Shown here piece after piece: positions 1-64,000 of a stretch of DNA of 64,000 nt; the first letter of the stretch is position 1; each line of letters opens with the position of its first letter. Made by a program: the position numbers and the translations under genes. The notes beneath the pieces were generated by a model that was given only the letters and a program-made list of their open reading frames with translations, was not told the origin of the DNA and did not search any database. Where the stretch lies: positions 23,322 to 87,321 of the forward strand of contig CACZXN010000004.1 of the NCBI GenBank assembly GCA_902785075.1, read 5' to 3'. The DNA is from an uncultured Bacteroidales bacterium. GTDB taxonomy: Bacteria > Bacteroidota > Bacteroidia > Bacteroidales > Bacteroidaceae.

Positions 1-574
1 TAGGATTCTTCAGCTCGACATTATCCGTAAAGAATGCTTCATGGGTTGATGGGGAGTACTGTCCCCAATTTGATGTCAGGACATTATCTGCATCATAAAG
101 AGTTCCTCCATCAATGTACATACCCAATCCATATACACGGTCATAATCGAGCTTATTAGTAGTGAGTTTGGATTTACGATGAATGAGAACAACTTCTCCT
201 CTTGCATGAGCCTGTAATGCAAACCCGTCATAGAACAACGAATCTCCTACCAACGAAAGTGTATCACCTTGTACCATCTTTACGTGTCCATAAGCATCAA
301 ATGAATTATCCTCCCTATAGAACCGTGCGCTATCACAATCGAGAAATACTCCCTCATGACTGAGCTTCACATTACCAACAAGGATTTCCGCTCTTGGGTC
401 ACGTGGTGTTTTATAGAGCACATCTGAATGGATGAGATGAATACGTGAATCTGTCTGTTGTGGTTTTCGATTCTGAGCATGCAGAGAACACCCTAAACTA
501 AAGCATAGGATGCCTATCGTCAGCATCCTACACCTCATATATCCATCTATGATGTTCCTTACACTTCTATTCAT
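1..574 (-). CDS. OstA-like outer-membrane LPS transport protein (N-terminal part, cut by window edge)
   Basis: Reading the minus strand from the ATG at 574 gives an open frame to position 1 with no stop, so the gene continues beyond the window. A signal peptide is visible (MLTIGILCFSLGCSLHAQ, after a short basic leader; a second possible start is at 538). The mature part shows repeated short beta-strand units such as 'AEILVGNVKLSHEGVFLDCD' and 'FDAYGHVKMVQGDTLSL', the pattern of the OstA/LptA fold that binds lipopolysaccharide in the periplasm. It follows the SurA-like gene by 12 bp and is probably the last known member of the guaB operon. An OstA protein next to SurA-type foldases fits outer-membrane assembly. 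Family assignment is by pattern only. Confidence 0.75.
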   Translation of the reverse strand, partial: MNRSVRNIIDGYMRCRMLTIGILCFSLGCSLHAQNRKPQQTDSRIHLIHSDVLYKTPRDPRAEILVGNVKLSHEGVFLDCDSARFYREDNSFDAYGHVKMVQGDTLSLVGDSLFYDGFALQAHARGEVVLIHRKSKLTTNKLDYDRVYGLGMYIDGGTLYDADNVLTSNWGQYSPSTHEAFFTDNVELKNP

Positions 575-586
575 TGGCACTTGACT

Positions 587-1972
587 TTACTCTTTTATCC
601 ATCCAGGATACTGAAACTCGCAATTCCGCCAATCACCATTTATTCTAACATAAGTGGTTTTCTGCTTTTCGCGGATCCACTCGTTTATCTTCGCCTCATT
701 GAGTTTCTCTAACATTGTTTCCTGTAATACCTGATAGTCCTCCTTCATTGAAGCACGATGTCCATTGATACGATTCTTCAACTTCACCACTGCTACGACT
801 TCCTTGCCCTGATGGTTAATCATCGTGAAAGGCTTGGATATTTCTCCAATCTGCATATTTGTCACTACACGAGCAATTTCTGTAGGCAAGTTTACCATCT
901 CAAACCTTGAAGAAGTCTGGAAGGTCTGTGGATCGGTATAAACCATGTTTCCATAATTATTTCTTGTATCCTTATCATCTGAGAGATATGGCAAACACTC
1001 TTCAAACGTAAACTTACCACGTCGGATATCATCACACACAGAATCAAGGAAATGTACACAATCCATCACCTCTTGGTCTGTTGCTCTTGGTTTACGTAAT
1101 ATATGGCGCACATTGACTTTCTCTCCACGCTTTTCGATGAGTTGAATAATATGGAATCCATATTCAGACTCTACAATCTTGCTGACTGTATTCGGATCCG
1201 TAAGAGAAAATGCCACATTGGCAAACTCTGGCACAAGATCTGTACGGCTCATGAAGCCCAGCTCTCCGCCTTTCGATGCAGAGCCATCCTCTGAATACAT
1301 AACGGCCAAAGTGGAAAACCTGTCCATTCCCGAGTTGACACGCTCTGTATAGCTTCGCAAATCCGCCTTGATTCGATCGATCTCCTCCTGTGATATCTTT
1401 GGAGCGCGGGTAAATAATTGCACTTCAACGGTCGTAGGGACAAAAGGCAGACTATCTTCGGGTACATTCTTAAAATAGTTACGTACCTGAGCAGGGGTGA
1501 CTTTGGTATTTTTGATGATATTCATCTGAACCTGACGCATTAACTCTCCATTCTTCTCCAATTCAAATAACTGATTACGGAACTGACTGAGTGGGCGTTC
1601 GATATATTCCTCTAATTTCTCCCTGGAACCGTATGCTTGGATATAACGTTCGATCTTACCGTCCACTGCATTAAATACATCAGCATCAGAAACTGTTATA
1701 GAGTCAATGGCTGCCTGATGCAGAAATAGTTTCTGCACAGCCAACTGTTCCGGGATAATACAATAAGGATCGCCATTGAAACGCTCACCCTGCATCTGAG
1801 CGTCAACACGGGTTTCCTCTACCTCAGATTTCAGAATGGCTTCATCTCCCACCACCCATATCACTTCGTCAATAACATTGGTAGCAGATTGTCCTAATGC
1901 CACAGAAGTTCCTACCATCATGGCAATTATTATTCCTACAAATCTATTCATGACACTATCTCGCATGTTCAT
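587..1972 (-). CDS. SurA-like periplasmic peptidyl-prolyl isomerase / chaperone
   Basis: 461 residues with an N-terminal signal peptide (core VGIIIAMMVGTSVALGQ), then a SurA N-terminal-like helical region (about 30-165, opening 'VIDEVIWVVGDEAILKSEV'), and two PpiC/parvulin regions: about 180-285 with 'GGELGFMSR' and 'EYGFHIIQL', and about 290-400 starting 'VNVRHILRKP'. SurA-type proteins chaperone unfolded outer-membrane proteins through the periplasm and isomerise prolyl bonds. The start at 1972 lies 4 bp from the stop of the upstream foldase gene, so the two are translationally close; MNRFVG at 1951 is an alternative start. The length fits the usual 430-460 residues of the family. The second parvulin domain is less canonical and may be inactive. 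Confidence 0.88.
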   Translation of the reverse strand: MNMRDSVMNRFVGIIIAMMVGTSVALGQSATNVIDEVIWVVGDEAILKSEVEETRVDAQMQGERFNGDPYCIIPEQLAVQKLFLHQAAIDSITVSDADVFNAVDGKIERYIQAYGSREKLEEYIERPLSQFRNQLFELEKNGELMRQVQMNIIKNTKVTPAQVRNYFKNVPEDSLPFVPTTVEVQLFTRAPKISQEEIDRIKADLRSYTERVNSGMDRFSTLAVMYSEDGSASKGGELGFMSRTDLVPEFANVAFSLTDPNTVSKIVESEYGFHIIQLIEKRGEKVNVRHILRKPRATDQEVMDCVHFLDSVCDDIRRGKFTFEECLPYLSDDKDTRNNYGNMVYTDPQTFQTSSRFEMVNLPTEIARVVTNMQIGEISKPFTMINHQGKEVVAVVKLKNRINGHRASMKEDYQVLQETMLEKLNEAKINEWIREKQKTTYVRINGDWRNCEFQYPGWIKE

Positions 1973-1976
1973 CCTT

Positions 1977-3398
1977 TCAATGATTGTTCACTGTCTTCAA
2001 TACGTCTTCATTCACATGGAAGGTGTACTTTTTTCTCAGTTCGCTCACCCATTCTTTTTCTTTGGCTGTTTTGTAATCTGCCACCACCTGTCCACGTACG
2101 TCTTTATAGGTTTCAGGCTTTTTAATCACCCGTCCATAGACTCCTACCATTGGATAATCCTTAAGAGGCTTCAGTTCTGCTTGCTCATGAAACGCCAACT
2201 TGTCAACATTTGGGCTATCACCTTTCTTGTAAATACCGTGCTCAATACGTACGTTCTTTACAGAATCGGTGTTATATGCATCAACCATCATCTGTCCCCA
2301 TTTATTATCATCCTTTTCTTTCTTCAGCAATTTTGATGCATTGTCAACAATCGCCTGATTTTTCGCATTTATCACGATACCTTTGAAACGAGGCTCATCC
2401 CACACATAGTTTTTCTTATTCTTGGCATAATATTTAGCAATTCCATCCTCATCCTGTTCAGCCACATCCCAAATCTGTGTCTTACATATCTCGAACATCA
2501 TCGTTCCATCGTAGCATTCTTGAGCAAAAAAGCGAGTTTCACTATCTTTTGCCTTTAAGTCCTCAAACAGTTCGTTGATAACAACGTCACGATCAATCTT
2601 ACGAGCTTTGGCGATGGAATCCACATAATAATTTGCCGATGCTTCATTGATTCCACGTTGCTCCAAAAACTGAATAATCTTGTCATGATGGAATTCGTAC
2701 GATTCAAATGGATGACGGTCAGTAAGTTTGATGATATGCCATCCAACTGTCGATTTGAATGGCGCACATACCTCACCCACCTTCATTGCATAAGCTGCTT
2801 TTTCGAAATCTGGAATCATCATACCCTTACCAAACTGTCCGAGTGCCCCACCCTTTTGTCCTGAGCCTGGGTCTTCTGAACATTTACGAGCCAGCTCAGC
2901 GAAGTCTGCTCCTGCCTGAAGTGCTGCGTAAATTGAGTCGATACGCACTTTCGCTTTAGCCTGTTCGTCTGCTGTTGCATTAGGACTCATCCTGACGAGA
3001 ATATGACTGGCAGAGAGAAGATCCTCACCTTCAAACCGTGCTGCAGTATTATCATAAGTCTCACGTGCTTGACGCTCGATGAAATCTTTGTCGATAATTG
3101 TTGGAAGCACCATTTGCTCTTTGTAGCCTCGCAATTCTTTTTGGATACTGGTAATGGTATCAAAACGTGCGTCTTCTGCTGCTGCAACTTTCAACTTAAA
3201 ATCAATGAACAAGGGTACATAATCATTCACGTTTTTCTTGTCAATCACCCCTTCAGAGTTGTTTTTATTATAGCTATATTCGAATTCTGAACGAGTTATG
3301 TTCTTTCCGTTGATGGTCATTATCACGGGATCGCTCTGCGCATGGAGTGCTAGGCACAACGTAAATATGTAAAAATGCAAGAATGCAAGTCGTTTCAT
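1977..3398 (-). CDS. PpiC-type peptidyl-prolyl isomerase (periplasmic foldase)
   Basis: I chose the start at 3398 because it gives a clean signal peptide (MKRLAFLHFYIFTLCLALHAQ); the frame is open upstream to 3440, next to the guaB stop. The mature protein has an N-terminal helical part and one clear parvulin domain at about residues 125-240 with 'SASHILVRMSP', 'FAELARKCSEDPGS', 'GGALGQFGKGMM' and 'GWHIIKLTD'. The C-terminal 230 residues are charged and less conserved. It likely acts in the periplasm in outer-membrane protein folding beside the SurA-like protein. It lies between guaB and the SurA-like gene in one minus-strand operon. The pairing of two parvulin proteins in tandem is common in Bacteroidetes, where division of labour between them is not well defined. 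Confidence 0.85.
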   Translation of the reverse strand: MKRLAFLHFYIFTLCLALHAQSDPVIMTINGKNITRSEFEYSYNKNNSEGVIDKKNVNDYVPLFIDFKLKVAAAEDARFDTITSIQKELRGYKEQMVLPTIIDKDFIERQARETYDNTAARFEGEDLLSASHILVRMSPNATADEQAKAKVRIDSIYAALQAGADFAELARKCSEDPGSGQKGGALGQFGKGMMIPDFEKAAYAMKVGEVCAPFKSTVGWHIIKLTDRHPFESYEFHHDKIIQFLEQRGINEASANYYVDSIAKARKIDRDVVINELFEDLKAKDSETRFFAQECYDGTMMFEICKTQIWDVAEQDEDGIAKYYAKNKKNYVWDEPRFKGIVINAKNQAIVDNASKLLKKEKDDNKWGQMMVDAYNTDSVKNVRIEHGIYKKGDSPNVDKLAFHEQAELKPLKDYPMVGVYGRVIKKPETYKDVRGQVVADYKTAKEKEWVSELRKKYTFHVNEDVLKTVNNH

Positions 3399-3440
3399 AC
3401 TATTTTCAAGTCTACAATTCTTCTGTTCTTCAACTTTCAT

Positions 3441-5355
<1,915 letters not shown>

Positions 5356-5363
5356 TACCTTTG
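5356..5363 (+). promoter_or_regulatory. Bacteroidetes -7 box of the B12 operon
   Basis: TACCTTTG directly before the cobalamin riboswitch; transcription would start a few bases downstream, so the whole aptamer lies in the leader. No -33 TTTG at standard spacing is seen. Confidence 0.7.
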
Positions 5364-5369
5364 CAGTGC

Positions 5370-5512
5370 GTTAGGTCATGGAATGGGGTGTGATTCCCCA
5401 ACTGTCCAGCAGCTGTAATCAGCTTTTTACGGAGCAAGCAGATGTCACTGATTCTATTGGGAAGACGCTTGCGACCGAGCTGTAAGCCAGAAAACATCCT
5501 GACGACACCATT
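5370..5512 (+). promoter_or_regulatory. Cobalamin (B12) riboswitch
   Basis: The leader carries the ordered landmarks of the cobalamin aptamer: 'GGGGTGTGATTCCCCAACTG' (5385-5404, conserved G-rich stem and AACTG), 'TGTCACTG' (5443-5450), 'GGGAAGACGC' (5459-5468), 'GAGCTGTAAGCCAGAA' (5477-5492) and 'CATCCTGACGA' (5495-5505), which correspond to the B12-box and adenosylcobalamin class pattern. It ends about 50 bp before the receptor start, so ligand binding probably represses translation or transcription of the uptake genes when B12 is plentiful. The assignment is by eye; a covariance-model search would settle boundaries and class. Confidence 0.92.
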
Positions 5513-5561
5513 GCATCAGCAGTCTCTAGGGTTAGACCTCTGGTGCGAATACACACATTTA

Positions 5562-7571
5562 ATGAAAAGCGTAGTAACAACGATAGGCTTGTCTTTGATT
5601 GCGAGTATGCACTTGTGGGCACAACACCCTCAGTACAATCGCTTGGACAGCATCCAGCAATTGGATGTGGTCTATATCTCTTCACGCTACAACCACAAGG
5701 AGGTGATTCCCTCTCAAACGCTATCAGGAGAGCAATTGGAGAAACTGAGTTCCAACAGCATCGCTGATGCACTACGGTATTTCTCTGGCATTCAACTGAA
5801 AGACTATGGAGGAGTTGGAGGCATTAAGACGGTGAACATCCGATCGATGGGTACCAATCATTTAGGCATTTCATACGACGGCATCGAGTTAGGCAACGCT
5901 CAGAATGGTCAAATCGACTTAGGGCAGTTCTCGTTAGACAACGTTGAGGAAATCACGCTGTTCAACGGTCAGAAAAGTGCGTTGTTACAACCAGCAAGCG
6001 ACTTTGGTCATGCAGGAGCTATCTATATTCGAACCCGAGCACCTCGTTTTGATGAAGACAAAAATATGAATCTGAAGCTGTCAGCCAAATATGCTAGCAG
6101 CGACATGATTCGTCTTTCAGGCCTTTGGGAGCAGCGACTGACCCCTCGCATCAGTTCATCTGTCTCAGCAGAAGCATTGACGGCATCAGGTAAATACAAA
6201 TTCCGTTATCGTCGTTTCCGTCAAGACGGAACAGTTGCATACGACACAACAGCCATCCGTCAGAACGGCGACATTTGGGCATTAAGAGCAGAAGGTAACC
6301 TTCACGGCATGTTGGACGAAGGATTCTGGAAATTTAAGGTATATACATATCATTCCGAACGAGGTATCCCTGGTGCTATCGTCAACAACGTGTGGCGACG
6401 TGGAGAGCGTCAAGCCGACCATAACTTCTTCACACAAGGACGTTGGCAGCAACAGTTAGGCGAGAAACTGACCACACAGGCAGTCGCCAAATATGCATAC
6501 TACCACACTCATTATGTGAATCGAGATACGACGCAGTTGATGGTAGACAACACCTACAAGCAACAGGAGTTATATTTCTCAACCTCCAATGTTTACGATT
6601 TCCTTCCTTGGTGGAGCGCGTCTCTTTGTTATGATTTCAAGTGGAACAAACTTGACTCTGACATGCGTCAATTTGTGGAACCACAACGTTACAGCAACTA
6701 TCTCTCATTGGCTACAGCACTGAATTTGCCTCAAATCAAAATGCAAGGCTCTATTCTGATGACAGCTGTCAAGGATCATACTCGAAAGGCCGTATCACCT
6801 AAATCCATTACAGAGTACACACCTGCTGTATTTGTGAACTACACCCCGTTTGAAACATACGACCTCTCTATTCGTGCTTATGCCAAGAAGAGTTTCCGCA
6901 TGCCTACGTTCAACGACCTATATTATACCGACTTAGGAAATGCCCTGTTAAAGCCCGAGAGTGCGTTGCAATACAATTTAGGAATGAGCTACGACCATCA
7001 GTGGCGAACAGGACTATTCCGATTCTTCCACATCCAGACAGATGCCTATTACAATAGTGTACACGATAAGATTGTGGCCTATCCAAAGGGACAGCAGTTC
7101 CGTTGGACAATGCTCAACTTAGGCAAGGTACATATCAAAGGAATCGATGTGGAAGCAGAACTGACGATGGTTCCAACGAAAGACTTGTTGGTTACAGGAC
7201 GTTTGCAATATACCTATCAGGATGCACGTGATGTAACAGATCCAACCGATTCGTACTATTGCGACCAAATACCTTATATTCCCTGGCACTCAGGATCAGC
7301 CATCATCAATGTGCAATATCGTAACTGGAACCTGAACTACAGCTTTATCTATGCAGGAGAACGTTATAACCAACAAGAGAATATCAAATACAACTACATG
7401 CAGCCTTGGTACACAAGCGACCTTTCTCTATCCAAAGAGTTTAAGATTAAGCGTGCTGATTGTAGGGTGATGTTGGAAGTCAATAATGTGTTCTCACAAG
7501 ACTACGATGTGATATTGAATTATCCGATGCCAAAGCGCAACTATGGCATCACATTCGACATGAAGATATAA
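5562..7571 (+). CDS. btuB: TonB-dependent vitamin B12 outer-membrane receptor
   Basis: 669 residues. The start at 5562 gives a signal peptide (MKSVVTTIGLSLIASMHLWAQ) and lies downstream of the riboswitch; the frame open from 5442 runs through the aptamer and is not used. A TonB box-like segment 'QQLDVVYIS' is followed by the plug domain (about 45-150, 'ADALRYFSGIQLKDYGGVGG', 'NIRSMGTNHLGISYDGIEL') and a beta-barrel ending in the typical outer-membrane signature 'YGITFDMKI'. The regulation by a cobalamin riboswitch and the BtuG-like neighbour make B12 or another corrinoid the likely substrate. The next gene starts 1 bp after the stop, so the pair is co-transcribed and probably coupled. Confidence 0.9.
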   Translation: MKSVVTTIGLSLIASMHLWAQHPQYNRLDSIQQLDVVYISSRYNHKEVIPSQTLSGEQLEKLSSNSIADALRYFSGIQLKDYGGVGGIKTVNIRSMGTNHLGISYDGIELGNAQNGQIDLGQFSLDNVEEITLFNGQKSALLQPASDFGHAGAIYIRTRAPRFDEDKNMNLKLSAKYASSDMIRLSGLWEQRLTPRISSSVSAEALTASGKYKFRYRRFRQDGTVAYDTTAIRQNGDIWALRAEGNLHGMLDEGFWKFKVYTYHSERGIPGAIVNNVWRRGERQADHNFFTQGRWQQQLGEKLTTQAVAKYAYYHTHYVNRDTTQLMVDNTYKQQELYFSTSNVYDFLPWWSASLCYDFKWNKLDSDMRQFVEPQRYSNYLSLATALNLPQIKMQGSILMTAVKDHTRKAVSPKSITEYTPAVFVNYTPFETYDLSIRAYAKKSFRMPTFNDLYYTDLGNALLKPESALQYNLGMSYDHQWRTGLFRFFHIQTDAYYNSVHDKIVAYPKGQQFRWTMLNLGKVHIKGIDVEAELTMVPTKDLLVTGRLQYTYQDARDVTDPTDSYYCDQIPYIPWHSGSAIINVQYRNWNLNYSFIYAGERYNQQENIKYNYMQPWYTSDLSLSKEFKIKRADCRVMLEVNNVFSQDYDVILNYPMPKRNYGITFDMKI

Positions 7572-7572
7572 T

Positions 7573-8730
7573 ATGAAAAGATACGGGTTTGTCATATTAA
7601 TACTGACGGTACTTCAATTCTTTGCCTGCCGTTCTGACGAGACAATCGTCTATATGGAAGACGAGGATACTGGGGTGACGACCACAAAGAGCGAAGTGGT
7701 AGGCCTATATTTGCTAAATGAAGGTAATATGGGGTCCAATAAATGCACACTCGACTATCTTGACCTAAGTGGCGAAACGGTACACTATCTTCGCAATATC
7801 TATGCCGAACGCAATCCCAATGAGGTGAAAGAATTGGGCGATGTAGGTAACGACATCCAAATATATGGGTCTCAGTTGTGGATGGTGATTAACTGCTCGA
7901 ACAAGGTAGAGGTATGCCGAGCTACAGACGCCGTAAAGATTGGAAAGATAAACATCCCCAATTGTCGCTATGTAACCTTTGATGGAGGATATGCCTATGT
8001 TAGTTCGTATGTAGGACCCGTGAGCGCTGGCAGTTCTGCTCCTCGAGGAATGGTGTATAAGATTGATACGTTAACGCTACAAAAGACAGACTCATGCATC
8101 GTGGGTTACCAGCCAGAAGAGATGGTTGCTTCTAGAGGAAAGCTCTATGTAGCCAATAGTGGAGGATATAATTTCCCAAATTACGACTGCACCATCAGCC
8201 AAATCAATCTGCGCACCATGAAGGAAGAGGCACAGATAGAGGTAAGCACAAACCTACATCATCTCAAGCTGGATCGCTATGGACAGCTGTGGGTTTCATC
8301 TCGAGGCAACTATCAGGACAAGGCGCCAAACCTCTATTGTCTGCGTATCACTGAAAGTGGACAGCCCATCGTGACACATCAGATGGATGTAGAAGTGTCC
8401 GATTTCTGTATCGTAGGCGATTCGCTCTATTATTATGGAGTGGGTTGGAATCAAGTGAAGCAGGAGAACACACGGCAGTTTGGCATTATCAACATACGTA
8501 CACATCAAGTTGTGACCGATAGACTCTCTTCTACTCCAGAGTTGGAGAAGATACGCATGCCATACGGTATCATTGTCCATCCTCAGAATCGTGATTTCTA
8601 TCTGATGGATGCCAAGAACTATGTTTCAAGTGGCGAACTGCTACACTTCAAAGCAGATGGCAGTTTCGATTACAAAGTGCGGACAGGAGATATTCCAGCA
8701 CATGCGGTTTTTGTCAATAAAAGTAAGTAA
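7573..8730 (+). CDS. btuG: BtuG-like surface lipoprotein, YncE/DUF5074-type beta-propeller
   Basis: 385 residues. A lipoprotein signal peptide ends in 'QFFAC' (Cys19), followed by acidic residues suggesting surface export. The rest shows repeated beta-propeller blades, e.g. 'GLYLLNEGNMGSNKCTLDYL', 'VGNDIQIYGSQLWMVINCS', 'PEEMVASRGKLYVANSGG', 'HHLKLDRYGQLWVSSRG'. In Bacteroides, BtuG is a surface beta-propeller lipoprotein that captures B12 with extreme affinity and docks on BtuB. Order riboswitch - btuB - this gene is the same. Function is inferred from family and context; binding residues were not checked. Confidence 0.82.
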   Translation: MKRYGFVILILTVLQFFACRSDETIVYMEDEDTGVTTTKSEVVGLYLLNEGNMGSNKCTLDYLDLSGETVHYLRNIYAERNPNEVKELGDVGNDIQIYGSQLWMVINCSNKVEVCRATDAVKIGKINIPNCRYVTFDGGYAYVSSYVGPVSAGSSAPRGMVYKIDTLTLQKTDSCIVGYQPEEMVASRGKLYVANSGGYNFPNYDCTISQINLRTMKEEAQIEVSTNLHHLKLDRYGQLWVSSRGNYQDKAPNLYCLRITESGQPIVTHQMDVEVSDFCIVGDSLYYYGVGWNQVKQENTRQFGIINIRTHQVVTDRLSSTPELEKIRMPYGIIVHPQNRDFYLMDAKNYVSSGELLHFKADGSFDYKVRTGDIPAHAVFVNKSK

Positions 8731-8731
8731 T

Positions 8732-9916
8732 ATGAAAAGAAGAATGATAAAAAAACTAATGGGGCTTATGGGGCTAATGGGACCAATGAGGCCAATGGGC
8801 CTTATTTCACTAATGCTATTAGTGCCTACACTCACTCAGGCACAGCGTTTGGATGATGTGGAAATACCCAGCAAATATATTATTGCGGTAGATGAATACC
8901 GACCCGCACCTGGTCAATATGTGAATGATGTGCCGGAATATGAACCAGGAGATACTGAACAAGACATGATTAGGAAGTGTACCGAACGATTAGCCAACAA
9001 CGAACGTAGTTTGGTTGCACTAGGAGGTTGGGGAGGCTATATCACCTTCCATTTCGACCACTCAATTGCCAATATTCCTGGTCAGCGTGATTTTGCCGTA
9101 TGGGGAAATGCCTATCAAGAGATGAAGAACTTGGTGTTTGGAGGCATGAACGAGGCAGGCATCGTAATGGTATCTAAAGACGAGAACCAAAACGGCATTC
9201 CAGATGACCCATGGTACGAAATCAGCGGAAGCTGTGATATCGATAGCATAGGCAAAGTAGTTTATGACTACGAAGTGACATATCGACGTAACCCTATGGG
9301 TGACATCCCTTGGACAGACAACCAAGGAAATAGCGGAACGATAGACCGCAACCATTACCACACACAAGAGTACTATCCAGAATGGTTGCCCGATGAACTG
9401 ACATTTCAAGGCACACGGCTCCCCAACAATATGTGGAACCTATCCGAACATGTTGATGCAGGTTGGAGCCCCTATTACTATGTATTGGTAGGTTTTCGCT
9501 ATGGTTATGCAGACAACCTACCCAACTTCACGGATAAGTCAGATGCTACGTCCTACAATTATGAGGGATGCGGCATAGACATCTCATGGGCTGTAGATGA
9601 GCAACGTAAACCTGTCAATCTTGATTTTATCGACTTTGTCAGAGTCTACACGGGGTTGAACCAGAAGTGCCCTCAGCCAGAATGGTGGGGTGAAACCTCC
9701 ACAGAGTTTGCAGGAGCTGAGGATATGCATCTTGAAGCATCGTTAGAAGCCATCTACGCAGCTACCCTTGGCGTTAAGGAAGTAAGCAGTAAATCTTTGG
9801 GCAATACAAACTGCTATGACCTCCAAGGACGCAGAATTCAGTTGAAAGGCCAAACGAACATAACAATCAGCAAAGGCCTTTACATACAAGACGGAAAGAA
9901 ATTCATTATTAAATAA
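8732..9916 (+). CDS. Secreted cell-surface protein of the B12 operon with C-terminal sorting-like tail
   Basis: 394 residues, starting 1 bp after the btuG stop. The start at 8732 is chosen because it follows that stop and begins a signal peptide whose hydrophobic core is encoded by a 9-bp minisatellite (MGLMGLMGPMRPMGL, then ISLMLLVPTLTQAQ). The body has 'ALGGWGGYITFHFDHSI', 'DFAVWGNAYQ', 'EAGIVMVSKDENQNGIPDD' (possible calcium loop) and 'WYEISGS', a family seen as 'cell surface protein' in Bacteroidetes. The end 'CYDLQGRRIQLKG' ... 'ISKGLYIQDGKKFIIK' resembles Por/type IX secretion C-terminal signals. It may be an accessory corrinoid-binding or receptor-associated protein; that is inference from context only. 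Confidence 0.75.
   Translation: MKRRMIKKLMGLMGLMGPMRPMGLISLMLLVPTLTQAQRLDDVEIPSKYIIAVDEYRPAPGQYVNDVPEYEPGDTEQDMIRKCTERLANNERSLVALGGWGGYITFHFDHSIANIPGQRDFAVWGNAYQEMKNLVFGGMNEAGIVMVSKDENQNGIPDDPWYEISGSCDIDSIGKVVYDYEVTYRRNPMGDIPWTDNQGNSGTIDRNHYHTQEYYPEWLPDELTFQGTRLPNNMWNLSEHVDAGWSPYYYVLVGFRYGYADNLPNFTDKSDATSYNYEGCGIDISWAVDEQRKPVNLDFIDFVRVYTGLNQKCPQPEWWGETSTEFAGAEDMHLEASLEAIYAATLGVKEVSSKSLGNTNCYDLQGRRIQLKGQTNITISKGLYIQDGKKFIIK
8759..8803 (+). repeat. 9-bp minisatellite (5 units) encoding signal-peptide core
   Basis: Five consecutive units: ATGGGGCTT, ATGGGGCTA, ATGGGACCA, ATGAGGCCA, ATGGGCCTT, in the codon phase M-G-L/P. They form the hydrophobic stretch of the signal peptide of the gene starting at 8732. 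Confidence 0.95.
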
Positions 9917-9948
9917 CATTTTTATTCACTCATTAAATTCAAAGCATT

Positions 9949-10713
9949 ATGAAGACAAACAAGTTTATCATGCTTGCAGCTATCACATGTGGTGCTGCAT
10001 TCGTTTCTTGTAGTAACGAAGACATTCCTGTTCCTAATCCTGATGACGGAAAAATCGTCATTGGTTTCGAGAACGCCACACTCAATGCAGATGGTTTCTG
10101 GATTGGTAACACTGAAGGTACTCCATTCGACAACTGGGGTTCAACGGGTTACGCTTGCCAATACGAAGAGGCAGGTATTGCATTCCCCGTCAACTACACT
10201 CCTGATTGGGCCACTTGGACTGGATTCGCTATCTCAAGCCGCACTCAGACTACCTATGAGACGCTCACTCCTGACCAGTATAACAGCACCGTTGGTAAAG
10301 CTCATGGTGGCAACAACTACTGTATCGTTCAGACCTATGGCGAGAGCCTTGATTTCGAAACACCTGTCACCATTAAAGGTTTCTGGTACACTAACACCGC
10401 ATGGGTTGTGGATGCTATCCTGAATGGTGATGGCATGTCACCAGGCAAATTTGAGGCAGAAGACTTTTTCAAGTGTGTCCTCTATCCTACACCATCTAAC
10501 GGATTAAATGGCGGTGCTCGTTATGAAATTGATTTGGCAAAGGATGGCGACTATGTAAAGGAATGGAAGTACTGCGACCTGAGCAATGTTGATGCCTTCA
10601 AGAACATTTCAAGCCTCTCATTCGCCTTCGAAGGTTCAAAGACGAACAACTGGGGTCTCACTACACCAGCTTATATCTGTATCGACGATGTTGAGGTCGT
10701 TATAAAGAAATAA
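9949..10713 (+). CDS. DUF4465-type lipoprotein of the B12 operon
   Basis: 254 residues. Lipoprotein signal peptide ending 'GAAFVSC' (Cys21) followed by SNED, an acidic surface-export type signal. The mature part begins 'IVIGFENATL' and has 'GFWIGNTEGTPFDNWGSTGY', 'WTGFAISSRTQTTYE', 'HGGNNYCIVQTYG', 'IKGFWYTNTAWVVDAIL' and 'WKYCDLSNVDAFKNISSLSF', which I recognise as the DUF4465 pattern (beta-sandwich). It lies 32 bp behind the previous gene and just before a terminator, so it is the last gene of the riboswitch operon. Bacteroides B12 loci carry additional surface B12-binding lipoproteins; this could be one, but the link is contextual. Confidence 0.78.
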   Translation: MKTNKFIMLAAITCGAAFVSCSNEDIPVPNPDDGKIVIGFENATLNADGFWIGNTEGTPFDNWGSTGYACQYEEAGIAFPVNYTPDWATWTGFAISSRTQTTYETLTPDQYNSTVGKAHGGNNYCIVQTYGESLDFETPVTIKGFWYTNTAWVVDAILNGDGMSPGKFEAEDFFKCVLYPTPSNGLNGGARYEIDLAKDGDYVKEWKYCDLSNVDAFKNISSLSFAFEGSKTNNWGLTTPAYICIDDVEVVIKK

Positions 10714-10745
10714 CATCTTTCAATCAAAGATTGATTTCTGACTTT

Positions 10746-10772
10746 ACAAGGCGTCTCGTTGAGGCGCCTTGT
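10746..10772 (+). terminator. Rho-independent terminator of the B12 operon
   Basis: ACAAGGCG (10746-10753) pairs with CGCCTTGT (10765-10772); the inner CTC/GAG extends the stem with one T-G wobble, leaving a 3-base loop. TTG TTT CC follows. It lies 33 bp behind the DUF4465 gene. Confidence 0.85.
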
Positions 10773-10807
10773 TTGTTTCCTTAAAGATTTCACCTACAAG
10801 GATTGAA

Positions 10808-10851
10808 GTAAGGTAGTGGTAAGATAGTGGTAAGGTAGAAGTATAGGCTAA
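10808..10851. repeat. Short 11-bp tandem array (GTAAGGTAGTG type)
   Basis: GTAAGGTAGTG, GTAAGATAGTG, GTAAGGTAGAA and a degenerate fourth unit follow with exact 11-bp spacing between the operon terminator and the tRNA gene. Confidence 0.7.
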
Positions 10852-10880
10852 AAGATGGAATGGGTATCTCGTTTAAAATA

Positions 10881-10909
10881 AAAAAAAACGGACGACTGCC
10901 CGTTTTTTC
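10881..10909 (-). terminator. Terminator of the tRNA-Leu gene
   Basis: A-rich arm, ACGG ... CCGT stem and T-run flank each other just downstream (minus strand) of the tRNA. The symmetric A and T runs could also stop transcription from the left. Confidence 0.6.
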
Positions 10910-10913
10910 TTTG

Positions 10914-10995
10914 TGCGCCTGATAGGACTCGAACCTACACGCCGCGAAGCACCAGATCCTAAGTCTGGCGTGTCTACCAATTTCACCACAAGCGC
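10914..10995 (-). tRNA. tRNA-Leu (anticodon UAG)
   Basis: The minus strand folds as a class II tRNA of 82 nt: acceptor GCGCTTG / CAGGCGC with one G-T pair, D-arm 'TGGTGAAATTGGTAGACA', anticodon stem CCAGA/TCTGG with loop CTTAGGA (anticodon TAG), a variable arm 'TGCTTCGCGGCG', and T-arm 'TAGGTTCGAGTCCTA'. The 3' CCA is not encoded, as is common in Bacteroidetes. The long variable arm and TAG anticodon identify leucine. Confidence 0.96.
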
Positions 10996-11161
10996 ATGGT
11001 TTCTTTGTTAGCGGCTGCAAAGGTACGAAAAAAAACATAATTCAACATCCACAATTCTTAATTATCTACAAAAAAAGGTGTTTTTTTGAGTTTATGAAAT
11101 TATAATTTACAATTTTCTTCATTTTTAAAACACGAAAACATGATACCTATAAACATTTTTG

Positions 11162-11169
11162 TAACTTTG
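11162..11169 (+). promoter_or_regulatory. Bacteroidetes -7 box before the dipeptidase gene
   Basis: TAACTTTG lies 47 bp before the ATG at 11217 in otherwise AT-rich DNA. No clear -33 TTTG at standard spacing. Confidence 0.6.
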
Positions 11170-11216
11170 CAAGCGAAGAGAACAAACCTAAAATAATTCT
11201 TAACATCCTTTACTTT

Positions 11217-12017
11217 ATGAACAAGAAACCATTTAAGTCACCTGTGGTCAAACCCTTCTTACTCACCCTGATTGGTACGATGGTCTTTTGGTCTTGTCAA
11301 GAGGGAACTCCCAAAGTCAACCACACCGATGACAGCAGCCAGTTCGTGAATCTTACTGATGCTGTTCCTGATGCTATTTTGGAGATTCGCTATTATAGCA
11401 CCTACAATTTTGTAGGCGCCCGAATCGATGGTTATGAGGAACCGACTGCACTGATAACCCGCGTAGCAGCAGACAGTCTTCGTGCTGTGAGTGATGATGT
11501 GATTCAGTTAGGTTATCGTTTAAAAATCTATGATGCCTATCGTCCACAAAAAGGTGTAGACCATTTTGTACGTTGGGCAGCCAACGTCAGTGACACTCTG
11601 ATGAAGCCTTACTTTTATCCAGACCTTGACAAAAGCGTGCTTTTTGATCAAGAGTATATCATGGAAAAGAGTGGACATACACGCGGCTCAACCGTTGACA
11701 TTACCCTCTTTGACATGAACACAGAGAAAGAGTTAGATATGGGAGGGACCTTCGATTGGTTTGGTCCTGAGAGCCATCCCGACTTCTGTGGTAATCCCGA
11801 AACGGGTGAATACACAGGCGACAACAGCAAGAGTCCAACCGGACTTAGCATCACTGCCGAACAGTTTGCCAATCGTATGATACTTCGTCAGACCATGCTA
11901 CGTCATGGATTTAAGGCTCTTGACAGTGAGTGGTGGCACTTCACCCTTCTCAACGAACCTTTCCCTGATACCTATTTTACATTCCCAGTCAAAAAAATTA
12001 AAAATAAAGCGTTATGA
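11217..12017 (+). CDS. D-alanyl-D-alanine dipeptidase (VanX/DdpX family) lipoprotein
   Basis: 266 residues. It should hydrolyse D-Ala-D-Ala, a zinc peptidase of family M15D. The signal peptide ends 'MVFWSC' with lipobox Cys27. Family motifs: 'KIYDAYRPQ' (substrate Arg), 'SGHTRGSTVDITL' (zinc ligands His and Asp), and 'DSEWWHF' (catalytic Glu and third zinc ligand His). Lipid anchoring suggests a periplasmic place, so cell-wall dipeptide recycling is more likely than vancomycin resistance; no vanH/vanA partners are present. Its stop overlaps the start of the next gene (ATGA, 12014-12017), so the two are translationally coupled although functionally unrelated at first sight. Confidence 0.9.
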   Translation: MNKKPFKSPVVKPFLLTLIGTMVFWSCQEGTPKVNHTDDSSQFVNLTDAVPDAILEIRYYSTYNFVGARIDGYEEPTALITRVAADSLRAVSDDVIQLGYRLKIYDAYRPQKGVDHFVRWAANVSDTLMKPYFYPDLDKSVLFDQEYIMEKSGHTRGSTVDITLFDMNTEKELDMGGTFDWFGPESHPDFCGNPETGEYTGDNSKSPTGLSITAEQFANRMILRQTMLRHGFKALDSEWWHFTLLNEPFPDTYFTFPVKKIKNKAL

Positions 12018-13522
12018 GTTCTCAAATGCATATTCAAGAAGAAGCAGCACGATGTCTGTTATGTATAGACGCGCCATGCAGTAAAGCATGTACATCCGGA
12101 GACCCTGCCCGTGCCATTCGCGCAGTCCGCTTTGGAAACGAAAAGTTAGCTGGTCGTTGGGTCGCTCAGTGTACAGATCAAGATTTAGAGGCAGCAGAAC
12201 AAGCCTGCATCCATTACGACAGGCCCATCCGCATCAAGGAAATGGTTGCCTCTCTCCAACATTCCCAAGGAGGAGAGACAAACGTGAAGAAAGCCACCCT
12301 TCAAGTACAGAAAAGTGCTAACCTTGCTATCACATTCTGTGGCATTCCTTGCGAGAGCCCCTTCTTTTTGGCATCATCTGCCATCTGTACGAATTACGAG
12401 ATGGTTGCTCGAGCTTTCGACATGGGCTGGGCAGGAGTATTCTACAAGACCATCTGTCTTCAAGAAATCCACGAGGTATCACCCCGTTTCGATGCTGTTC
12501 AGCAGGAAGGGTCATCAGACTTCTATGCCTTCCGCAACATGGAGCAACTAAGCGAGAATCCCTATGAGATGGACTTTGACATTCTTCGTCAGTTGAAACA
12601 AAACTATCCCACGAAAGTAGTCGTAGCCAGTATCATGGGACAGACAGAGGAGCAGTGGATAGAACTTGCCAAGATGGCAGAGAAAGCTGGCGTGGATGCT
12701 ATAGAGTTAAATTTCTCGTGTCCCCAGATGCGACTTACAGGTATGGGTAGCGACGTAGGACAGAACCCCGAATTGGTAATGCTCTATACAGCCTTTGTGA
12801 AACGCTCTGTCTCCATTCCAGTCATTCCAAAGATGACACCTAACATCACACAGATCAGCCAACCTGCATGTGCAGCCTATTTTGCTGACGCAGATGCCAT
12901 TTCTGCCATCAATACTATCAAGAGTGTAACGATGGGTGACCGTGCCAGAGTATCCGGTCATAAGACCATCTCCGGACTCTCTGGTCGTGCGGTTCGCCCT
13001 ATCGCACTTCGTCACATTCTGGAAATAGCTCAAAGTCCCCTGTACAGTGGTACGCTGGGCAAAACAGTGGAATTGAGTGGCATCGGTGGTATTGAGACTT
13101 GGCGTGATGCCTTAGAGTTCATTCAACTAGGTTGTCGAAATGTGCAAATATGCACTGCAGTGATGCAATATGGTTACAGAATCATCGATGACCTTATGTT
13201 GGGATTGCAGAACTATTTGGAAGAACGAGGTATCTCGAACCTAGCTGACCTCGTAGGTGAGGAACTGCCCAACTTTGTCACCCCTACCGACTTGGACCGC
13301 GACACCATCGTCTATCCAATGGTAGAGCGAGACAAATGTATCGGTTGCGGTCGTTGTTATACCTCATGTCATGACGGAGGTCATCAAGCCATCAGTTTCA
13401 ATACAGATGACCGTCAGCCTCGCATCGTTGGCACAAAGTGCGTAGGTTGCCACCTATGCCGTCTGGTTTGTCCAACAGGAGCCATCGGGATGGCGAAACG
13501 TATCAACAAAAAGCAGAAATAG
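12014..13522 (+). CDS. preA: PreA-like dihydropyrimidine dehydrogenase subunit with N- and C-terminal Fe-S regions
   Basis: 502 residues. PreA-type proteins reduce uracil or thymine (or related substrates) with FMN. The N-terminal 80 residues carry Cys14, Cys17, Cys22 and Cys26 ('CLLCIDAPCSKAC'), the Fe-S portion that in the two-subunit enzyme belongs to PreT. Residues about 100-420 form the FMN TIM barrel of the dihydroorotate dehydrogenase type ('IELNFSCPQM', 'VIPKMTPNI', 'GIGGIETWRDA'). The end has two 4Fe-4S motifs, 'CIGCGRCYTSC' and 'CVGCHLCRLVC'. A separate PreT flavoprotein is not next to it. Substrate is inferred from family. It is coupled to the upstream gene and converges on murF with 8 bp between stops. 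Confidence 0.87.
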   Translation: MSSQMHIQEEAARCLLCIDAPCSKACTSGDPARAIRAVRFGNEKLAGRWVAQCTDQDLEAAEQACIHYDRPIRIKEMVASLQHSQGGETNVKKATLQVQKSANLAITFCGIPCESPFFLASSAICTNYEMVARAFDMGWAGVFYKTICLQEIHEVSPRFDAVQQEGSSDFYAFRNMEQLSENPYEMDFDILRQLKQNYPTKVVVASIMGQTEEQWIELAKMAEKAGVDAIELNFSCPQMRLTGMGSDVGQNPELVMLYTAFVKRSVSIPVIPKMTPNITQISQPACAAYFADADAISAINTIKSVTMGDRARVSGHKTISGLSGRAVRPIALRHILEIAQSPLYSGTLGKTVELSGIGGIETWRDALEFIQLGCRNVQICTAVMQYGYRIIDDLMLGLQNYLEERGISNLADLVGEELPNFVTPTDLDRDTIVYPMVERDKCIGCGRCYTSCHDGGHQAISFNTDDRQPRIVGTKCVGCHLCRLVCPTGAIGMAKRINKKQK

Positions 13523-13530
13523 CGGTAGTA

Positions 13531-14814
13531 CTACAAGGACTCTACCAACGTATAGAGTCTCATGGAGTTAGAGCCTTTGATTAGGATGGTACGGTCTTTA
13601 ATACCAACCTTTTCAAGGGCCATTTTTACTTCATCCACATCGGCAAAGAATATGAACGATGAAGAATAATCAGGCATATCCGTTGTTGCACCCCTTAATT
13701 CCTCTCCCACTAACCATACTAAAGGGAAAGCATACTTATATACGAGTTGTAAAATCTTGACGTGTTCCTCGTGGCTGGCATCACCTAATTCCCGCATATC
13801 ACCAATAATAATCATCTTATTAGGCATATCCATATGGTGGAAGTTATCAAGGGCAGCCTTCATACTAGTCGGATTGGCATTATAGGCATCGACAATCAGC
13901 GTATTCTTTTCCGTCTTGATCAACTGCGAACGGTTATTCGTCGGAACATATTCACTTAAAGCATTGCAGACCTCCTCGTCCGGAACTTCAAAGTAATGCC
14001 CGATACATGCAGCCGCCAAAGCATTATCCAAGTTATAGGCACCAATCAAGTGTGTCTGGACATCCATCCCTTGATAACAGAGATGCAAGTAAGGAGAACA
14101 ATCTATCAGTTCACCGTTATTTCCATATTGAATCAATTGTAGTCCATTGGCAATTCCCATCAAGTGAGGGTTGTTCTCATTGATGAACACTTTTCCTTCA
14201 TGTTCGCGAAGGAAGTCATACAATTCACCTTTGGTACGGATAACACCCTCAAAGGAACCGAATCCCAACAGATGTGCCTTTCCAACATTGGTGATGATTC
14301 CATAGTTCGGTTCCACGATATTCACCAGTGTTTTGATTTCTCCCGGATGGTTTGCGCCCATCTCTATCACTGCCATTTCATGCTGACGAGTCAGCCTCAG
14401 CAGTGTTTTTGGAACACCAATATGGTTATTGAAGTTTCCTTGAGTATACAACACGTTATACTTCTTGGAAAGAACAGCAGCAATCAGCTCCTTGGTAGTG
14501 GTCTTTCCGTTTGTTCCTGTCACACCAATGATAGTAGTACCAAGTTGACGACGATGATGGTTCGCCAATTGTTGCAAGGTAGTTAACGCATCATCGACCA
14601 GCAAAAAGCGTTTATCTATCGGATCGACATAGTCTGGATTATCAACGACAGCATAACTGCAACCATTATCAAGTGCTTGCTTTGCATAGGCATTTCCATC
14701 AAAACTCTCCCCTTTTAATGCAAAAAAGATGGAGCCGGCAGGACACTCTCTGCTATCGGTCGTCACCTGTGGATGCAGGAGGAACAAATTATATAATTCG
14801 TCTATTTGTAGCAT
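13531..14814 (-). CDS. murF: UDP-N-acetylmuramoyl-tripeptide--D-alanyl-D-alanine ligase
   Basis: 427 residues. MurF adds D-Ala-D-Ala to the UDP-MurNAc tripeptide in the cytoplasm. Visible are the N-terminal 'TTDSRECPAGSIFFALKG', the ATP loop 'GVTGTNGKTTTKELI' (about 97-111), 'VIEMGANHPGEI' and 'TNVGKAHLLGFGS' in the central domain, and 'DAYNANPTSMKAALDNF' in the C-terminal domain. Length and order fit the family. It is a single-gene unit with its own -7 box, back-to-back with folP and convergent with preA. A D-Ala-D-Ala dipeptidase lies close by, so synthesis and breakdown of the same dipeptide end are neighbours here. Confidence 0.95.
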   Translation of the reverse strand: MLQIDELYNLFLLHPQVTTDSRECPAGSIFFALKGESFDGNAYAKQALDNGCSYAVVDNPDYVDPIDKRFLLVDDALTTLQQLANHHRRQLGTTIIGVTGTNGKTTTKELIAAVLSKKYNVLYTQGNFNNHIGVPKTLLRLTRQHEMAVIEMGANHPGEIKTLVNIVEPNYGIITNVGKAHLLGFGSFEGVIRTKGELYDFLREHEGKVFINENNPHLMGIANGLQLIQYGNNGELIDCSPYLHLCYQGMDVQTHLIGAYNLDNALAAACIGHYFEVPDEEVCNALSEYVPTNNRSQLIKTEKNTLIVDAYNANPTSMKAALDNFHHMDMPNKMIIIGDMRELGDASHEEHVKILQLVYKYAFPLVWLVGEELRGATTDMPDYSSSFIFFADVDEVKMALEKVGIKDRTILIKGSNSMRLYTLVESL

Positions 14815-14845
14815 ACGATTCTTGTTTTATTTTCATTTTTCATTG

Positions 14846-14853
14846 CAAAGATA
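14846..14853 (-). promoter_or_regulatory. -7 box of murF
   Basis: TATCTTTG on the minus strand, 32 bp before the murF start; fits TAnnTTTG. Confidence 0.65.
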
Positions 14854-14896
14854 CAAAATAATTCATAATTCATCATGCATAATTCATAATTATTCG

Positions 14897-14904
14897 TATC
14901 TTTG
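14897..14904 (+). promoter_or_regulatory. -7 box of folP
   Basis: TATCTTTG on the plus strand, 37 bp before the folP ATG. Between the two divergent boxes lies a short AT-rich stretch with 'AATTCATAAT' repeated three times. Confidence 0.65.
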
Positions 14905-14940
14905 CAGCAAATATTGTATAAAAAGAATAAATAAGGTGCA

Positions 14941-15792
14941 ATGAGCAACATTTGTGTTCCATATACCATTAATGTAGGCGGTCAGTTATTAGACCTCTCA
15001 TCCCCTTGTGTGATGGGTATTGTCAATGTGACGCCCGACTCATTCTACACCAGCATCTCCCCAACAGCATCCTCATTTTCAGATGCCATCAAGCATCAAG
15101 TCCGTACAATGCTGGATGAGGGAGCCCTCATCATCGACATCGGTGGATGTTCCACTCGTCCTGACAGCGAACCCGTCAGCATAGAGGAAGAACAAAAACG
15201 TCTGGCTCCTACCCTTGATGTCATTCGTCATGCATTCCCAGACTGCATTCTCTCAGTCGACACTTTCCGTCCAGACATCGCAACATGGTGCATCAACGAG
15301 TATGGAGTTCACATTATCAACGACATCTCTGGTGGTAATCAAGCGATGTACGATGTGGTTGCCCAAACTGGAGCACCTTATATACTGACCTTCAACGAAC
15401 CCCGCAACAACGACATGGATATCTGTCAGCAAGCATTGTTGTTCTTTGCCGACAGAATCCAGCAACTACGCAACCGAGGTGCAAAAGACTTTATCCTGGA
15501 TCCCGGGTTCGGTTTCAACAAGACTCTTGATGAGAACTATCAATTGTTAAACAACCTAGAAAGCCTCCACATTCTGGAGTTACCCATCTTGGTTGGCATA
15601 TCTCACAAGAGCATGATTTATAAGCTATTAGAAACAACTCCTTCGGAAACCCTCAACGGAACCACAATACTCCACACAATCGCTTTGAGTAAAGGAGCTA
15701 ACATCCTCCGGGTACATGAAGTGAAGGAAGCCATGGAGTGTATCAAGTTAACAGAGAAGACCCATAAGCCCTATGAGACCCATGAAGCCTAA
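14941..15792 (+). CDS. folP: Dihydropteroate synthase
   Basis: 283 residues. It joins p-aminobenzoate to the pterin diphosphate in folate synthesis. Motifs: 'VMGIVNVTPDSFY' (pterin-binding start), 'IIDIGGCSTRPDS', 'ILSVDTFRPD', 'INDISGG', 'ILDPGFGFNKT' and 'LVGISHKSMI' (Lys of the SxK region). The protein ends in an unusual Thr/His/Pro/Glu tail ('THKPYETHEA') that is encoded by a few units of the 9-bp minisatellite in reverse orientation, so the natural C-terminus probably ended a little earlier. cdaA follows after 24 bp. Confidence 0.95.
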   Translation: MSNICVPYTINVGGQLLDLSSPCVMGIVNVTPDSFYTSISPTASSFSDAIKHQVRTMLDEGALIIDIGGCSTRPDSEPVSIEEEQKRLAPTLDVIRHAFPDCILSVDTFRPDIATWCINEYGVHIINDISGGNQAMYDVVAQTGAPYILTFNEPRNNDMDICQQALLFFADRIQQLRNRGAKDFILDPGFGFNKTLDENYQLLNNLESLHILELPILVGISHKSMIYKLLETTPSETLNGTTILHTIALSKGANILRVHEVKEAMECIKLTEKTHKPYETHEA

Positions 15793-15795
15793 TAA
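15760..15795 (-). repeat. 9-bp minisatellite at the folP 3' end
   Basis: GACCCATAA, GCCCTATGA, GACCCATGA, AGCCTAATA: four degenerate units, the reverse complement of the ATGGGGCTT type, encoding the last ten residues of FolP and the stop. Confidence 0.8.
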
Positions 15796-15816
15796 TAACT
15801 CAAAATAACAGAAACA

Positions 15817-16581
15817 GTGTTAGAATTCGGAATAAAAGACATTATTGACATTGTGTGTGTCGCCTTTCTCCTGTATTATGTCTACAGGTTGATGAAAGAC
15901 TCTGGCTCACTCAACGTATTCTATGGTATACTCATTTTCATCGTCATCTGGATGTTGGTGTCCCAAGTATTCGACATGCGATTGCTTGGTTCCATTTTCG
16001 ACAAGTTAGTCAGTGTGGGAGTCCTCGCCCTTATCATCCTGTTTCAGGAGGAGATACGTCGTTTCTTCCTTACGATTGGTTCCCAGCGAAAACTGAACTT
16101 TTTTGTACGAATCTTCAAGCGAAAAAAGGACAAGAAACAAGAAGAAAACCCTTCGGTGATGAAAATAGTATGGGCTTGTGAACAGATGAGCAAGAACAAG
16201 GTCGGAGCATTGATTATCATCGAAAAGACCATGTCACTTACCGATATCGTCAAGTCTGGAGAAAAACTCGATGCCCTCATTAGCACACAACTCATTCAGA
16301 ACATCTTCTTTAAAAATAGTCCGCTTCACGACGGAGCCATGATTATCAGTCATAACCGCATTGAGGCAGCAGGTTGTATCCTACCAGTTTCCCATGACAT
16401 GAATATTCCGAAAGAGTTGGGTTTGCGCCATCGTGCAGCATTGGGTATCTCACAACAGAGTGACGCCCTGGCCATCGTTGTATCAGAAGAGAACGGAGCA
16501 ATCTCTATTGCCCGTAAAGGAGAGTTGAAGTTACGTGTATCAAACGAATATATTGAAAGCCAAATTGCAGAGTATATTTAA
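15817..16581 (+). CDS. cdaA: Diadenylate cyclase (c-di-AMP synthase), membrane-bound
   Basis: 254 residues with GTG start. Three N-terminal membrane helices (about 8-26, 33-53, 58-77), a short basic linker (KRKKDKKQEE), then the DAC domain with catalytic 'DGA' (172-174, in 'SPLHDGAMIIS') and 'RHR' (204-206, in 'LGLRHRAALG'). It makes the second messenger c-di-AMP from two ATP and is the CdaA (DacA) class. No ATG gives the conserved N-terminus 'FGIKDIIDI', which supports the GTG. It lies 24 bp behind folP, an arrangement common in Bacteroidetes. No CdaR or GlmM partner is visible. Confidence 0.95.
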   Translation: MLEFGIKDIIDIVCVAFLLYYVYRLMKDSGSLNVFYGILIFIVIWMLVSQVFDMRLLGSIFDKLVSVGVLALIILFQEEIRRFFLTIGSQRKLNFFVRIFKRKKDKKQEENPSVMKIVWACEQMSKNKVGALIIIEKTMSLTDIVKSGEKLDALISTQLIQNIFFKNSPLHDGAMIISHNRIEAAGCILPVSHDMNIPKELGLRHRAALGISQQSDALAIVVSEENGAISIARKGELKLRVSNEYIESQIAEYI

Positions 16582-16582
16582 A

Positions 16583-16637
16583 GAAAGGACTAGAAAGACT
16601 AGTGGGACTAGTGAAACTAGTTAAACTAGAGAAACCA
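16583..16637 (+). repeat. Diverged 9-bp minisatellite (AGTGGGACT type)
   Basis: Six units of 9 bp (GAAAGGACT, AGAAAGACT, AGTGGGACT, AGTGAAACT, AGTTAAACT, AGAGAAACC) fill the gap between cdaA and the GH105 gene. Same period as the other arrays, different unit sequence. Confidence 0.85.
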
Positions 16638-16647
16638 GAAAAAACAT

Positions 16648-17820
16648 ATGAGAATCTTATTACTTACAATCATTGCTTTGGGCAGCCTGACACTCAGTGC
16701 GAAAAAAGTCAAGTTGCCAGAGAAAAAAGAAGTATTGGCAGCCATGGAGTTAGCCAACAGCTATTTCATCACCAAGCATCCAGATGCAGGAGCACCCACG
16801 AACGTTAAGAAAATGCGTCCCAGCAACCTGTGGACCCGTGGAGTTTATTTTGAAGGGCTCGTTGCTCTTACCGATATTGAGCGCACGATTGGTGCTCAGA
16901 AATACGAGCAGAACAACCAATATCTTTACGATTGGGCATCCTACCACGAATGGATACCACGAAACGGAGTCAAGACCCGCGATGCCGATGATTACTGTTG
17001 CTGCCAATCCTATTTATCCATGTTCTTGAACGGCCAAGTAACATTCTACACACCAACCATGCAATGCATGGATAACTTACTGCGCACCCCAGAAAGTGTA
17101 GGCGATTGGACATGGATTGATGCAATCCAAATGGGACTGCCCGTACTCACAAAACTCTCACTCGTAAAAGCGAAAGAAGGAGATGATGCCTTTAGTCGCT
17201 ATACTCAGCATGGGTGGAAGATGTACAGATATACCCGCGATGTCCTTGCCGGAGGCCTGTTTAACAAAGAAGAAGGACTATGGTGGCGCGACAAAGACTT
17301 TATCCCTCCCTATAAAGAGCCTAATGGTCGCAACTGCTATTGGAGTCGTGGAAACGGATGGGTCTATGCTGCCTTGGTTCGAGCCATGCAAGACATCATG
17401 GATATCCCCAACTACGATGAATTCCTTGATGAATACAAAGGAGATTTCATCAAGATGAGTGAAGCACTCAAGAATTGTCAGCGGAAGGACTATTTTTGGA
17501 ATGTCAGTCTGCACGATGAAAGTAATTTTGGAGGTAAGGAGTTAACAGGAACCTCCCTCTTTATCTATGGTATGGCTTGGGGCATCCGTCACAAACTCCT
17601 CGACAGCAACATCTACCTTCCCATAGTGGCCAATACATGGAATGCAATGGTGAAGGATTGCTTGCATAAAGACGGTTTCCTCGGATATGTACAAGGAACA
17701 GGTAAGCAACCCAAAGACTCACAACCTGTCACATACGACAGTGAACCCGACTTCGACGACTTCGGGCTCGGTTGTTTCTTGCTGGCAGGAAGCGAAGTAT
17801 ATCAATTATGCGAAAAATGA
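16648..17820 (+). CDS. Glycoside hydrolase family 105/88 (unsaturated rhamnogalacturonyl or glucuronyl hydrolase)
   Basis: 390 residues with a signal peptide (MRILLLTIIALGSLTLSA). The alpha/alpha-barrel family is recognised by 'LWTRGVYFEGLVAL', 'DADDYCCCQSYLSMF', 'DWTWIDAIQMGLPVL' (containing the conserved catalytic-type Asp), 'YWSRGNGWVYAALVRAM' and 'LTGTSLFIYGMAWGI'. Such enzymes remove the unsaturated uronic acid from lyase products of pectin (rhamnogalacturonan) or related glycans, here in the periplasm. A GH2 enzyme and a DUF4837 lipoprotein follow in the same direction, but no SusC/SusD pair or lyase is in view. Its end overlaps the next gene by 13 bp. Confidence 0.87.
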   Translation: MRILLLTIIALGSLTLSAKKVKLPEKKEVLAAMELANSYFITKHPDAGAPTNVKKMRPSNLWTRGVYFEGLVALTDIERTIGAQKYEQNNQYLYDWASYHEWIPRNGVKTRDADDYCCCQSYLSMFLNGQVTFYTPTMQCMDNLLRTPESVGDWTWIDAIQMGLPVLTKLSLVKAKEGDDAFSRYTQHGWKMYRYTRDVLAGGLFNKEEGLWWRDKDFIPPYKEPNGRNCYWSRGNGWVYAALVRAMQDIMDIPNYDEFLDEYKGDFIKMSEALKNCQRKDYFWNVSLHDESNFGGKELTGTSLFIYGMAWGIRHKLLDSNIYLPIVANTWNAMVKDCLHKDGFLGYVQGTGKQPKDSQPVTYDSEPDFDDFGLGCFLLAGSEVYQLCEK

Positions 17821-18815
17821 GAAGAATGAGATTAATGGGGCTTATGGGGCTCATAGGGCTTATGGGGCTAATGGGGTGTGAATCATCTCATAAGCCAGCA
17901 GCATCCAGCCATGTAACCACCGACAGTGCTCCCTACGAGCTGTTACTGATTGCAGACAAAGACTGGTTGAAAACTGCTGAAGGCACTGTCGTGATGGAGA
18001 AACTGAATGCCTATATCTTAGGATTGCCACAACAAGAAAGCAATTTCAAGATTATCAGCATCAATCCAGAGGCTTTCAGTACAACATTTCAAGGATTTGC
18101 CAATATCCTTAAGATCGATATCAACCCGAAATACTCTAAAGCGTCTTTCAAAGTTGTTCAAGATATCTACGCACACCCTCAGACCGTAGTCTATCTCACT
18201 GCAGCTGATGGAAAAGCCATGGCAGACATGGTAGTTACACGTTCACAGCAAATCATCGATTTGTTCGTCAATGCAGAACTGAAGAAAGAACAGGCAAACC
18301 TCAGACGAACCTATAGCGACAAAGTAAGACGTCAAGTTCAGCAGCAGTTCGGATATGACATCTATGCTCCGAAGGAAATCAATGCAGTCAAGCCTGGTAA
18401 GGATTTCATGTGGGCATCCTCCAACCAACTTGACAACCGGCTCAACATCTGTGTGTACACATATCCTTACGTTTCGGATGAAGGTCTTTCTGAGGAACAC
18501 TACATTGCCATCCGAGATTCGTTTATGCGTCAGAATATCCAAGGAGAACATGCGGGACAATACATGAAGACCAATCCAGATTTCGTTTTCATCCGTACCA
18601 TCACGGTAAACGGTCATCAGGTCATGGAAGCCCGCGGATTGTGGGAGATGGAGAACGACATGATGGGTGGTCCGTTTGTATCTTACTCGCAGATTGACTC
18701 AGCCAACAATAGAGTGATTGTAACTGAAGGGTTCGTCTATGCACCAGAAAAGAAAAAGCGTCCACTCATCCGACGGCTGGAAGCTGCCATCCAAACGTTC
18801 GAAATCAAGAAATAA
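17808..18815 (+). CDS. DUF4837 family lipoprotein
   Basis: 335 residues from the ATG at 17808, which lies within the last codons of the GH105 gene. Start choice: it opens a basic leader (MRKMRRMR) followed by a minisatellite-encoded core (LMGLMGLIGLMGLMG) and lipobox Cys24. The mature protein matches my memory of DUF4837: 'YELLLIADKDWLKTAEG', 'FKIISINPEAF', 'YAHPQTVVYLTAAD', 'WASSNQLDNRLNICVYTYPY', 'TRGLW'-like 'EARGLWEMENDMMGGPFVS'. The function of the family is unknown. Position between two glycan enzymes may be chance, since the family occurs widely in Bacteroidetes. Confidence 0.82.
   Translation: MRKMRRMRLMGLMGLIGLMGLMGCESSHKPAASSHVTTDSAPYELLLIADKDWLKTAEGTVVMEKLNAYILGLPQQESNFKIISINPEAFSTTFQGFANILKIDINPKYSKASFKVVQDIYAHPQTVVYLTAADGKAMADMVVTRSQQIIDLFVNAELKKEQANLRRTYSDKVRRQVQQQFGYDIYAPKEINAVKPGKDFMWASSNQLDNRLNICVYTYPYVSDEGLSEEHYIAIRDSFMRQNIQGEHAGQYMKTNPDFVFIRTITVNGHQVMEARGLWEMENDMMGGPFVSYSQIDSANNRVIVTEGFVYAPEKKKRPLIRRLEAAIQTFEIKK
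17826..17879 (+). repeat. 9-bp minisatellite (6 units) encoding a lipoprotein signal peptide
   Basis: ATGAGATTA, ATGGGGCTT, ATGGGGCTC, ATAGGGCTT, ATGGGGCTA, ATGGGGTGT. The last unit contains the lipobox Cys codon (TGT). Confidence 0.95.
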
Positions 18816-18821
18816 AGCCCT

Positions 18822-18911
18822 ATGAGCCCAATAAGCCCTATGAGACCCATAAGTCCCATAAGTCCCATGAGTCCCATGAGTCCCATGAGTCCCATGAGCC
18901 TAATAAGTCCA
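18822..18911 (-). repeat. 9-bp minisatellite (about 10 units) in reverse orientation
   Basis: Units such as AGTCCCATG and AAGTCCCAT fill the gap between the DUF4837 and GH2 genes. Read forward it is open and in frame with the GH2 gene (MSPISPM...), but it would put a Ser/Pro-rich leader in front of a complete signal peptide, so I treat it as non-coding. Confidence 0.92.
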
Positions 18912-18920
18912 ACAAGTAAT

Positions 18921-21782
18921 ATGAAACTACTAACTACCCTTATCACTTGCTGCCTTGCAGCTATACTACATGCCCAGACCATCAATTTGGCTGGCACATG
19001 GCAATTTGCCATCGATCGGAACGACCGCGGTTTGTCTGAACAATGGTATAATCGTCAACTCGATGACACTATCGAATTACCCGCCTCGATGCCTCAACGC
19101 CTGAAAGGCGATGATATCAGTGTGAACACCCATTGGGTAGGTAGTCTGTACGACAGTTCCTACTTCTACAACCCCTATATGGCCAAATACCGTAAACCAG
19201 GTAAGGATATGAAACTCACGTTCTTCCTCACGCCCGATAAGCACTATGTAGGTGTGGCATGGTACCAGCGTACTATTGACCTTCCGACTTACGATAAAAA
19301 CGGCACCTATACAATCTATTTAGAACGTCCCCACATCGAAACTACCCTTTTTGTGAACGGAAAGCGAGTCGGGATGCGAAATAGTTTAGTAGTTGCCCAT
19401 CAATACGATGTGAGCCAGTACTTGCATTCAGGAACCAACACCATCTCCATCCGTATCGACAACCGACCTGAGACGGTTAATGTAGGACAGGATTCCCACT
19501 CCATCACCGACCAGACTCAAGGAGACTGGAATGGTATTGTAGGACGTATGGAATTGCAGAAAACCTCTGCTACCCATATCACCGACTTGCAGGTCTATCC
19601 CGATATCGACAAACAAGAAGCACTGGTGAAGTTGCAAGTAGTTGGCAAACCGAAATCGAAATACAAACTGACGTTACATGCCTCCAACAACGAGATAGAG
19701 GCCGGTTTTTCTGAAGGGGTACGGGAGACAACCATCACGTTGACAGCTGATACCACTTGGTTTGAGTTTCCTTTAACCCTCAAGAATATGAAGCTCTGGG
19801 ATGAATTCCATCCCAACACCTATACCCTCACAGCCTTGTTATCTGTCAAGAAAAACACAGTTGACATGATTGGCACCACCTTCGGTATGCGTAAGTTCGA
19901 GATTCGTGGAAAGATGTTCTATGTGAACGGACATGAAGTACAGCTACGCGGAACCGTTGAGAATTGTGACTTCCCCCTCACTGGATATGCACCAATGGAT
20001 GTTGATTCGTGGATGAAGGTCTTCAATCGTTGTAAGGCATACGGACTGAACCACATGCGTTTCCACTCCTATTGTCCACCTGAGGCTGCCTTCATCGCAG
20101 CTGATAAGGTAGGCTTCTACCTGCAGCCAGAAGGTCCGAGCTGGCCCAACCACGGAGTAGCACTTGGGAATGGTCGTCCTATCGACACTTACCTGATGGA
20201 AGAGACCATCCGAATGGCGAAAGATTATGGAAACCATCCATCCTTCTGTATGTTGGCATGCGGCAACGAACCTGCCGGTCGCTGGGTAGATTGGGTTAGT
20301 AAGTTTGTAGATTACTGGAAAGCAACCGATAACCGTCGAGTCTATACCGGGGCCTCCGTAGGAGGTAGCTGGCAATGGCAGCCAAAGAGTCAGTATCATG
20401 TAAAGGCTGGAGCGAGAGGTCTTCAGTGGGGCAATCGTCGTCCTGATACGATGGATGACTATACTAGTGCTATTGGGCAGGTTGCAGAACCTTACGTCAG
20501 TCATGAGACGGGACAATGGTGCGTATTCCCCAATTTCGATGAGATTGGCAAATATACGGGTGTGAACAAAGCCCGTAACTTCGAGGTATTCCGAGATATC
20601 CTGAATGACAATGGGATGGGCAGTCGTGCCAAACAGTTCATGATGGCTTCAGGCAAGTTACAAGCAATCTGTTACAAGTACGAGATCGAGCGAACCATGC
20701 GTACTCCCCAATATGCAGGGTTCCAACTCCTTGCACTCAACGACTACTCGGGTCAGGGAACGGCCCTCGTGGGTGTGACCGATGTGTTCTTCGATGATAA
20801 AGGGTATATGACCGCACCTGAGTTCCGAGCGTTCTGTTCACCGATTGTACCGCTTGCCAAGATGTCTAAGTTCACCTATTCGAACAACGAGACCTTCCAT
20901 GCAGACATCGTGCTCAACCAATATGCCGACCACACCTTATTAAATATAAGACCGACATACACCATCACCTCAGGAGACAAGACGCTCCATGTAGGACATT
21001 TCCCTGCACAGGATTGGAAAATAGGTAATAATATCCCTGTTGGGAGCATCGACTTCCCATTATCTTCGATTCAAGAAGCACAGAAACTGACGCTCACCGT
21101 TAGCCTTCCTGGCACAGAAGCCAAGAACCATTGGGACTTTTGGGTATATCCAGCAGACACCAAAGCAGAAGTGGGTGATGTGTGGGTTACCGATCAATTT
21201 GACGAAAAGGCCCAGTCGGTATTGAAGAAAGGCGGTAAGGTACTGTTGACTGCAGCAGGAAAGATTTCGTACGGCAAAGAAGTCGTACAGCAGTTCACTC
21301 CCGTATTTTGGAACACCAGTTGGTTCAAGATGCGTCCACCACACACGACAGGCATCTTGGTTGAAAACACCCATAGCATCTTTGATTTGTTCCCCACCGA
21401 CTATCACAGCGATCTGCAATGGTGGGAATTGGTGAACAAGGCACAGGTGATGCAGTTTACGGACTTCCCTGCAGACTTCCAACCCCTCGTACAGAGTATT
21501 GACACTTGGTTCCTCTCTCGTAAGATAGGTATGTTGTTCGAAGCGAATGTATTAGGAGGCAAACTGATTATGACCACGATGGATATCACCAGCAACCTCA
21601 ATCAGCGACTCGTTGCTCATCAAATGCGGGCCTCCATCCTGCACTACATGAACTCCGATCAATTCAAGCCAGCATTCACCATCGAGCCACAACTGATTTC
21701 CGACCTCTTTACGAAGGTAGCTCCTCCTGTCAACTCATTCACGAACGACTCACCCGATGAGTTGAAACCGAAAATCAACTAA
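18921..21782 (+). CDS. Glycoside hydrolase family 2 enzyme
   Basis: 953 residues. Start at 18921 (MKLLTTLITCCLAAILHAQ) gives a proper signal peptide. Domains in order: sugar-binding jelly roll (about 20-210, 'INLAGTWQFAIDRND', 'WYQRTIDLP', 'LERPHIETTLFVNG'), Ig-like sandwich (about 215-325), TIM barrel (about 330-640) with acid/base Glu450 in 'ACGNEP' and probable nucleophile Glu529 in 'SHETGQW', and a C-terminal beta domain. GH2 covers beta-galactosidases, glucuronidases and mannosidases; the substrate cannot be read from the sequence. With the GH105 gene it would fit pectin side-chain breakdown in the periplasm. Confidence 0.88.
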   Translation: MKLLTTLITCCLAAILHAQTINLAGTWQFAIDRNDRGLSEQWYNRQLDDTIELPASMPQRLKGDDISVNTHWVGSLYDSSYFYNPYMAKYRKPGKDMKLTFFLTPDKHYVGVAWYQRTIDLPTYDKNGTYTIYLERPHIETTLFVNGKRVGMRNSLVVAHQYDVSQYLHSGTNTISIRIDNRPETVNVGQDSHSITDQTQGDWNGIVGRMELQKTSATHITDLQVYPDIDKQEALVKLQVVGKPKSKYKLTLHASNNEIEAGFSEGVRETTITLTADTTWFEFPLTLKNMKLWDEFHPNTYTLTALLSVKKNTVDMIGTTFGMRKFEIRGKMFYVNGHEVQLRGTVENCDFPLTGYAPMDVDSWMKVFNRCKAYGLNHMRFHSYCPPEAAFIAADKVGFYLQPEGPSWPNHGVALGNGRPIDTYLMEETIRMAKDYGNHPSFCMLACGNEPAGRWVDWVSKFVDYWKATDNRRVYTGASVGGSWQWQPKSQYHVKAGARGLQWGNRRPDTMDDYTSAIGQVAEPYVSHETGQWCVFPNFDEIGKYTGVNKARNFEVFRDILNDNGMGSRAKQFMMASGKLQAICYKYEIERTMRTPQYAGFQLLALNDYSGQGTALVGVTDVFFDDKGYMTAPEFRAFCSPIVPLAKMSKFTYSNNETFHADIVLNQYADHTLLNIRPTYTITSGDKTLHVGHFPAQDWKIGNNIPVGSIDFPLSSIQEAQKLTLTVSLPGTEAKNHWDFWVYPADTKAEVGDVWVTDQFDEKAQSVLKKGGKVLLTAAGKISYGKEVVQQFTPVFWNTSWFKMRPPHTTGILVENTHSIFDLFPTDYHSDLQWWELVNKAQVMQFTDFPADFQPLVQSIDTWFLSRKIGMLFEANVLGGKLIMTTMDITSNLNQRLVAHQMRASILHYMNSDQFKPAFTIEPQLISDLFTKVAPPVNSFTNDSPDELKPKIN

Positions 21783-21828
21783 ACAGGAAAAAGCTCCAGT
21801 GAACGTGAGGCAGGAAGAATCGTTCGGG

Positions 21829-22734
21829 TTAAAGGCAGAAATCAGCTGCAATCATCTGAGAGAACTTCTTGGCCCCGATATCTGAAAGGTGATCACAGTC
21901 ATAGAAGTCATCATCTGAGAACCGTTTGTCTTCCAAATAGTCACCAATCTCTGCCCCATAGTATTTGTGGCAATAGCCAAGAGTCTCCAGGATGGCTTCC
22001 TTCTGTTGAGGAGGAATCTGCTGATAATAGTAAGGTATGGTGGGAGTAATGAGAAGAATTAGGCGGATGTCGTGTTGTCTGCAATAGTCGCAGAGCTGGA
22101 ACAGAGCCTGTTGGTTATGCTTATAATAATCCCAGTTCTTACAAGTATGTTTTACGATGCGTCGCATACTATAGTCGTAGCTGCATTCTGCTGTGTCTCT
22201 TAGCGAAGCTTTGTAGGTGACGCACCAGCCAGACCTGTCACATTCCACTTCTTCACCATTCCAGTGTTTTTCTATTTTCTTAAAGGTGTTGGTAGCGCTG
22301 GTTATCTCGTAATTGTATTTGGAAAGGACAGAATAGTCACCGCAATCCATATAAAGTTGATAGGATGTGCACAGGTACCATCCTTCGCTCGTTTCGAGCG
22401 GAGGATCAAACAGAATACCATTATCAACAGCAGTGATAACAGTCTTAGGATGGAGCCTTGGTGCGAACTTTTCAAGCAGTTTGTAGTCGTAGTCGTACGT
22501 CTGTGAGATATGAGCCAGATTGAATGCCCGTTCGTTGAAATACTGAGGATTGAGTCCCATATAGGTGTGCGAGGCCCCCAGTATGAGTGTCTCAACAGAG
22601 TCGCCAAGTTGACATACTCTCTCATATTTCAGCTTGTAGGAATTGGGGAATGACCTAAGAAGACATTCGCATACCACAATCGCTACGATGAGTGGAGCAA
22701 GGAAAAGTACTATCAGTCTGTATTTCTTCTTCAT
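21829..22734 (-). CDS. Membrane-anchored SGNH/DltD-like protein
   Basis: 301 residues. Start at 22734 (MKKKYRLIVLFLAPLIVAIVV) gives one N-terminal membrane helix and lies 5 bp from a -7 box; the longer open frame to 22890 would cross the promoters. The outer part has 'LILGASHTYMGLNP' (block with Ser of the SGNH type), 'VDNGILF' and, near the end, 'DCDHLSDIGAKKFS' (Asp...His pattern). This resembles DltD/AlgJ-type proteins that work with MBOAT acyltransferases to move acyl groups to surface polymers. It stands divergently from an FkbH-ACP-MBOAT set, which supports a common acylation task. Catalytic activity is not proven by the motifs. Confidence 0.7.
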   Translation of the reverse strand: MKKKYRLIVLFLAPLIVAIVVCECLLRSFPNSYKLKYERVCQLGDSVETLILGASHTYMGLNPQYFNERAFNLAHISQTYDYDYKLLEKFAPRLHPKTVITAVDNGILFDPPLETSEGWYLCTSYQLYMDCGDYSVLSKYNYEITSATNTFKKIEKHWNGEEVECDRSGWCVTYKASLRDTAECSYDYSMRRIVKHTCKNWDYYKHNQQALFQLCDYCRQHDIRLILLITPTIPYYYQQIPPQQKEAILETLGYCHKYYGAEIGDYLEDKRFSDDDFYDCDHLSDIGAKKFSQMIAADFCL

Positions 22735-22739
22735 GAGTG

Positions 22740-22747
22740 CAAAGTTA
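22740..22747 (-). promoter_or_regulatory. -7 box of the SGNH-like gene
   Basis: TAACTTTG on the minus strand, 5 bp before the start codon, so the transcript would be nearly leaderless. Confidence 0.55.
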
Positions 22748-22851
22748 CAAAAACAATGAGAGAAATGCAAACTAATACCAGAAGAAATGATGTTTTTATG
22801 ATGAAGTGGCTTATTTTTTCGACTGAGTATACAATAATCAAATAATTTTTG

Positions 22852-22859
22852 TACTTTTG
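22852..22859 (+). promoter_or_regulatory. -7 box of the FkbH-ACP-MBOAT operon
   Basis: TACTTTTG, 17 bp before the ATG at 22877; fits TAnnTTTG and is divergent from the SGNH promoter about 105 bp away. Confidence 0.6.
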
Positions 22860-22876
22860 CAGTACAAACAAATACG

Positions 22877-24616
22877 ATGCTTTCTTTCAATCAATTAATA
22901 CGGAACTTGAAGCGTGACTGTACGGGCTTTCATACCCTCAGAGTGGCTTTGATAGGTGACAGCGCAACTCAGCTGTTAGCTAAAGCCCTACGTGGCATGA
23001 GTATTGAACGCTCGTTTCAGATGCATTTATTTGAAGCAGCGTACAATCAGGTGGAACGCCAGTTTATGGATCCATCAAGTGAGTTGTATGAGTTCGATGC
23101 TGATATCATCGTCGTATTCCAGTCAACTCACAAGCTGGGTGAATACCATAGTGGACTTCCTATTGAAGGTCAAGCCTCACTTGCCGACGAACGCCTCTCT
23201 TTTGTGGCGTCTATCTGCGAGAACCCCTCTTTGGCCAATAAAAAGATCATTTACTTCAACTATTCGGAGATTGAGGATACGGTCTTCGGGAGTTATGCCA
23301 ATAAAGTGACATCATCGCTGTCGTATCAGGTACGGAAACTGAACTTTGAGTTGATGAACCTCTCGCAGCAGTATCCGAACCTCTTCATCTGTGATATTGC
23401 CGGTCTTCAGAATAAGTTTGGTCGCGATTTTATGTTTGCGCCAAACGTCTATGTCAGCACAGAGATGATTCTGAGCGTGGATGCCCTGCCATACGTGGCC
23501 TCAAGGGTTATGGATATCATCTGCGCCATCAAGGGACAGTTCAAGAAGTGCCTGATTCTCGACCTGGACAATACTGTCTGGGGTGGTGTCATCGGTGATG
23601 ACGGGTTAGAGGGCATTCAGCTTGGTCATGGACTGGGTATCGGTAAGGCCTTTACAGAGTTCCAGATGTGGGTAAAGAAACTGAAACAGCGTGGTATCAT
23701 CATCTGTGTCGTTTCAAAGAACGATGAAGAGACCGCGAAAGAGCCATTCGAGCATCATCCCGATATGGTCTTGAAACTCGACGACATTGCAGTATTTCAA
23801 GCTAATTGGGAGACGAAGGTTGACAATATCCGCACCATCCAGCGTATCCTGAACATCGGTTTTGACTCGATGGTGTTCCTCGACGACAATCCCTTTGAGC
23901 GGAACATCGTACGCGAGAACATACCCGGCATCACCGTTCCGGAACTGCCTGAAGATCCAGGAGAATATCTGGAATACCTCTATTCGCTTAACCTCTTTGA
24001 GACAGCCTCCTACAGTCAGGCAGACAAGGACCGTACCAAGCAATACCAAGTGGAAGCCCAGCGCGTGTCGCTACAGAAGACATTCGAGAACGAAGCAGAT
24101 TTCCTTAAGTCGCTGGATATGGTATCCACCGTAAGTGGATTCACAAAGTTCAATACACCTCGTATCGCACAGCTCTCACAGCGCAGCAACCAGTTCAACT
24201 TGAGGACGGTACGCTATACAGAAGCAGATATTACGGCTTTGGCTGAGGACCCGAACGTGATTGACCTGAGCTTTACACTCGAGGATAAGTTCGGAGATAA
24301 CGGTCTGATTGCGGTCATCATCATGAAGCGACAGGATGCAGAGACGCTCTTTGTAGATACTTGGCTCATGAGTTGCCGTGTATTGAAGCGTGGCATGGAG
24401 AACTTTACCCTCAACACGATGGTGGAGCGAGCCAGGAAAGCCGGATATCAGAGAATCATTGGCGAATATCTGCCTACCACTAAAAACAAGATGGTGGAGC
24501 AGCACTATACGGATCTTGGATTCCAACCGCTCGCACATACATCGACAGCCCAGTATGTGCTGAATATCAGCCAGTACAAGATGCTAGAATGTTTTATTAC
24601 GACAAAAGAAGTTTAA
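22877..24616 (+). CDS. FkbH-like HAD-superfamily protein
   Basis: 579 residues. N-terminal region (about 20-210) resembles an SGNH-like fold ('VALIGDSATQLLAKAL'), followed by the HAD phosphatase-like core with 'LILDLDNTVWGGVIGDDG' (Asp229, Asp231), 'VVSKNDEETA' and 'MVFLDDNPFERNIVRE', and a C-terminal GNAT-like part ('DTWLMSCRVLKRGMENF'). FkbH-type enzymes load an activated small acyl unit (such as glyceryl from bisphosphoglycerate) on an acyl carrier protein. An ACP follows 31 bp later and an MBOAT acyltransferase after it, so transfer of a small acyl group from ACP to a surface acceptor is likely. Which acyl group is unknown. Confidence 0.88.
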   Translation: MLSFNQLIRNLKRDCTGFHTLRVALIGDSATQLLAKALRGMSIERSFQMHLFEAAYNQVERQFMDPSSELYEFDADIIVVFQSTHKLGEYHSGLPIEGQASLADERLSFVASICENPSLANKKIIYFNYSEIEDTVFGSYANKVTSSLSYQVRKLNFELMNLSQQYPNLFICDIAGLQNKFGRDFMFAPNVYVSTEMILSVDALPYVASRVMDIICAIKGQFKKCLILDLDNTVWGGVIGDDGLEGIQLGHGLGIGKAFTEFQMWVKKLKQRGIIICVVSKNDEETAKEPFEHHPDMVLKLDDIAVFQANWETKVDNIRTIQRILNIGFDSMVFLDDNPFERNIVRENIPGITVPELPEDPGEYLEYLYSLNLFETASYSQADKDRTKQYQVEAQRVSLQKTFENEADFLKSLDMVSTVSGFTKFNTPRIAQLSQRSNQFNLRTVRYTEADITALAEDPNVIDLSFTLEDKFGDNGLIAVIIMKRQDAETLFVDTWLMSCRVLKRGMENFTLNTMVERARKAGYQRIIGEYLPTTKNKMVEQHYTDLGFQPLAHTSTAQYVLNISQYKMLECFITTKEV

Positions 24617-24647
24617 GTCAAAGTAGCAAAAAAGCCAATTAATATAT

Positions 24648-24887
24648 ATGGAAAGAAAAGAAATTTTCAGCAAGCTCAATGAAATCTTCATTGATGTACT
24701 CGATCTGGACGAGTGCAACCTGACCGATGAGACCAATGCAAATGACATCGAGGAGTGGGACTCCTTGAGCCATATTCAACTCATTGTTGCCATCGAGAAG
24801 AGGTTCGGAATCAAGTTCACCTCCCTGGAAATCATGAAATGGAGAAACGTTGGTGAGCTTGTCGATTCCATTTTGTCAAAGAAATAG
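24648..24887 (+). CDS. Acyl carrier protein
   Basis: 79 residues, acidic, with the phosphopantetheine site 'EEWDSLSHIQ' (Ser39) and the usual four-helix length. It is a dedicated carrier between the FkbH-like protein and the MBOAT gene rather than the fatty-acid ACP. The MBOAT gene starts 5 bp after its stop. Confidence 0.93.
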   Translation: MERKEIFSKLNEIFIDVLDLDECNLTDETNANDIEEWDSLSHIQLIVAIEKRFGIKFTSLEIMKWRNVGELVDSILSKK

Positions 24888-24892
24888 AGGTA

Positions 24893-26356
24893 ATGAATCC
24901 ACAGTCTATCGGTTTCCTCAGCTTCTGTGTGGTCGTTCTGACAGCCAATGGTCTCTTGCAGAGGTTCTCCGTACGCTGGCAGAACGGTTTGCTTTTGCTG
25001 GCCAGTTGTGTGTTCTATGCGATGGCTGATTGGGTCATGCTCTTCCTAATGATGGGAATGAGTGTGGTTTATTGGTGGCTTGGCGGTCTGCTCAAGAGGC
25101 TGATGAATAAAGGGCGTACAGCAGATGCCTCCAGACTGACCACATTCAGCGTATGTATCGCCATATGTTTGTTGTGTTACTTCAAATATTTGGGCTTTTT
25201 TGTAGAACAGGTAGGTTGCCTGTTACAGATGTTTGGGATTCATTCCAGCCTCAGCCTGTCCATTCTCTTACCTTTGGGATTGAGTTTCTATACGTTTAAA
25301 CTGATCAGTTACATCATAGAGATTCATCGCGAACATATAGAGCCGTGCGACAATCTCATGACATTCTCTCTATATATTTCCTTTTTCCCGACAGTAATGG
25401 CGGGCCCTATTGACAGATCAGGCACATTTCTCCCTCAATTGAAAAAGACTCGCAGAGTAGATGCAGACGCGCTCATTCAGGGAGCGAAGACAATGCTGTG
25501 GGGTTACTTCCTGAAAATATGTATCGCTGACCCTCTTTCCTTGGCGACAGACGAGACTTGGAACACATTTGATTCGTTGCCTGCATCTACCGTATTAGCT
25601 GCAGCATTGATTTATCCTATTCAGATGTATGCAGACTTTTGCGGTTATTCCTGTATCGCTATCGGACTGGGACGAATGCTCGGACTGGTCGTCACAGAGA
25701 ACTTCAACAGACCGTTTCTTGCCCGTAATGTAGCAGAGTACTGGCGAAGATGGCACATGTCTCTGACCAATTGGCTGACCGATTATGTCTTTATGCCCTT
25801 GAATATCACATGGCGTGAATATGGCAACAGGGGTATCATGCTGGCCATAATTGTCAATATGATAGTCGTCGGGATATGGCACGGTGCCAACTGGACATAC
25901 CTGCTGTTCGGTTTGTATCACGGCTTGCTTTTCCTGCCACTTATCTACTCAGGGACCTTTACCCGAAAGAAGAAGCTGAAGCCAGGAAAATGGGGTCTTC
26001 CTACCCTGCATGACGGTATGTACATGGTTGGAACCTATCTGTTAGTGACAATAGGATTTGTTGCTTTCCGCGCACCAGACGTAGGGAGCATTTTCGGTTT
26101 TCTGGGCGCTATCTTTGACAGCAGCATCATGGAGATTCCCCACATTCCACAATTCCGATTGTTGTATCTGGCGTTTATCGCAATACTGCTGGTGAACGAC
26201 TGGATATACCGAGACAGTCCTTCTCCTCTTCATTTCAACGGGACAGGTCTGTTCAGATACCGTCTGGTACGCTGGTTCATCTACTACCTGCTGCTATTTG
26301 CAATCTACATCTATTCCGATGCGGAATCCCAGCAATTTATCTATGTCCAGTTCTGA
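24893..26356 (+). CDS. MBOAT-family membrane O-acyltransferase
   Basis: 487 residues with about ten hydrophobic helices. Family marks: 'LPLGLSFYTFKLISYIIEI', 'FFPTVMAGPI', 'FNRPFLARNVAEYWRRWHMS', and 'GIWHGANWTYLLFGLYHGL' with His330 and the probable catalytic His343. Such proteins (AlgI, DltB, PatA) pass acyl groups across the inner membrane to sugars or polymers. With the ACP and FkbH-like protein upstream and the SGNH-like protein divergent, it completes a DltB/DltD-like acylation set. The acceptor could be a surface polysaccharide or LPS; the sequence does not say. Confidence 0.93.
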   Translation: MNPQSIGFLSFCVVVLTANGLLQRFSVRWQNGLLLLASCVFYAMADWVMLFLMMGMSVVYWWLGGLLKRLMNKGRTADASRLTTFSVCIAICLLCYFKYLGFFVEQVGCLLQMFGIHSSLSLSILLPLGLSFYTFKLISYIIEIHREHIEPCDNLMTFSLYISFFPTVMAGPIDRSGTFLPQLKKTRRVDADALIQGAKTMLWGYFLKICIADPLSLATDETWNTFDSLPASTVLAAALIYPIQMYADFCGYSCIAIGLGRMLGLVVTENFNRPFLARNVAEYWRRWHMSLTNWLTDYVFMPLNITWREYGNRGIMLAIIVNMIVVGIWHGANWTYLLFGLYHGLLFLPLIYSGTFTRKKKLKPGKWGLPTLHDGMYMVGTYLLVTIGFVAFRAPDVGSIFGFLGAIFDSSIMEIPHIPQFRLLYLAFIAILLVNDWIYRDSPSPLHFNGTGLFRYRLVRWFIYYLLLFAIYIYSDAESQQFIYVQF

Positions 26357-26442
26357 CCGATAACTCAGAGTCATGTCCACAGGCAGAAGATTGTGAACTC
26401 CAACTTCAGAAAGTAATTCATTTCTTCTTTTTTACATAATCA

Positions 26443-27600
26443 TTAGCGGGCGGGGTATTTTTGAGCAGCCTTCCTTCTGAATTCCTTAGGCGTACAACCT
26501 ACCATTTGTGCAAAAGCCCTCCAGAAAGTAGTACGAGACTGAAATCCACATGCTGGATATATATCCTCAATAGAATCATTCGTTGTCATGAGGAGGCTCT
26601 TCGCATACCTCACCCTGAAGGAGTTTACATAGCTCGTAAAGGTGGTATGCAGATACTGGTTAATGAGGTTCGACAGATACGTTCGGTTCGTACCCAGTTC
26701 AGCAGCAAGGGTAGCCATAGATAGGTCTGGCTGTAGGAACAACTGCTGGTTCTCCATCAATTCATTCAATCGACGAGCTTTGTCGCCATAAAACGAAACC
26801 TGATCGTGCATCTGAAAAGGTTGATCGACAGAAGAATCACGAACAGGAAGTTTAGCTGGACGTACCTGAGGTTGCGGAAGAACAGGAGACGGAATCGTTG
26901 ATAAGACCATCTGCTCATCTTCATTAGGCAACTCCCGATGGAGTTTATGGAAATCCAAAATACCTCGCCTTAATAATAATGTAAGAATCGAATAAACCAA
27001 AATCAGAACAATCATAGCGATAATCTTGGCTAAACGCATATCTACATCATACATCACAACTCTAATCACAAGTGTTGCATACATTGCCCACATCATGACA
27101 GCAAACCAACCATAAGCATGTTTTTCATGTTTCACTTCATGGCGTCGCATTTCCTTCACTGTAATCACTTGAAGAACGATTACACTTATCGTCGCATAAC
27201 CCAAAGACAACCAAGCTATTACATATAGAAGTGTTTGATTATTATTGACAGAATAAAAAAGGAAAGCAAAAAGAAAAGGTAGATTATGAGCAAGTACATA
27301 ACGTATCTTCATCCTTCGCGCCATCAGTATCTCATAACACAAGACGATGATGGCTGGTATTACTAAATTCCACAGCAAATTGAGTTGTCCTCCATAAAGA
27401 ATAGGATAATCGCTGAAGTAACTGGAGTAAATGGTTAATGCATACATAGCACCCATCGCCAATTGAAGAACACCATAAATCCGATAGATGTGAGAATGAC
27501 GTGCATAGACGAACAAATGCCCTGCCTCAACAATGAAAAAGGTCATCGTAACCGTTCTCGTAATCAACAATAAAATATCTAATAGTTCATTATTCATCAT
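26443..27600 (-). CDS. Membrane-bound AraC-family transcriptional regulator
   Basis: 385 residues. The N-terminal two thirds hold six to seven hydrophobic helices (about 8-30, 40-58, 72-90, 100-118, 125-145, 165-210), the last third an AraC DNA-binding domain (about 285-380) with 'SMATLAAELGTNRTYLSNLI' and 'SIEDIYPACGFQSRTTFWRAF'. It seems to be a one-component sensor in the inner membrane. It is divergent from the DUF3575/fimbrillin block with its own promoter, so it is a candidate regulator of that block. The signal is unknown. Confidence 0.87.
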   Translation of the reverse strand: MMNNELLDILLLITRTVTMTFFIVEAGHLFVYARHSHIYRIYGVLQLAMGAMYALTIYSSYFSDYPILYGGQLNLLWNLVIPAIIVLCYEILMARRMKIRYVLAHNLPFLFAFLFYSVNNNQTLLYVIAWLSLGYATISVIVLQVITVKEMRRHEVKHEKHAYGWFAVMMWAMYATLVIRVVMYDVDMRLAKIIAMIVLILVYSILTLLLRRGILDFHKLHRELPNEDEQMVLSTIPSPVLPQPQVRPAKLPVRDSSVDQPFQMHDQVSFYGDKARRLNELMENQQLFLQPDLSMATLAAELGTNRTYLSNLINQYLHTTFTSYVNSFRVRYAKSLLMTTNDSIEDIYPACGFQSRTTFWRAFAQMVGCTPKEFRRKAAQKYPAR

Positions 27601-27692
27601 AACTCATACTGACGTTCAATTTTGTAACATTTGTTTCATTCTTTCGAAAAGTTTCACTTCGTATTTACGTTTTGAAACTTACAATTGCGATG

Positions 27693-27721
27693 CAAATATA
27701 AGTATTTATTACGGATAACAA
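27693..27721 (-). promoter_or_regulatory. Promoter of the AraC-type gene
   Basis: Minus strand: TATATTTG (27693-27700) as -7 box with a TTG at 27719-27721 about 18-20 bp upstream. The leader would be about 85 nt. Confidence 0.5.
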
Positions 27722-27802
27722 GTCCCAATTTGTAAAAAATCTTTTCAAAACATAAAAAAAACATGAGAAAACCCTCATTTTGACTTTTTTGCACTTGATT
27801 AT

Positions 27803-27834
27803 TTTGGCTATTTCATAGAAATATCGTACATTTG
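27803..27834 (+). promoter_or_regulatory. Promoter of the surface-protein block
   Basis: TTTG (27803-27806), 20 bp spacer, TACATTTG (27827-27834): a full match to the Bacteroidetes -33/-7 pattern, 23 bp before the ATG at 27858. Confidence 0.8.
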
Positions 27835-27857
27835 CACAGAAATTTACACTTTTTCGT

Positions 27858-29324
27858 ATGAAACGAAGCATAAGATACATATTGGCAATTATCACATTTG
27901 CAACATCATTTGCTGCTTCTAAGGCTGTGGTTATCACTCCCGATACCATCATCCTTGGCAAGTATCCTTATGTACGATTCACCGAAAAGGGAGCAGACAT
28001 CCAACTTACCGATAACGAGTTTTATAATATCTCCAGAAAGGTTGTCTTCCCAATCAACAAACACACCCTTCCTGAAGATTCACCATTGTTGAAGGAAATC
28101 GAGAACGAACTGATTCCACTCCTCAACAAGGACAGTCTCTCTATCCGCCGACTGATGATTCGAGGTGCAGCTTCTCCAGATGGCCCTTACCAATTCAACA
28201 AGAACCTCAGCGAGAAGCGAGGACAAGCGCTGTTCGATTTCTTCAATTCCCATTTGACGAATCCTATCAGCGATGATGCATTCACCCATGAGTTCATCGC
28301 AGAAGACTATCACTACCTCTGCGTGATGATGCAAGAGGCAGATGATGCATATTACACGAAAGTGAAAGAACTATGCGACCAATACTTGTCACAGAACAGG
28401 TTCACCGCATTGGAAGCAGCTTTGAAGAAAGTTGATGGTGGTAAGTTGTGGAAACATCTGATAAAGAACTATTTCCCAGAACTGCGTGCCTCACGCTTTG
28501 TCATCTTCCTCGACAAGCCCGAAAAAGACGATTCGGATGCCGTGAAAGCAGGGCAAGTGAGCGAAGCAGAACAAACGGGTAATAAAGGAATTGCGGTTGT
28601 GCCAGAGGTGCCAGAACCCGAAAAGGAAACTGAGCCGGTTATCCTGAAACGTCGTGAGGTGTTGTCAGTCAAGACGAACCTCCTGCTCGACGGAGCCTAT
28701 ATGCCAGGATATGACCGCTGGTGTCCGATACCAAACGTAGCTATCGAATACTACCCACTCTACGGACACTTCACCTTTGGAGCATCCATCGACTTCCCAT
28801 GGTGGCAAGATTATTGGGATCATAAATACTTCCAAGTTCGAAATTACCAATTGGAAGCACGCTATTACCTTCGTTCGGGAGGTATCGAAAACAATGTTCC
28901 TGGTGAGGGAGCCGCCTTCCGAGGTTGGTATGCACAGGCCTATGCTCATGCAGGTCTGTTCAGTCTCTGCTTCGATGCCGATCGTGGTTGGGAAGGCGAA
29001 GGATTCGGTGCCGGATTAGGTCTTGGCTATGTACTCCCCATCAGCCGCAATGGACATTGGCGACTGGAGTTCGGAGTGCAAGCAGGTTTCTTCCGCTGCA
29101 AGTACGACCCCTATCAGTATGAATGTCCAGTCGATCCGACAGAGCAAGACCACCTGTACTATTACAAATGGACACTACCGTCCGACCTCTTCAAGAAACG
29201 GCAGTACAGATACAACTGGATAGGACCTACCCGAATCGGTATAACCCTCAGCTACGACCTGCTCTACAGGCCGGTTCACAAGAAACGAGGTGCCAGCCTC
29301 AAAAACTGGGAACTAAAGAAATAA
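27858..29324 (+). CDS. OmpA-like / DUF3575 outer-membrane protein
   Basis: 488 residues with a signal peptide (ILAIITFATSFAASKA). Residues about 50-170 look OmpA-like ('MIRGAASPDGPYQFNKNLSE' with 'RGQALFDFF', the usual start of the peptidoglycan-binding helix). A Pro/Glu linker (about 225-265) leads to a DUF3575 beta-barrel domain from about residue 268 ('VKTNLLLDGAYMPGYDRW', 'VAIEYYPLYGHFTFG', 'GFGAGLGLGYVLPIS', 'RIGITLSYDLLYRP'). In Bacteroidales such genes commonly lead operons with DUF5119 and fimbrillin genes, as here, suggesting a role in anchoring or exporting the surface fibres. The molecular function is not established. Confidence 0.8.
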   Translation: MKRSIRYILAIITFATSFAASKAVVITPDTIILGKYPYVRFTEKGADIQLTDNEFYNISRKVVFPINKHTLPEDSPLLKEIENELIPLLNKDSLSIRRLMIRGAASPDGPYQFNKNLSEKRGQALFDFFNSHLTNPISDDAFTHEFIAEDYHYLCVMMQEADDAYYTKVKELCDQYLSQNRFTALEAALKKVDGGKLWKHLIKNYFPELRASRFVIFLDKPEKDDSDAVKAGQVSEAEQTGNKGIAVVPEVPEPEKETEPVILKRREVLSVKTNLLLDGAYMPGYDRWCPIPNVAIEYYPLYGHFTFGASIDFPWWQDYWDHKYFQVRNYQLEARYYLRSGGIENNVPGEGAAFRGWYAQAYAHAGLFSLCFDADRGWEGEGFGAGLGLGYVLPISRNGHWRLEFGVQAGFFRCKYDPYQYECPVDPTEQDHLYYYKWTLPSDLFKKRQYRYNWIGPTRIGITLSYDLLYRPVHKKRGASLKNWELKK

Positions 29325-29338
29325 AAACGGAAATAGAT

Positions 29339-29605
29339 ATGGATGAAATTACTCATAACGAAGAACAATTTGATACGGTTAGCGAACCAACTGCGACCTA
29401 TTCTATAAGTCGCACATCAATAAAAAGACAGTCGAAACCTTGCGACGACCCCTTCAATGATGTTGACTTTGGGTATGCGAGGTCTGTTGAAGAACTGAAT
29501 GCCGCCCTTCTAGAAGCAGAAGCAGAGCGAAAGGATCCGACGAAGTGGATTACCTCTGCGGAGTTTCACGAACGTGTAGAAAGTAAGTACACATGGCTCA
29601 GGTAG
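29339..29605 (+). CDS. Putative antitoxin of a ParE/RelE-type pair
   Basis: 88 residues, acidic and probably partly disordered. Start at 29339 (MDEITHNEEQF) is 14 bp behind the DUF3575 stop; the longer open frame overlaps that gene and is discarded. The end has 'DPTKWITSAEFHERVESK', a helix like those antitoxins use to clamp their toxin. No clear DNA-binding motif. It overlaps the toxin-like gene by 13 bp, the usual layout of such pairs. Call rests mainly on the partner. Confidence 0.6.
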   Translation: MDEITHNEEQFDTVSEPTATYSISRTSIKRQSKPCDDPFNDVDFGYARSVEELNAALLEAEAERKDPTKWITSAEFHERVESKYTWLR

Positions 29606-29913
29606 TATGGCGTGAGAAAGCAGCGAGACTGTTAGCAGCTCACCTTGATTATGCATTTGCAGAGTTTGGGCGCAAAGCACTCAGCAATTGGTATAAAGAA
29701 ATCAAGCAAATTGAATCACGCATGTCAATCCATCCTGAATCATACACAATCGAGCCGCTATTAGCCGATAAAAGCAAAAAGTATCGAGGTGCAATCATCA
29801 TGAAGAAATTCAAACTGATCCACTTCTACGATATTAAGACTGATACGGTTTACATTGATTACATTTGGGATATGCGAATGAACCCTGAAATGCTTAAGGA
29901 ATTGAGCAACTAA
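29593..29913 (+). CDS. ParE/RelE-superfamily toxin-like protein
   Basis: 106 residues. 'VVWREKAARLLAAHLDYAF' at the start, a helical pair, then the beta-sheet core 'KYRGAIIMKKFKLIHFYD' and 'DTVYIDYIWDMRMNPE' at the end match the ParE/RelE fold and size. Targets would be gyrase (ParE) or ribosome-bound mRNA (RelE). It sits in the same direction within the surface-protein block, between the DUF3575 and DUF5119 genes. Confidence 0.75.
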   Translation: MAQVVWREKAARLLAAHLDYAFAEFGRKALSNWYKEIKQIESRMSIHPESYTIEPLLADKSKKYRGAIIMKKFKLIHFYDIKTDTVYIDYIWDMRMNPEMLKELSN

Positions 29914-29924
29914 ATAGACACTCT

Positions 29925-29962
29925 AAAGGCCAATAAGGCCCATGAGGCCAATGAGACCCATC
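29925..29962 (-). repeat. 9-bp minisatellite before the DUF5119 gene
   Basis: About four units (GGCCAATAA, GGCCCATGA, GGCCAATGA, GACCCATCA) in the leader of the DUF5119 gene. Confidence 0.85.
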
Positions 29963-29978
29963 AAAAAAATAAGAACAA

Positions 29979-31214
29979 ATGATGCCCAACAACCGACATA
30001 ACATCTTCGCAGCAGCATGGCAGCAGTCATGCCGCTGGGGACATTCTGTACGCCGTCAGACAGCCAGTCTGTTGGCAGCTGTTGTTGTGAGTACCTTATT
30101 TTTCACGCTTGCGTGCGAGCGCGAGCCTGTTCTCCACCTCCACGAGGGTGCAGAACCAATAGATATCAACATTCCAATCATCAACCTCGACCTCTCAACC
30201 TACTGGGACTATGAGTTCGTCTATGGTGTGACCTACGACTGGAAGGCAGAGTGGTATTACGGATGGGATGCGATAGACTACCAGATCTTCGGAAATATCG
30301 GATATACCGAGCCAAAGGTATTCAACCTACGTAGATACTTCACCTTCCACATCCCATTCGCTCCTCACACACAGGTGATTGCCAACACCGTCACAGGAAA
30401 CTCCTTCCAAGGAAAGTACAATTTCGGTTTCTGGGACCTGCTCGTTTGGAACGACGTGGTTACCATCGATGGAATTCAGAGTTTGAACTTCGACGAATCC
30501 ACAACACTTGACTATGTAACGGCTTACACCAACCAGACCATGGTTCCGACCCGATATCAGGCTCCGAAATACACCCGTGCATTCTACGAACCCGAGGCAC
30601 TCTTCTCAGCCTATGAACAGGCCATCGAAGTCAACGAAAACCTTGACGGATTCGAGTACGATCCTGTGCGCGATTTGTGGGTCAAGCGTTTGGACATGCT
30701 TTTGAAACCTGTAACTTACATTTATCTCCCACAGATTATTCTGCACAACAACCATAACAAGATTGTCAACGTAGATGGATCGGGCAACCTCTCTGGAATG
30801 GCCCGTACGGTGAACATCAACACAGGTATATCTGGTTCAGATGCCGTCACCGTCCACTACAATGTGCGATTCAAGCCATACTGCCTCAAAGACCAAGAGG
30901 TGGTCGACATCATCGGAGGACGCCTCATGACCTTCGGAATGTGCGACCTCAATCCAAATGCCATCACACGGCAGGAAGATATACCAGAAAATCGTCGTCA
31001 CTTCATGGATGTCACCATGCTGTTCAACAACGGTATCGACTCCACCTTCGTGTTCGACGTAACCGACCAAGTAAGGCAGAAGTACAAAGGAGGGGTGCTC
31101 ACCATCGAACTCGATATGGACACCATCCCAGTTCCATCACGATCAGGAGGCTCTGCCTTCGATGCCGTTGTGAAAGACTACGAAGATGGAGGAACCCACG
31201 AATTTGAGATGTAA
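29979..31214 (+). CDS. DUF5119 lipoprotein
   Basis: 411 residues. An N-terminal basic stretch and hydrophobic core (SLLAAVVVSTLFFTLAC) end at a lipobox Cys. The body has 'INIPIINLDLSTYWDYEF', 'FHIPFAPHTQVIANTVTG', 'YTNQTMVPTRYQAPK', 'VTYIYLPQIILHNNHNKI' and 'GMARTVNINTGISGSDAVTV', which I recognise as DUF5119 from Bacteroidales fimbrial loci. It may be an anchor or accessory subunit like Mfa2/FimB, but that is inferred from position between the DUF3575 and fimbrillin genes. Confidence 0.8.
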   Translation: MMPNNRHNIFAAAWQQSCRWGHSVRRQTASLLAAVVVSTLFFTLACEREPVLHLHEGAEPIDINIPIINLDLSTYWDYEFVYGVTYDWKAEWYYGWDAIDYQIFGNIGYTEPKVFNLRRYFTFHIPFAPHTQVIANTVTGNSFQGKYNFGFWDLLVWNDVVTIDGIQSLNFDESTTLDYVTAYTNQTMVPTRYQAPKYTRAFYEPEALFSAYEQAIEVNENLDGFEYDPVRDLWVKRLDMLLKPVTYIYLPQIILHNNHNKIVNVDGSGNLSGMARTVNINTGISGSDAVTVHYNVRFKPYCLKDQEVVDIIGGRLMTFGMCDLNPNAITRQEDIPENRRHFMDVTMLFNNGIDSTFVFDVTDQVRQKYKGGVLTIELDMDTIPVPSRSGGSAFDAVVKDYEDGGTHEFEM

Positions 31215-31215
31215 A

Positions 31216-31257
31216 ACCCATAAGGCCCATGAGCCCAATAAGCCCCATGAGCCCAAT
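31216..31257 (-). repeat. 9-bp minisatellite between DUF5119 and first fimbrillin gene
   Basis: Units ACCCATAAG, GCCCATGAG, CCCAATAAG, CCCCATGAG, CCCAATCAA directly after the DUF5119 stop. Confidence 0.88.
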
Positions 31258-31272
31258 CAAACAAGAAAACAA

Positions 31273-32934
31273 ATGTCAAAAGAAGATATGAATATGAAAA
31301 CAAGAAATCTTTTAGTACTTGCAACAGCCATCGTAGCGTTGGCAAGTTGCTCCAATGAAGAGTTTGTTGGACAAGGTTTGTCCACTCCAGACCCAACCAC
31401 GAAATCAATACCTATCAGCTTTGGACAGGATTTCAAAGCAGTCACTCGTGCATCACACGAGAAATCTGCAGAACTGCTGGGCAAAAAGTTCTTACTCTAT
31501 GGCACCAAGACCATTGGAGGAACCACAAGTCCCGTCTTTGACAACTTTGTAGTAGAGTATGTTGCCAGTTCAGCAGGTAATTCACTCACGAACTCCGACG
31601 ATTGGGAGTATTCAGGTAAGGTATCTAAGAAAGGTGCCACCCAGACTGTCAAATATTGGGATTATAGTGCCGAGCGTTTCGACTTCGTAGCAGCAGCAGG
31701 TCTTGCTGACGACGAACTCATCACCAGCACTACTCAAGGAATGCGTATCAATGTCACAGATGCCGCATCCATGACGAGCATCTACGTTGCCGATCGTATA
31801 ACAGCGACTCCTACGGCACAGGAAAAGACAGAAACGACTCCTGCAACCACCCCATACAACAACACGGTACAGTTCCAGTTCCGTCGTTTGGGAGCCCAGA
31901 TGCGTATCGGTTTCTATGAGACCGTTCCTGGATACGCCGTAAAGGACCTTGTGTTCTACTATATCGGAGCACCTTCGGGTAGCAAAGAAATCGGAGTGGG
32001 ATCCGCATTCCCAACGTCAGGTAAATACACCGTAACCTACGATGATGTTACAAATGAAGCAAAGGTATCCTTTGCAGGTGCAGACAACCAGATGGCATTC
32101 TGTAACAAATTTGGTCAGTTGGATTACACCTCAGCATTAACTCAGGAAGGCGTAACAGACAAGCCATACCTCACCACAGACGGAAAAGCCAGTGCTACAG
32201 CTGTCAATGCGTTCCTGGGTACTACATCCAGTACAGCCACCTATGGCAAAGGCACCTACACCGTCGATGGAGAGTCTGGTGTATCCACCTATTTTAAACC
32301 GATTCTTCCCAACGAGAACAATTCGCTGAAGATGCAGTTGCGTGTCGACTACACCCTTATTGCTCTCGACGGTACTGGCGACTCACTCCACGTACGTGAT
32401 GCTTATGTCAGCGTACCTGCTGATTTCCTGAAGTGGAAGCCCAACTACTCTTATACTTACTTATTTAAGATTTCCGACAAAAGCAACGGCTATACTGGTG
32501 AAGGTGGCGGAGGCAACACCACTACTGGTCCTGGTCGCGACCCAGACCCTGAAAACGGTGGCGGAGACAACGATCCGGTCATAGATCCCGAAACGGGCAA
32601 GGTGATTCCTCCTTATATCCCCGATCCCAAATATCCATTGATAGACGATCCGGACAACCCAGGCAACAAGATTCCTGACCCCAATGCTCCGCTCGTTCCC
32701 AACCCCAAATATCCAGAAGGACCTGATGGCGACCAGCACGACCCATCAAATCCTGTACCTGTGCCATCGATACCCGATCCGTTAAATCCTGGAAACACAA
32801 TTCCTGACCCAGAGAACCCTGCCAGCCTCTTCCCCATCACATTCGATGCTGTGGTTGTAGAAGCAGAAGAAGGTTCACAGACTGTTTATACAGAGATTGA
32901 CGGCACAGATAACAGTTCAACTACAGAACACTAA
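31273..32934 (+). CDS. Fimbrillin-like surface lipoprotein 1, Pro-rich C-terminal part
   Basis: 553 residues from 31273 (MNMKTRN at 31288 is an alternative). Lipoprotein signal ends 'VALASC' (Cys26) followed by SNEE, an acidic surface-export signal. 'FKAVTRAS' has Arg59-Ala60, at the place where type V pilins are cut by an Arg-specific protease. The core shows the shared block 'FRRLGAQMRIGFYETVPGYA' and 'PNYSYTYLFKISD'. After about residue 415 comes a low-complexity stretch of 'PDPxNPGNxIPDP' repeats (nt about 32515-32825), then 'LFPITFDAVVVEAEE', the same closing block seen in the next two genes. Likely a pilus subunit or surface adhesin. Confidence 0.83.
   Translation: MSKEDMNMKTRNLLVLATAIVALASCSNEEFVGQGLSTPDPTTKSIPISFGQDFKAVTRASHEKSAELLGKKFLLYGTKTIGGTTSPVFDNFVVEYVASSAGNSLTNSDDWEYSGKVSKKGATQTVKYWDYSAERFDFVAAAGLADDELITSTTQGMRINVTDAASMTSIYVADRITATPTAQEKTETTPATTPYNNTVQFQFRRLGAQMRIGFYETVPGYAVKDLVFYYIGAPSGSKEIGVGSAFPTSGKYTVTYDDVTNEAKVSFAGADNQMAFCNKFGQLDYTSALTQEGVTDKPYLTTDGKASATAVNAFLGTTSSTATYGKGTYTVDGESGVSTYFKPILPNENNSLKMQLRVDYTLIALDGTGDSLHVRDAYVSVPADFLKWKPNYSYTYLFKISDKSNGYTGEGGGGNTTTGPGRDPDPENGGGDNDPVIDPETGKVIPPYIPDPKYPLIDDPDNPGNKIPDPNAPLVPNPKYPEGPDGDQHDPSNPVPVPSIPDPLNPGNTIPDPENPASLFPITFDAVVVEAEEGSQTVYTEIDGTDNSSTTEH
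32515..32825 (+). repeat. Pro/Asp-rich peptide repeat inside fimbrillin-like gene 1
   Basis: Encodes degenerate repeats around 'IPDPxxPLxDxPxNPGN'. It separates the fimbrillin core from the shared closing block and has no counterpart in the two neighbouring paralogs, so it looks like an inserted stalk. Confidence 0.8.
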
Positions 32935-32979
32935 ATAATAAATACCTCAATCAAGTATCAACTACTAAATACATACATT

Positions 32980-35385
32980 ATGAGAAAGAATCTGTTAATC
33001 ATCGCAGCAATTGCCACAACAATGTTGACAGGCTGCTCAAGCGACGATTTCGTGGGAGATGATTCCATTACTGATCCTACGAATCAAGTGCCCATCAACT
33101 TTGGATCCTACTTCAAAGCGATGACTCGTGCAGATGTTACAGGCGCTGACGCTGCTGCCCTCCTGGGCAAAAAGTTCGTAGTGTCCGGCTACAAAGGTTC
33201 GCAGACCACATGGAATGCAAGCAACAACAGCATCGTCTTCGACAACTACCTGGTAGAATGGAGCGAGAATACAGCCAATACCACAGAGTCTAATACGAAC
33301 AACTGGGAATATGTCGGTAAAGATCGTATTCAGCATGCCATCGACAATGGTGTTACTGCTCAGACCATCAAGTACTGGGACTACAGCAAGCCTCAGTACG
33401 ACTTCATTGCTTGGTCAACGGGTGATAAGACTGCAATATTCACTGAGCCTACTACAGGTATCCCTGCAGGAAGTGTTCTCGTTTCAGCTATCACACCTTC
33501 TACCATCGGTACTAAGGCTTACACCTTCACAGGTTCTGCTGCAGACTTGGCAAACTGCTATATAGCTGACATCGTGACAGCAAAGAAAGGTGCTGATTAT
33601 AACAAACCTGTTACCTTCCGTTTCCGTCAACTCGGTACTAAGGTACGTATCGGTATCTACGAGACCGTTCCTGGCTACTCAGTAAAGGATGTGAAGTTCT
33701 ATAGTGGTGCTGCTGTAGCACTCACAGGCGACGCAACAGATGCTAATGCGAAGATTTTCTCCACCGTTGAAAATGGTATCTTCCAACAAGGAACCTACAC
33801 TATCACTTTCCCAACTGTGGACGATGAATCATCTGCAGACAACAACCAAGCTCATGTTACATTTGCACCAAAATCAGGAGCTGCACAAGAGAAAGTGGTC
33901 AACTGGGGTGGTTTGACATACACCACAAAAGAAGATGGCGAGAAGTCAACAGATAATGTTTACCTTGGTCGCACGTCCAACAAGGCATCGTTTGCTGGTA
34001 ATGCAGCCAACAACTATTATGTTGTCTATCTGCCAAACGAAAGTGGTACGAACCTCAACCTACGTGTGAACTACACACTGGAGTCAACCGACGGTAGTGG
34101 TGAGGTCATCGAAGTGAAGGGTGCTACCGCTCAGGTTCCATCCATCTATACACAATGGAAGCCTGGCTTTGCTTACACCTATCTCTTCAAGATTTCTGAT
34201 AAGACTAATGGCCACACAGGTGTTTATGACCCAACACAGCCAGATAACACCACTGTCAACTCAGATCCCGCGGGTCTCTACCCTATCACCTTCGATGCCA
34301 TCGTAGTGAACGCAGAGGACAACGATCAGACACAGGAGACCATTACACTTGTCTCTACACCAAGCATCACCACCTACCAGAAAGGCTCTAACGTTGTGAA
34401 CAACAACGAATATGCAACTGGTAATCCTATCTACGTTACTGTCAACGATGGTACAACCGCTTCTACTCCTGACCTTGCCAACGGTGCTCTTCAGGACCTC
34501 ACAGGCAAAGCAACCCTCTATACTCTTACGGGCAACTACACAGAAGCAGAAGTTGTTGATGCATTGGCTGTACGAGAAGATGGTACTGGCATCAAGGGCC
34601 GCAGCGGACTGGTGCTGACTCCAGCTACTCTTGAACTTACTAACAAAGTTGAATATGGTGTTGATGGCAATGCTATCGACCTAACTGATGGTGCCACGAA
34701 GAAAGCGGCTAAGTTCACTCCTACTGCCACTACCACATACGCATTCGTTTACACTAAGACAGCTCCAACTAGCACAACTGATTGCTACGAGCAAGTCACA
34801 AAAGCTGCAGGAGCAGACGTAACGGGTCTATACCGCAACTTCAATCTGACTGCCGTAACAGGTGATGCACGATTTGGAGCAACATATATGAAAATGACTG
34901 ATGGTGTCTTAACTCCGGAAACGAAGTTTGTGGGACAAGCTGTAACAAACCTCTACACACCTTCAGGTGATGCTGAACCTTACACTTACACCTCTGCTTC
35001 AGGCTATGCTGCAACAGGTACTACCTATTACTATACAACCGACGGTGGTACCACTTACAAAGCAGTTCACCCTGTAGATTATGCTGACTTTGCAAGTGCA
35101 ACAGACCTCTACACCTTCAACGGTACAACTTACACCCTTAAGACTGATACCGAGCCTCAAGATGGTACTGCTTACTATCAGAAGACAACTGTCGGAACAG
35201 AGGATGTTTACACCTACTGTGTTATCCTACCAGAGCAGGTTGATGGCTTGTACATATATCAGTTCGATGCAAATGGCAAGTATGAATGTATGGCTGGTGA
35301 GAAAGCATTAGCTGATCATGGTTACTTCGACAAGTACACCAAGAACAACGGTGTTTATTACACAAAGATTATTAAGGTTCAATAA
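32980..35385 (+). CDS. Fimbrillin-like surface lipoprotein 2
   Basis: 801 residues. Signal peptide ends 'MLTGC' (Cys19) then SSDD. 'FKAMTRADV' gives the Arg50-Ala51 processing-like site. 'FRQLGTKVRIGIYETVPGYS' and 'WKPGFAYTYLFKISDKTNG' are shared with gene 1, followed by 'LYPITFDAIVVNAEDNDQ'. The last 350 residues form repeated beta-rich modules around 'LYTFNGTTYTLKTDT' and 'GTAYYQKTT', similar to pieces found in the other large proteins of the block. It ends 'YYTKIIKVQ'. A T-arm-like hairpin follows within 10 bp. Probable structural subunit or adhesin of the same fibre. Confidence 0.83.
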   Translation: MRKNLLIIAAIATTMLTGCSSDDFVGDDSITDPTNQVPINFGSYFKAMTRADVTGADAAALLGKKFVVSGYKGSQTTWNASNNSIVFDNYLVEWSENTANTTESNTNNWEYVGKDRIQHAIDNGVTAQTIKYWDYSKPQYDFIAWSTGDKTAIFTEPTTGIPAGSVLVSAITPSTIGTKAYTFTGSAADLANCYIADIVTAKKGADYNKPVTFRFRQLGTKVRIGIYETVPGYSVKDVKFYSGAAVALTGDATDANAKIFSTVENGIFQQGTYTITFPTVDDESSADNNQAHVTFAPKSGAAQEKVVNWGGLTYTTKEDGEKSTDNVYLGRTSNKASFAGNAANNYYVVYLPNESGTNLNLRVNYTLESTDGSGEVIEVKGATAQVPSIYTQWKPGFAYTYLFKISDKTNGHTGVYDPTQPDNTTVNSDPAGLYPITFDAIVVNAEDNDQTQETITLVSTPSITTYQKGSNVVNNNEYATGNPIYVTVNDGTTASTPDLANGALQDLTGKATLYTLTGNYTEAEVVDALAVREDGTGIKGRSGLVLTPATLELTNKVEYGVDGNAIDLTDGATKKAAKFTPTATTTYAFVYTKTAPTSTTDCYEQVTKAAGADVTGLYRNFNLTAVTGDARFGATYMKMTDGVLTPETKFVGQAVTNLYTPSGDAEPYTYTSASGYAATGTTYYYTTDGGTTYKAVHPVDYADFASATDLYTFNGTTYTLKTDTEPQDGTAYYQKTTVGTEDVYTYCVILPEQVDGLYIYQFDANGKYECMAGEKALADHGYFDKYTKNNGVYYTKIIKVQ

Positions 35386-35394
35386 TACCAATTT

Positions 35395-35423
35395 GCCAGG
35401 TGGGGTTCGACTCCCCTCCTGGT
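35395..35423 (+). other. tRNA T-arm-like hairpin behind fimbrillin-like gene 2
   Basis: GCCAGG-T-GGGG, loop TTCGACT, CCCC-T-CCTGGT: ten pairs with one T-T mismatch. Stem and loop equal a tRNA T-arm on an acceptor-like stem, but no D or anticodon arm is present. It begins 9 bp after the stop and might end or protect the mRNA. Confidence 0.7.
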
Positions 35424-35504
35424 AGCAAAAACCCAATCCCAAGGGTGAGGGTCTGAGACGAAAAAAACGAACTCAAAAAAGGCGACGGTCGCACGGGTTC
35501 AGTT

Positions 35505-35569
35505 CGCAGTTACCTCGCAGTTACCTCGCAGTTACCTCGCAGTTACCTCGCAGTTAAGTCGCAGGTAAG
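35505..35569. repeat. 11-bp tandem array (CGCAGTTACCT)
   Basis: Four perfect CGCAGTTACCT units (35505, 35516, 35527, 35538) followed by CGCAGTTAAGT and CGCAGGTAAG. It lies in the 262-bp gap between fimbrillin-like genes 2 and 3; apart from the hairpin before it I see no gene there. Confidence 0.95.
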
Positions 35570-35647
35570 AAAAGGGCGATAAGCTCACCAACAAAAGAAA
35601 CAAAACTCAAATGAGAATAAATAAATAATAAAGTATAATTATTAAAA

Positions 35648-37810
35648 ATGAAGATTATGAAAAAAAGTTATTTAATCCTCGCAGCCATCGCAAGTGTAGC
35701 ACTTGCAAGCTGCTCAAGCGAAGAGTACCTGGGGGAATTCGAAGGAGCCATCCATGGAGAAAAGGCGATTTCGTTCAATTCGGAATATGGCAGAATTACG
35801 CGTGCAACTGGAAGTGATGCCGCAGATTCTCTGAATAACGCATTTGTATTTGCTGGAACAAAAACTGGAGAAGATGCTGGAGAAGATGCAACATCTACTG
35901 TTTTTGACCAATACAATGCTAAGTATGTAACGAATACTGCTGGTACGACAGAGTCGAATAGCAACAACTGGGAGTATGTAAGTTACTCACCAGCAAAAAC
36001 TACCAATTTGCCAAGTGGTGCTACTCAGTCTATCAAGTATTGGGACTATAGTACTAAGCAGTATGACTTTGCTGCCTTCTCTGTAGGCAAAAACTCTGCT
36101 GTAACAACTGCCCCTAACGCTGGAGAGATTAAGATCACTTCAATAGACCTTAGTAAGAAAGGGACAGCTAATGCTGCTTATTCACTTGAAGGATCTGTAG
36201 CAGACTTAATGGGATGTTACATCTCAGACCTTGTAACGGCTTACAATCAAAGTAGTGTTAGTGATTACGGACAACCTGTTCAGTTTAAGTTCCGTTCTAT
36301 GGCAACAAAGATTCGCCTTGCATTCTATGAGACAGTTCCTGGTTACTCTGTAAAAGACGTAAAATTCTATGCTCTTGCAAAAGCTGATGAAGGAGCATCT
36401 CCTGCTGCACCAACAGCTACTCCAACCCTCTTCACGTCTACTGCTGTTTTACCTGCAGGTGCAGGCAAAATGGAAGTGAGCTTCCCAACAGCAGGATGGA
36501 CAAATTCACCAAACGATGGAAATGCCACTGACTACAACAAGGCGCATGTTAAATTTACTTTAGGAGATGGACAAACTGCTGCCTCCACCTTAGTATTATG
36601 GGGTGCAGAAAAAGGTGCTTTAGCTCATTTCGCCAGCAAAGAGAAATCTGAGGACGACGGTGATTATATCGGTCGTACTTCCGATGCTGCTACATACGCT
36701 GATGGCATTCACCATACTACTGTATCTGGCGAAACTACTGTTATTACGTATAACCCTGCAAAATCATACTACACCATTCTTCCTAATGAAGATGGTGCCA
36801 ATCTGCAGCTTCGCATCAAATACACCCTCGTTTCTACTGATGGTTCCGATGAAGAGATTGTGGTTGACAATGCAACTGCTGTAGTTCCTGCTGAGTTAGC
36901 ACAGTGGCAGCCCAACTATGCTTACACCTACATCTTCAAGATTTCTGACATGACGAATGGTTCAACAGGTGTTGATGGTGACGGTAATACAGTTTATGGT
37001 TTGACTCCAATCACTTTGGATGCCGTTGTTGTAAACAGTGAAGATAATGGTATTCAGGAGACTATCACTACCGTTTCAGAACCAAGCATCACTACTTATA
37101 GTGAGGGAAAGGTTGTAACAGTTAATAACGAATACAATGTAGGTGCTCCTATCTATGTTGTAGTAAACAACGGAACAAACAATGTCGTACTATCAGTAGG
37201 TACAAATGCCAAACTCTATACTGCTACAATAGAAGACGGTGCTAATCAGACAATCAGCGAATCATCAGTAGAAAATGCGATTGCTCAAAACACTGACGGA
37301 TATGACATTGGAGAAGTCTTAACATCAGGAACTAGTCTCGATGGCTATTACACTTATAATACAACGACAGGAACATATACTCCTTGCGAAGCAAGTGGCA
37401 CAGCAGATGGTATAGCTACGTATTACAAACAAGCTGCTTATTCTGTCAAGGACGCTAATGGTAAGAAGTTAGTAATTAATAATGCCACAGGTCTTGAAGC
37501 TGTTTCAAAGATAGACGCAGATGACTCTCCAACAGGAAAAGACATCACAGTTCCTGGTGCAAAATTCACGCCATCAGATGCTGGCACTTATGTATTCCAG
37601 TATGAGAAGAAAGCTGCTGTAGCAGCGACTTATACAGCTGCAACAGGTACTTATGTATCAGGAACCACCTATTATACTGATAATACAGGAGCTACTACCG
37701 TTGACACTTCTTCCTTTGAAGAAGGTGTCACAGATGTATCGTCTTATTATGTGCTAACCACTCCTGCAACTCCTGCTGAATATCAATACAAGGTGATTAT
37801 TGTTCAATAA
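35648..37810 (+). CDS. Fimbrillin-like surface lipoprotein 3
   Basis: 720 residues (MKKSY at 35657 is an alternative start). Signal peptide ends 'VALASC' (Cys22) then SSEE. 'GRITRATGSD' carries Arg52-Ala53. Core blocks 'FRSMATKIRLAFYETVPGYS', 'WQPNYAYTYIFKISD' and 'LTPITLDAVVVNSEDNG' match gene 2, and the closing modules 'YYTYNTTTGTYTP' and 'TGTYVSGTTYYTD' again resemble it, ending 'YKVIIVQ'. Genes 2 and 3 are clear paralogs with the same order of parts; a hairpin with the same T-arm loop follows both. Confidence 0.83.
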   Translation: MKIMKKSYLILAAIASVALASCSSEEYLGEFEGAIHGEKAISFNSEYGRITRATGSDAADSLNNAFVFAGTKTGEDAGEDATSTVFDQYNAKYVTNTAGTTESNSNNWEYVSYSPAKTTNLPSGATQSIKYWDYSTKQYDFAAFSVGKNSAVTTAPNAGEIKITSIDLSKKGTANAAYSLEGSVADLMGCYISDLVTAYNQSSVSDYGQPVQFKFRSMATKIRLAFYETVPGYSVKDVKFYALAKADEGASPAAPTATPTLFTSTAVLPAGAGKMEVSFPTAGWTNSPNDGNATDYNKAHVKFTLGDGQTAASTLVLWGAEKGALAHFASKEKSEDDGDYIGRTSDAATYADGIHHTTVSGETTVITYNPAKSYYTILPNEDGANLQLRIKYTLVSTDGSDEEIVVDNATAVVPAELAQWQPNYAYTYIFKISDMTNGSTGVDGDGNTVYGLTPITLDAVVVNSEDNGIQETITTVSEPSITTYSEGKVVTVNNEYNVGAPIYVVVNNGTNNVVLSVGTNAKLYTATIEDGANQTISESSVENAIAQNTDGYDIGEVLTSGTSLDGYYTYNTTTGTYTPCEASGTADGIATYYKQAAYSVKDANGKKLVINNATGLEAVSKIDADDSPTGKDITVPGAKFTPSDAGTYVFQYEKKAAVAATYTAATGTYVSGTTYYTDNTGATTVDTSSFEEGVTDVSSYYVLTTPATPAEYQYKVIIVQ

Positions 37811-37832
37811 CCCCAGATTATCATTCAATAAC

Positions 37833-37872
37833 CCATCATTAGCTCAGCGGGGTTCGACTCCCCGCTGGGTAA
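37833..37872 (+). other. Truncated tRNA-like element behind fimbrillin-like gene 3
   Basis: CTCAGCGGGG (37843-37852) pairs over ten positions with CCCCGCTGGG (37860-37869), loop TTCGACT. Upstream 'ATTAGCTCAG' equals the D-arm start of many tRNAs, so this looks like a tRNA whose D loop, anticodon arm and variable region are missing. No T-run follows. Confidence 0.7.
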
Positions 37873-37899
37873 CAAAAGAAAGAAAGGCCCAGAAAAAAC

Positions 37900-37950
37900 C
37901 ATAGGTCACATAGGTCACATAAGTTACATAGGTCTCATGAGACCCATAAA
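37900..37950 (-). repeat. 9-bp minisatellite (CATAGGTCA type)
   Basis: CATAGGTCA twice, then CATAAGTTA, CATAGGTCT, CATGAGACC, CATAAAC. Located in the 163-bp gap before the fused gene. Confidence 0.88.
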
Positions 37951-37973
37951 CAAGCAAAAAAGATCAAATCAAA

Positions 37974-39764
37974 ATGGAAGCTCCAAAAACATTCCTCCCA
38001 AAGGGTGGCGGTTATGAAAACCTAACGGTGTACAAAAAGGCTACGATCATCTACGACCTGACCTTCTACTTCACTAACAGGTTCCTAACCAAGGGCGACC
38101 GTACCATCGACCAGATGGTGCAGGCCGCACGCTCGGGTAAGCAGAATATTGCCGAAGGGAGTGCAGCCAGTTCCACCTCGTCAGAGACGGAACTGAAGCT
38201 GATGAATGTGGCACGCGCCAGCATGCAGGAGCTGTTAGTGGACTATGAGGACTACCTGCGAGTGCGCAACCTACTTCTGTGGCCGCTTCAAGACGAACGA
38301 GCAGTCAGAACCCGGGAGTTCTGCAAGACTCACACTGAAGTAGCCCATTACATGACCGACATTGAACGGCGCTCCGACGAAGCTTTAGCCAACATCGCCA
38401 TCACGCTCATCCACCAGTTCGACAACATGATGGGCAAGCTACTGGACCGTCTGCAGACGGACTTCGTCGAAAAAGGCGGCATCCGCGAGCAGATGACAGC
38501 AGCCCGTCTGGGCTACCGCAATGAGCAGAAGGACCACATTGCGAAGCTGGAGGCAGAGAACCACCACCTGAAAGCCCGCATCGCGGAGCTTGAGCAAAAG
38601 CTCAAGGGGCCAATGAGGCTCATAGGGATGATAAGCCTCATGGGGCTTATGGGGCTTATGAGTTGCTCGAAGGAACAGGTGGAGGAGCCTGTACTGCAGG
38701 AAGCCATCTGTTTCAATGGAGGACTGCAGGAGAACTCCGACATCACTGCCGGTACACGTGCTGAAGAAGGAACCCCGCTATCCGACCTTGCTAACACCTT
38801 CCAGGTATGGGCTTTCAAGAACATGAGCTATGAGGAAAGTACAGAATCCTACGCAGCACTTCAAGAAGTCATGCATGACTACACTGTGAACTGGAGAGAG
38901 AACAGCGCCAACACCACCACAAGCAACAGCAGTGGTTGGGAATACGTCAATCAACAACCCAGTGGCAGAACAGAACAAAGTATCAAGTACTGGGACCTCA
39001 GCGCCAAGGCATATAAGTTCTTCGGTTATGTACTACCTACGACTGGTGCTGTGGAAGTAGAGTTCTATAAGTCCAATGGGACTGATGGGGCTTATGAGGC
39101 TTATGAGGTTAATGGGAATTACAGCAAATGCCGCATGAGCTTCACGACAGATGCTCGTGAGGAAGCAGCTGCACCATACTTCTCCAAGTTATGGTTTAGC
39201 AATAACTCCCCAGGAAGTGAACATATCTACCCCAGCATGGTGAAGATGCAGTTCTTCAAGCCTTTCGCCAAGGTACGTTTTATGTTCAAGTTTGCGGCCC
39301 CCGACGAACCGATATTGATTGAATTGCCACATTTCTTCCCAACTAATCAAGGACGTCAGATTCACTTGAGCGGAACGTTCAGACTCATCTATCCTCTAAC
39401 AGGAGACGAGACGAAAGAGAGTTGGGAAACAGAGGACATCACCTATGCAATGGCAGCATTCACACAGGACTACTACGAAGCAGCCGCAAACGAGACAGAC
39501 GAAACGGTGTTAGCAAACCAAAAGCACTGGTACACCGTCCTGCCAGCTAAGAATCAAGGGGCTTACACCCTCACGGTACGTGTGAACGGAGAAGAGCGCG
39601 CCTGCTATGTGCCTGCCGAATATATGGATTGGCTACCTGGATACAGCTATACATATATCTTCAAGGTGAACGAAGATGGAGGTGTCAAGTTCGATGCCAT
39701 CAACATAGCATTCACGGACTGGCAAGGAAATACGGAGAAAGAGAAAATCGTGTATAACTGGTGA
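37974..39764 (+). CDS. Four-helix-bundle protein fused in frame to fimbrillin-like lipoprotein 4
   Basis: One open frame of 596 residues. Residues 1-160 look like the four-helix bundle of the S23/23S rRNA-intervening-sequence family ('LTVYKKATIIYDLTFYFTNR', 'TIDQMVQAARSGKQNIAEG', 'MNVARASMQELLVDYEDYLR'); 160-212 is a helical suffix ending in a coiled coil ('IAKLEAENHHLKARIAELEQ'). From Met214 an entire lipoprotein begins: minisatellite-encoded signal core, lipobox Cys231, 'GTRAEEG' with an Arg processing-like site, and a fimbrillin-like body with 'FFKPFAKVRFMFKFAA' and 'YSYTYIFKVNEDGG'. No stop or frameshift separates them. A cytoplasmic helical domain in front of a signal peptide is hard to reconcile with export, so an internal start at 38613 is likely used, or the junction is recent. 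Confidence 0.75.
   Translation: MEAPKTFLPKGGGYENLTVYKKATIIYDLTFYFTNRFLTKGDRTIDQMVQAARSGKQNIAEGSAASSTSSETELKLMNVARASMQELLVDYEDYLRVRNLLLWPLQDERAVRTREFCKTHTEVAHYMTDIERRSDEALANIAITLIHQFDNMMGKLLDRLQTDFVEKGGIREQMTAARLGYRNEQKDHIAKLEAENHHLKARIAELEQKLKGPMRLIGMISLMGLMGLMSCSKEQVEEPVLQEAICFNGGLQENSDITAGTRAEEGTPLSDLANTFQVWAFKNMSYEESTESYAALQEVMHDYTVNWRENSANTTTSNSSGWEYVNQQPSGRTEQSIKYWDLSAKAYKFFGYVLPTTGAVEVEFYKSNGTDGAYEAYEVNGNYSKCRMSFTTDAREEAAAPYFSKLWFSNNSPGSEHIYPSMVKMQFFKPFAKVRFMFKFAAPDEPILIELPHFFPTNQGRQIHLSGTFRLIYPLTGDETKESWETEDITYAMAAFTQDYYEAAANETDETVLANQKHWYTVLPAKNQGAYTLTVRVNGEERACYVPAEYMDWLPGYSYTYIFKVNEDGGVKFDAINIAFTDWQGNTEKEKIVYNW
38613..38666 (+). repeat. 9-bp minisatellite at the fusion junction
   Basis: ATGAGGCTC, ATAGGGATG, ATAAGCCTC, ATGGGGCTT, ATGGGGCTT, ATGAGTTGC: six units that both join the helical domain to the lipoprotein and encode its signal peptide. 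Confidence 0.92.
38613..39764 (+). CDS. Fimbrillin-like lipoprotein 4, alternative internal start
   Basis: If translation begins at Met214 of the fused frame, the product is a normal 383-residue lipoprotein: MRLIGMISLMGLMGLMSC with lipobox Cys18, then SKEQVEEP. The first ten mature residues are almost the same as those of the next gene (CSKEQVEEV), pointing to duplication. Which start is used cannot be decided from the DNA; both are listed. Confidence 0.55.
   Translation: MRLIGMISLMGLMGLMSCSKEQVEEPVLQEAICFNGGLQENSDITAGTRAEEGTPLSDLANTFQVWAFKNMSYEESTESYAALQEVMHDYTVNWRENSANTTTSNSSGWEYVNQQPSGRTEQSIKYWDLSAKAYKFFGYVLPTTGAVEVEFYKSNGTDGAYEAYEVNGNYSKCRMSFTTDAREEAAAPYFSKLWFSNNSPGSEHIYPSMVKMQFFKPFAKVRFMFKFAAPDEPILIELPHFFPTNQGRQIHLSGTFRLIYPLTGDETKESWETEDITYAMAAFTQDYYEAAANETDETVLANQKHWYTVLPAKNQGAYTLTVRVNGEERACYVPAEYMDWLPGYSYTYIFKVNEDGGVKFDAINIAFTDWQGNTEKEKIVYNW
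39075..39119 (+). repeat. 9-bp minisatellite inside a mature domain
   Basis: AATGGGACT, GATGGGGCT, TATGAGGCT, TATGAGGTT, AATGGGAAT encode NGT-DGA-YEA-YEV-NGN, so the same DNA unit is read in a phase different from that in signal peptides. Confidence 0.88.
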
Positions 39765-39820
39765 GGCCAATGGGGCTCATGGGGCCAATGAGGCTAATAG
39801 GGCCAATGGGGCCAATGAGA
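39765..39820 (+). repeat. 9-bp minisatellite between lipoprotein genes 4 and 5
   Basis: About six ATGGGGCCA-type units right after the stop of the fused gene. Confidence 0.9.
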
Positions 39821-39841
39821 AAAAAGAAAAAAGAAAAAAAG

Positions 39842-41194
39842 ATGACAAAAACAAACGACATAAAGAGCAAGGTGATGAGAATCATGAGGCCAATGGGGCT
39901 TATGGGGCTAATAGGGCTTATGGGGCTTATGGGGCTCATGGGTTGCTCGAAGGAGCAGGTGGAAGAGGTGCGTCGTTCTGCTTCTGCAGAGTTGATGTCG
40001 TATGCAACGATTTTCACCGATGAGGATCCTAACTCACAAAGTGAAACCAGAAGGGCGGTGGTTTGGCCTCCAGACGGTTACAAACTCTACAAGGATTTAA
40101 CAGGTGCGGACGCTGTAATGATGTCGAACGAGAATGCAGCTATCGGTGTGTTCTTCACGCAGGATTCACCAACAAAGGTAGAGACGCGTAAGTTCAGGTA
40201 TGTTGGCGGCAATGATGCTCAGTGGCGCATGAACGAGGAGTTGGAAAGCGGAGGAGAATACTATCTTTATGGTTATATACCACTTGACGCAGCGAGTGTG
40301 AGCATTCAGCCTGACGCAACGACTGGCAACTATGCTGATGGAGCACAACTGACATTCACGGGATTGAGCAGTGTGATGAATAAAGATATATGTGTGATGG
40401 TAGGTGCAAAGGAAGGAACTACCGCAAATAGTGCAGACACCTATCATGAAGTAACAGATGTGACTGAGGGAACAACTACCGTTACAGGTTTATACGAAAA
40501 AAATGGAAATGATTATGTACTAACGGCAGACACAAAAGCTCAAAGTGGCAAAACCTACTATCGGAAAGATTTCTTGGCTACCGGTAAGTTCGATGTTGAC
40601 ATCAACGTAGGTGAGAATGCACATAACAATCTCTTCCTGCTGTTCGACCATATCTACTCAGCCTTGAGTTTCCGGTTTAAGATCAGTACTAAGTACCATC
40701 AGTTACGTGACATCAAGCTGAAAAAACTTGAGTTGATTGCATATAACGATGCCAATTTCAAGACAAAGATGAAGAAATATCAAAGTGCAACCATCACACT
40801 TAAGGCAACAACCGACGGGTCCTCCCCTATGCCGAGCAACATTACCTTCACGCCAGACAACAGCAGTGGAGACATCGGATATATACTTATCTACGAGGAT
40901 TTGGAGAACCCCTATCTACTGAAAACTAACGATGATTCAGAAATGATTGGTTTCGTGCCTCGAAATGCGAATTACTTCATGTTGCGCTCTACATACGATG
41001 TTTATGACAGGTCCGGGAATCTCGTCCGCAAGGACTGTATGGCAGAGAATAAAATAAACCTGCCTTATCTGTTCAACCAAGATCAATTGGAATACGGACA
41101 CCGATATATCATCAGGCTCCTCGTTGAGCCCACCTACCTATACCAGCTCTCGGATCCAGACTTGGACAACCCGACGATAAAGGTGGGCAGTTAG
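39842..41194 (+). CDS. Fimbrillin-like surface lipoprotein 5
   Basis: 450 residues from 39842; Met at 39875 is an alternative start. A polar leader is followed by a signal core of eight minisatellite units (MRPMGLMGLIGLMGLMGLMG) and lipobox Cys in 'LMGC', then SKEQVEE. The body includes 'WPPDGYKLYKDLTGADAVMM', 'SGGEYYLYGYIPLDAASV', 'NNLFLLFDHIYSALSFRFKI' and 'RYIIRLLVEPTYLYQLSDPD', typical of the Mfa-like group. A module 'LYEKNGNDYVLTADTKAQSG' with 'KTYYRK' is inserted in the middle, similar to modules in gene 2. Probably a minor or tip subunit; role inferred from position. Confidence 0.78.
   Translation: MTKTNDIKSKVMRIMRPMGLMGLIGLMGLMGLMGCSKEQVEEVRRSASAELMSYATIFTDEDPNSQSETRRAVVWPPDGYKLYKDLTGADAVMMSNENAAIGVFFTQDSPTKVETRKFRYVGGNDAQWRMNEELESGGEYYLYGYIPLDAASVSIQPDATTGNYADGAQLTFTGLSSVMNKDICVMVGAKEGTTANSADTYHEVTDVTEGTTTVTGLYEKNGNDYVLTADTKAQSGKTYYRKDFLATGKFDVDINVGENAHNNLFLLFDHIYSALSFRFKISTKYHQLRDIKLKKLELIAYNDANFKTKMKKYQSATITLKATTDGSSPMPSNITFTPDNSSGDIGYILIYEDLENPYLLKTNDDSEMIGFVPRNANYFMLRSTYDVYDRSGNLVRKDCMAENKINLPYLFNQDQLEYGHRYIIRLLVEPTYLYQLSDPDLDNPTIKVGS
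39875..39955 (+). repeat. 9-bp minisatellite encoding the signal peptide of lipoprotein 5
   Basis: Nine units from ATGAGAATC to ATGGGTTGC, most of them ATGGGGCTT or ATAGGGCTT; the last holds the lipobox Cys codon. Confidence 0.95.
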
Positions 41195-41195
41195 A

Positions 41196-41241
41196 GGGCC
41201 AATATGCCCAATGAGGCCAATGGGGCCAATGGGGCCAATGA
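41196..41241 (+). repeat. 9-bp minisatellite before the giant gene
   Basis: GGCCAATAT, GCCCAATGA, GGCCAATGG, GGCCAATGG, GGCCAATGA: five units in the leader of the giant gene. Confidence 0.9.
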
Positions 41242-41272
41242 GACAAAAAAAAGAACAAAAGAACAAAAGACA

Positions 41273-44200
41273 ATGATAAAGAGCAAAGACATAATGATGA
41301 TAAAGAAGCTCATGGGGCCAATGGGGCTTATGAGGCTTATGAGGCTCATTAGGCTCATGGGGCTTATGGGGCTGATAGGCTTTATGGGGCTTCAGCCTTT
41401 GATGGCACAGGATGCAGCACAGGATGAGCCGAAGCCTATCATCGTGAAAGGAAATGTTTACGGCGGTGGTAATAAGGGTAAGGTAGATGGCAACACCACT
41501 GTAACTGTTGTGAGCGGAGACCTGCATATGGTCTTCGGAGGTGCCCGCATGGCTGATGTGGGAGGTCGTAGCTTTGTCAACATCGATGGTGAGAACACCA
41601 CAGAATATATCATGGCTAATCAGGTCTATGGAGGAAACGACATCTCCGGAACAATCGGTGAAGGTAGTGTTGAGACCACAGTCCCAGCGGAACTGACGGC
41701 AGTGAAACGAACAGACGCAGATGCCAACAACCCGAAAAAGAATGAGATAGACAACACATGGAAGTCTTTTGTACGTGTCAGTGGTAATAATGAAGATATC
41801 GTATCTGCGACAGCAACCACCTCTACCAAACATGCTGTCTATATCGGTGCCCTCTTCGGTGGTGGTGATGGCGAATACGAATATACAGATGAAGACGGAG
41901 ATCCACTCAAAGATGAGAACGGTCACTATTACGTTAACAAAGTCAAGAAAGAATACAATACTTCCACACAACAACAAGTTATTACAAGAACCAAAATCGC
42001 TACTCGCGAAACACCATTTAATCTCCCGACACTCAGGAAGACCTACCTGGAAATCAATGGAGGTTCTATTGTCTATGCCTTCGGTGGAGGAAACAATGCC
42101 ACTGTGACTGAAGCGACTGTCATCAATGTGGACAACCCGACCAAAGTGGTCAGCAGTATTAAAGACCCAAACAATCCTAACAAGCGCGTTTCGGATAATG
42201 AATTGTTGACTTCCGAACGAATCTTGGAAATGGGCATCAACCCTGGTCTGAGCCATCCGAACAGCGATGCATTCCAGATTGGTAGCCTCTTTGGAGGAAA
42301 CAACAACACAGCAATGGCCATCATGCCAACCTGGAATCTGCAGTCAGGTTTGATTCGTAATGTATATAGTGGAGGTAACCGAGGTGATATGATTTCATCA
42401 AAAGGTCTTCTGCTGAAAATCGCCCCTGCAGAGATGAACGGAGAGAATGAGCATGACCTTGCAAAGAACGACCATCCGTTGGTCATTGACAACGTCTATG
42501 GAGGATGTCGTATAGCTGACGTACGTCCGATGGAGTTGAAAAATGGCGAATACAAAGACGTGGAACAAGTCTATAACCTCGAAGGTTATAAATTCCCGCA
42601 TAATCTGGCAGCCCGTACGTTGATCTATGGTGGTGACATCAATAATGTCTATGGAGGTAACGATATCCGTGGAAAAGTTTACTTTGGAAATGCCTTAGGT
42701 ATTTATACTAGCGTACGCGGTAATATCTACGGAGGAGGAAACGGTTCGTATGCCTATACAGACAACCCTGTTAATCAGTATAACCCAACCTATGGTGACC
42801 TTTATTATAATCCAGGCACTAACTCTGTTGAAGCCCTCACCGAGTTGCGTCCACATGCCGAGCAGGTATGTATTCGTTTGGCAGGTACGGAAGCTAAGAA
42901 GACCATTATCCATGGTTCTGTCTTCGTGGGAGGAAACTGTGCAACACTGAAGAAGGACGAAAGCCATAAAGACCTCGCTTCTTATCCGCTTGTGGACTTG
43001 AAAATGGGATCACATGTCATTGCAGAGAATGTCTTCCTGGGCAACAATGGAGAAAAAATGGTAGCCTACAATAAAACAGGAAAAGACAACGCAGGTAAAG
43101 ACGAGAAAGATGCGTTGGAAGGCGTTCTGTTAACAATGAAAAAAGAAGGTTTCAGTTCCATCGACCTTCAAAACCCAACGACTTTTGCCCATTATATGGA
43201 GGGTGCTGCCATGGATTTAATTCCAAAGGTGTCTTTCGATGATGAACTACGTGGCGACCCAGCCACCTACATTCCTTACTCAAGTCAGGTTGGTTCGCTT
43301 TACTTGGGAGGTAACGTAGGTAGTATGACCTACGCTGGCAAAAACGCCATGACACTCAACGCACCTGTCTATATATATAATAAGGTGGTTGGCGGTTGTA
43401 ACAATGCCGATGTACCAAAGACGGAATATAATGCAGCCTACGAAGGAGGTATCTTAGGAACTCCTTCAGAACTAGCGAGCGATGGGTTATTTAGAGAAGG
43501 AAAAGAAGCCAGTGGTGCCATCCAAAACCGACTGGAACTGAACTTCAATGGTACACGTATCCGTCCGCAACGATGGGCTCGTGATAAAAACACTGGTGAG
43601 TACTCACTCAATTATTTGGGTCAGGAATATTTGGAGTGGAACACCAAGGTATGGGACGAGACTTCAGAAAGTTTTGAGGATACCGATGTCGGTTATGGAG
43701 ACAATACCAGTGCCGACCACGATCGTCGATTGATTGGAGGTAATGTATATGGTGGTTGCTACAATACCGGTCACGTGAACGGTAATGTAGTAATCAACAT
43801 CAACTCCGATGTGTACGAACGCGATGTGCTATTTGCCAAGACTGCTACAGACGAGAATAATATCACATCCATCGTTGACGATCCTGTTGAAGACACCCGT
43901 CGCACTGGTGTCATCATAGAGAATCAACGCAATGACTTGATGGCAGTAGGCTTATCAATCTTCGGTGCAGGTAAAGGTTTAGGTACTGAGATATGGGGTA
44001 GCACCACCGTCAACCTGAATAAAGGTTATGCCTTCCAAGCTTACGGTGGTGGCGAAGAAGGTTATGTAGGTAAAGGAACCATCGTCACAGACAGCGAAAG
44101 CAACACACAATATGATACCGACGGCTTTATTCAGAAAGCCTATAACGATTACGATGCGGCTTACAGCTCCACAGTCAACCTGAACGGAACCAAAACTGTT

Positions 44201-47200
44201 TTCTCTTCAGAAGAGGCTGTTGCAGATTTGGCTGAAGCAGAATACCTCTATGGTGGAGGTAACGAAGGAAACGTCTGCGGTGACACCTACGTCAATCTGG
44301 GCAGCGGACGTATTTACAATGCCTTCGGAGGAGCCAGCAATGCCGATATCTTGGGTTCTACCCAAGTGATCATAGGATCAAACGATGGATTCCCATGGGT
44401 GATTGACAACGTCTATGGTGGTAATGACTTTGGCGGAAAAATCTCGGGACATAAAGATTATATTAGCGAAGTCAGAAAGTCTGGTGATACGCCACTTATC
44501 TTTGACCAAGAACTGGCAAAATCCTCAACCTATGTGAAGTATCTCCAAGGACGTGTCGATAGTATCTTCGGTGGTTGCTATGGTGAGTACGATTATACAG
44601 ACCGCATCTTCAAAGACTATACTAATGATGATGGTTCTCCTAAAGAGGGTTTCTTCTTCCCACATCTAAGCGAAAATTCGTTTGTTCACTTCACACCTAA
44701 CGACAACAGTAACAATAAAGTGGGTCATCTATTCGGCGGTAGTACAGGTGCTCCAGGTAACACCACCACCAATAACGGAATGCAGAACGAGAGTTATGTG
44801 CTCATTGATGACACCAAGACCACAGATGCAGAACGTTTTAGCAACGTAGATGTCTATGGAGGTGGAGCCTTCGCCGGTGTAGGTACGCTTAGCTCGAGTG
44901 GCATGGGTCGTACCATTGTGGATTTGTATGCTGGCAGTCTCCATAATGTTTATGGAGGATGTAATCAGGAAGGTTTGGTAGGCTATACCCGCGTCAACGT
45001 GCCTACCGAATCAACCATCAAACTCAATGCAATCTTCGGTGGTAGCAAAGGCTATGATGCTGAGAAGATTGCAGAAAAGCCAGAACTTAGTGCCCGTTAT
45101 TGTGACAACTACGTCACGATTGTTGACTTCAAGGGTGCTAACACCATCGTAAACGATGCCATCTATGGTGGCAATCACAACTGCCGCGTCTCATGCGACA
45201 CCTATATCAATATTGAAGCGCCGGTGATGCAGAGTAGCGGCTATCAGGCAACCATCTATGGTGCAGGTTATGGTGACAAGACTGTAAGCGGTCGTACCAA
45301 CGTGTTTATGAACGACAGATCCGTTGCTTATAAAGTCTTTGGTGGTGGTCGCGATGGAAACGTCTATAATTTCGCATCCCTTAGGAAATGGTTGGCAGCC
45401 CAATTTGTTGCAGGCGGTATGACTGAAGCAAGTGAAGTTGAAAATGCTGTCGTCGCATACGGAGGTCTCCTTACATCATGTGGAGATTACTTTAAAAATT
45501 ACCCAATCCCATTACCCGAAAAAACAGGGACATACGTAAACTCTGAGGGTACATTTGATGGCACCTACACCATCGATATCATGCCGAAAGATGTTGCAAC
45601 AAATCCTTTAACTACCTACTACAACACCAATGTTCACTTGATGCAAGGCAGTAGAGTGACGGGATATGCCTACGGTGGCGGACTCGGTTCGAATGCCATT
45701 GTCGGTGGTACGACCTACCTTGAGTTGAAGGGCGGTATCGTAGATCGAGACATCTATGGAGGAGGTCAAGGAGGTTCTGTGATGGATGAATATGAACTTG
45801 CCAAAGATGAAGCTACTAAAGACTTCGTTGCTACTACCAATGTCTATATTGAAGGCGGTATGGCTCGTAACGTCTATGGTGGCGGCTATATGGGACATGT
45901 GGGTAAGCACACAAAACTCGTGAATAGTCAGCTGGTAGATGCCGAAGTCCAAGAATCTTATACAGATGACATTCTCGGTGTAGCCAATGTTACAATTGGT
46001 AAGTTGGGCGGTACCAGCTTCATGGATGGTATTCCAGCTATCACGCGTAACGTCTATGGTGCAGGTGAAGGTGGTTCTGTATGGGGCACCACGAATGTCA
46101 CCATCAACAACGGTTATGTAGGCTATCGCACAGGCTATGTAGCTGTCACAAACGGCTCACTGACTGAAGGATATACATACTACATGGACGAATACGGTGC
46201 AGGTAAGTTCACCGCTACAAATGAAGTAGCTGACGAGACTCACAAATATTACTACTTGCCAACCGAAGCTGAATATGTTGAAGAGCTGTTGGATAACGGT
46301 AGCAGCATCGATTTGGCCGGTAACGTCTTCGGAGGCGGTTATGTGGTGAACAGTTACGTGGATGAGACCAATGTAGAGATGTACGGCGGTACCCTTCGTG
46401 GTAGCCTGTTCGGTGGTGGTGAGGTAGGTCCAATCGGACGTGGAACCGTAAGATACAAAGACACCTACACAACAACAGGATTGGTGAATGGTGATGCCAG
46501 AATTTACAAGGCAGGTAAGACCCATGTCACTTTGTTCGACGGTCATGTGATGCGTAATGTCTTCGGTGGTGGCCGTGGTAAGGACAGTTGGGGTGGCGAA
46601 GGTACAATGTTTATGAAGCAGAACATGACAGAAGAAGCGTTCGCTAGCTTGGACCTCCAGTGTAAGGGCTTTGTCTTCGGACAAACCGAAGTAAACATTC
46701 ATGGTGGTGAGGTAGGTACCGACGAAGGTGTGGTACTTGGTTACGGTAATGTATTCGGTGGCGGTGATGTCGGATGTGTCTATAGTGCATACAATACAGC
46801 CAATGGCTTGGCTATGGGTAAGAAGTCGGGTAAGCGCTATAATGAAGGAATTGCTGAAAATGCTGATGGTTATAACGACGAAGGCTACTACTACAAATGG
46901 GAGAGTAATGGTGAGAGTTATTCCTTTGGTTCTACGAAACGTCTTACCGAGGACTGCAAGGTATTGGTTGAGCCTTGGCTCAAAGCGAACACAGACATCT
47001 TAAACTATTCTGCTGGAGATTTTGTCCCCACCTCTGCGCTCAACAATTTGGGCAACAAGAGTGATACACAATGGAGACTACTCGGTAAAGAGGATGTCAA
47101 CCAAAATGGTATCATCATCCACAACGCTGTTTTTGCCGGAGGTAACACCTCTCCTGGTTCTACGGAGGTGTATGCAAATGCCACTACGGTCTTTGGAAAT

Positions 47201-50200
47201 GCTACAGCATCCATCAACGATGTCTATCACCGTGACCTCATTACCATCGGTAGAGGTCATGTCGGAGGACTCTATGGCGATGGAAACCTCACTCTCGTGG
47301 ATGGCTATCGTGAGTTAAACATCACCAACTACGGAACCGACTTTTACAGCATCAGCAACGAAATCAACAAGACACAATACGATGCTCTCCCCAAACGTGA
47401 GGCAGCCTATTACGAGATTCGTTACAGATGTACTGCATCATGTAGGGACAAGAACGACAGAATGTATAGTATAGGCTCAACCATTACTGCAGACGAGTTG
47501 CTGACGAAGTTCGTAAAAATCGTGGGTGATCATGAAGAATCTGTAGTATATAACGGCGATTCGGTGCTCACATATAATGAGACGCAACATGTTTGGGAAC
47601 CTAATGAGGCCGCAGGTTTCTGGGTTGAGAACGGCGTTTGCTCACGCTATGCAGGTCGTCCGATGAATACCATTCAGCGTGCCGACTTCTGTGGAGTATT
47701 CGGTAGTCGTATGGTGATGCAGGGAGCTCAGGACCGTGTGCCAGAGGTGGTGGATTACACCAACTACACCATCAACCGTGTGCGTGAGGTATCACTCAAC
47801 AAGAAGGTTTCTGTACGTGATGCTGACCAAAACGTGGAGAAGGATAAGGAGCACGGCAACTACTTCGGCATCTACAATACCGTGAACTACCTCGGAGCTT
47901 TGACCAGTGATGTGGATTTCCATTCTGCACGTTCCACTGCAAGTGATAATACAATCAATCTGCCGGATGCTGACCCAACAAAAGTTACAATCACTGCAGA
48001 TGAAACGGCACTGCATACATTAACTGAACAGCCGATTGCTGGTATTACCGCCAATGGTACAAGCCTTACCGCTTCTACAACACAGGCTTTGTATGCATTG
48101 CGCTCAAAGGGAATTCAGGGAGTCACGATTAAGCCATCTACAAGTACAACCATCACAGCAGATGAAACGGCACAGCAAACATTAAATGAACAGCCGATTG
48201 CTGGAGTCGCCGTCAGTGGTTCGACTGTTACGGTTGAGTCATTAGATGCATATTATCGGTTACTTGCTGCAAATATTAAGGGTGTAACCATTACAAACCC
48301 TGTTGAACTCACCGACCAGACGTTCTACGACTGGAAAGCAATCCATCATGAAGAGAAGACACGTAACAACGGTACTTGCCACAATAAAGTAGCATTGGCT
48401 TCAGGTGTGCATCTGGAGTTGACTACCGAACAGAGTACGGGTCCTGGTCTCTATGAGAAAAAATGGGGTCTGATTACCGGTGTGGTAGAACTCGACCTGA
48501 TCAATGTGCAGCCTGGTGTCGGTGGTGGTTTCGTCTATGCAAAGAACGCACATGGAATACGCGACAACAATACCGATAACTCACAATTGTTATTGACAGA
48601 CCTGAACACTGGTGCTGTTACCAACAAAAAGTTCAAATATGATGAGACCGAGAATACCAAGAAAGAATGGGAAACTTCGGGTAACTTCATCCATAGCACC
48701 CAAACCATCATTGATGACTGTTATAACATAGGAGGCAAATATAAGTCAAATTATAATGCCCCCGATGGTGTCCCTGCTCACTATTGGTTTATCAAGGGTT
48801 CTGTATATGTTTATGACCAGTATATCTCTGCCTATACAGGTTCACCGAATGCCTATAGTGAGGTTGTCAACATTCCATTGACTATTACATCTGCATCTCA
48901 TGGCCAGATGAAGTTGATGGATGTGATGCCAAACTACTACGCATATTACGCCAATACAACTGGTTCTACTAAGACTAAACTCAGACCAGACGATGTAATT
49001 GAACTGCGTAATATGACCTACAAGCTCAACGACCCAATCACCTATTGGGAATACTTCATGTTGAACGATGAAGAAAAGGCATTATTTGTACCAAAGACGT
49101 ATATCACAACCGACAGCTGTCAGATAGGTGAAACGGTTTATCCTCAAGGCTACGTGATGGTTCCAACAGAATATGATGATCTGTTCAACAGTGCTGATGA
49201 GGTAGACTTCACTCCAGAAGATAACCAAAATAATAATGTGAAAGCTGTCATCATGATAACGAAAGATAAGGACGGCAATCCTATCCAAGAGAAAGACCAG
49301 GATGGTAATCCAATCTACAAGGCCTTCAGTGACATCTTCCGTTCATCGAACAACCTGAGCCACGCTACGGGTTATATCCTTACGTATAAGATTAACAACC
49401 CAGATCAATGGAATCAGTGGTACACAGAAGAGTCGGATGCTGATCATGACGGAGCCAAATTACGTGAGAAGATTAAGACCAACACAAGCATAACCCCTCT
49501 AGGCTATGTTGACGCTCCTACCTATCATCCTACGACTCCTGGTCTGTACGGACAACAGGAATATAAGGTTGGCAATATCATTGCTCAAGACATCTATTAT
49601 TCATACGAAGGATATAATAGTAATGGTGATGATGACTACGATGACGATGGAGACATCAAGGGATTAAAGCAATTGAACGTAACAATTCCGGACAATCAAG
49701 CTGAGTTTGAACCTGCCTTTATCGTAACCAAAGACTTGTTAGAGACAACAAACATTCACTCAGTTGATCAACGCTTATACAAAGGTGCAACATTAGGTAA
49801 ATCCGGCTATTCTGATGAGACGTGGGCGGAAATGTACACCAAAACAAACAGTGTTGAGCCTGCTTACATCGTGACAAGCACCATCCAACTTGACAAATCG
49901 AAATTCATCTACCGTGGTACGTACATGACGAAGGCTGAGAAAGATAAATACAAGACAGACTATAGCGCATTAGCTACCGACATCGAAGCGTCTATCGTTC
50001 CTGCATACTACTGTAAGAAACCTGGTATGTATGGTGGTAACTACTTCATGGAGGGTCAGAACTACTATGCGAAGGAAGCCTTCAGCGAACTGTCAGCAGA
50101 AGACCGTGACAAGTTCGAATTCAACTACGATGCCCTCGACCTGTTGATTGACTCACTATATAGTTATAGTGGTCAGAATCTATCGGGCAAATTGATTCAT

Positions 50201-53200
50201 AAGGAAGGCGAGAAGTACCAGTACGACTCAAAGGACGGAACAAAGGCTGGTGCCGAAGCAAATGATGCTCACTATTCACTGCCGACATCCATCGATTACA
50301 CAGCTACTTTCAAGGGTGGTTCACTGACATACACCTATAAGGGTCAGGAGAAAACCATTCAAACGAATGCAGAAATTGATGGCGAAGAATATGAGTCTCT
50401 GCTTAACGAGCGTTATTACTATTCACCTATCAATGTAAAACAGACCACGATTGATAATGACCCTACCAAGCTGTATCCGTACTACGTTGTTAACAAGACG
50501 ATGATGCTTGGTGAAACGCCGTATGCTGCTGGTCAGGTGATTGACAAGGAAACGTATGATGCTCTGCCTGCTACAAACCAGACAAATGACATTACTAAAC
50601 TGACCTTCAATCAAGAAGGTACATATTACTATTGTCGCCAAGGTTATACAATTGCAGCAGAAGCTGATGGAGGTAAAGGTGTGACGGATTACTACCTAAA
50701 ACCTGGTAGCACCACCGAACATGCGACTTATACCTACGGACAACAAGTTCCTGCAGAAACGGTTATTACCCAAGACAACTTTAAGGCACTCACCAACAAC
50801 CAGGCGAACTTCGTCATCCACGGTACAGCACCGACGGAGACCAGTACGCTGTTTGTGACTCGTAACTCAGACATCAAGGATCTGTCGCAAGAGAAGATCA
50901 TCACAGTGATCTATGAGTACAACTATGTGGAAAGCGATATGTCGGGTATGAACATCGTACCAGTCAGCGAACGTCATGTGCTGAACATCCATATCAACTT
51001 CCGTAGCGGTGTACCAACCGTTGAAGACATCACTGCACCTGAGATTGTGCTGCCAGGTACCTCCGTGAGCATCAAGGAGCCTTACGTAGAACCAGGAGCA
51101 TACGAGGTAACAGGTGGTGGTTGGGAATTGTTCGATGACAAGAACGATGCGACAAGCCATATCAATGGTGTTGAGTACACTCCAAATGTCGATCCACTCT
51201 ACCTCTATCAAAACAACTACTGGATAGCATACTATGCGAAGACTTATCTAGGTAAGACCTACTCAAATGCTGTACCAGTGAGTGTAGCTAACTACCACGA
51301 CCTGAAGAAGGTAATGGAGGCAACTACCCACCACTACTACATAGACCATCAAGATGTCATCGATGTTCAGAAGATTGAACCAAAGATTTACATCAACGAC
51401 TACAGCAAGGATGAGACGGGTAAGAAGGACGGTCTCGACCTGTTCAAGGATCTGTATGACCTGAGTGTGCTCCAGCCAAGTACTTCAGAGATAGACAATG
51501 AAACTGGTTTGATGAAGACTGGTGAATTCAAAGATCATAAGCCTTTGAACAACCGTGTTGCTGGAGGAAATCATCTCGAGTTCTTCCTGCGTACGGATAT
51601 CGAACGTGGAACAGAGACCGTGAAAAATCCTGCCCACGCAACAGATTCAGAAGCACCAGAAACCATCACACAGACTATTCCTTGGACATCTATCGGAAAG
51701 GAATCAGGAACCTGCTTCAGTGGTACGCTGCATGGTGACGGACATACGCTCAGTGGTCTCGACAACTCATTGTTCGATGAGCTCTGTGGTGACGTCTACA
51801 ACCTCGGTGTGACCGGTACGTTCACGGGTGCAGGTATTGCAGAGAGTGGCGGTGGCTATATTGAGAACAGCTGGATTAGTACGACCTCGACTGAGGCGAA
51901 GACAACCCAGCCTGTATTCGGTACTCCAAACCGAGACGCAAATGACGCAAGAGGACCTATCCAGGTAGTGAACAGCTACTATCTGGAGGATGATGCAGAT
52001 GCCTATGACGCAGGCACCACTACACCGAAGACGGGTTCATACACCAAGCAGATTACAGATCATAACGTTAGTGCTCACGGTACACCAATCCGTAAGCCTG
52101 CTAAGGCCTTCTACAACGGTGAGGTTGCTTACGACTTGAACGGCTTCTACCTGTACAAGCGTTATAACGACCATGCTAAACCTAGCGGTTCTGCGACTTA
52201 CCACTACTGGTTGTCAGGCAATGACGAACGTCAGGATGGAACATACGCAAGCAATCCTACTTACAGCTCTGCAGGTTACAACAACTCTATGTATGTAGAG
52301 GATCGCTTCGCTGACGGTGACTTCCGCTATGCAGAAGGAAACATCCCTGAAGCAAAAGACAAGCGTCAGTACTCATACACCATTGAAGAAGAAGGCCCGG
52401 AGAAAGGTAAGATCAAGAATGAGTTCTATCCTATCTATCCAGAAGACTACATCTTCTTCGGTCAGCGACTGACTTATGGTTATTCAGATACGAAAGAGCA
52501 TGATCCATTCCCAACAGCTGTCGCAAGCGATAACCACGTCTATCGTGCTCCTGCATACTTCCGCAACAGCGAGATGGGTATGGCTCACTTCAATCCAGAT
52601 GCAATACTGGCTGCCAAGTCAGCAGATGGAACAAGGGAAGCTTATCCAGGTATGACTGCAATCGACTTTGCAGGACATAATGACACGCACGAGGAGACAA
52701 ATGGAGCTGATAAGCCGTATAAGTTAGGAACGACAGAAGGCGGTTTGTTCTATCCACCATTGTTGGACGATGATGGTCTGACCAGTATCATGAACGCAGA
52801 CGAGACTCGCAACCTGTTGGCTTATGCACCAGCAGAGACCTCTGAGAGCGGTTATGCCAACAAGATGACCTATGATGTGCTGAACGGTTACTTCGCTGAT
52901 CCAAGCTACTTCAGCTACAGCGATAAGAACACGGCTGCCAATAAGAAGTATACTGACGGAAAGGAATATGGACGTGTTGCCATCGTTCCTGAGAACAACA
53001 TTAATGGTCACGTAGTTCAGAGCGACCTGACTGCGACGAACGACCACTTCCTGGTTGACCGACAGGACTTCAACGCACCGTTTGAATACCAGTTCTTGCC
53101 AAGCACAGGTTCAGAGGAAGGTACTCGTATGTGGTACCAGCGTGCACCTGACAACTACGTAGAATTTGATGGTGCAACACCAGCAGGCAGCTCGAAGGGT

Positions 53201-54370
53201 TGGGAAGGTGTGAGCATCCCATTCGAGGCAGAAGTTGTCACGACAGACCAGAAGGGTGAGATTACCCACTTCTACAGGAAGAGTGCTGATAGCGGTTACG
53301 AACGAGGCTACGACTCTGGTCACGAGTACTGGCTGCGTCAGTTCACGGGAGTCGATGGTTACACAGATGCAAACCAGACCGATCTCAAGGCCACTATGGT
53401 TTACCCAACAGCAGGCAAATCGGATGCAACCAAGGAGGTTAAGAACACCTTCCTCTGGGATTACTATTACGAGGCAGGTCACAAACATAAGGATATGCAG
53501 ACTGATACGTACCAGACCTATTATGAGCAGGCTACACGTAAGTATGCAAACTATCCGCGCCTGACAAACGGAAAGCCTTACATCATCGGATTCCCAGGTA
53601 AGCCGTACTACGAGTTCGACCTCAGCGGTACATTCATCCCAACAACTACCGCGGATCCGACACCAACACAGCTTGATGCACAGACCATCACCTTCGCTTC
53701 GCAACCAGGTGCAACCATTCATGTGAGCGACAACGAGAAAGCAGGCGTAGAACACAAAGGTTATACCTTCGTACCAAGCTACCTGAACGAAGAACTGAAA
53801 GCTGGCAACTATGTGCTGAACAGCGATGGTAATGCATACACCAAGTTGAGTGACACTCCAGCCACTTATACTTTCACTGGCAAGACCTACGCAACTCAAG
53901 AAGCATTCGATGAAGCAGGAACGTTGTACACTGATGAAGCAGGAACAACAGTCGCTACCGAATGGAATGACGGAACCACTTACTACCAGCGTACAAGGAT
54001 TCCGTCTGCTAACGAGACGAACAAGGTGACACCAATGCTGAGTGCCTTCCGTCCTTACTTCACAGGAACCTACAATCCAAGTAGTAATCCGGCACCACGC
54101 CGCATCATCTTCAGCGGAGCAGACGACAAACTCCAGCAAGATCTTGAGGAGCGTCACTCAGGCGATGCAGACGGAGGTCTCATCATCTCTGTTGACAAAC
54201 GCGACATCGTAGTTGAATCTACTCGCCGCGACAACGCAACGGTACGTATCGTTACAGCAAGCGGTATCACTATCACGACCTTCACCATCGAACCAGGACA
54301 GGCTATCCGCACTACGGTCAACATGACAGGTGTTTACATGGTGAACAGATCGAAGGTAGTAGTGAAGTAA
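41273..54370 (+). CDS. Giant secreted glycine-rich repeat protein (about 4365 residues)
   Basis: Start at 41273 (MIKSKDIMMIKK) gives a basic leader and a signal core of nine minisatellite units ending 'PLMAQ'. Up to about residue 2000 the protein consists of some 35 degenerate repeats around 'NVYGGGNxGxVxGxTxVNI', i.e. 'YGGG/FGGG' turns followed by short beta strands, as expected for a right-handed beta-solenoid or autotransporter-like stalk. Then follow two direct 55-residue repeats ('ITADETA..TL.EQPIAG'), mixed beta modules with 'YYxxxGMYGGNYF' elements, and an Ig-like region ('VLPGTSVSIKEPYVEPGAY'). The end 'IVTASGITITTFTIEPGQ' ... 'GVYMVNRSKVVVK' resembles a type IX secretion C-terminal domain. 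It is the last and largest gene of the fimbrillin block and probably a surface adhesin or matrix protein. No homolog is named by me. Confidence 0.8.
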   Translation: MIKSKDIMMIKKLMGPMGLMRLMRLIRLMGLMGLIGFMGLQPLMAQDAAQDEPKPIIVKGNVYGGGNKGKVDGNTTVTVVSGDLHMVFGGARMADVGGRSFVNIDGENTTEYIMANQVYGGNDISGTIGEGSVETTVPAELTAVKRTDADANNPKKNEIDNTWKSFVRVSGNNEDIVSATATTSTKHAVYIGALFGGGDGEYEYTDEDGDPLKDENGHYYVNKVKKEYNTSTQQQVITRTKIATRETPFNLPTLRKTYLEINGGSIVYAFGGGNNATVTEATVINVDNPTKVVSSIKDPNNPNKRVSDNELLTSERILEMGINPGLSHPNSDAFQIGSLFGGNNNTAMAIMPTWNLQSGLIRNVYSGGNRGDMISSKGLLLKIAPAEMNGENEHDLAKNDHPLVIDNVYGGCRIADVRPMELKNGEYKDVEQVYNLEGYKFPHNLAARTLIYGGDINNVYGGNDIRGKVYFGNALGIYTSVRGNIYGGGNGSYAYTDNPVNQYNPTYGDLYYNPGTNSVEALTELRPHAEQVCIRLAGTEAKKTIIHGSVFVGGNCATLKKDESHKDLASYPLVDLKMGSHVIAENVFLGNNGEKMVAYNKTGKDNAGKDEKDALEGVLLTMKKEGFSSIDLQNPTTFAHYMEGAAMDLIPKVSFDDELRGDPATYIPYSSQVGSLYLGGNVGSMTYAGKNAMTLNAPVYIYNKVVGGCNNADVPKTEYNAAYEGGILGTPSELASDGLFREGKEASGAIQNRLELNFNGTRIRPQRWARDKNTGEYSLNYLGQEYLEWNTKVWDETSESFEDTDVGYGDNTSADHDRRLIGGNVYGGCYNTGHVNGNVVININSDVYERDVLFAKTATDENNITSIVDDPVEDTRRTGVIIENQRNDLMAVGLSIFGAGKGLGTEIWGSTTVNLNKGYAFQAYGGGEEGYVGKGTIVTDSESNTQYDTDGFIQKAYNDYDAAYSSTVNLNGTKTVFSSEEAVADLAEAEYLYGGGNEGNVCGDTYVNLGSGRIYNAFGGASNADILGSTQVIIGSNDGFPWVIDNVYGGNDFGGKISGHKDYISEVRKSGDTPLIFDQELAKSSTYVKYLQGRVDSIFGGCYGEYDYTDRIFKDYTNDDGSPKEGFFFPHLSENSFVHFTPNDNSNNKVGHLFGGSTGAPGNTTTNNGMQNESYVLIDDTKTTDAERFSNVDVYGGGAFAGVGTLSSSGMGRTIVDLYAGSLHNVYGGCNQEGLVGYTRVNVPTESTIKLNAIFGGSKGYDAEKIAEKPELSARYCDNYVTIVDFKGANTIVNDAIYGGNHNCRVSCDTYINIEAPVMQSSGYQATIYGAGYGDKTVSGRTNVFMNDRSVAYKVFGGGRDGNVYNFASLRKWLAAQFVAGGMTEASEVENAVVAYGGLLTSCGDYFKNYPIPLPEKTGTYVNSEGTFDGTYTIDIMPKDVATNPLTTYYNTNVHLMQGSRVTGYAYGGGLGSNAIVGGTTYLELKGGIVDRDIYGGGQGGSVMDEYELAKDEATKDFVATTNVYIEGGMARNVYGGGYMGHVGKHTKLVNSQLVDAEVQESYTDDILGVANVTIGKLGGTSFMDGIPAITRNVYGAGEGGSVWGTTNVTINNGYVGYRTGYVAVTNGSLTEGYTYYMDEYGAGKFTATNEVADETHKYYYLPTEAEYVEELLDNGSSIDLAGNVFGGGYVVNSYVDETNVEMYGGTLRGSLFGGGEVGPIGRGTVRYKDTYTTTGLVNGDARIYKAGKTHVTLFDGHVMRNVFGGGRGKDSWGGEGTMFMKQNMTEEAFASLDLQCKGFVFGQTEVNIHGGEVGTDEGVVLGYGNVFGGGDVGCVYSAYNTANGLAMGKKSGKRYNEGIAENADGYNDEGYYYKWESNGESYSFGSTKRLTEDCKVLVEPWLKANTDILNYSAGDFVPTSALNNLGNKSDTQWRLLGKEDVNQNGIIIHNAVFAGGNTSPGSTEVYANATTVFGNATASINDVYHRDLITIGRGHVGGLYGDGNLTLVDGYRELNITNYGTDFYSISNEINKTQYDALPKREAAYYEIRYRCTASCRDKNDRMYSIGSTITADELLTKFVKIVGDHEESVVYNGDSVLTYNETQHVWEPNEAAGFWVENGVCSRYAGRPMNTIQRADFCGVFGSRMVMQGAQDRVPEVVDYTNYTINRVREVSLNKKVSVRDADQNVEKDKEHGNYFGIYNTVNYLGALTSDVDFHSARSTASDNTINLPDADPTKVTITADETALHTLTEQPIAGITANGTSLTASTTQALYALRSKGIQGVTIKPSTSTTITADETAQQTLNEQPIAGVAVSGSTVTVESLDAYYRLLAANIKGVTITNPVELTDQTFYDWKAIHHEEKTRNNGTCHNKVALASGVHLELTTEQSTGPGLYEKKWGLITGVVELDLINVQPGVGGGFVYAKNAHGIRDNNTDNSQLLLTDLNTGAVTNKKFKYDETENTKKEWETSGNFIHSTQTIIDDCYNIGGKYKSNYNAPDGVPAHYWFIKGSVYVYDQYISAYTGSPNAYSEVVNIPLTITSASHGQMKLMDVMPNYYAYYANTTGSTKTKLRPDDVIELRNMTYKLNDPITYWEYFMLNDEEKALFVPKTYITTDSCQIGETVYPQGYVMVPTEYDDLFNSADEVDFTPEDNQNNNVKAVIMITKDKDGNPIQEKDQDGNPIYKAFSDIFRSSNNLSHATGYILTYKINNPDQWNQWYTEESDADHDGAKLREKIKTNTSITPLGYVDAPTYHPTTPGLYGQQEYKVGNIIAQDIYYSYEGYNSNGDDDYDDDGDIKGLKQLNVTIPDNQAEFEPAFIVTKDLLETTNIHSVDQRLYKGATLGKSGYSDETWAEMYTKTNSVEPAYIVTSTIQLDKSKFIYRGTYMTKAEKDKYKTDYSALATDIEASIVPAYYCKKPGMYGGNYFMEGQNYYAKEAFSELSAEDRDKFEFNYDALDLLIDSLYSYSGQNLSGKLIHKEGEKYQYDSKDGTKAGAEANDAHYSLPTSIDYTATFKGGSLTYTYKGQEKTIQTNAEIDGEEYESLLNERYYYSPINVKQTTIDNDPTKLYPYYVVNKTMMLGETPYAAGQVIDKETYDALPATNQTNDITKLTFNQEGTYYYCRQGYTIAAEADGGKGVTDYYLKPGSTTEHATYTYGQQVPAETVITQDNFKALTNNQANFVIHGTAPTETSTLFVTRNSDIKDLSQEKIITVIYEYNYVESDMSGMNIVPVSERHVLNIHINFRSGVPTVEDITAPEIVLPGTSVSIKEPYVEPGAYEVTGGGWELFDDKNDATSHINGVEYTPNVDPLYLYQNNYWIAYYAKTYLGKTYSNAVPVSVANYHDLKKVMEATTHHYYIDHQDVIDVQKIEPKIYINDYSKDETGKKDGLDLFKDLYDLSVLQPSTSEIDNETGLMKTGEFKDHKPLNNRVAGGNHLEFFLRTDIERGTETVKNPAHATDSEAPETITQTIPWTSIGKESGTCFSGTLHGDGHTLSGLDNSLFDELCGDVYNLGVTGTFTGAGIAESGGGYIENSWISTTSTEAKTTQPVFGTPNRDANDARGPIQVVNSYYLEDDADAYDAGTTTPKTGSYTKQITDHNVSAHGTPIRKPAKAFYNGEVAYDLNGFYLYKRYNDHAKPSGSATYHYWLSGNDERQDGTYASNPTYSSAGYNNSMYVEDRFADGDFRYAEGNIPEAKDKRQYSYTIEEEGPEKGKIKNEFYPIYPEDYIFFGQRLTYGYSDTKEHDPFPTAVASDNHVYRAPAYFRNSEMGMAHFNPDAILAAKSADGTREAYPGMTAIDFAGHNDTHEETNGADKPYKLGTTEGGLFYPPLLDDDGLTSIMNADETRNLLAYAPAETSESGYANKMTYDVLNGYFADPSYFSYSDKNTAANKKYTDGKEYGRVAIVPENNINGHVVQSDLTATNDHFLVDRQDFNAPFEYQFLPSTGSEEGTRMWYQRAPDNYVEFDGATPAGSSKGWEGVSIPFEAEVVTTDQKGEITHFYRKSADSGYERGYDSGHEYWLRQFTGVDGYTDANQTDLKATMVYPTAGKSDATKEVKNTFLWDYYYEAGHKHKDMQTDTYQTYYEQATRKYANYPRLTNGKPYIIGFPGKPYYEFDLSGTFIPTTTADPTPTQLDAQTITFASQPGATIHVSDNEKAGVEHKGYTFVPSYLNEELKAGNYVLNSDGNAYTKLSDTPATYTFTGKTYATQEAFDEAGTLYTDEAGTTVATEWNDGTTYYQRTRIPSANETNKVTPMLSAFRPYFTGTYNPSSNPAPRRIIFSGADDKLQQDLEERHSGDADGGLIISVDKRDIVVESTRRDNATVRIVTASGITITTFTIEPGQAIRTTVNMTGVYMVNRSKVVVK
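41312..41392 (+). repeat. 9-bp minisatellite encoding the signal peptide of the giant protein
   Basis: Nine units of ATGGGGCTT type (with ATGAGGCTT, ATTAGGCTC, ATAGGCTTT variants), all in phase M/I-G/R-L/P/F. Confidence 0.95.
47989..48300 (+). repeat. Direct repeat of about 165 and 150 bp inside the giant gene
   Basis: 'ATCACTGCAGATGAAACGGC' near 47990 returns near 48155 as 'ATCACAGCAGATGAAACGGC'; both copies encode 'ITADETAxxTLxEQPIAGxxx' and end in 'KGxxGVTI'-like text. A recent internal duplication. Confidence 0.85.
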
Positions 54371-54382
54371 AGAGAAAGGAAT

Positions 54383-55576
54383 ATGCCAATACGACGGCCT
54401 ACCACACACAGGATGGATCGCCGCAGCAACTATAAGAACTACGAGCTGCCAGGCATCTATCACATCACCCTCAAGGCAGCGGAAGCGCTCCGCTCCCCCT
54501 TCGGAAAAGTGGTAGGAAAGATTGATAAACCCGACGGGGATCCTGAAGCGCCAAGTGTGGCGCTCACACCCGTCGGAGAAATGGTAGAGCAAGAGCTGCT
54601 ACACAGCATCAGCGCCCACTACCCCATGGTCGAGGTACAAGACCATATCATCATGCCCGAACACATGCACTTCATCGTGCAGGTAAAGCGGCGCATCATG
54701 AATCGCGAGGGCCGCAGTGCCCATCTGGGCATGATTATCGCGGGGTATAAGCTGGGATGCAACCACCGTTGGTGGAAAATGACAGGGCAACAAATGATGA
54801 GAGAAGAACCAGCGGCGGAACCGCTGGATACACGAGGGGTTGGTGCTAGGCGGTTTCGCCGCCAAGGGCCGCATCACATCGCCACCCTACCCTCCCTCTT
54901 CTCCGAAGGCTACTGCGATGTGATGCCGATCGATGAGGCGCAGCTGGAGCAGCAACGCGCCTATATCAAGGGCAACCCACGGAGCCGCCTTATGCGCACC
55001 AGCAACCGCGCATGGCTGCAGCCACAGCGAGGAGGCATCAACACCGCCCTCAAGCTCTCAGCCCTCAAGGGCTACCTGCAGCGCGAATGCGCTCCGTCGC
55101 AGCTCACGCCCGAAACCCTCGCTGCCCTGCAGCACCATCTGCTTCTCGCAGACGGGCAGATTGCCTGCGACAGCTACGGCAATCGCAAGCTGCTGAACCA
55201 GCAATGCCTGCCGGTGGTGTGCCACCGCAAGGATGCGAGGCGGATTGCCCAACAGCAGGAGCGATGCCTCAATGCCGCAAAGGCAGGAGCCGTGCTCGTC
55301 TCGCCCCGCATCGCTAAAGGCGAACAGGCCATCATCGACGAAGCCGTTAATCATGGTTACCCCGTGATTCTCATCGCAGATAACGGCTTCCCAGAGGTGT
55401 TCCACCCCTCGGCAGAGCGCATCGAGCGCTGTGCAAATGGCCAGCTACTCCTCGTCACTCCGTGGGAGTACCGCTACCGCCTCAAAGACGAGGGAATCAC
55501 AGTTGCGGAATGCAAGACGATGAACTGCTTGGCTCAAGCCCTCTGCCGCACCGCTGATGACTGGTGGAAGCAATAG
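54383..55576 (+). CDS. REP-type (Y1/HUH-like) transposase with Rossmann-like C-terminal domain
   Basis: 397 residues, more GC-rich than its neighbours, 12 bp after the giant gene. The first 200 residues match the RAYT/Y1-transposase pattern: 'RRSNYKNYELPGIYHITLKA', the metal-binding 'IIMPEHMHFIVQVK' (His-x-His) and a candidate nucleophile Tyr in 'MIIAGYKLGCNHRWW', then 'LFSEGYCDVMPID' and 'RAYIKGNPRSRLM'. The C-terminal 150 residues ('AGAVLVSPRIAKGEQAIIDE', 'GYPVILIADNGFPEVFHPS', 'GQLLLVTPWEYRYRL') resemble a Rossmann domain of the DprA/SMF type. RAYTs act on short palindromic repeats; several perfect palindromes lie inside this gene and an array follows it. Activity and domain names are inferred. 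Confidence 0.75.
   Translation: MPIRRPTTHRMDRRSNYKNYELPGIYHITLKAAEALRSPFGKVVGKIDKPDGDPEAPSVALTPVGEMVEQELLHSISAHYPMVEVQDHIIMPEHMHFIVQVKRRIMNREGRSAHLGMIIAGYKLGCNHRWWKMTGQQMMREEPAAEPLDTRGVGARRFRRQGPHHIATLPSLFSEGYCDVMPIDEAQLEQQRAYIKGNPRSRLMRTSNRAWLQPQRGGINTALKLSALKGYLQRECAPSQLTPETLAALQHHLLLADGQIACDSYGNRKLLNQQCLPVVCHRKDARRIAQQQERCLNAAKAGAVLVSPRIAKGEQAIIDEAVNHGYPVILIADNGFPEVFHPSAERIERCANGQLLLVTPWEYRYRLKDEGITVAECKTMNCLAQALCRTADDWWKQ
54478..54863. repeat. Four GC-rich palindromes inside the transposase-like gene
   Basis: AGCGGA-AGCGC-TCCGCT (54478-54494), AGCGCCA-AGTG-TGGCGCT (54547-54564), CCAGCGG-CGGAA-CCGCTGG (54809-54827), GGCGG-TTTCG-CCGCC (54849-54863). All are perfect stems with 4-5 base loops and share GCGG/GCGC cores, like REP units. 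Confidence 0.85.
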
Positions 55577-55633
55577 CGCCCAACAGCGCTGGGCGGTTTC
55601 CCACAGGTTCTGCCGCTGAGATCAAAGCGATTT

Positions 55634-55743
55634 GGCAAGGAGATGGCAAGGAGATGGCAAGGTGTTGGCAAGGAGATGGCAAGGTGTTGGCAAGGAGATG
55701 GCAAGGTGTTGGCAAGGAGATGGCAAGGTGTTGGCATACTCTA
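55634..55743. repeat. 11-bp tandem array, two alternating unit types
   Basis: Nine units of 11 bp: GGCAAGGAGAT (A) and GGCAAGGTGTT (B) in the order A A B A B A B A B, then one degenerate unit. The AB alternation gives a 22-bp higher-order repeat. Confidence 0.97.
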
Positions 55744-55760
55744 AGCATACTCATGAGCGA

Positions 55761-55815
55761 GCCTAGAAGCAGCCTAGAGTATGGCTAGGAGCAGCCTAGG
55801 AGCTGGCTAGAGAGG
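55761..55815. repeat. Second 11-bp array (GCCTAGGAGCA type)
   Basis: GCCTAGAAGCA, GCCTAGAGTAT, GGCTAGGAGCA, GCCTAGGAGCT, GGCTAGAGAGG: exact 11-bp spacing, unit unrelated to the array before it. Confidence 0.9.
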
Positions 55816-55862
55816 TGAAAGGTGAGAGGTGAAAGGTGAGAGGTGAAAGGTGAAAGGCGAGA
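55814..55862. repeat. 7-bp array (GGTGAAA/GGTGAGA)
   Basis: Seven units of GGTGAAA or GGTGAGA, the last GGCGAGA, adjoining the 11-bp array. Confidence 0.93.
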
Positions 55863-55913
55863 AAACAGAATGTAGAATTTAGAGATAATAGATAATAGAT
55901 GATAGATGATTAT

Positions 55914-56111
55914 ATGGAACAAAATGTAGGACTTAACAAGGCACAATTGGGTATCATGCGTTTGTTATCGCATTTTACCACAGAGCAAGAGGTCAAAGAA
56001 CTAAATGATCTTATCTGTTCATACTATGCAAAAAAAATCGATAAAGAGATGGATCGGTTATGGGATGAAGGGCAATGGAGCCAAGAGAAGATTGACGATG
56101 TGCTGTGTTAA
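55914..56111 (+). CDS. Small hypothetical protein, antitoxin-like
   Basis: 65 residues from 55914 (MEQNVGLNKAQLGIMRLL); the frame opens at 55899 inside a short repeat, so the later ATG is preferred. The pattern 'NKAQLGIMRLLSHFTTEQEV' followed by 'YYAKKIDKEMDRLWDEGQWS' is one I know from many small Bacteroidetes proteins often found with toxin genes. No toxin lies immediately behind it here. Function unknown. Confidence 0.65.
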   Translation: MEQNVGLNKAQLGIMRLLSHFTTEQEVKELNDLICSYYAKKIDKEMDRLWDEGQWSQEKIDDVLC

Positions 56112-56114
56112 TTA

Positions 56115-56146
56115 TTTGGAAGTTTCGTAGAAAAGAGTTATTTTTG
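56115..56146 (+). promoter_or_regulatory. Promoter of the small gene pair
   Basis: TTTG (56115-56118), 20 bp spacer, TATTTTTG (56139-56146), 17 bp before the ATG at 56164: a full -33/-7 match. Confidence 0.75.
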
Positions 56147-56163
56147 CAAAAAATATAAAAGTT

Positions 56164-56595
56164 ATGTGCCAGACTCAAGTAATATCAAAACATATTGGAC
56201 AGATCGGAAGAAAATCTTTCGATCGCAGAATGAGGATAGCCTCTCCAATGTTTGTGGAGAGACGAGGCGAGTTGGCTCGTTTACTGAATGAGGTGGATAA
56301 ACTGAGCGACCGCCTGCATGATGAGTTCCCGACAATCTCTGAAAACGATTATCGCCTGTTCGGTCCAGAGTTAAAGGTGCTTATCAGTACGCTGAAAGCC
56401 CTGCGGCAAGATAGTCTTAACCGCAAAGAACTAAAACCATATAATAACAGGATGCGTCAGCAGATTGCAGACCTTGAAGAACTTGATCACGACATTAAAG
56501 CATTCAGGGTCAATGCCCCTAAGAATGAAGAGCTTCAGGCAACAATGGCTATGCTGAACAACCTTGATTTCACGAATTTACCAATGCAACCATGA
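56164..56595 (+). CDS. Hypothetical helical protein, partner of the following toxin-like gene
   Basis: 143 residues, no signal peptide. Mostly helical with a basic start ('IGRKSFDRRMRIASPM'), then 'RLLNEVDKLSDRLHDEF' and 'NNRMRQQIADLEELDHDIKA'. I do not recognise the family. Its stop overlaps the next start (ATGA, 56592-56595), and its own promoter heads the pair, so it may be the antitoxin or regulator. Confidence 0.7.
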   Translation: MCQTQVISKHIGQIGRKSFDRRMRIASPMFVERRGELARLLNEVDKLSDRLHDEFPTISENDYRLFGPELKVLISTLKALRQDSLNRKELKPYNNRMRQQIADLEELDHDIKAFRVNAPKNEELQATMAMLNNLDFTNLPMQP

Positions 56596-57023
56596 TACAG
56601 TTTGTCAGCATCACATCATTCAGAATTCGCATGGCCGCACTGTTGAAAGTGAAACGCGGTGTATATGCAGGAGTTGTGTCTGAGATTTGCCAGGCATTTA
56701 AAAATGCTACCATAGAGCAAATCAGACAAAACAGAGATATGATTCTGATGAACAATGATGCTGTAGTTATCAAACTGAGAATGCCAGATAAAAAACAGAA
56801 GTTGTCCAAGGCTGACGGTTATCGTTTAATCTATTTAGTAATGAAGCAGATTCCTTTGGTAGTTCTGCTTGACATCTATCCCAAACGAGGCCCCTCCCAA
56901 CAACTTGATATTGAAGACAACGAAATCAACAGACTCGTAATGGAGTTTATTACAGAACTGAAGGCAGGCAAACTGACATTGCATGACATTAAGGAGAACC
57001 TCAAGGAGATAAACAAAACGTAG
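56592..57023 (+). CDS. RelE-like toxin candidate
   Basis: 143 residues. The middle reads 'MRMPDKKQKLSKADGYRLIY' type text (exactly 'KLRMPDKKQKLSKADGYRLI') followed by 'VVLLDIYPKRGPSQQLDI', which resembles the 'K..GYRLIY......LL.IY.K' core of RelE-type toxins. The N-terminal 60 residues and the C-terminal helix ('LKAGKLTLHDIKENLKEI') are less typical. Translationally coupled to the preceding gene, which suits a toxin-antitoxin pair. Moderate certainty. Confidence 0.6.
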   Translation: MIQFVSITSFRIRMAALLKVKRGVYAGVVSEICQAFKNATIEQIRQNRDMILMNNDAVVIKLRMPDKKQKLSKADGYRLIYLVMKQIPLVVLLDIYPKRGPSQQLDIEDNEINRLVMEFITELKAGKLTLHDIKENLKEINKT

Positions 57024-57065
57024 GACGCTTATACAGAATGATATAACTATCCGGATGATTACAAT

Positions 57066-60000
57066 ATGACACAATATATGATGAAAGATATGATACTACA
57101 TACAAGGAACGAAGTGCAGTGCGCCTTAGGGCGTACTCGAGTGCGCCTTAAGGCGTACTGCAGTGCGCCTTGGGGCGTACTGCACGTTTTCCTCCTTCTG
57201 CTGATGATGACGGTGGGAGTAAATGGTGCGTGGGGACAGGAGACGACTGACTATTCGGGAGTCTGGTATATTAATAATCAGAGATTACCGGACGATGGAT
57301 ATTATTTTGTTCCAACCATTAACTGTTTTTATGGTGACGATGAGGACCAACCACACCTCACGACTTTCAAAACAGGAAAAGACAAGAATTCTATTTGGAG
57401 GATAGAGGCTGTTTCCGATGGAGTTTATCGTATTATTCATAATGCTACAGGTAAATATCTGATGGCTAATAATGGTATACCGGAACTGGCTAATAATACT
57501 CAGAAGGCTGCTCACCGTAAAAGAGTCCATTTGGAAACGGTATCTTCTTTTGATAGTGATGCGACAAAGGATAAAAGTCTGTTTGTGCTGACTGTGATAG
57601 ATGCAGATAAAAATATAATTGCCATCAAGTCAAAAAATGTGGGTAGCACAACAACTGGTGAAGGCACTGAACACTTATATCTTAATCCTCGTGGTAATAA
57701 TGCATCAGAATTCGACAGCTACCGCGCAGCGGATGGTCGAGCGATAACTAATATAAATGGTACTGTTGGTTTCTGGGGTAATGACAATGGCAGCAACAAA
57801 CCTTCTATCTCAGGTCAACCAGGCTCTTGCTGGAAGTTGGAAACAGCAACCTCTACTTGTGCTAATCCTGTTATTCAATATACAGGTGAAAGTACTATTC
57901 AAATATCTTATCCTATAGAGTCGGATGAAGATTGGACTATATATTACACCATAGATGGTAGTGATCCGAGCGATAATGCTAACACCAATAGAACACCTAT
58001 TATTTCAACGACATCTATTTCTACCGAAGGTGTTACTAAGGTTCGCGCCATTGCGACTAAAGATAATTGGGAAAAATCCGATGAGGCGTTTTTGATTGCT
58101 TCAGATAAGCCCCAGTTGATACAGAGCAAGGAATGCGATGCATTCTATGTTGTTCCACCTATTGTTGATGGAGAAACAAACGCAACTACGTCCAATATCC
58201 CTAATGCTGCTATGGGTTGGAAGTTCGTGCCAGCAGGTCTTTATTGCGGCATTCAGTATTATAATATCCTCGACAAGGATGGAAAGTATCTTTATTGTAA
58301 TGTAAACGGTGGTGCTGACAATGCCCTTGTGATGAGAGAAACATCAGAAATCACAACTGATGAACAAAAAGACCGTGCAAAATTTCGTTTGCTGTTACAG
58401 GATGAGGGAAATTATTTTGTTATTAGTAAATGGTGGGCTGCTGAAAAACCAGACAAGTATTATGTGAATAAAAAGAGCGGGAATAATGCTACTAATGCGC
58501 TGAATCTTGCGGATGGTACCAGCAACACAGGGCTGTGGAACGTTATCGCTGCTCCTTCATCACCAAAAACACAGTTCGATGCTTCGTTTGCTTCGTCATC
58601 CTCAACAGCGCATTTCTATCAAATACAGAGTGCAACTGACAATAATACATACCATGTACTCCCCCCCACCACCTCTGGAGGGAAGGCAACAGCTAATACA
58701 ACAGGCGCAAACCCCGCATGGTTTTTTTATCCTGTAGATGACAACGATACTTGGATACCATATTACCATATAAGAAACAGCAAAACAGGCGAATACCTTT
58801 ATTATGAATCTGGTTCTAATTCTGGTTTCTACACCAGTACCACTGTTGATTCTAACAATAAAGACAGATATATGTTTGTTGTAGTGAAAAGTGCATATAC
58901 CACAACCACAAATCCTGTTCACTACAATATCATTCCGAAAGCCTTGAAGGATCAAGCAAATCAAGCAAATAACAGTATGAACAGGAATGGTACAACGCTA
59001 AGAACCCAGAATAGTCGTAATACCCCTGCATCCAACTGGAAATTAGCGGAGGTCTCTTTGAGTTGTAATAACCCTGTTTTCAATGAAAACGACGGTTCTA
59101 TTAGCATTTCTTGTGTGCCTGACATAATAAGGGTTTATTATACTACTGATGGGTCAACTCCGGACCCTACTGATGAAAATCAAAGATATACTAACAATAC
59201 ATCATTCAGTGCTTCAGACAAGCTCTGTATTAAAGCCATTTCAACTGTAAGCAATGAGTCAAATTCTGCCTCATCTGCTGTTATCACCCTGCTTAACAAA
59301 CCAGATGTTACATTGGCAGGAGGACCTTATACATACAAGGCTGCTGATTGGGAACCATCCGTAACATTGTCAGTTGGTACAACACAAACAACGACGGGTT
59401 TTTCAACAACCTATGAAAACCAGAAGAATGCTGGAACAGCCAATGTCACCATTACTGATAACGAAGCCTCTGACGCTTGGTATATATGGAATGTGCCTGT
59501 AACGGAGTTTACCATTGATAAGGCACCATTGACGATTAAAGCGAACGATAAGACTATTGGATATGGCGATGATCCAGATAATGCTGGTGTGACTTATACA
59601 GGGTTCGTTGGTAGTCCCGCAGAGACAGAAGACGTGCTCGGAGGTACACTTAGCTACTCATATAACACAAGTGGTGATGATCCACAACCTTATACCCCCT
59701 TTGACGCACAATATGGTAATCAGGGTAGCTATGTCATCACTCCCAGTGGTTTGACGTCAACGAATTACGATATTACTTTCTCCACTGGTGTCTTGACTGT
59801 GGCAAAAAAGAGTATAGGTGATGGTGCACTTGCAGAGGGCTTTACCCTTAGTTTCGATGAAGATGGTAATGTGATTCTAGAATTTGGTACACATACTTTG
59901 AATAAAGATGTCGATTATACTATAGGCAATGAGGAGGTTGGAACAAAATACTCCACAAGGACACTTTCTGGTGCCGGTAATTATGATGGTTCTGTTGATA

Positions 60001-60623
60001 TTAGAAATGCTATAGTGCATTTTACCACTGATGCCAATGAATCGGAATGGTCAGCCACCTTCGTGGCAGAGAAATCGGGGGCTAATGATATCGGACATGC
60101 TCTGCCTGAAGGAATGAAAGCATTTATCATCACAGACATAGAAGGCGAATGGGCCATTCCCGAACAACTGAATTACATACCTGAGGGAGTGCCAGTATTG
60201 CTGGTAACGAATAAGGAAACTAATGGGTTCATCGTAAAGGATGCAAGTGACAAAACGCCTCCTACGAGTACCAACTGGCTGGTGGAGGTGAAAACTGACT
60301 GGGTGGATATTCCTTCACGAAGTGTTTACCTGCTCTACAACAACGAGTTTGTGCTGAATAACGGAGGCACAGGATATACCCTATCAGCAGGAAAGGTCTA
60401 TCTTTCGAAGACAGCTCCAGGCGGAGGTGGTGGCGGCGGAGGTGCCCCATCACGTCTGAGAATCAAGTGGGGAGAAGATACTGGAATAAAGGATATACAG
60501 AATAACGGAACAATGGACAGAAAGAACGATATATGGTACACCATCGACGGGCGCAAGCTCAATGGTAAGCCAAGAGCCAAGGGATTGTATATCAATGGAG
60601 TAAAGAAGATCATGGTGAAGTAA
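57066..60623 (+). CDS. Large secreted multi-domain surface protein with MBG domain and sorting-like tail
   Basis: 1185 residues. The N-terminus (57066, or Met at 57081) carries a 22-bp palindromic repeat before the hydrophobic core 'GVLHVFLLLLMMTVGVNG' and 'AWGQ'. Then three lectin-like segments with 'IIHNATGKYLMANNG', 'NILDKDGKYLYCNVNGG' and 'IRNSKTGEYLYYES', which look like ricin-type beta-trefoils; two chitobiase-like C-terminal domains (about 280-348, 'YYTIDGSDPSDN'; about 670-743, 'YYTTDGSTPDPT'); an MBG-type domain (about 818-915, 'TIKANDKTIGYGDDPDN'); and after a seven-Gly run the tail 'WYTIDGRKLNGKPRAKGLYI' with 'NGVKKIMVK'. Likely a glycan-binding surface protein. Domain names are from pattern memory. 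Confidence 0.8.
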   Translation: MTQYMMKDMILHTRNEVQCALGRTRVRLKAYCSAPWGVLHVFLLLLMMTVGVNGAWGQETTDYSGVWYINNQRLPDDGYYFVPTINCFYGDDEDQPHLTTFKTGKDKNSIWRIEAVSDGVYRIIHNATGKYLMANNGIPELANNTQKAAHRKRVHLETVSSFDSDATKDKSLFVLTVIDADKNIIAIKSKNVGSTTTGEGTEHLYLNPRGNNASEFDSYRAADGRAITNINGTVGFWGNDNGSNKPSISGQPGSCWKLETATSTCANPVIQYTGESTIQISYPIESDEDWTIYYTIDGSDPSDNANTNRTPIISTTSISTEGVTKVRAIATKDNWEKSDEAFLIASDKPQLIQSKECDAFYVVPPIVDGETNATTSNIPNAAMGWKFVPAGLYCGIQYYNILDKDGKYLYCNVNGGADNALVMRETSEITTDEQKDRAKFRLLLQDEGNYFVISKWWAAEKPDKYYVNKKSGNNATNALNLADGTSNTGLWNVIAAPSSPKTQFDASFASSSSTAHFYQIQSATDNNTYHVLPPTTSGGKATANTTGANPAWFFYPVDDNDTWIPYYHIRNSKTGEYLYYESGSNSGFYTSTTVDSNNKDRYMFVVVKSAYTTTTNPVHYNIIPKALKDQANQANNSMNRNGTTLRTQNSRNTPASNWKLAEVSLSCNNPVFNENDGSISISCVPDIIRVYYTTDGSTPDPTDENQRYTNNTSFSASDKLCIKAISTVSNESNSASSAVITLLNKPDVTLAGGPYTYKAADWEPSVTLSVGTTQTTTGFSTTYENQKNAGTANVTITDNEASDAWYIWNVPVTEFTIDKAPLTIKANDKTIGYGDDPDNAGVTYTGFVGSPAETEDVLGGTLSYSYNTSGDDPQPYTPFDAQYGNQGSYVITPSGLTSTNYDITFSTGVLTVAKKSIGDGALAEGFTLSFDEDGNVILEFGTHTLNKDVDYTIGNEEVGTKYSTRTLSGAGNYDGSVDIRNAIVHFTTDANESEWSATFVAEKSGANDIGHALPEGMKAFIITDIEGEWAIPEQLNYIPEGVPVLLVTNKETNGFIVKDASDKTPPTSTNWLVEVKTDWVDIPSRSVYLLYNNEFVLNNGGTGYTLSAGKVYLSKTAPGGGGGGGGAPSRLRIKWGEDTGIKDIQNNGTMDRKNDIWYTIDGRKLNGKPRAKGLYINGVKKIMVK
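57118..57183 (+). repeat. Three 22-bp palindromic units inside the coding start
   Basis: AGTGCGCCTTAGGGCGTACT, AGTGCGCCTTAAGGCGTACT and AGTGCGCCTTGGGGCGTACT start at 57118, 57140 and 57162, each followed by two bases. Every unit is an almost perfect inverted repeat (GCGCC....GGCGT). 22 is not a multiple of three. Confidence 0.95.
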
Positions 60624-60665
60624 GTATAAAAATTGATAATTGAAAGATTGAAGAAAATTGAAAAT

Positions 60666-63600
60666 ATGACATATAGTATGAAACGAGAGAAGATGAATTA
60701 CATGCGTATTTTGGTTGTTTTGGCTGCTCTGACTTGTGGGGCAGTAGGAGAAGTGTGGGGACAGACGGATATTGATCCAAACAATATCCTTATACCAGGA
60801 AACAGCAGTTCAGGGTCCATCAGCAAGAGCGTCAGTGGACGGACGGTAACGCTTACCGTGACGCCTGCTAGTGGTTATTATATCAAGGCATCAGATATCG
60901 TGGTGGAGAAATTGGTAGATCCAAGTAAGGCAAATGCACCTACTCGTCGAGTGCCCGATTTGGCTGATTTGATTGTGGGACATTTGTATAAATCCGGTAC
61001 TACTACTGAGATAGGTAGTGTTGAATATTCTAATTCCGCAGAATATGTTTTCACTGTACCCGATGATTATGATGGTGCGTATGTCACAGCTACTTTCCGT
61101 TCACAAGAAGCAGGAGTAATCAGGATTACCCGTAGCACGACGAGTGTCACTTTTCAAGCAGATGGACATTACGTCCTCGTGGATGATGTTAATGCTACAG
61201 TGTTAGCTAATTTATATTCAGAAACCCCATTCACGGGCACCTTCGAAGGTGAAGCTAAGGCAGACGGAACGTTCCCAAAGATTTCCGGTCTTACACATGC
61301 CCTTTTTGACAAAATCAATGGAGGTATAGTGAAAAACATCATGCTCGATAACGTGAATATTCCTAGTGGTAATAATGTGGGCGCTATTGCTAATGAGATG
61401 ACGGGAACATCTGATAAGAAAGCCGCCATTTACAACTGCGGAGTATTATCTGGTAGTGTAAGTGGAAGTGGATATGTTGGAGGCATTGTTGGTTTATTAG
61501 GTAATCCTGCCAATAATGATACAGGTAAGAACCAATGCTATGCCTGTGTTATCAATTGCTTCAGTTATGCTACTGTCAGTGGAGGAAGCGAAGCTGGTGG
61601 CATCGTTGGTTATAATTCTTTTGCTTCAACTGCCGCAAACATCCGCACAATGGTGATGAACTGTATGTTCTATGGTGACATCACAGGCGGCACTACTGTC
61701 TCGCCCGTCTTTGGCGGTAATAATATTGCGAACCTGCAAGGAGGTTTGAATACCTTCAATTACTATTCATACGAATCAGCTTCCACCTTTAAAGCTCGTG
61801 CTGAGAATGCGACTTATAAAAAGTACAATAGTGCCTTAGCCGTAGAGGAAAAGTACTTGAATCGCTTTGAGTTCTATCGTCTGCTGCTGAACAGCAATAA
61901 GAAGTTGGCTGCCTTTTATGCCACAGGTTCTATAGAAAAAGCAGATCAAAAAATGGCAAAATGGGTGCTGGAGACAGCAGATAGAAGTATCAATGGGCGT
62001 TATCCTTATCCATATCCAATCCTGAAGGCTCAAGGCTACTATCCGTCCATTATTAATCCAGATGTCGAAAACGCTCCCGATAGTGTTTCCGTGGGTCGCA
62101 ACCATGGCGGCAAGTTGGGAAGAACCCTGTCTGTGACCATCAGTGGCACCAAGACAACAGGTGGACAATCATGGCCATCAGGAGCCCGTATTAAGAGGAC
62201 CTACCTTGAACTGACACGCACAGACAAGGACTTCGACCATTTCAATTATAACTACGACAAAGTACAATTGCCCTATTACAACGATGTTGGTACTGGTAAC
62301 TATACTGGGAACCGCGTGGTGACTGGTTGGAAGATTACTGCTATCACCCCCGTAAAGAATGACCCTTACAAAGCCGAGAACTATCCCACTACCGGAGTTA
62401 CCGATTTTCCAAACCATAACTACGCCGACCGAAAGAGTTCTAACAAAGACCTTTATTCGGTGAGTGGCCGTGTGTTCTCGCAGGGAGCTTATTTCGACGT
62501 GCCCTACGGTGTGACTTCTATCACTATCGAGCCCTACTGGGGCAAAGCATACTATCTCGCCGACCAGTACTACGATGTGGTATATAAGGCTGACTATAGT
62601 GGGAAACAGGGCGTGAGCCAAACCGGCACACAGGTGACCGTGAAGAAAGAGGGAGACACTTCCTACACTACAACGGAGTTTAATGGACAGAATGTCGAAA
62701 CGAGTATTGAGCGTGCTTTAAACAACATAAACAACAACATGGGTGGCTGGGGTACTACCGTCTATGACAACGCCCTCGTGCTCGTGGGTAATCTTCATTT
62801 GAACACTGTACCGCAAAACGGAACCACACCTTTCACCATGATGTCGGTGGACGAGGACAACGACCATGAGCCAGACTACAGCCTCATCTATCACCATACA
62901 GGAAGATCGAGCATAACCCCTATACGCTATGATTTCCTGAACATCCCTGGCACAGCCCAAGCGCAGAAGCCCAATGGCGCCAGCCTCATCTGCAACTTCA
63001 CCATCTTCAAGACCAGAGGCTGGTTCGAGGTTACCAATACAGCTCTTTTCTACACCTCGCAGCTGGAGTATGAGAATTTGGATAACAACACCAAGACCGA
63101 TGCTCCTCTCATCCTGCTTGGTGGCGTGGTCGACCAGTTTGTGTCGACACAAAGCAAGGCTGTAACCGGTAAAACCATCTACATCCATGTGGGCAGCAAT
63201 GTCTGGATCAAGGAGTTCGGCATGGGTACCCACAGCGATGGTAAAGAGTCCACACCCCACGTACCCGTGTCAGTGACGGGGGGCGAGTTCCCTGGCTTCT
63301 ACCTTACGGGAACCTACAAGGCCGATGCTAATGTTAGGTCGGACAACGCCGAATGCTACATCAGCGGCGGTTATATCCACGAGGCTGCAGGAGCATCTTT
63401 GGAACAAATCGACGGCAATGTACATTGGCAAATCTATAATGCGGATATTGATGAGTTCTTTGGAGGCGGCATCAACGACGCCAAGCCAATCAAGGGTAAT
63501 ATCACTACAGATATTTTCAACAGCCATGTGACACTCTTTTGTGGCGGTCCAAAGTTCGGTAATATGCAAACGGGTAAAAAAGTCACCACCAATGCAGAAG

Positions 63601-64000
63601 GATGTACGTTTGGAAAATTCTTCGGTGCAGGATATGGAGGGACCTCTTTAGCAAAGAAGAAATATTACGATAAAGACGGATCTCAGGATTGGGCTACGCT
63701 TCAAGGCTATTACGATACAGAAAATGGAGGGGATCGAGGAAAGTATTTTAACGGAACCACCACACAATCCTCACAGACATCAGGCAAAGACTACGGCAAG
63801 AAAGGCCCCGGTGTGGCCACTGACTTCGACTACGAGTTCTTCGTGTGGACCAGCGGCGCAACAGGTGCCCGACTATATGTCAAGTTCGCCGCTTTCTCGC
63901 TGGCTCAATGCAATGACGTGGAATCGAAATTGAAGAAATGTACCATCGAGGACAACTTCTATGGTGGCGGCAGCCTTGGCAAGGTGGTTGGCACAATAAC
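60666..64000 (+). CDS. Large secreted surface protein (cut by right window edge)
   Basis: The frame from ATG 60666 is open to the end of the window (at least 1111 residues). Later starts at 60678 or 60693 (MNYMRILVVLAALTCGAVG) would also give the signal peptide, which ends 'EVWGQ'. Early parts have 'VSGRTVTLTVTPASGYYIKA', then GLUG-like turns 'NVGAIANEMTG', 'GSGYVGGIVGLLG', 'GGSEAGGIVGYNS', and at the edge 'DNFYGGGSLGKVVG', the same turn type as in the giant protein at 41273. It follows the previous large protein by 42 bp and is probably co-expressed. Likely a surface adhesin; function unknown. Confidence 0.82.
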   Translation, partial: MTYSMKREKMNYMRILVVLAALTCGAVGEVWGQTDIDPNNILIPGNSSSGSISKSVSGRTVTLTVTPASGYYIKASDIVVEKLVDPSKANAPTRRVPDLADLIVGHLYKSGTTTEIGSVEYSNSAEYVFTVPDDYDGAYVTATFRSQEAGVIRITRSTTSVTFQADGHYVLVDDVNATVLANLYSETPFTGTFEGEAKADGTFPKISGLTHALFDKINGGIVKNIMLDNVNIPSGNNVGAIANEMTGTSDKKAAIYNCGVLSGSVSGSGYVGGIVGLLGNPANNDTGKNQCYACVINCFSYATVSGGSEAGGIVGYNSFASTAANIRTMVMNCMFYGDITGGTTVSPVFGGNNIANLQGGLNTFNYYSYESASTFKARAENATYKKYNSALAVEEKYLNRFEFYRLLLNSNKKLAAFYATGSIEKADQKMAKWVLETADRSINGRYPYPYPILKAQGYYPSIINPDVENAPDSVSVGRNHGGKLGRTLSVTISGTKTTGGQSWPSGARIKRTYLELTRTDKDFDHFNYNYDKVQLPYYNDVGTGNYTGNRVVTGWKITAITPVKNDPYKAENYPTTGVTDFPNHNYADRKSSNKDLYSVSGRVFSQGAYFDVPYGVTSITIEPYWGKAYYLADQYYDVVYKADYSGKQGVSQTGTQVTVKKEGDTSYTTTEFNGQNVETSIERALNNINNNMGGWGTTVYDNALVLVGNLHLNTVPQNGTTPFTMMSVDEDNDHEPDYSLIYHHTGRSSITPIRYDFLNIPGTAQAQKPNGASLICNFTIFKTRGWFEVTNTALFYTSQLEYENLDNNTKTDAPLILLGGVVDQFVSTQSKAVTGKTIYIHVGSNVWIKEFGMGTHSDGKESTPHVPVSVTGGEFPGFYLTGTYKADANVRSDNAECYISGGYIHEAAGASLEQIDGNVHWQIYNADIDEFFGGGINDAKPIKGNITTDIFNSHVTLFCGGPKFGNMQTGKKVTTNAEGCTFGKFFGAGYGGTSLAKKKYYDKDGSQDWATLQGYYDTENGGDRGKYFNGTTTQSSQTSGKDYGKKGPGVATDFDYEFFVWTSGATGARLYVKFAAFSLAQCNDVESKLKKCTIEDNFYGGGSLGKVVGTI

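Follow-up and report, generated by a model that had tools for sequence, protein, structure and literature searches.

The window, a stretch of 64,000 nucleotides from an uncultured rumen member of the Bacteroidaceae (genome G000; contig CACZXN010000004.1), carries tandem arrays of a 9-bp unit both between and within its protein-coding genes. The unit follows the pattern AT-N-R-G-N-C-Y-N (ATRRGNCYN) and consists of a near-palindromic core, RRGNCYY, linked by AT; at several loci the units stand head to tail, as in minisatellites or VNTRs. Eleven arrays of at least three units are present in the window, compared with none in 40 shuffles, and TRF recovers the identical arrays, in agreement with a sequence-only reading that had placed them at about a dozen sites. 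A two-unit query, ATGGGGCTTATGGGGCTT, allowing up to three mismatches, matches the window 33 times (mean 0.03 and maximum 1 in 100 dinucleotide shuffles). Individual units are not strictly palindromic and lean, in small counts, toward GGGNCTT-like or AAGNCCC-like forms. On each strand, one reading frame of an array encodes a hydrophobic peptide (M/I-G/R/S-L/P) and almost always lacks stops, and another is hydrophilic and often open. The sites in the window are given below, with genes called by our own codon-score script rather than a standard gene finder and signal peptides labeled by hand. Sites listed in the sequence-only reading were found where it had put them, but it had missed those at 39067..39102 and at the 3' end of folP.

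8759..8803, + strand: 5-unit array, putative signal-peptide core of gene 8732–9916, expanded relative to G001, G003 and G013
15757..15783, + strand: short two-unit array at the folP 3' end that codes for extra C-terminal residues; too short for the three-unit limit used in counting
17808..17879, + strand: 9-bp periodic putative signal peptide of a DUF4837 lipoprotein; matching units at 17835–17870, Cys codon at 17877–17879
18822..18911, + strand: 10-unit array between the DUF4837 gene and a GH2-type gene
29933..29959, + strand: 3-unit intergenic array, with a stop codon 19 bp before it
31220..31255, + strand: 4-unit array just after the stop codon at 31214
37928..37945, + strand: two matching units upstream of 37974, within a TRF array at 37900–37948
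38613..38657, + strand: array, putative signal-peptide core of a fimbrial-locus lipoprotein (gene 38613)
39067..39102, + strand: 4-unit array within the mature 38613 lipoprotein, hydrophilic frame (YKSNGTDGAYEAYEVN)
39770..39814, + strand: 5-unit array right after the stop codon at 39764
39884..39937, + strand: 6-unit array, putative signal-peptide core of the 39842 lipoprotein
41211..41237, + strand: 3-unit array after the stop codon at 41194
41312..41392, + strand: 8-unit array, putative signal-peptide core of a very long protein (gene 41273, coding to 54370)

In five genes (8732, 17808, 38613, 39842 and 41273) the array encodes the core of a putative signal peptide in a single codon phase (MKRRMIKKLMGLMGLMGPMRPMGL.., MRKMRRMRLMGLMGLIGLMGLMGC, MRLIGMISLMGLMGLMSC, MRIMRPMGLMGLIGLMGLMGLMGC and MIKKLMGPMGLMRLMRLIRLMGLMGLIGFMGL..), and a check of positions and phase confirmed this part of the sequence-only reading. 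Judged by eye, these array-derived peptides appear to have a basic n-region, a hydrophobic core and a lipobox or cleavage site. As had also been claimed, the Cys codon is tied to the array in three of the genes (17808, 38613 and 39842), where that of an apparent lipobox follows it directly. Homologs of the array-bearing DUF4837 gene are lipoprotein-like as well. To speak of five unrelated protein types was an overstatement, since genes 38613 and 39842, read by eye, are identical at 22 of 24 bases from the Cys codon on (CSKEQVEE); because of this common stretch, one of the two signal peptides was probably copied from the other. The 38613 lipoprotein is in addition an in-frame fusion to an upstream 23S_rRNA_IVP-like protein, a match that falls below that family's cut-off.

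The arrays near 18822, 29925, 31216, 39765 and 41196 had been taken as purely intergenic. Each lies close behind the preceding stop codon. The array at 31220..31255 sits in an open hydrophilic frame 5' of the next gene's probable start. The folP array lengthens FolP by about ten residues (THKPYETHEA) and is absent from L041 and L051.

Repetitive DNA of this kind could in principle be nothing more than a conserved hydrophobic peptide written in ordinary codons, and the homologs of 8732 in G003 and G013 do have a short core, RLIGLM, in common. However, GGG makes up 20 of the 24 Gly codons in the array signal-peptide cores versus 5.3% of the 1,549 Gly codons in the genes of the window, and because of this contrast ordinary codon usage is excluded as the source of the cores. 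The identical unit also occurs in intergenic DNA, and the signal peptides of DUF4837 homologs differ. Among the 14 congeners in which the DUF4837 N-terminus was readable (homologs of at least 45% identity), two have arrays, one has a single-unit remnant and 11 have ordinary, different signal peptides, which refutes the codon-usage explanation for this gene. We give that explanation next to no credence.

The remaining comparisons with relatives show the same sites changing. Gene 8732 has five units in the window versus one or two degenerate units in G001, G003 and G013. Corresponding sites carry arrays in G000 and in G013 or G012, though the units differ; their number differs as well, with the frame kept (one genome per species compared), as expected if units are gained and lost without frameshift. 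Fixed units, or the same peptides encoded without repeats, were not what we observed between species. Array-free relatives have other, ordinary signal peptides, and codon choice within the arrays runs opposite to that of the window, in line with the proposal that the array DNA rather than the peptide evolves as a unit. The further idea that the array itself spreads or is maintained holds in that the repeat evolves as a unit, but several sites are common to several species and are therefore not newly invaded. A point against recruitment from arrays is that the 38613 homolog of the array-poor genome G010 has a ISLIGLIGLIGC signal peptide, so such cores can occur where the family is nearly absent.

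Within the window, units with N6=G show a CTN:CCN ratio of 21:3 in signal peptides versus 4:9 in the other arrays (p 0.0008), where units within one array are not independent and two of the 13 comparison units come from the coding array at 39067. In G013, signal-peptide units show a small Leu excess (0.71 versus 0.59). That signal-peptide units of G000 have more Leu than comparable units outside suggests selection after recruitment.

Across stretches of G000, G012 and G013 we counted 73 arrays, of which 46 lie between genes, 13 upstream of a called start on its 5' side, eight in signal peptides and six in protein interiors, most of the last in the hydrophilic frame. The G000 arrays come from 100 of 117 three-unit matches and the G012 arrays are those among the matches listed; the three-unit threshold leaves the two-unit arrays at 15757 and 37928 outside the 73. 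Most arrays lie within some 25 bp downstream of a stop codon. Of 45 arrays in tandem gaps, 35 are nearer the upstream stop, nine nearer the called start and one equidistant; the gaps here include signal-peptide arrays, because our gene caller excludes arrays from start choice. The family is patchy, with matches in 50 of 399 family genomes, ten of which have at least 30; G353 and G213 contribute counts only. A search of viral contigs bearing on phage transport, with one exact three-unit pattern representing one subfamily, returned eight stretches. Each is a run of GAD or GAN type within a longer ORF, and those in L241 and L248 lie close to the ORF end.

These numbers speak to the stronger idea that the family is kept to supply signal peptides and tune their length. 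Signal-peptide arrays account for five of 26 in G000 and three of 22 in G013, most of the latter corresponding to G000 cases. Yet array-rich G012 has none among the 25 in its stretches, all five G000 cases among the matches listed lie in this one window, interior arrays use other frames, and with eight of 73 arrays in signal peptides most occur between genes, close to stop codons. Supplying signal peptides is thus a side use of the family; the sequence-only reading's view of it as what the family does is not supported, and we regard its maintenance for that purpose as highly improbable.

Selection on RNA would put the function in the intergenic arrays instead: downstream of genes, units would pair with one another to form long hairpins with interruptions, which would protect or terminate transcripts; selection for pairing would keep the motif, and signal peptides would be incidental. 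Consistent with this, the arrays sit behind stop codons, and those of at least five units have better folds than their dinucleotide shuffles (mean z -2.5 for eight intergenic arrays of G000, -3.2 for 17 of G012 and -1.9 for three of G013). Intergenic arrays also tend to have G-rich units on the left and C-rich units on the right, most clearly in G012 (16 of 20 positive, three negative, z 3.9; z 1.65 in G000 and 1.35 in G013). However, they fold hardly better than arrays with permuted unit order (mean z -0.64 in G012, +0.17 in G000 and -0.12 in G013), and the small contribution of unit order led us to reject RNA structure as the selected trait despite the good folds. Pairing alone leaves unexplained both the recurrence of one motif and the about equally good folds of ORF-overlapping arrays (mean z -3.5 in G000 and -2.0 in G013); in the junction sequences inspected, no T run follows the intergenic arrays, and arrays are absent from most family genomes. 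On balance we think an RNA function possible but rather unlikely. Mobilization by a REP-type (Y1/HUH) transposase, along with REP hairpins, appears very unlikely. A hairpin of G013, CCCCCTTTAGGGGG, does lie just 5' of arrays or within signal peptides (L098 has four copies and L099 one), and the window encodes a protein (54383–55576) that looks Y1-like by its motif. The hairpin has no copy in the window, in 13 other G000 stretches or in 21 G012 stretches, and Pfam yields no match to the protein at E 0.001. Among 17 congeners, several with incomplete genomes, neither relatives of this protein nor Y1_Tnp matches track the arrays, the latter being none in G000, G001 and G014, weak in G012, and strong in G013 and in array-poor G003, G005, G007 and G010. 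The G000 and G012 data point toward array sites being gained without hairpin or transposase. One copy of a different hairpin is present in L058.

We found no description of this 9-bp family in titles and abstract openings of the open-licence literature. As far as the accessible parts of the published reports go, it resembles several known repeats. TAACTGA heptamer direct repeats of Beggiatoaceae, cyanobacteria and five Bacteroidetes likewise place short tandem units at many loci of a genome and have a patchy species distribution. They lie mostly between genes and sometimes at coding-sequence ends, close relatives with shorter gaps lack them, and they have no known spreading mechanism (PMC4679880). 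They differ in their 7-bp unit, in lying mostly just upstream of start codons in the best-studied genome rather than behind stops, and in having stops in all three forward frames, whereas our degenerate units have stop-free frames (PMC4679880). STRR sequences of filamentous cyanobacteria are also short, intergenic, hairpin-capable tandem repeats of unknown function; their units are usually 7 bp, and no coding use is described in the accessible text (PMC2670836). Because its unit is 9 bp and not a heptamer, the present family is similar in kind to STRR and TAACTGA-type repeats without being a member. The Yersinia palindromic sequence (YAPL/RU-2), which forms part of the signal peptide of the putative exported protein YPO1552, is a published precedent for repeat DNA within a signal peptide, and it and other bacterial MITEs are, as here, fused in frame to genes (PMC2229807). 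However, these elements are single insertions of about 100–200 bp (PMC2229807), in contrast to the present tandem arrays, in which the number of units alters core length. No 100–200 bp element with terminal inverted repeats (MITE) was noticed in the array junctions, which were inspected by eye rather than by a dedicated search. REP/BIME elements, for which roles in termination and mRNA stability have been suggested, share the palindromic character and position between genes, but are 20–40 bp palindromes tied to RAYT transposases (PMC2817692, PMC3733652), an association not found for the 9-bp arrays in the 17 congeners.

We consider it probable that the arrays constitute a dispersed intergenic minisatellite family, occasionally exapted as signal-peptide DNA, in this uncultured Bacteroidaceae species and some of its relatives. 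Such arrays would occupy short gaps between genes, mostly just behind stop codons. Some sites are kept across species, while the units themselves would turn over rapidly in sequence and number, presumably as they slip or recombine with one another. If an array abuts the 5' end of a secreted protein's gene, or expands from a seed within that end, its hydrophobic frame could replace or lengthen the core of a presumably working signal peptide, and selection would then act on the recruited units. An array at a gene's 3' end could lengthen the encoded protein or fuse two genes. More tentatively, and with considerable doubt, Bacteroidaceae may carry several genome-specific 9-bp near-palindromic array families (ATRRGNCYN here, TANTCNGAR in others) with constraint on only certain positions, which a sequence-reading factor or copying process might seed and keep at gene ends, repeatedly supplying stop-free hydrophobic DNA from which signal peptides, C-terminal tails and fused genes could newly arise.

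Exaptation of the intergenic minisatellite would draw attention to the origin and upkeep of gene-end repeat families, and would provide a comparative case, array-free relatives included, of noncoding tandem repeats turned signal peptides whose core changes by three-residue steps. Gut bacteria may in this way be able to evolve their secreted and surface proteins rapidly.

Within the window, part of the draft assembly of G000 (2.9 Mb, 105 contigs), 11 arrays of at least three AT-N-R-G-N-C-Y-N units were found, compared with none in 40 shuffled windows. Shorter arrays lie at the 3' end of folP and at 37928. At the purine/pyrimidine level the 9-bp unit approximates its own reverse complement, so a single array can be matched on both strands, and matches outnumber arrays. 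Interior units vary chiefly at positions 3, 4, 6, 8, and 9. Across the intergenic and ORF unit sets from G000 and its congeners G012 and G013, A1, T2, G5, and C7 are conserved at 83–100% with the exception of one small set (nine units, G5 89%), figures that are biased because the arrays themselves were picked by an ATRRGNCYN-type motif. The window also carries other tandem arrays, with periods of 11, 22, and 7 bp, at 35504–35564 and 55633–55857, and 7-bp arrays with highly diverse units occur in the fetched loci.

The three-unit pattern is present in eight of the 17 congeners (G000 included) and in 50 of 399 genomes of the family Bacteroidaceae. It was absent from 24 other genera represented by one genome each; other species of two of these genera are among the 50. 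At least 30 matches are found in ten genomes from four genera (G000, G012, G013, G213, G226, G218, G256, G323, G353, and G393). A mirrored version of the pattern, used as a control, is abundant in its own right in other genomes, and a second, likewise near-palindromic family, TANTCNGAR, is present in all six genomes searched (G042, G090, G275, G331, G220, and G263; loci L142–L159 and L192–L198). The mirrored pattern is no neutral control here, and the 9-bp array phenomenon is wider than one motif. Five of the six TANTCNGAR arrays classed in G275 are intergenic and one is read in a hydrophilic (SEYSEY) frame.

We classed 73 arrays from the window and from fetched stretches of G000, G012, and G013. 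Most (46) are intergenic, 13 are on the 5' side within an open frame, at or before the called start, eight form signal peptides, and six lie in protein interiors. In tandem gaps with one array (n = 45) the upstream stop is closer in 35 cases and the downstream called start in nine, with one tie, and in 19 the array begins within 10 bp of the stop codon. Divergent gaps make up a smaller share of the gaps that hold an array (1 of 56) than of those lacking one (19 of 157; p 0.03). These gap statistics take in signal-peptide arrays because our gene caller places starts behind arrays. Stretches from two other genera (G323 and G218) show the same mix of intergenic arrays behind stops and ORF arrays in hydrophilic or hydrophobic frames.

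One frame per strand is hydrophobic (mean Kyte-Doolittle 0.86 and 1.04) and nearly free of stops, which occur in 4 and 3 of the 73 arrays. Another on each strand is hydrophilic (-1.63 and -1.72; stops in 21 and 34 arrays), and the last two are interrupted in 69 and 58. These properties fit the peptides observed: array signal peptides are read in the hydrophobic frame, while arrays in protein interiors (window 39067, L057, L087, L088 11549, L090, and L097) encode hydrophilic peptides. Open array frames can also join neighbouring genes. ORF 37974–39764 joins in frame a protein resembling 23S_rRNA_IVP (E 4.5e-6, below the family cut-off), an array, and a lipoprotein, in that order, as does L098 of G013; the G010 homolog has a stop codon between the two proteins. 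In L185 (G218), a hydrophilic-frame array at 3086–3148 of a 1341-aa ORF directly precedes an epimerase-like start, LLLTGATGLLGS, and is a candidate case of genes fused by way of an array.

DUF4837 is present in all 17 congeners, with a homolog of at least 45% identity in 15, one of which (G005) is cut before the N-terminus. Among the 14 readable N-termini, G000 and G013 have arrays, G006 has a single unit (MIPIRPIRIILFMSILLLAAC), and 11 are ordinary lipoprotein-like starts (G002–G004, G007–G012, G015, and G016), three of them holding one chance unit. G012, the genome richest in pattern matches, has MKQTALFVALLVMVLLTSC. For G001 and G014 only paralogs (38 and 30% identity) had a readable N-terminus, and no array is present there. 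The closest named homologs of the window's DUF4837 protein found among genome contigs (81, 76, 74, and 68% identity) come from metagenome assemblies labelled Bacteroidaceae or Bacteroidales, two of which are assigned by title to rumen or reticulum.

The core of the 8732 gene is LMGLMGLMGPMRPMGL in G000, RIIGFIGSM in G001, and RLIGLM in G003 and G013; the more distant homologs of G009 and G011 have unrelated cores. Judged from these sequences, either one or two units expanded in frame in G000 or units were lost elsewhere. The 38613 lipoprotein has a longer array in G013, SLISLIGLIGLIGC in array-poor G010, and no array in G006, G007, and G012. By eye, 22 of 24 bases are identical between lipoproteins 38613 and 39842 from the Cys codon onward. 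A 4388-aa ORF of the fimbrial locus (41204–54370) has no Pfam match within its first 1242 residues; a G013 homolog likewise begins with an array.

In the five signal-peptide arrays of the window, 20 of 24 Gly codons are GGG, compared with 5.3% of 1,549 Gly codons. Among 27 signal-peptide units of G000, the fraction with G at N6 is 0.89; in its intergenic units, with both strands counted, G and C each account for 0.20. Among window units with N6=G, CTN:CCN is 21:3 in signal peptides versus 4:9 in other arrays (p 0.0008). Here units that share an array are not independent, and coding array 39067 contributes two of the 13 comparison units. The G013 contrast is small (0.71 versus 0.59). We read these contrasts as modest evidence that hydrophobicity is under selection.

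Several sites are shared between species. Genes beside arrays are homologous on both flanks between G000 and G012 at L056–L068 and L064–L083, and on one flank at L061–L069 and L060–L078; two further cases are weaker (38–40% identity). G013 homologs also adjoin arrays at most window sites, and L082–L099 is a corresponding site of G012 and G013. Units at corresponding sites are largely different, including those of the DUF4837 and fimbrial-locus sites in G000 and G013. Close relatives also have empty sites: neither L041 nor L051 has an array at the folP end, and L051 has none between DUF4837 and GH2. TRF detected no period-9 array in 115 kb from six syntenic congener stretches (L041, L042, L043, L044, L046, and L051); decayed units nevertheless remain in L041 and L046.

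A REP-like hairpin, CCCCCTTTAGGGGG, lies directly 5' of 9-bp arrays or within signal-peptide coding DNA in G013:

L098, 3031: hairpin copy
L098, 4266: hairpin copy
L098, 4352: hairpin copy
L098, 5673: hairpin copy
L099, 3112: hairpin copy

A different hairpin repeat, CCCCTCCCTCTATGGAGGGG, occurs at L046 9898, L051 9895, L058 8368, and L095 4461, and fills the gap upstream of DUF4837 in L046 and L051. The 397-aa window protein 54383–55576 has no Pfam match, looks Y1-transposase-like by eye, and has diverged relatives in eight of the 16 other congeners. Among the congeners, neither these relatives nor Y1_Tnp tracked the arrays.

An RNA role of the arrays is plausible, and intergenic arrays trend toward G on the left and C on the right, although unit order lends this role little support. 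By rough estimate, chance would supply about one two-unit seed per genome, whereas the same degenerate motif recurs in dozens of unrelated gaps. Tandem repeats of short units between genes (TAACTGA, PMC4679880; STRR, PMC2670836) and a Yersinia mobile repeat making up part of a signal peptide (PMC2229807) are already described; searches of open-licence full texts yielded no tandem array whose in-frame unit number alters a signal-peptide core. The likeliest course is that arrays would change by slippage or recombination between units and be tolerated behind stop codons, and that a hydrophobic frame joined to a secreted gene would occasionally be recruited as its signal peptide.
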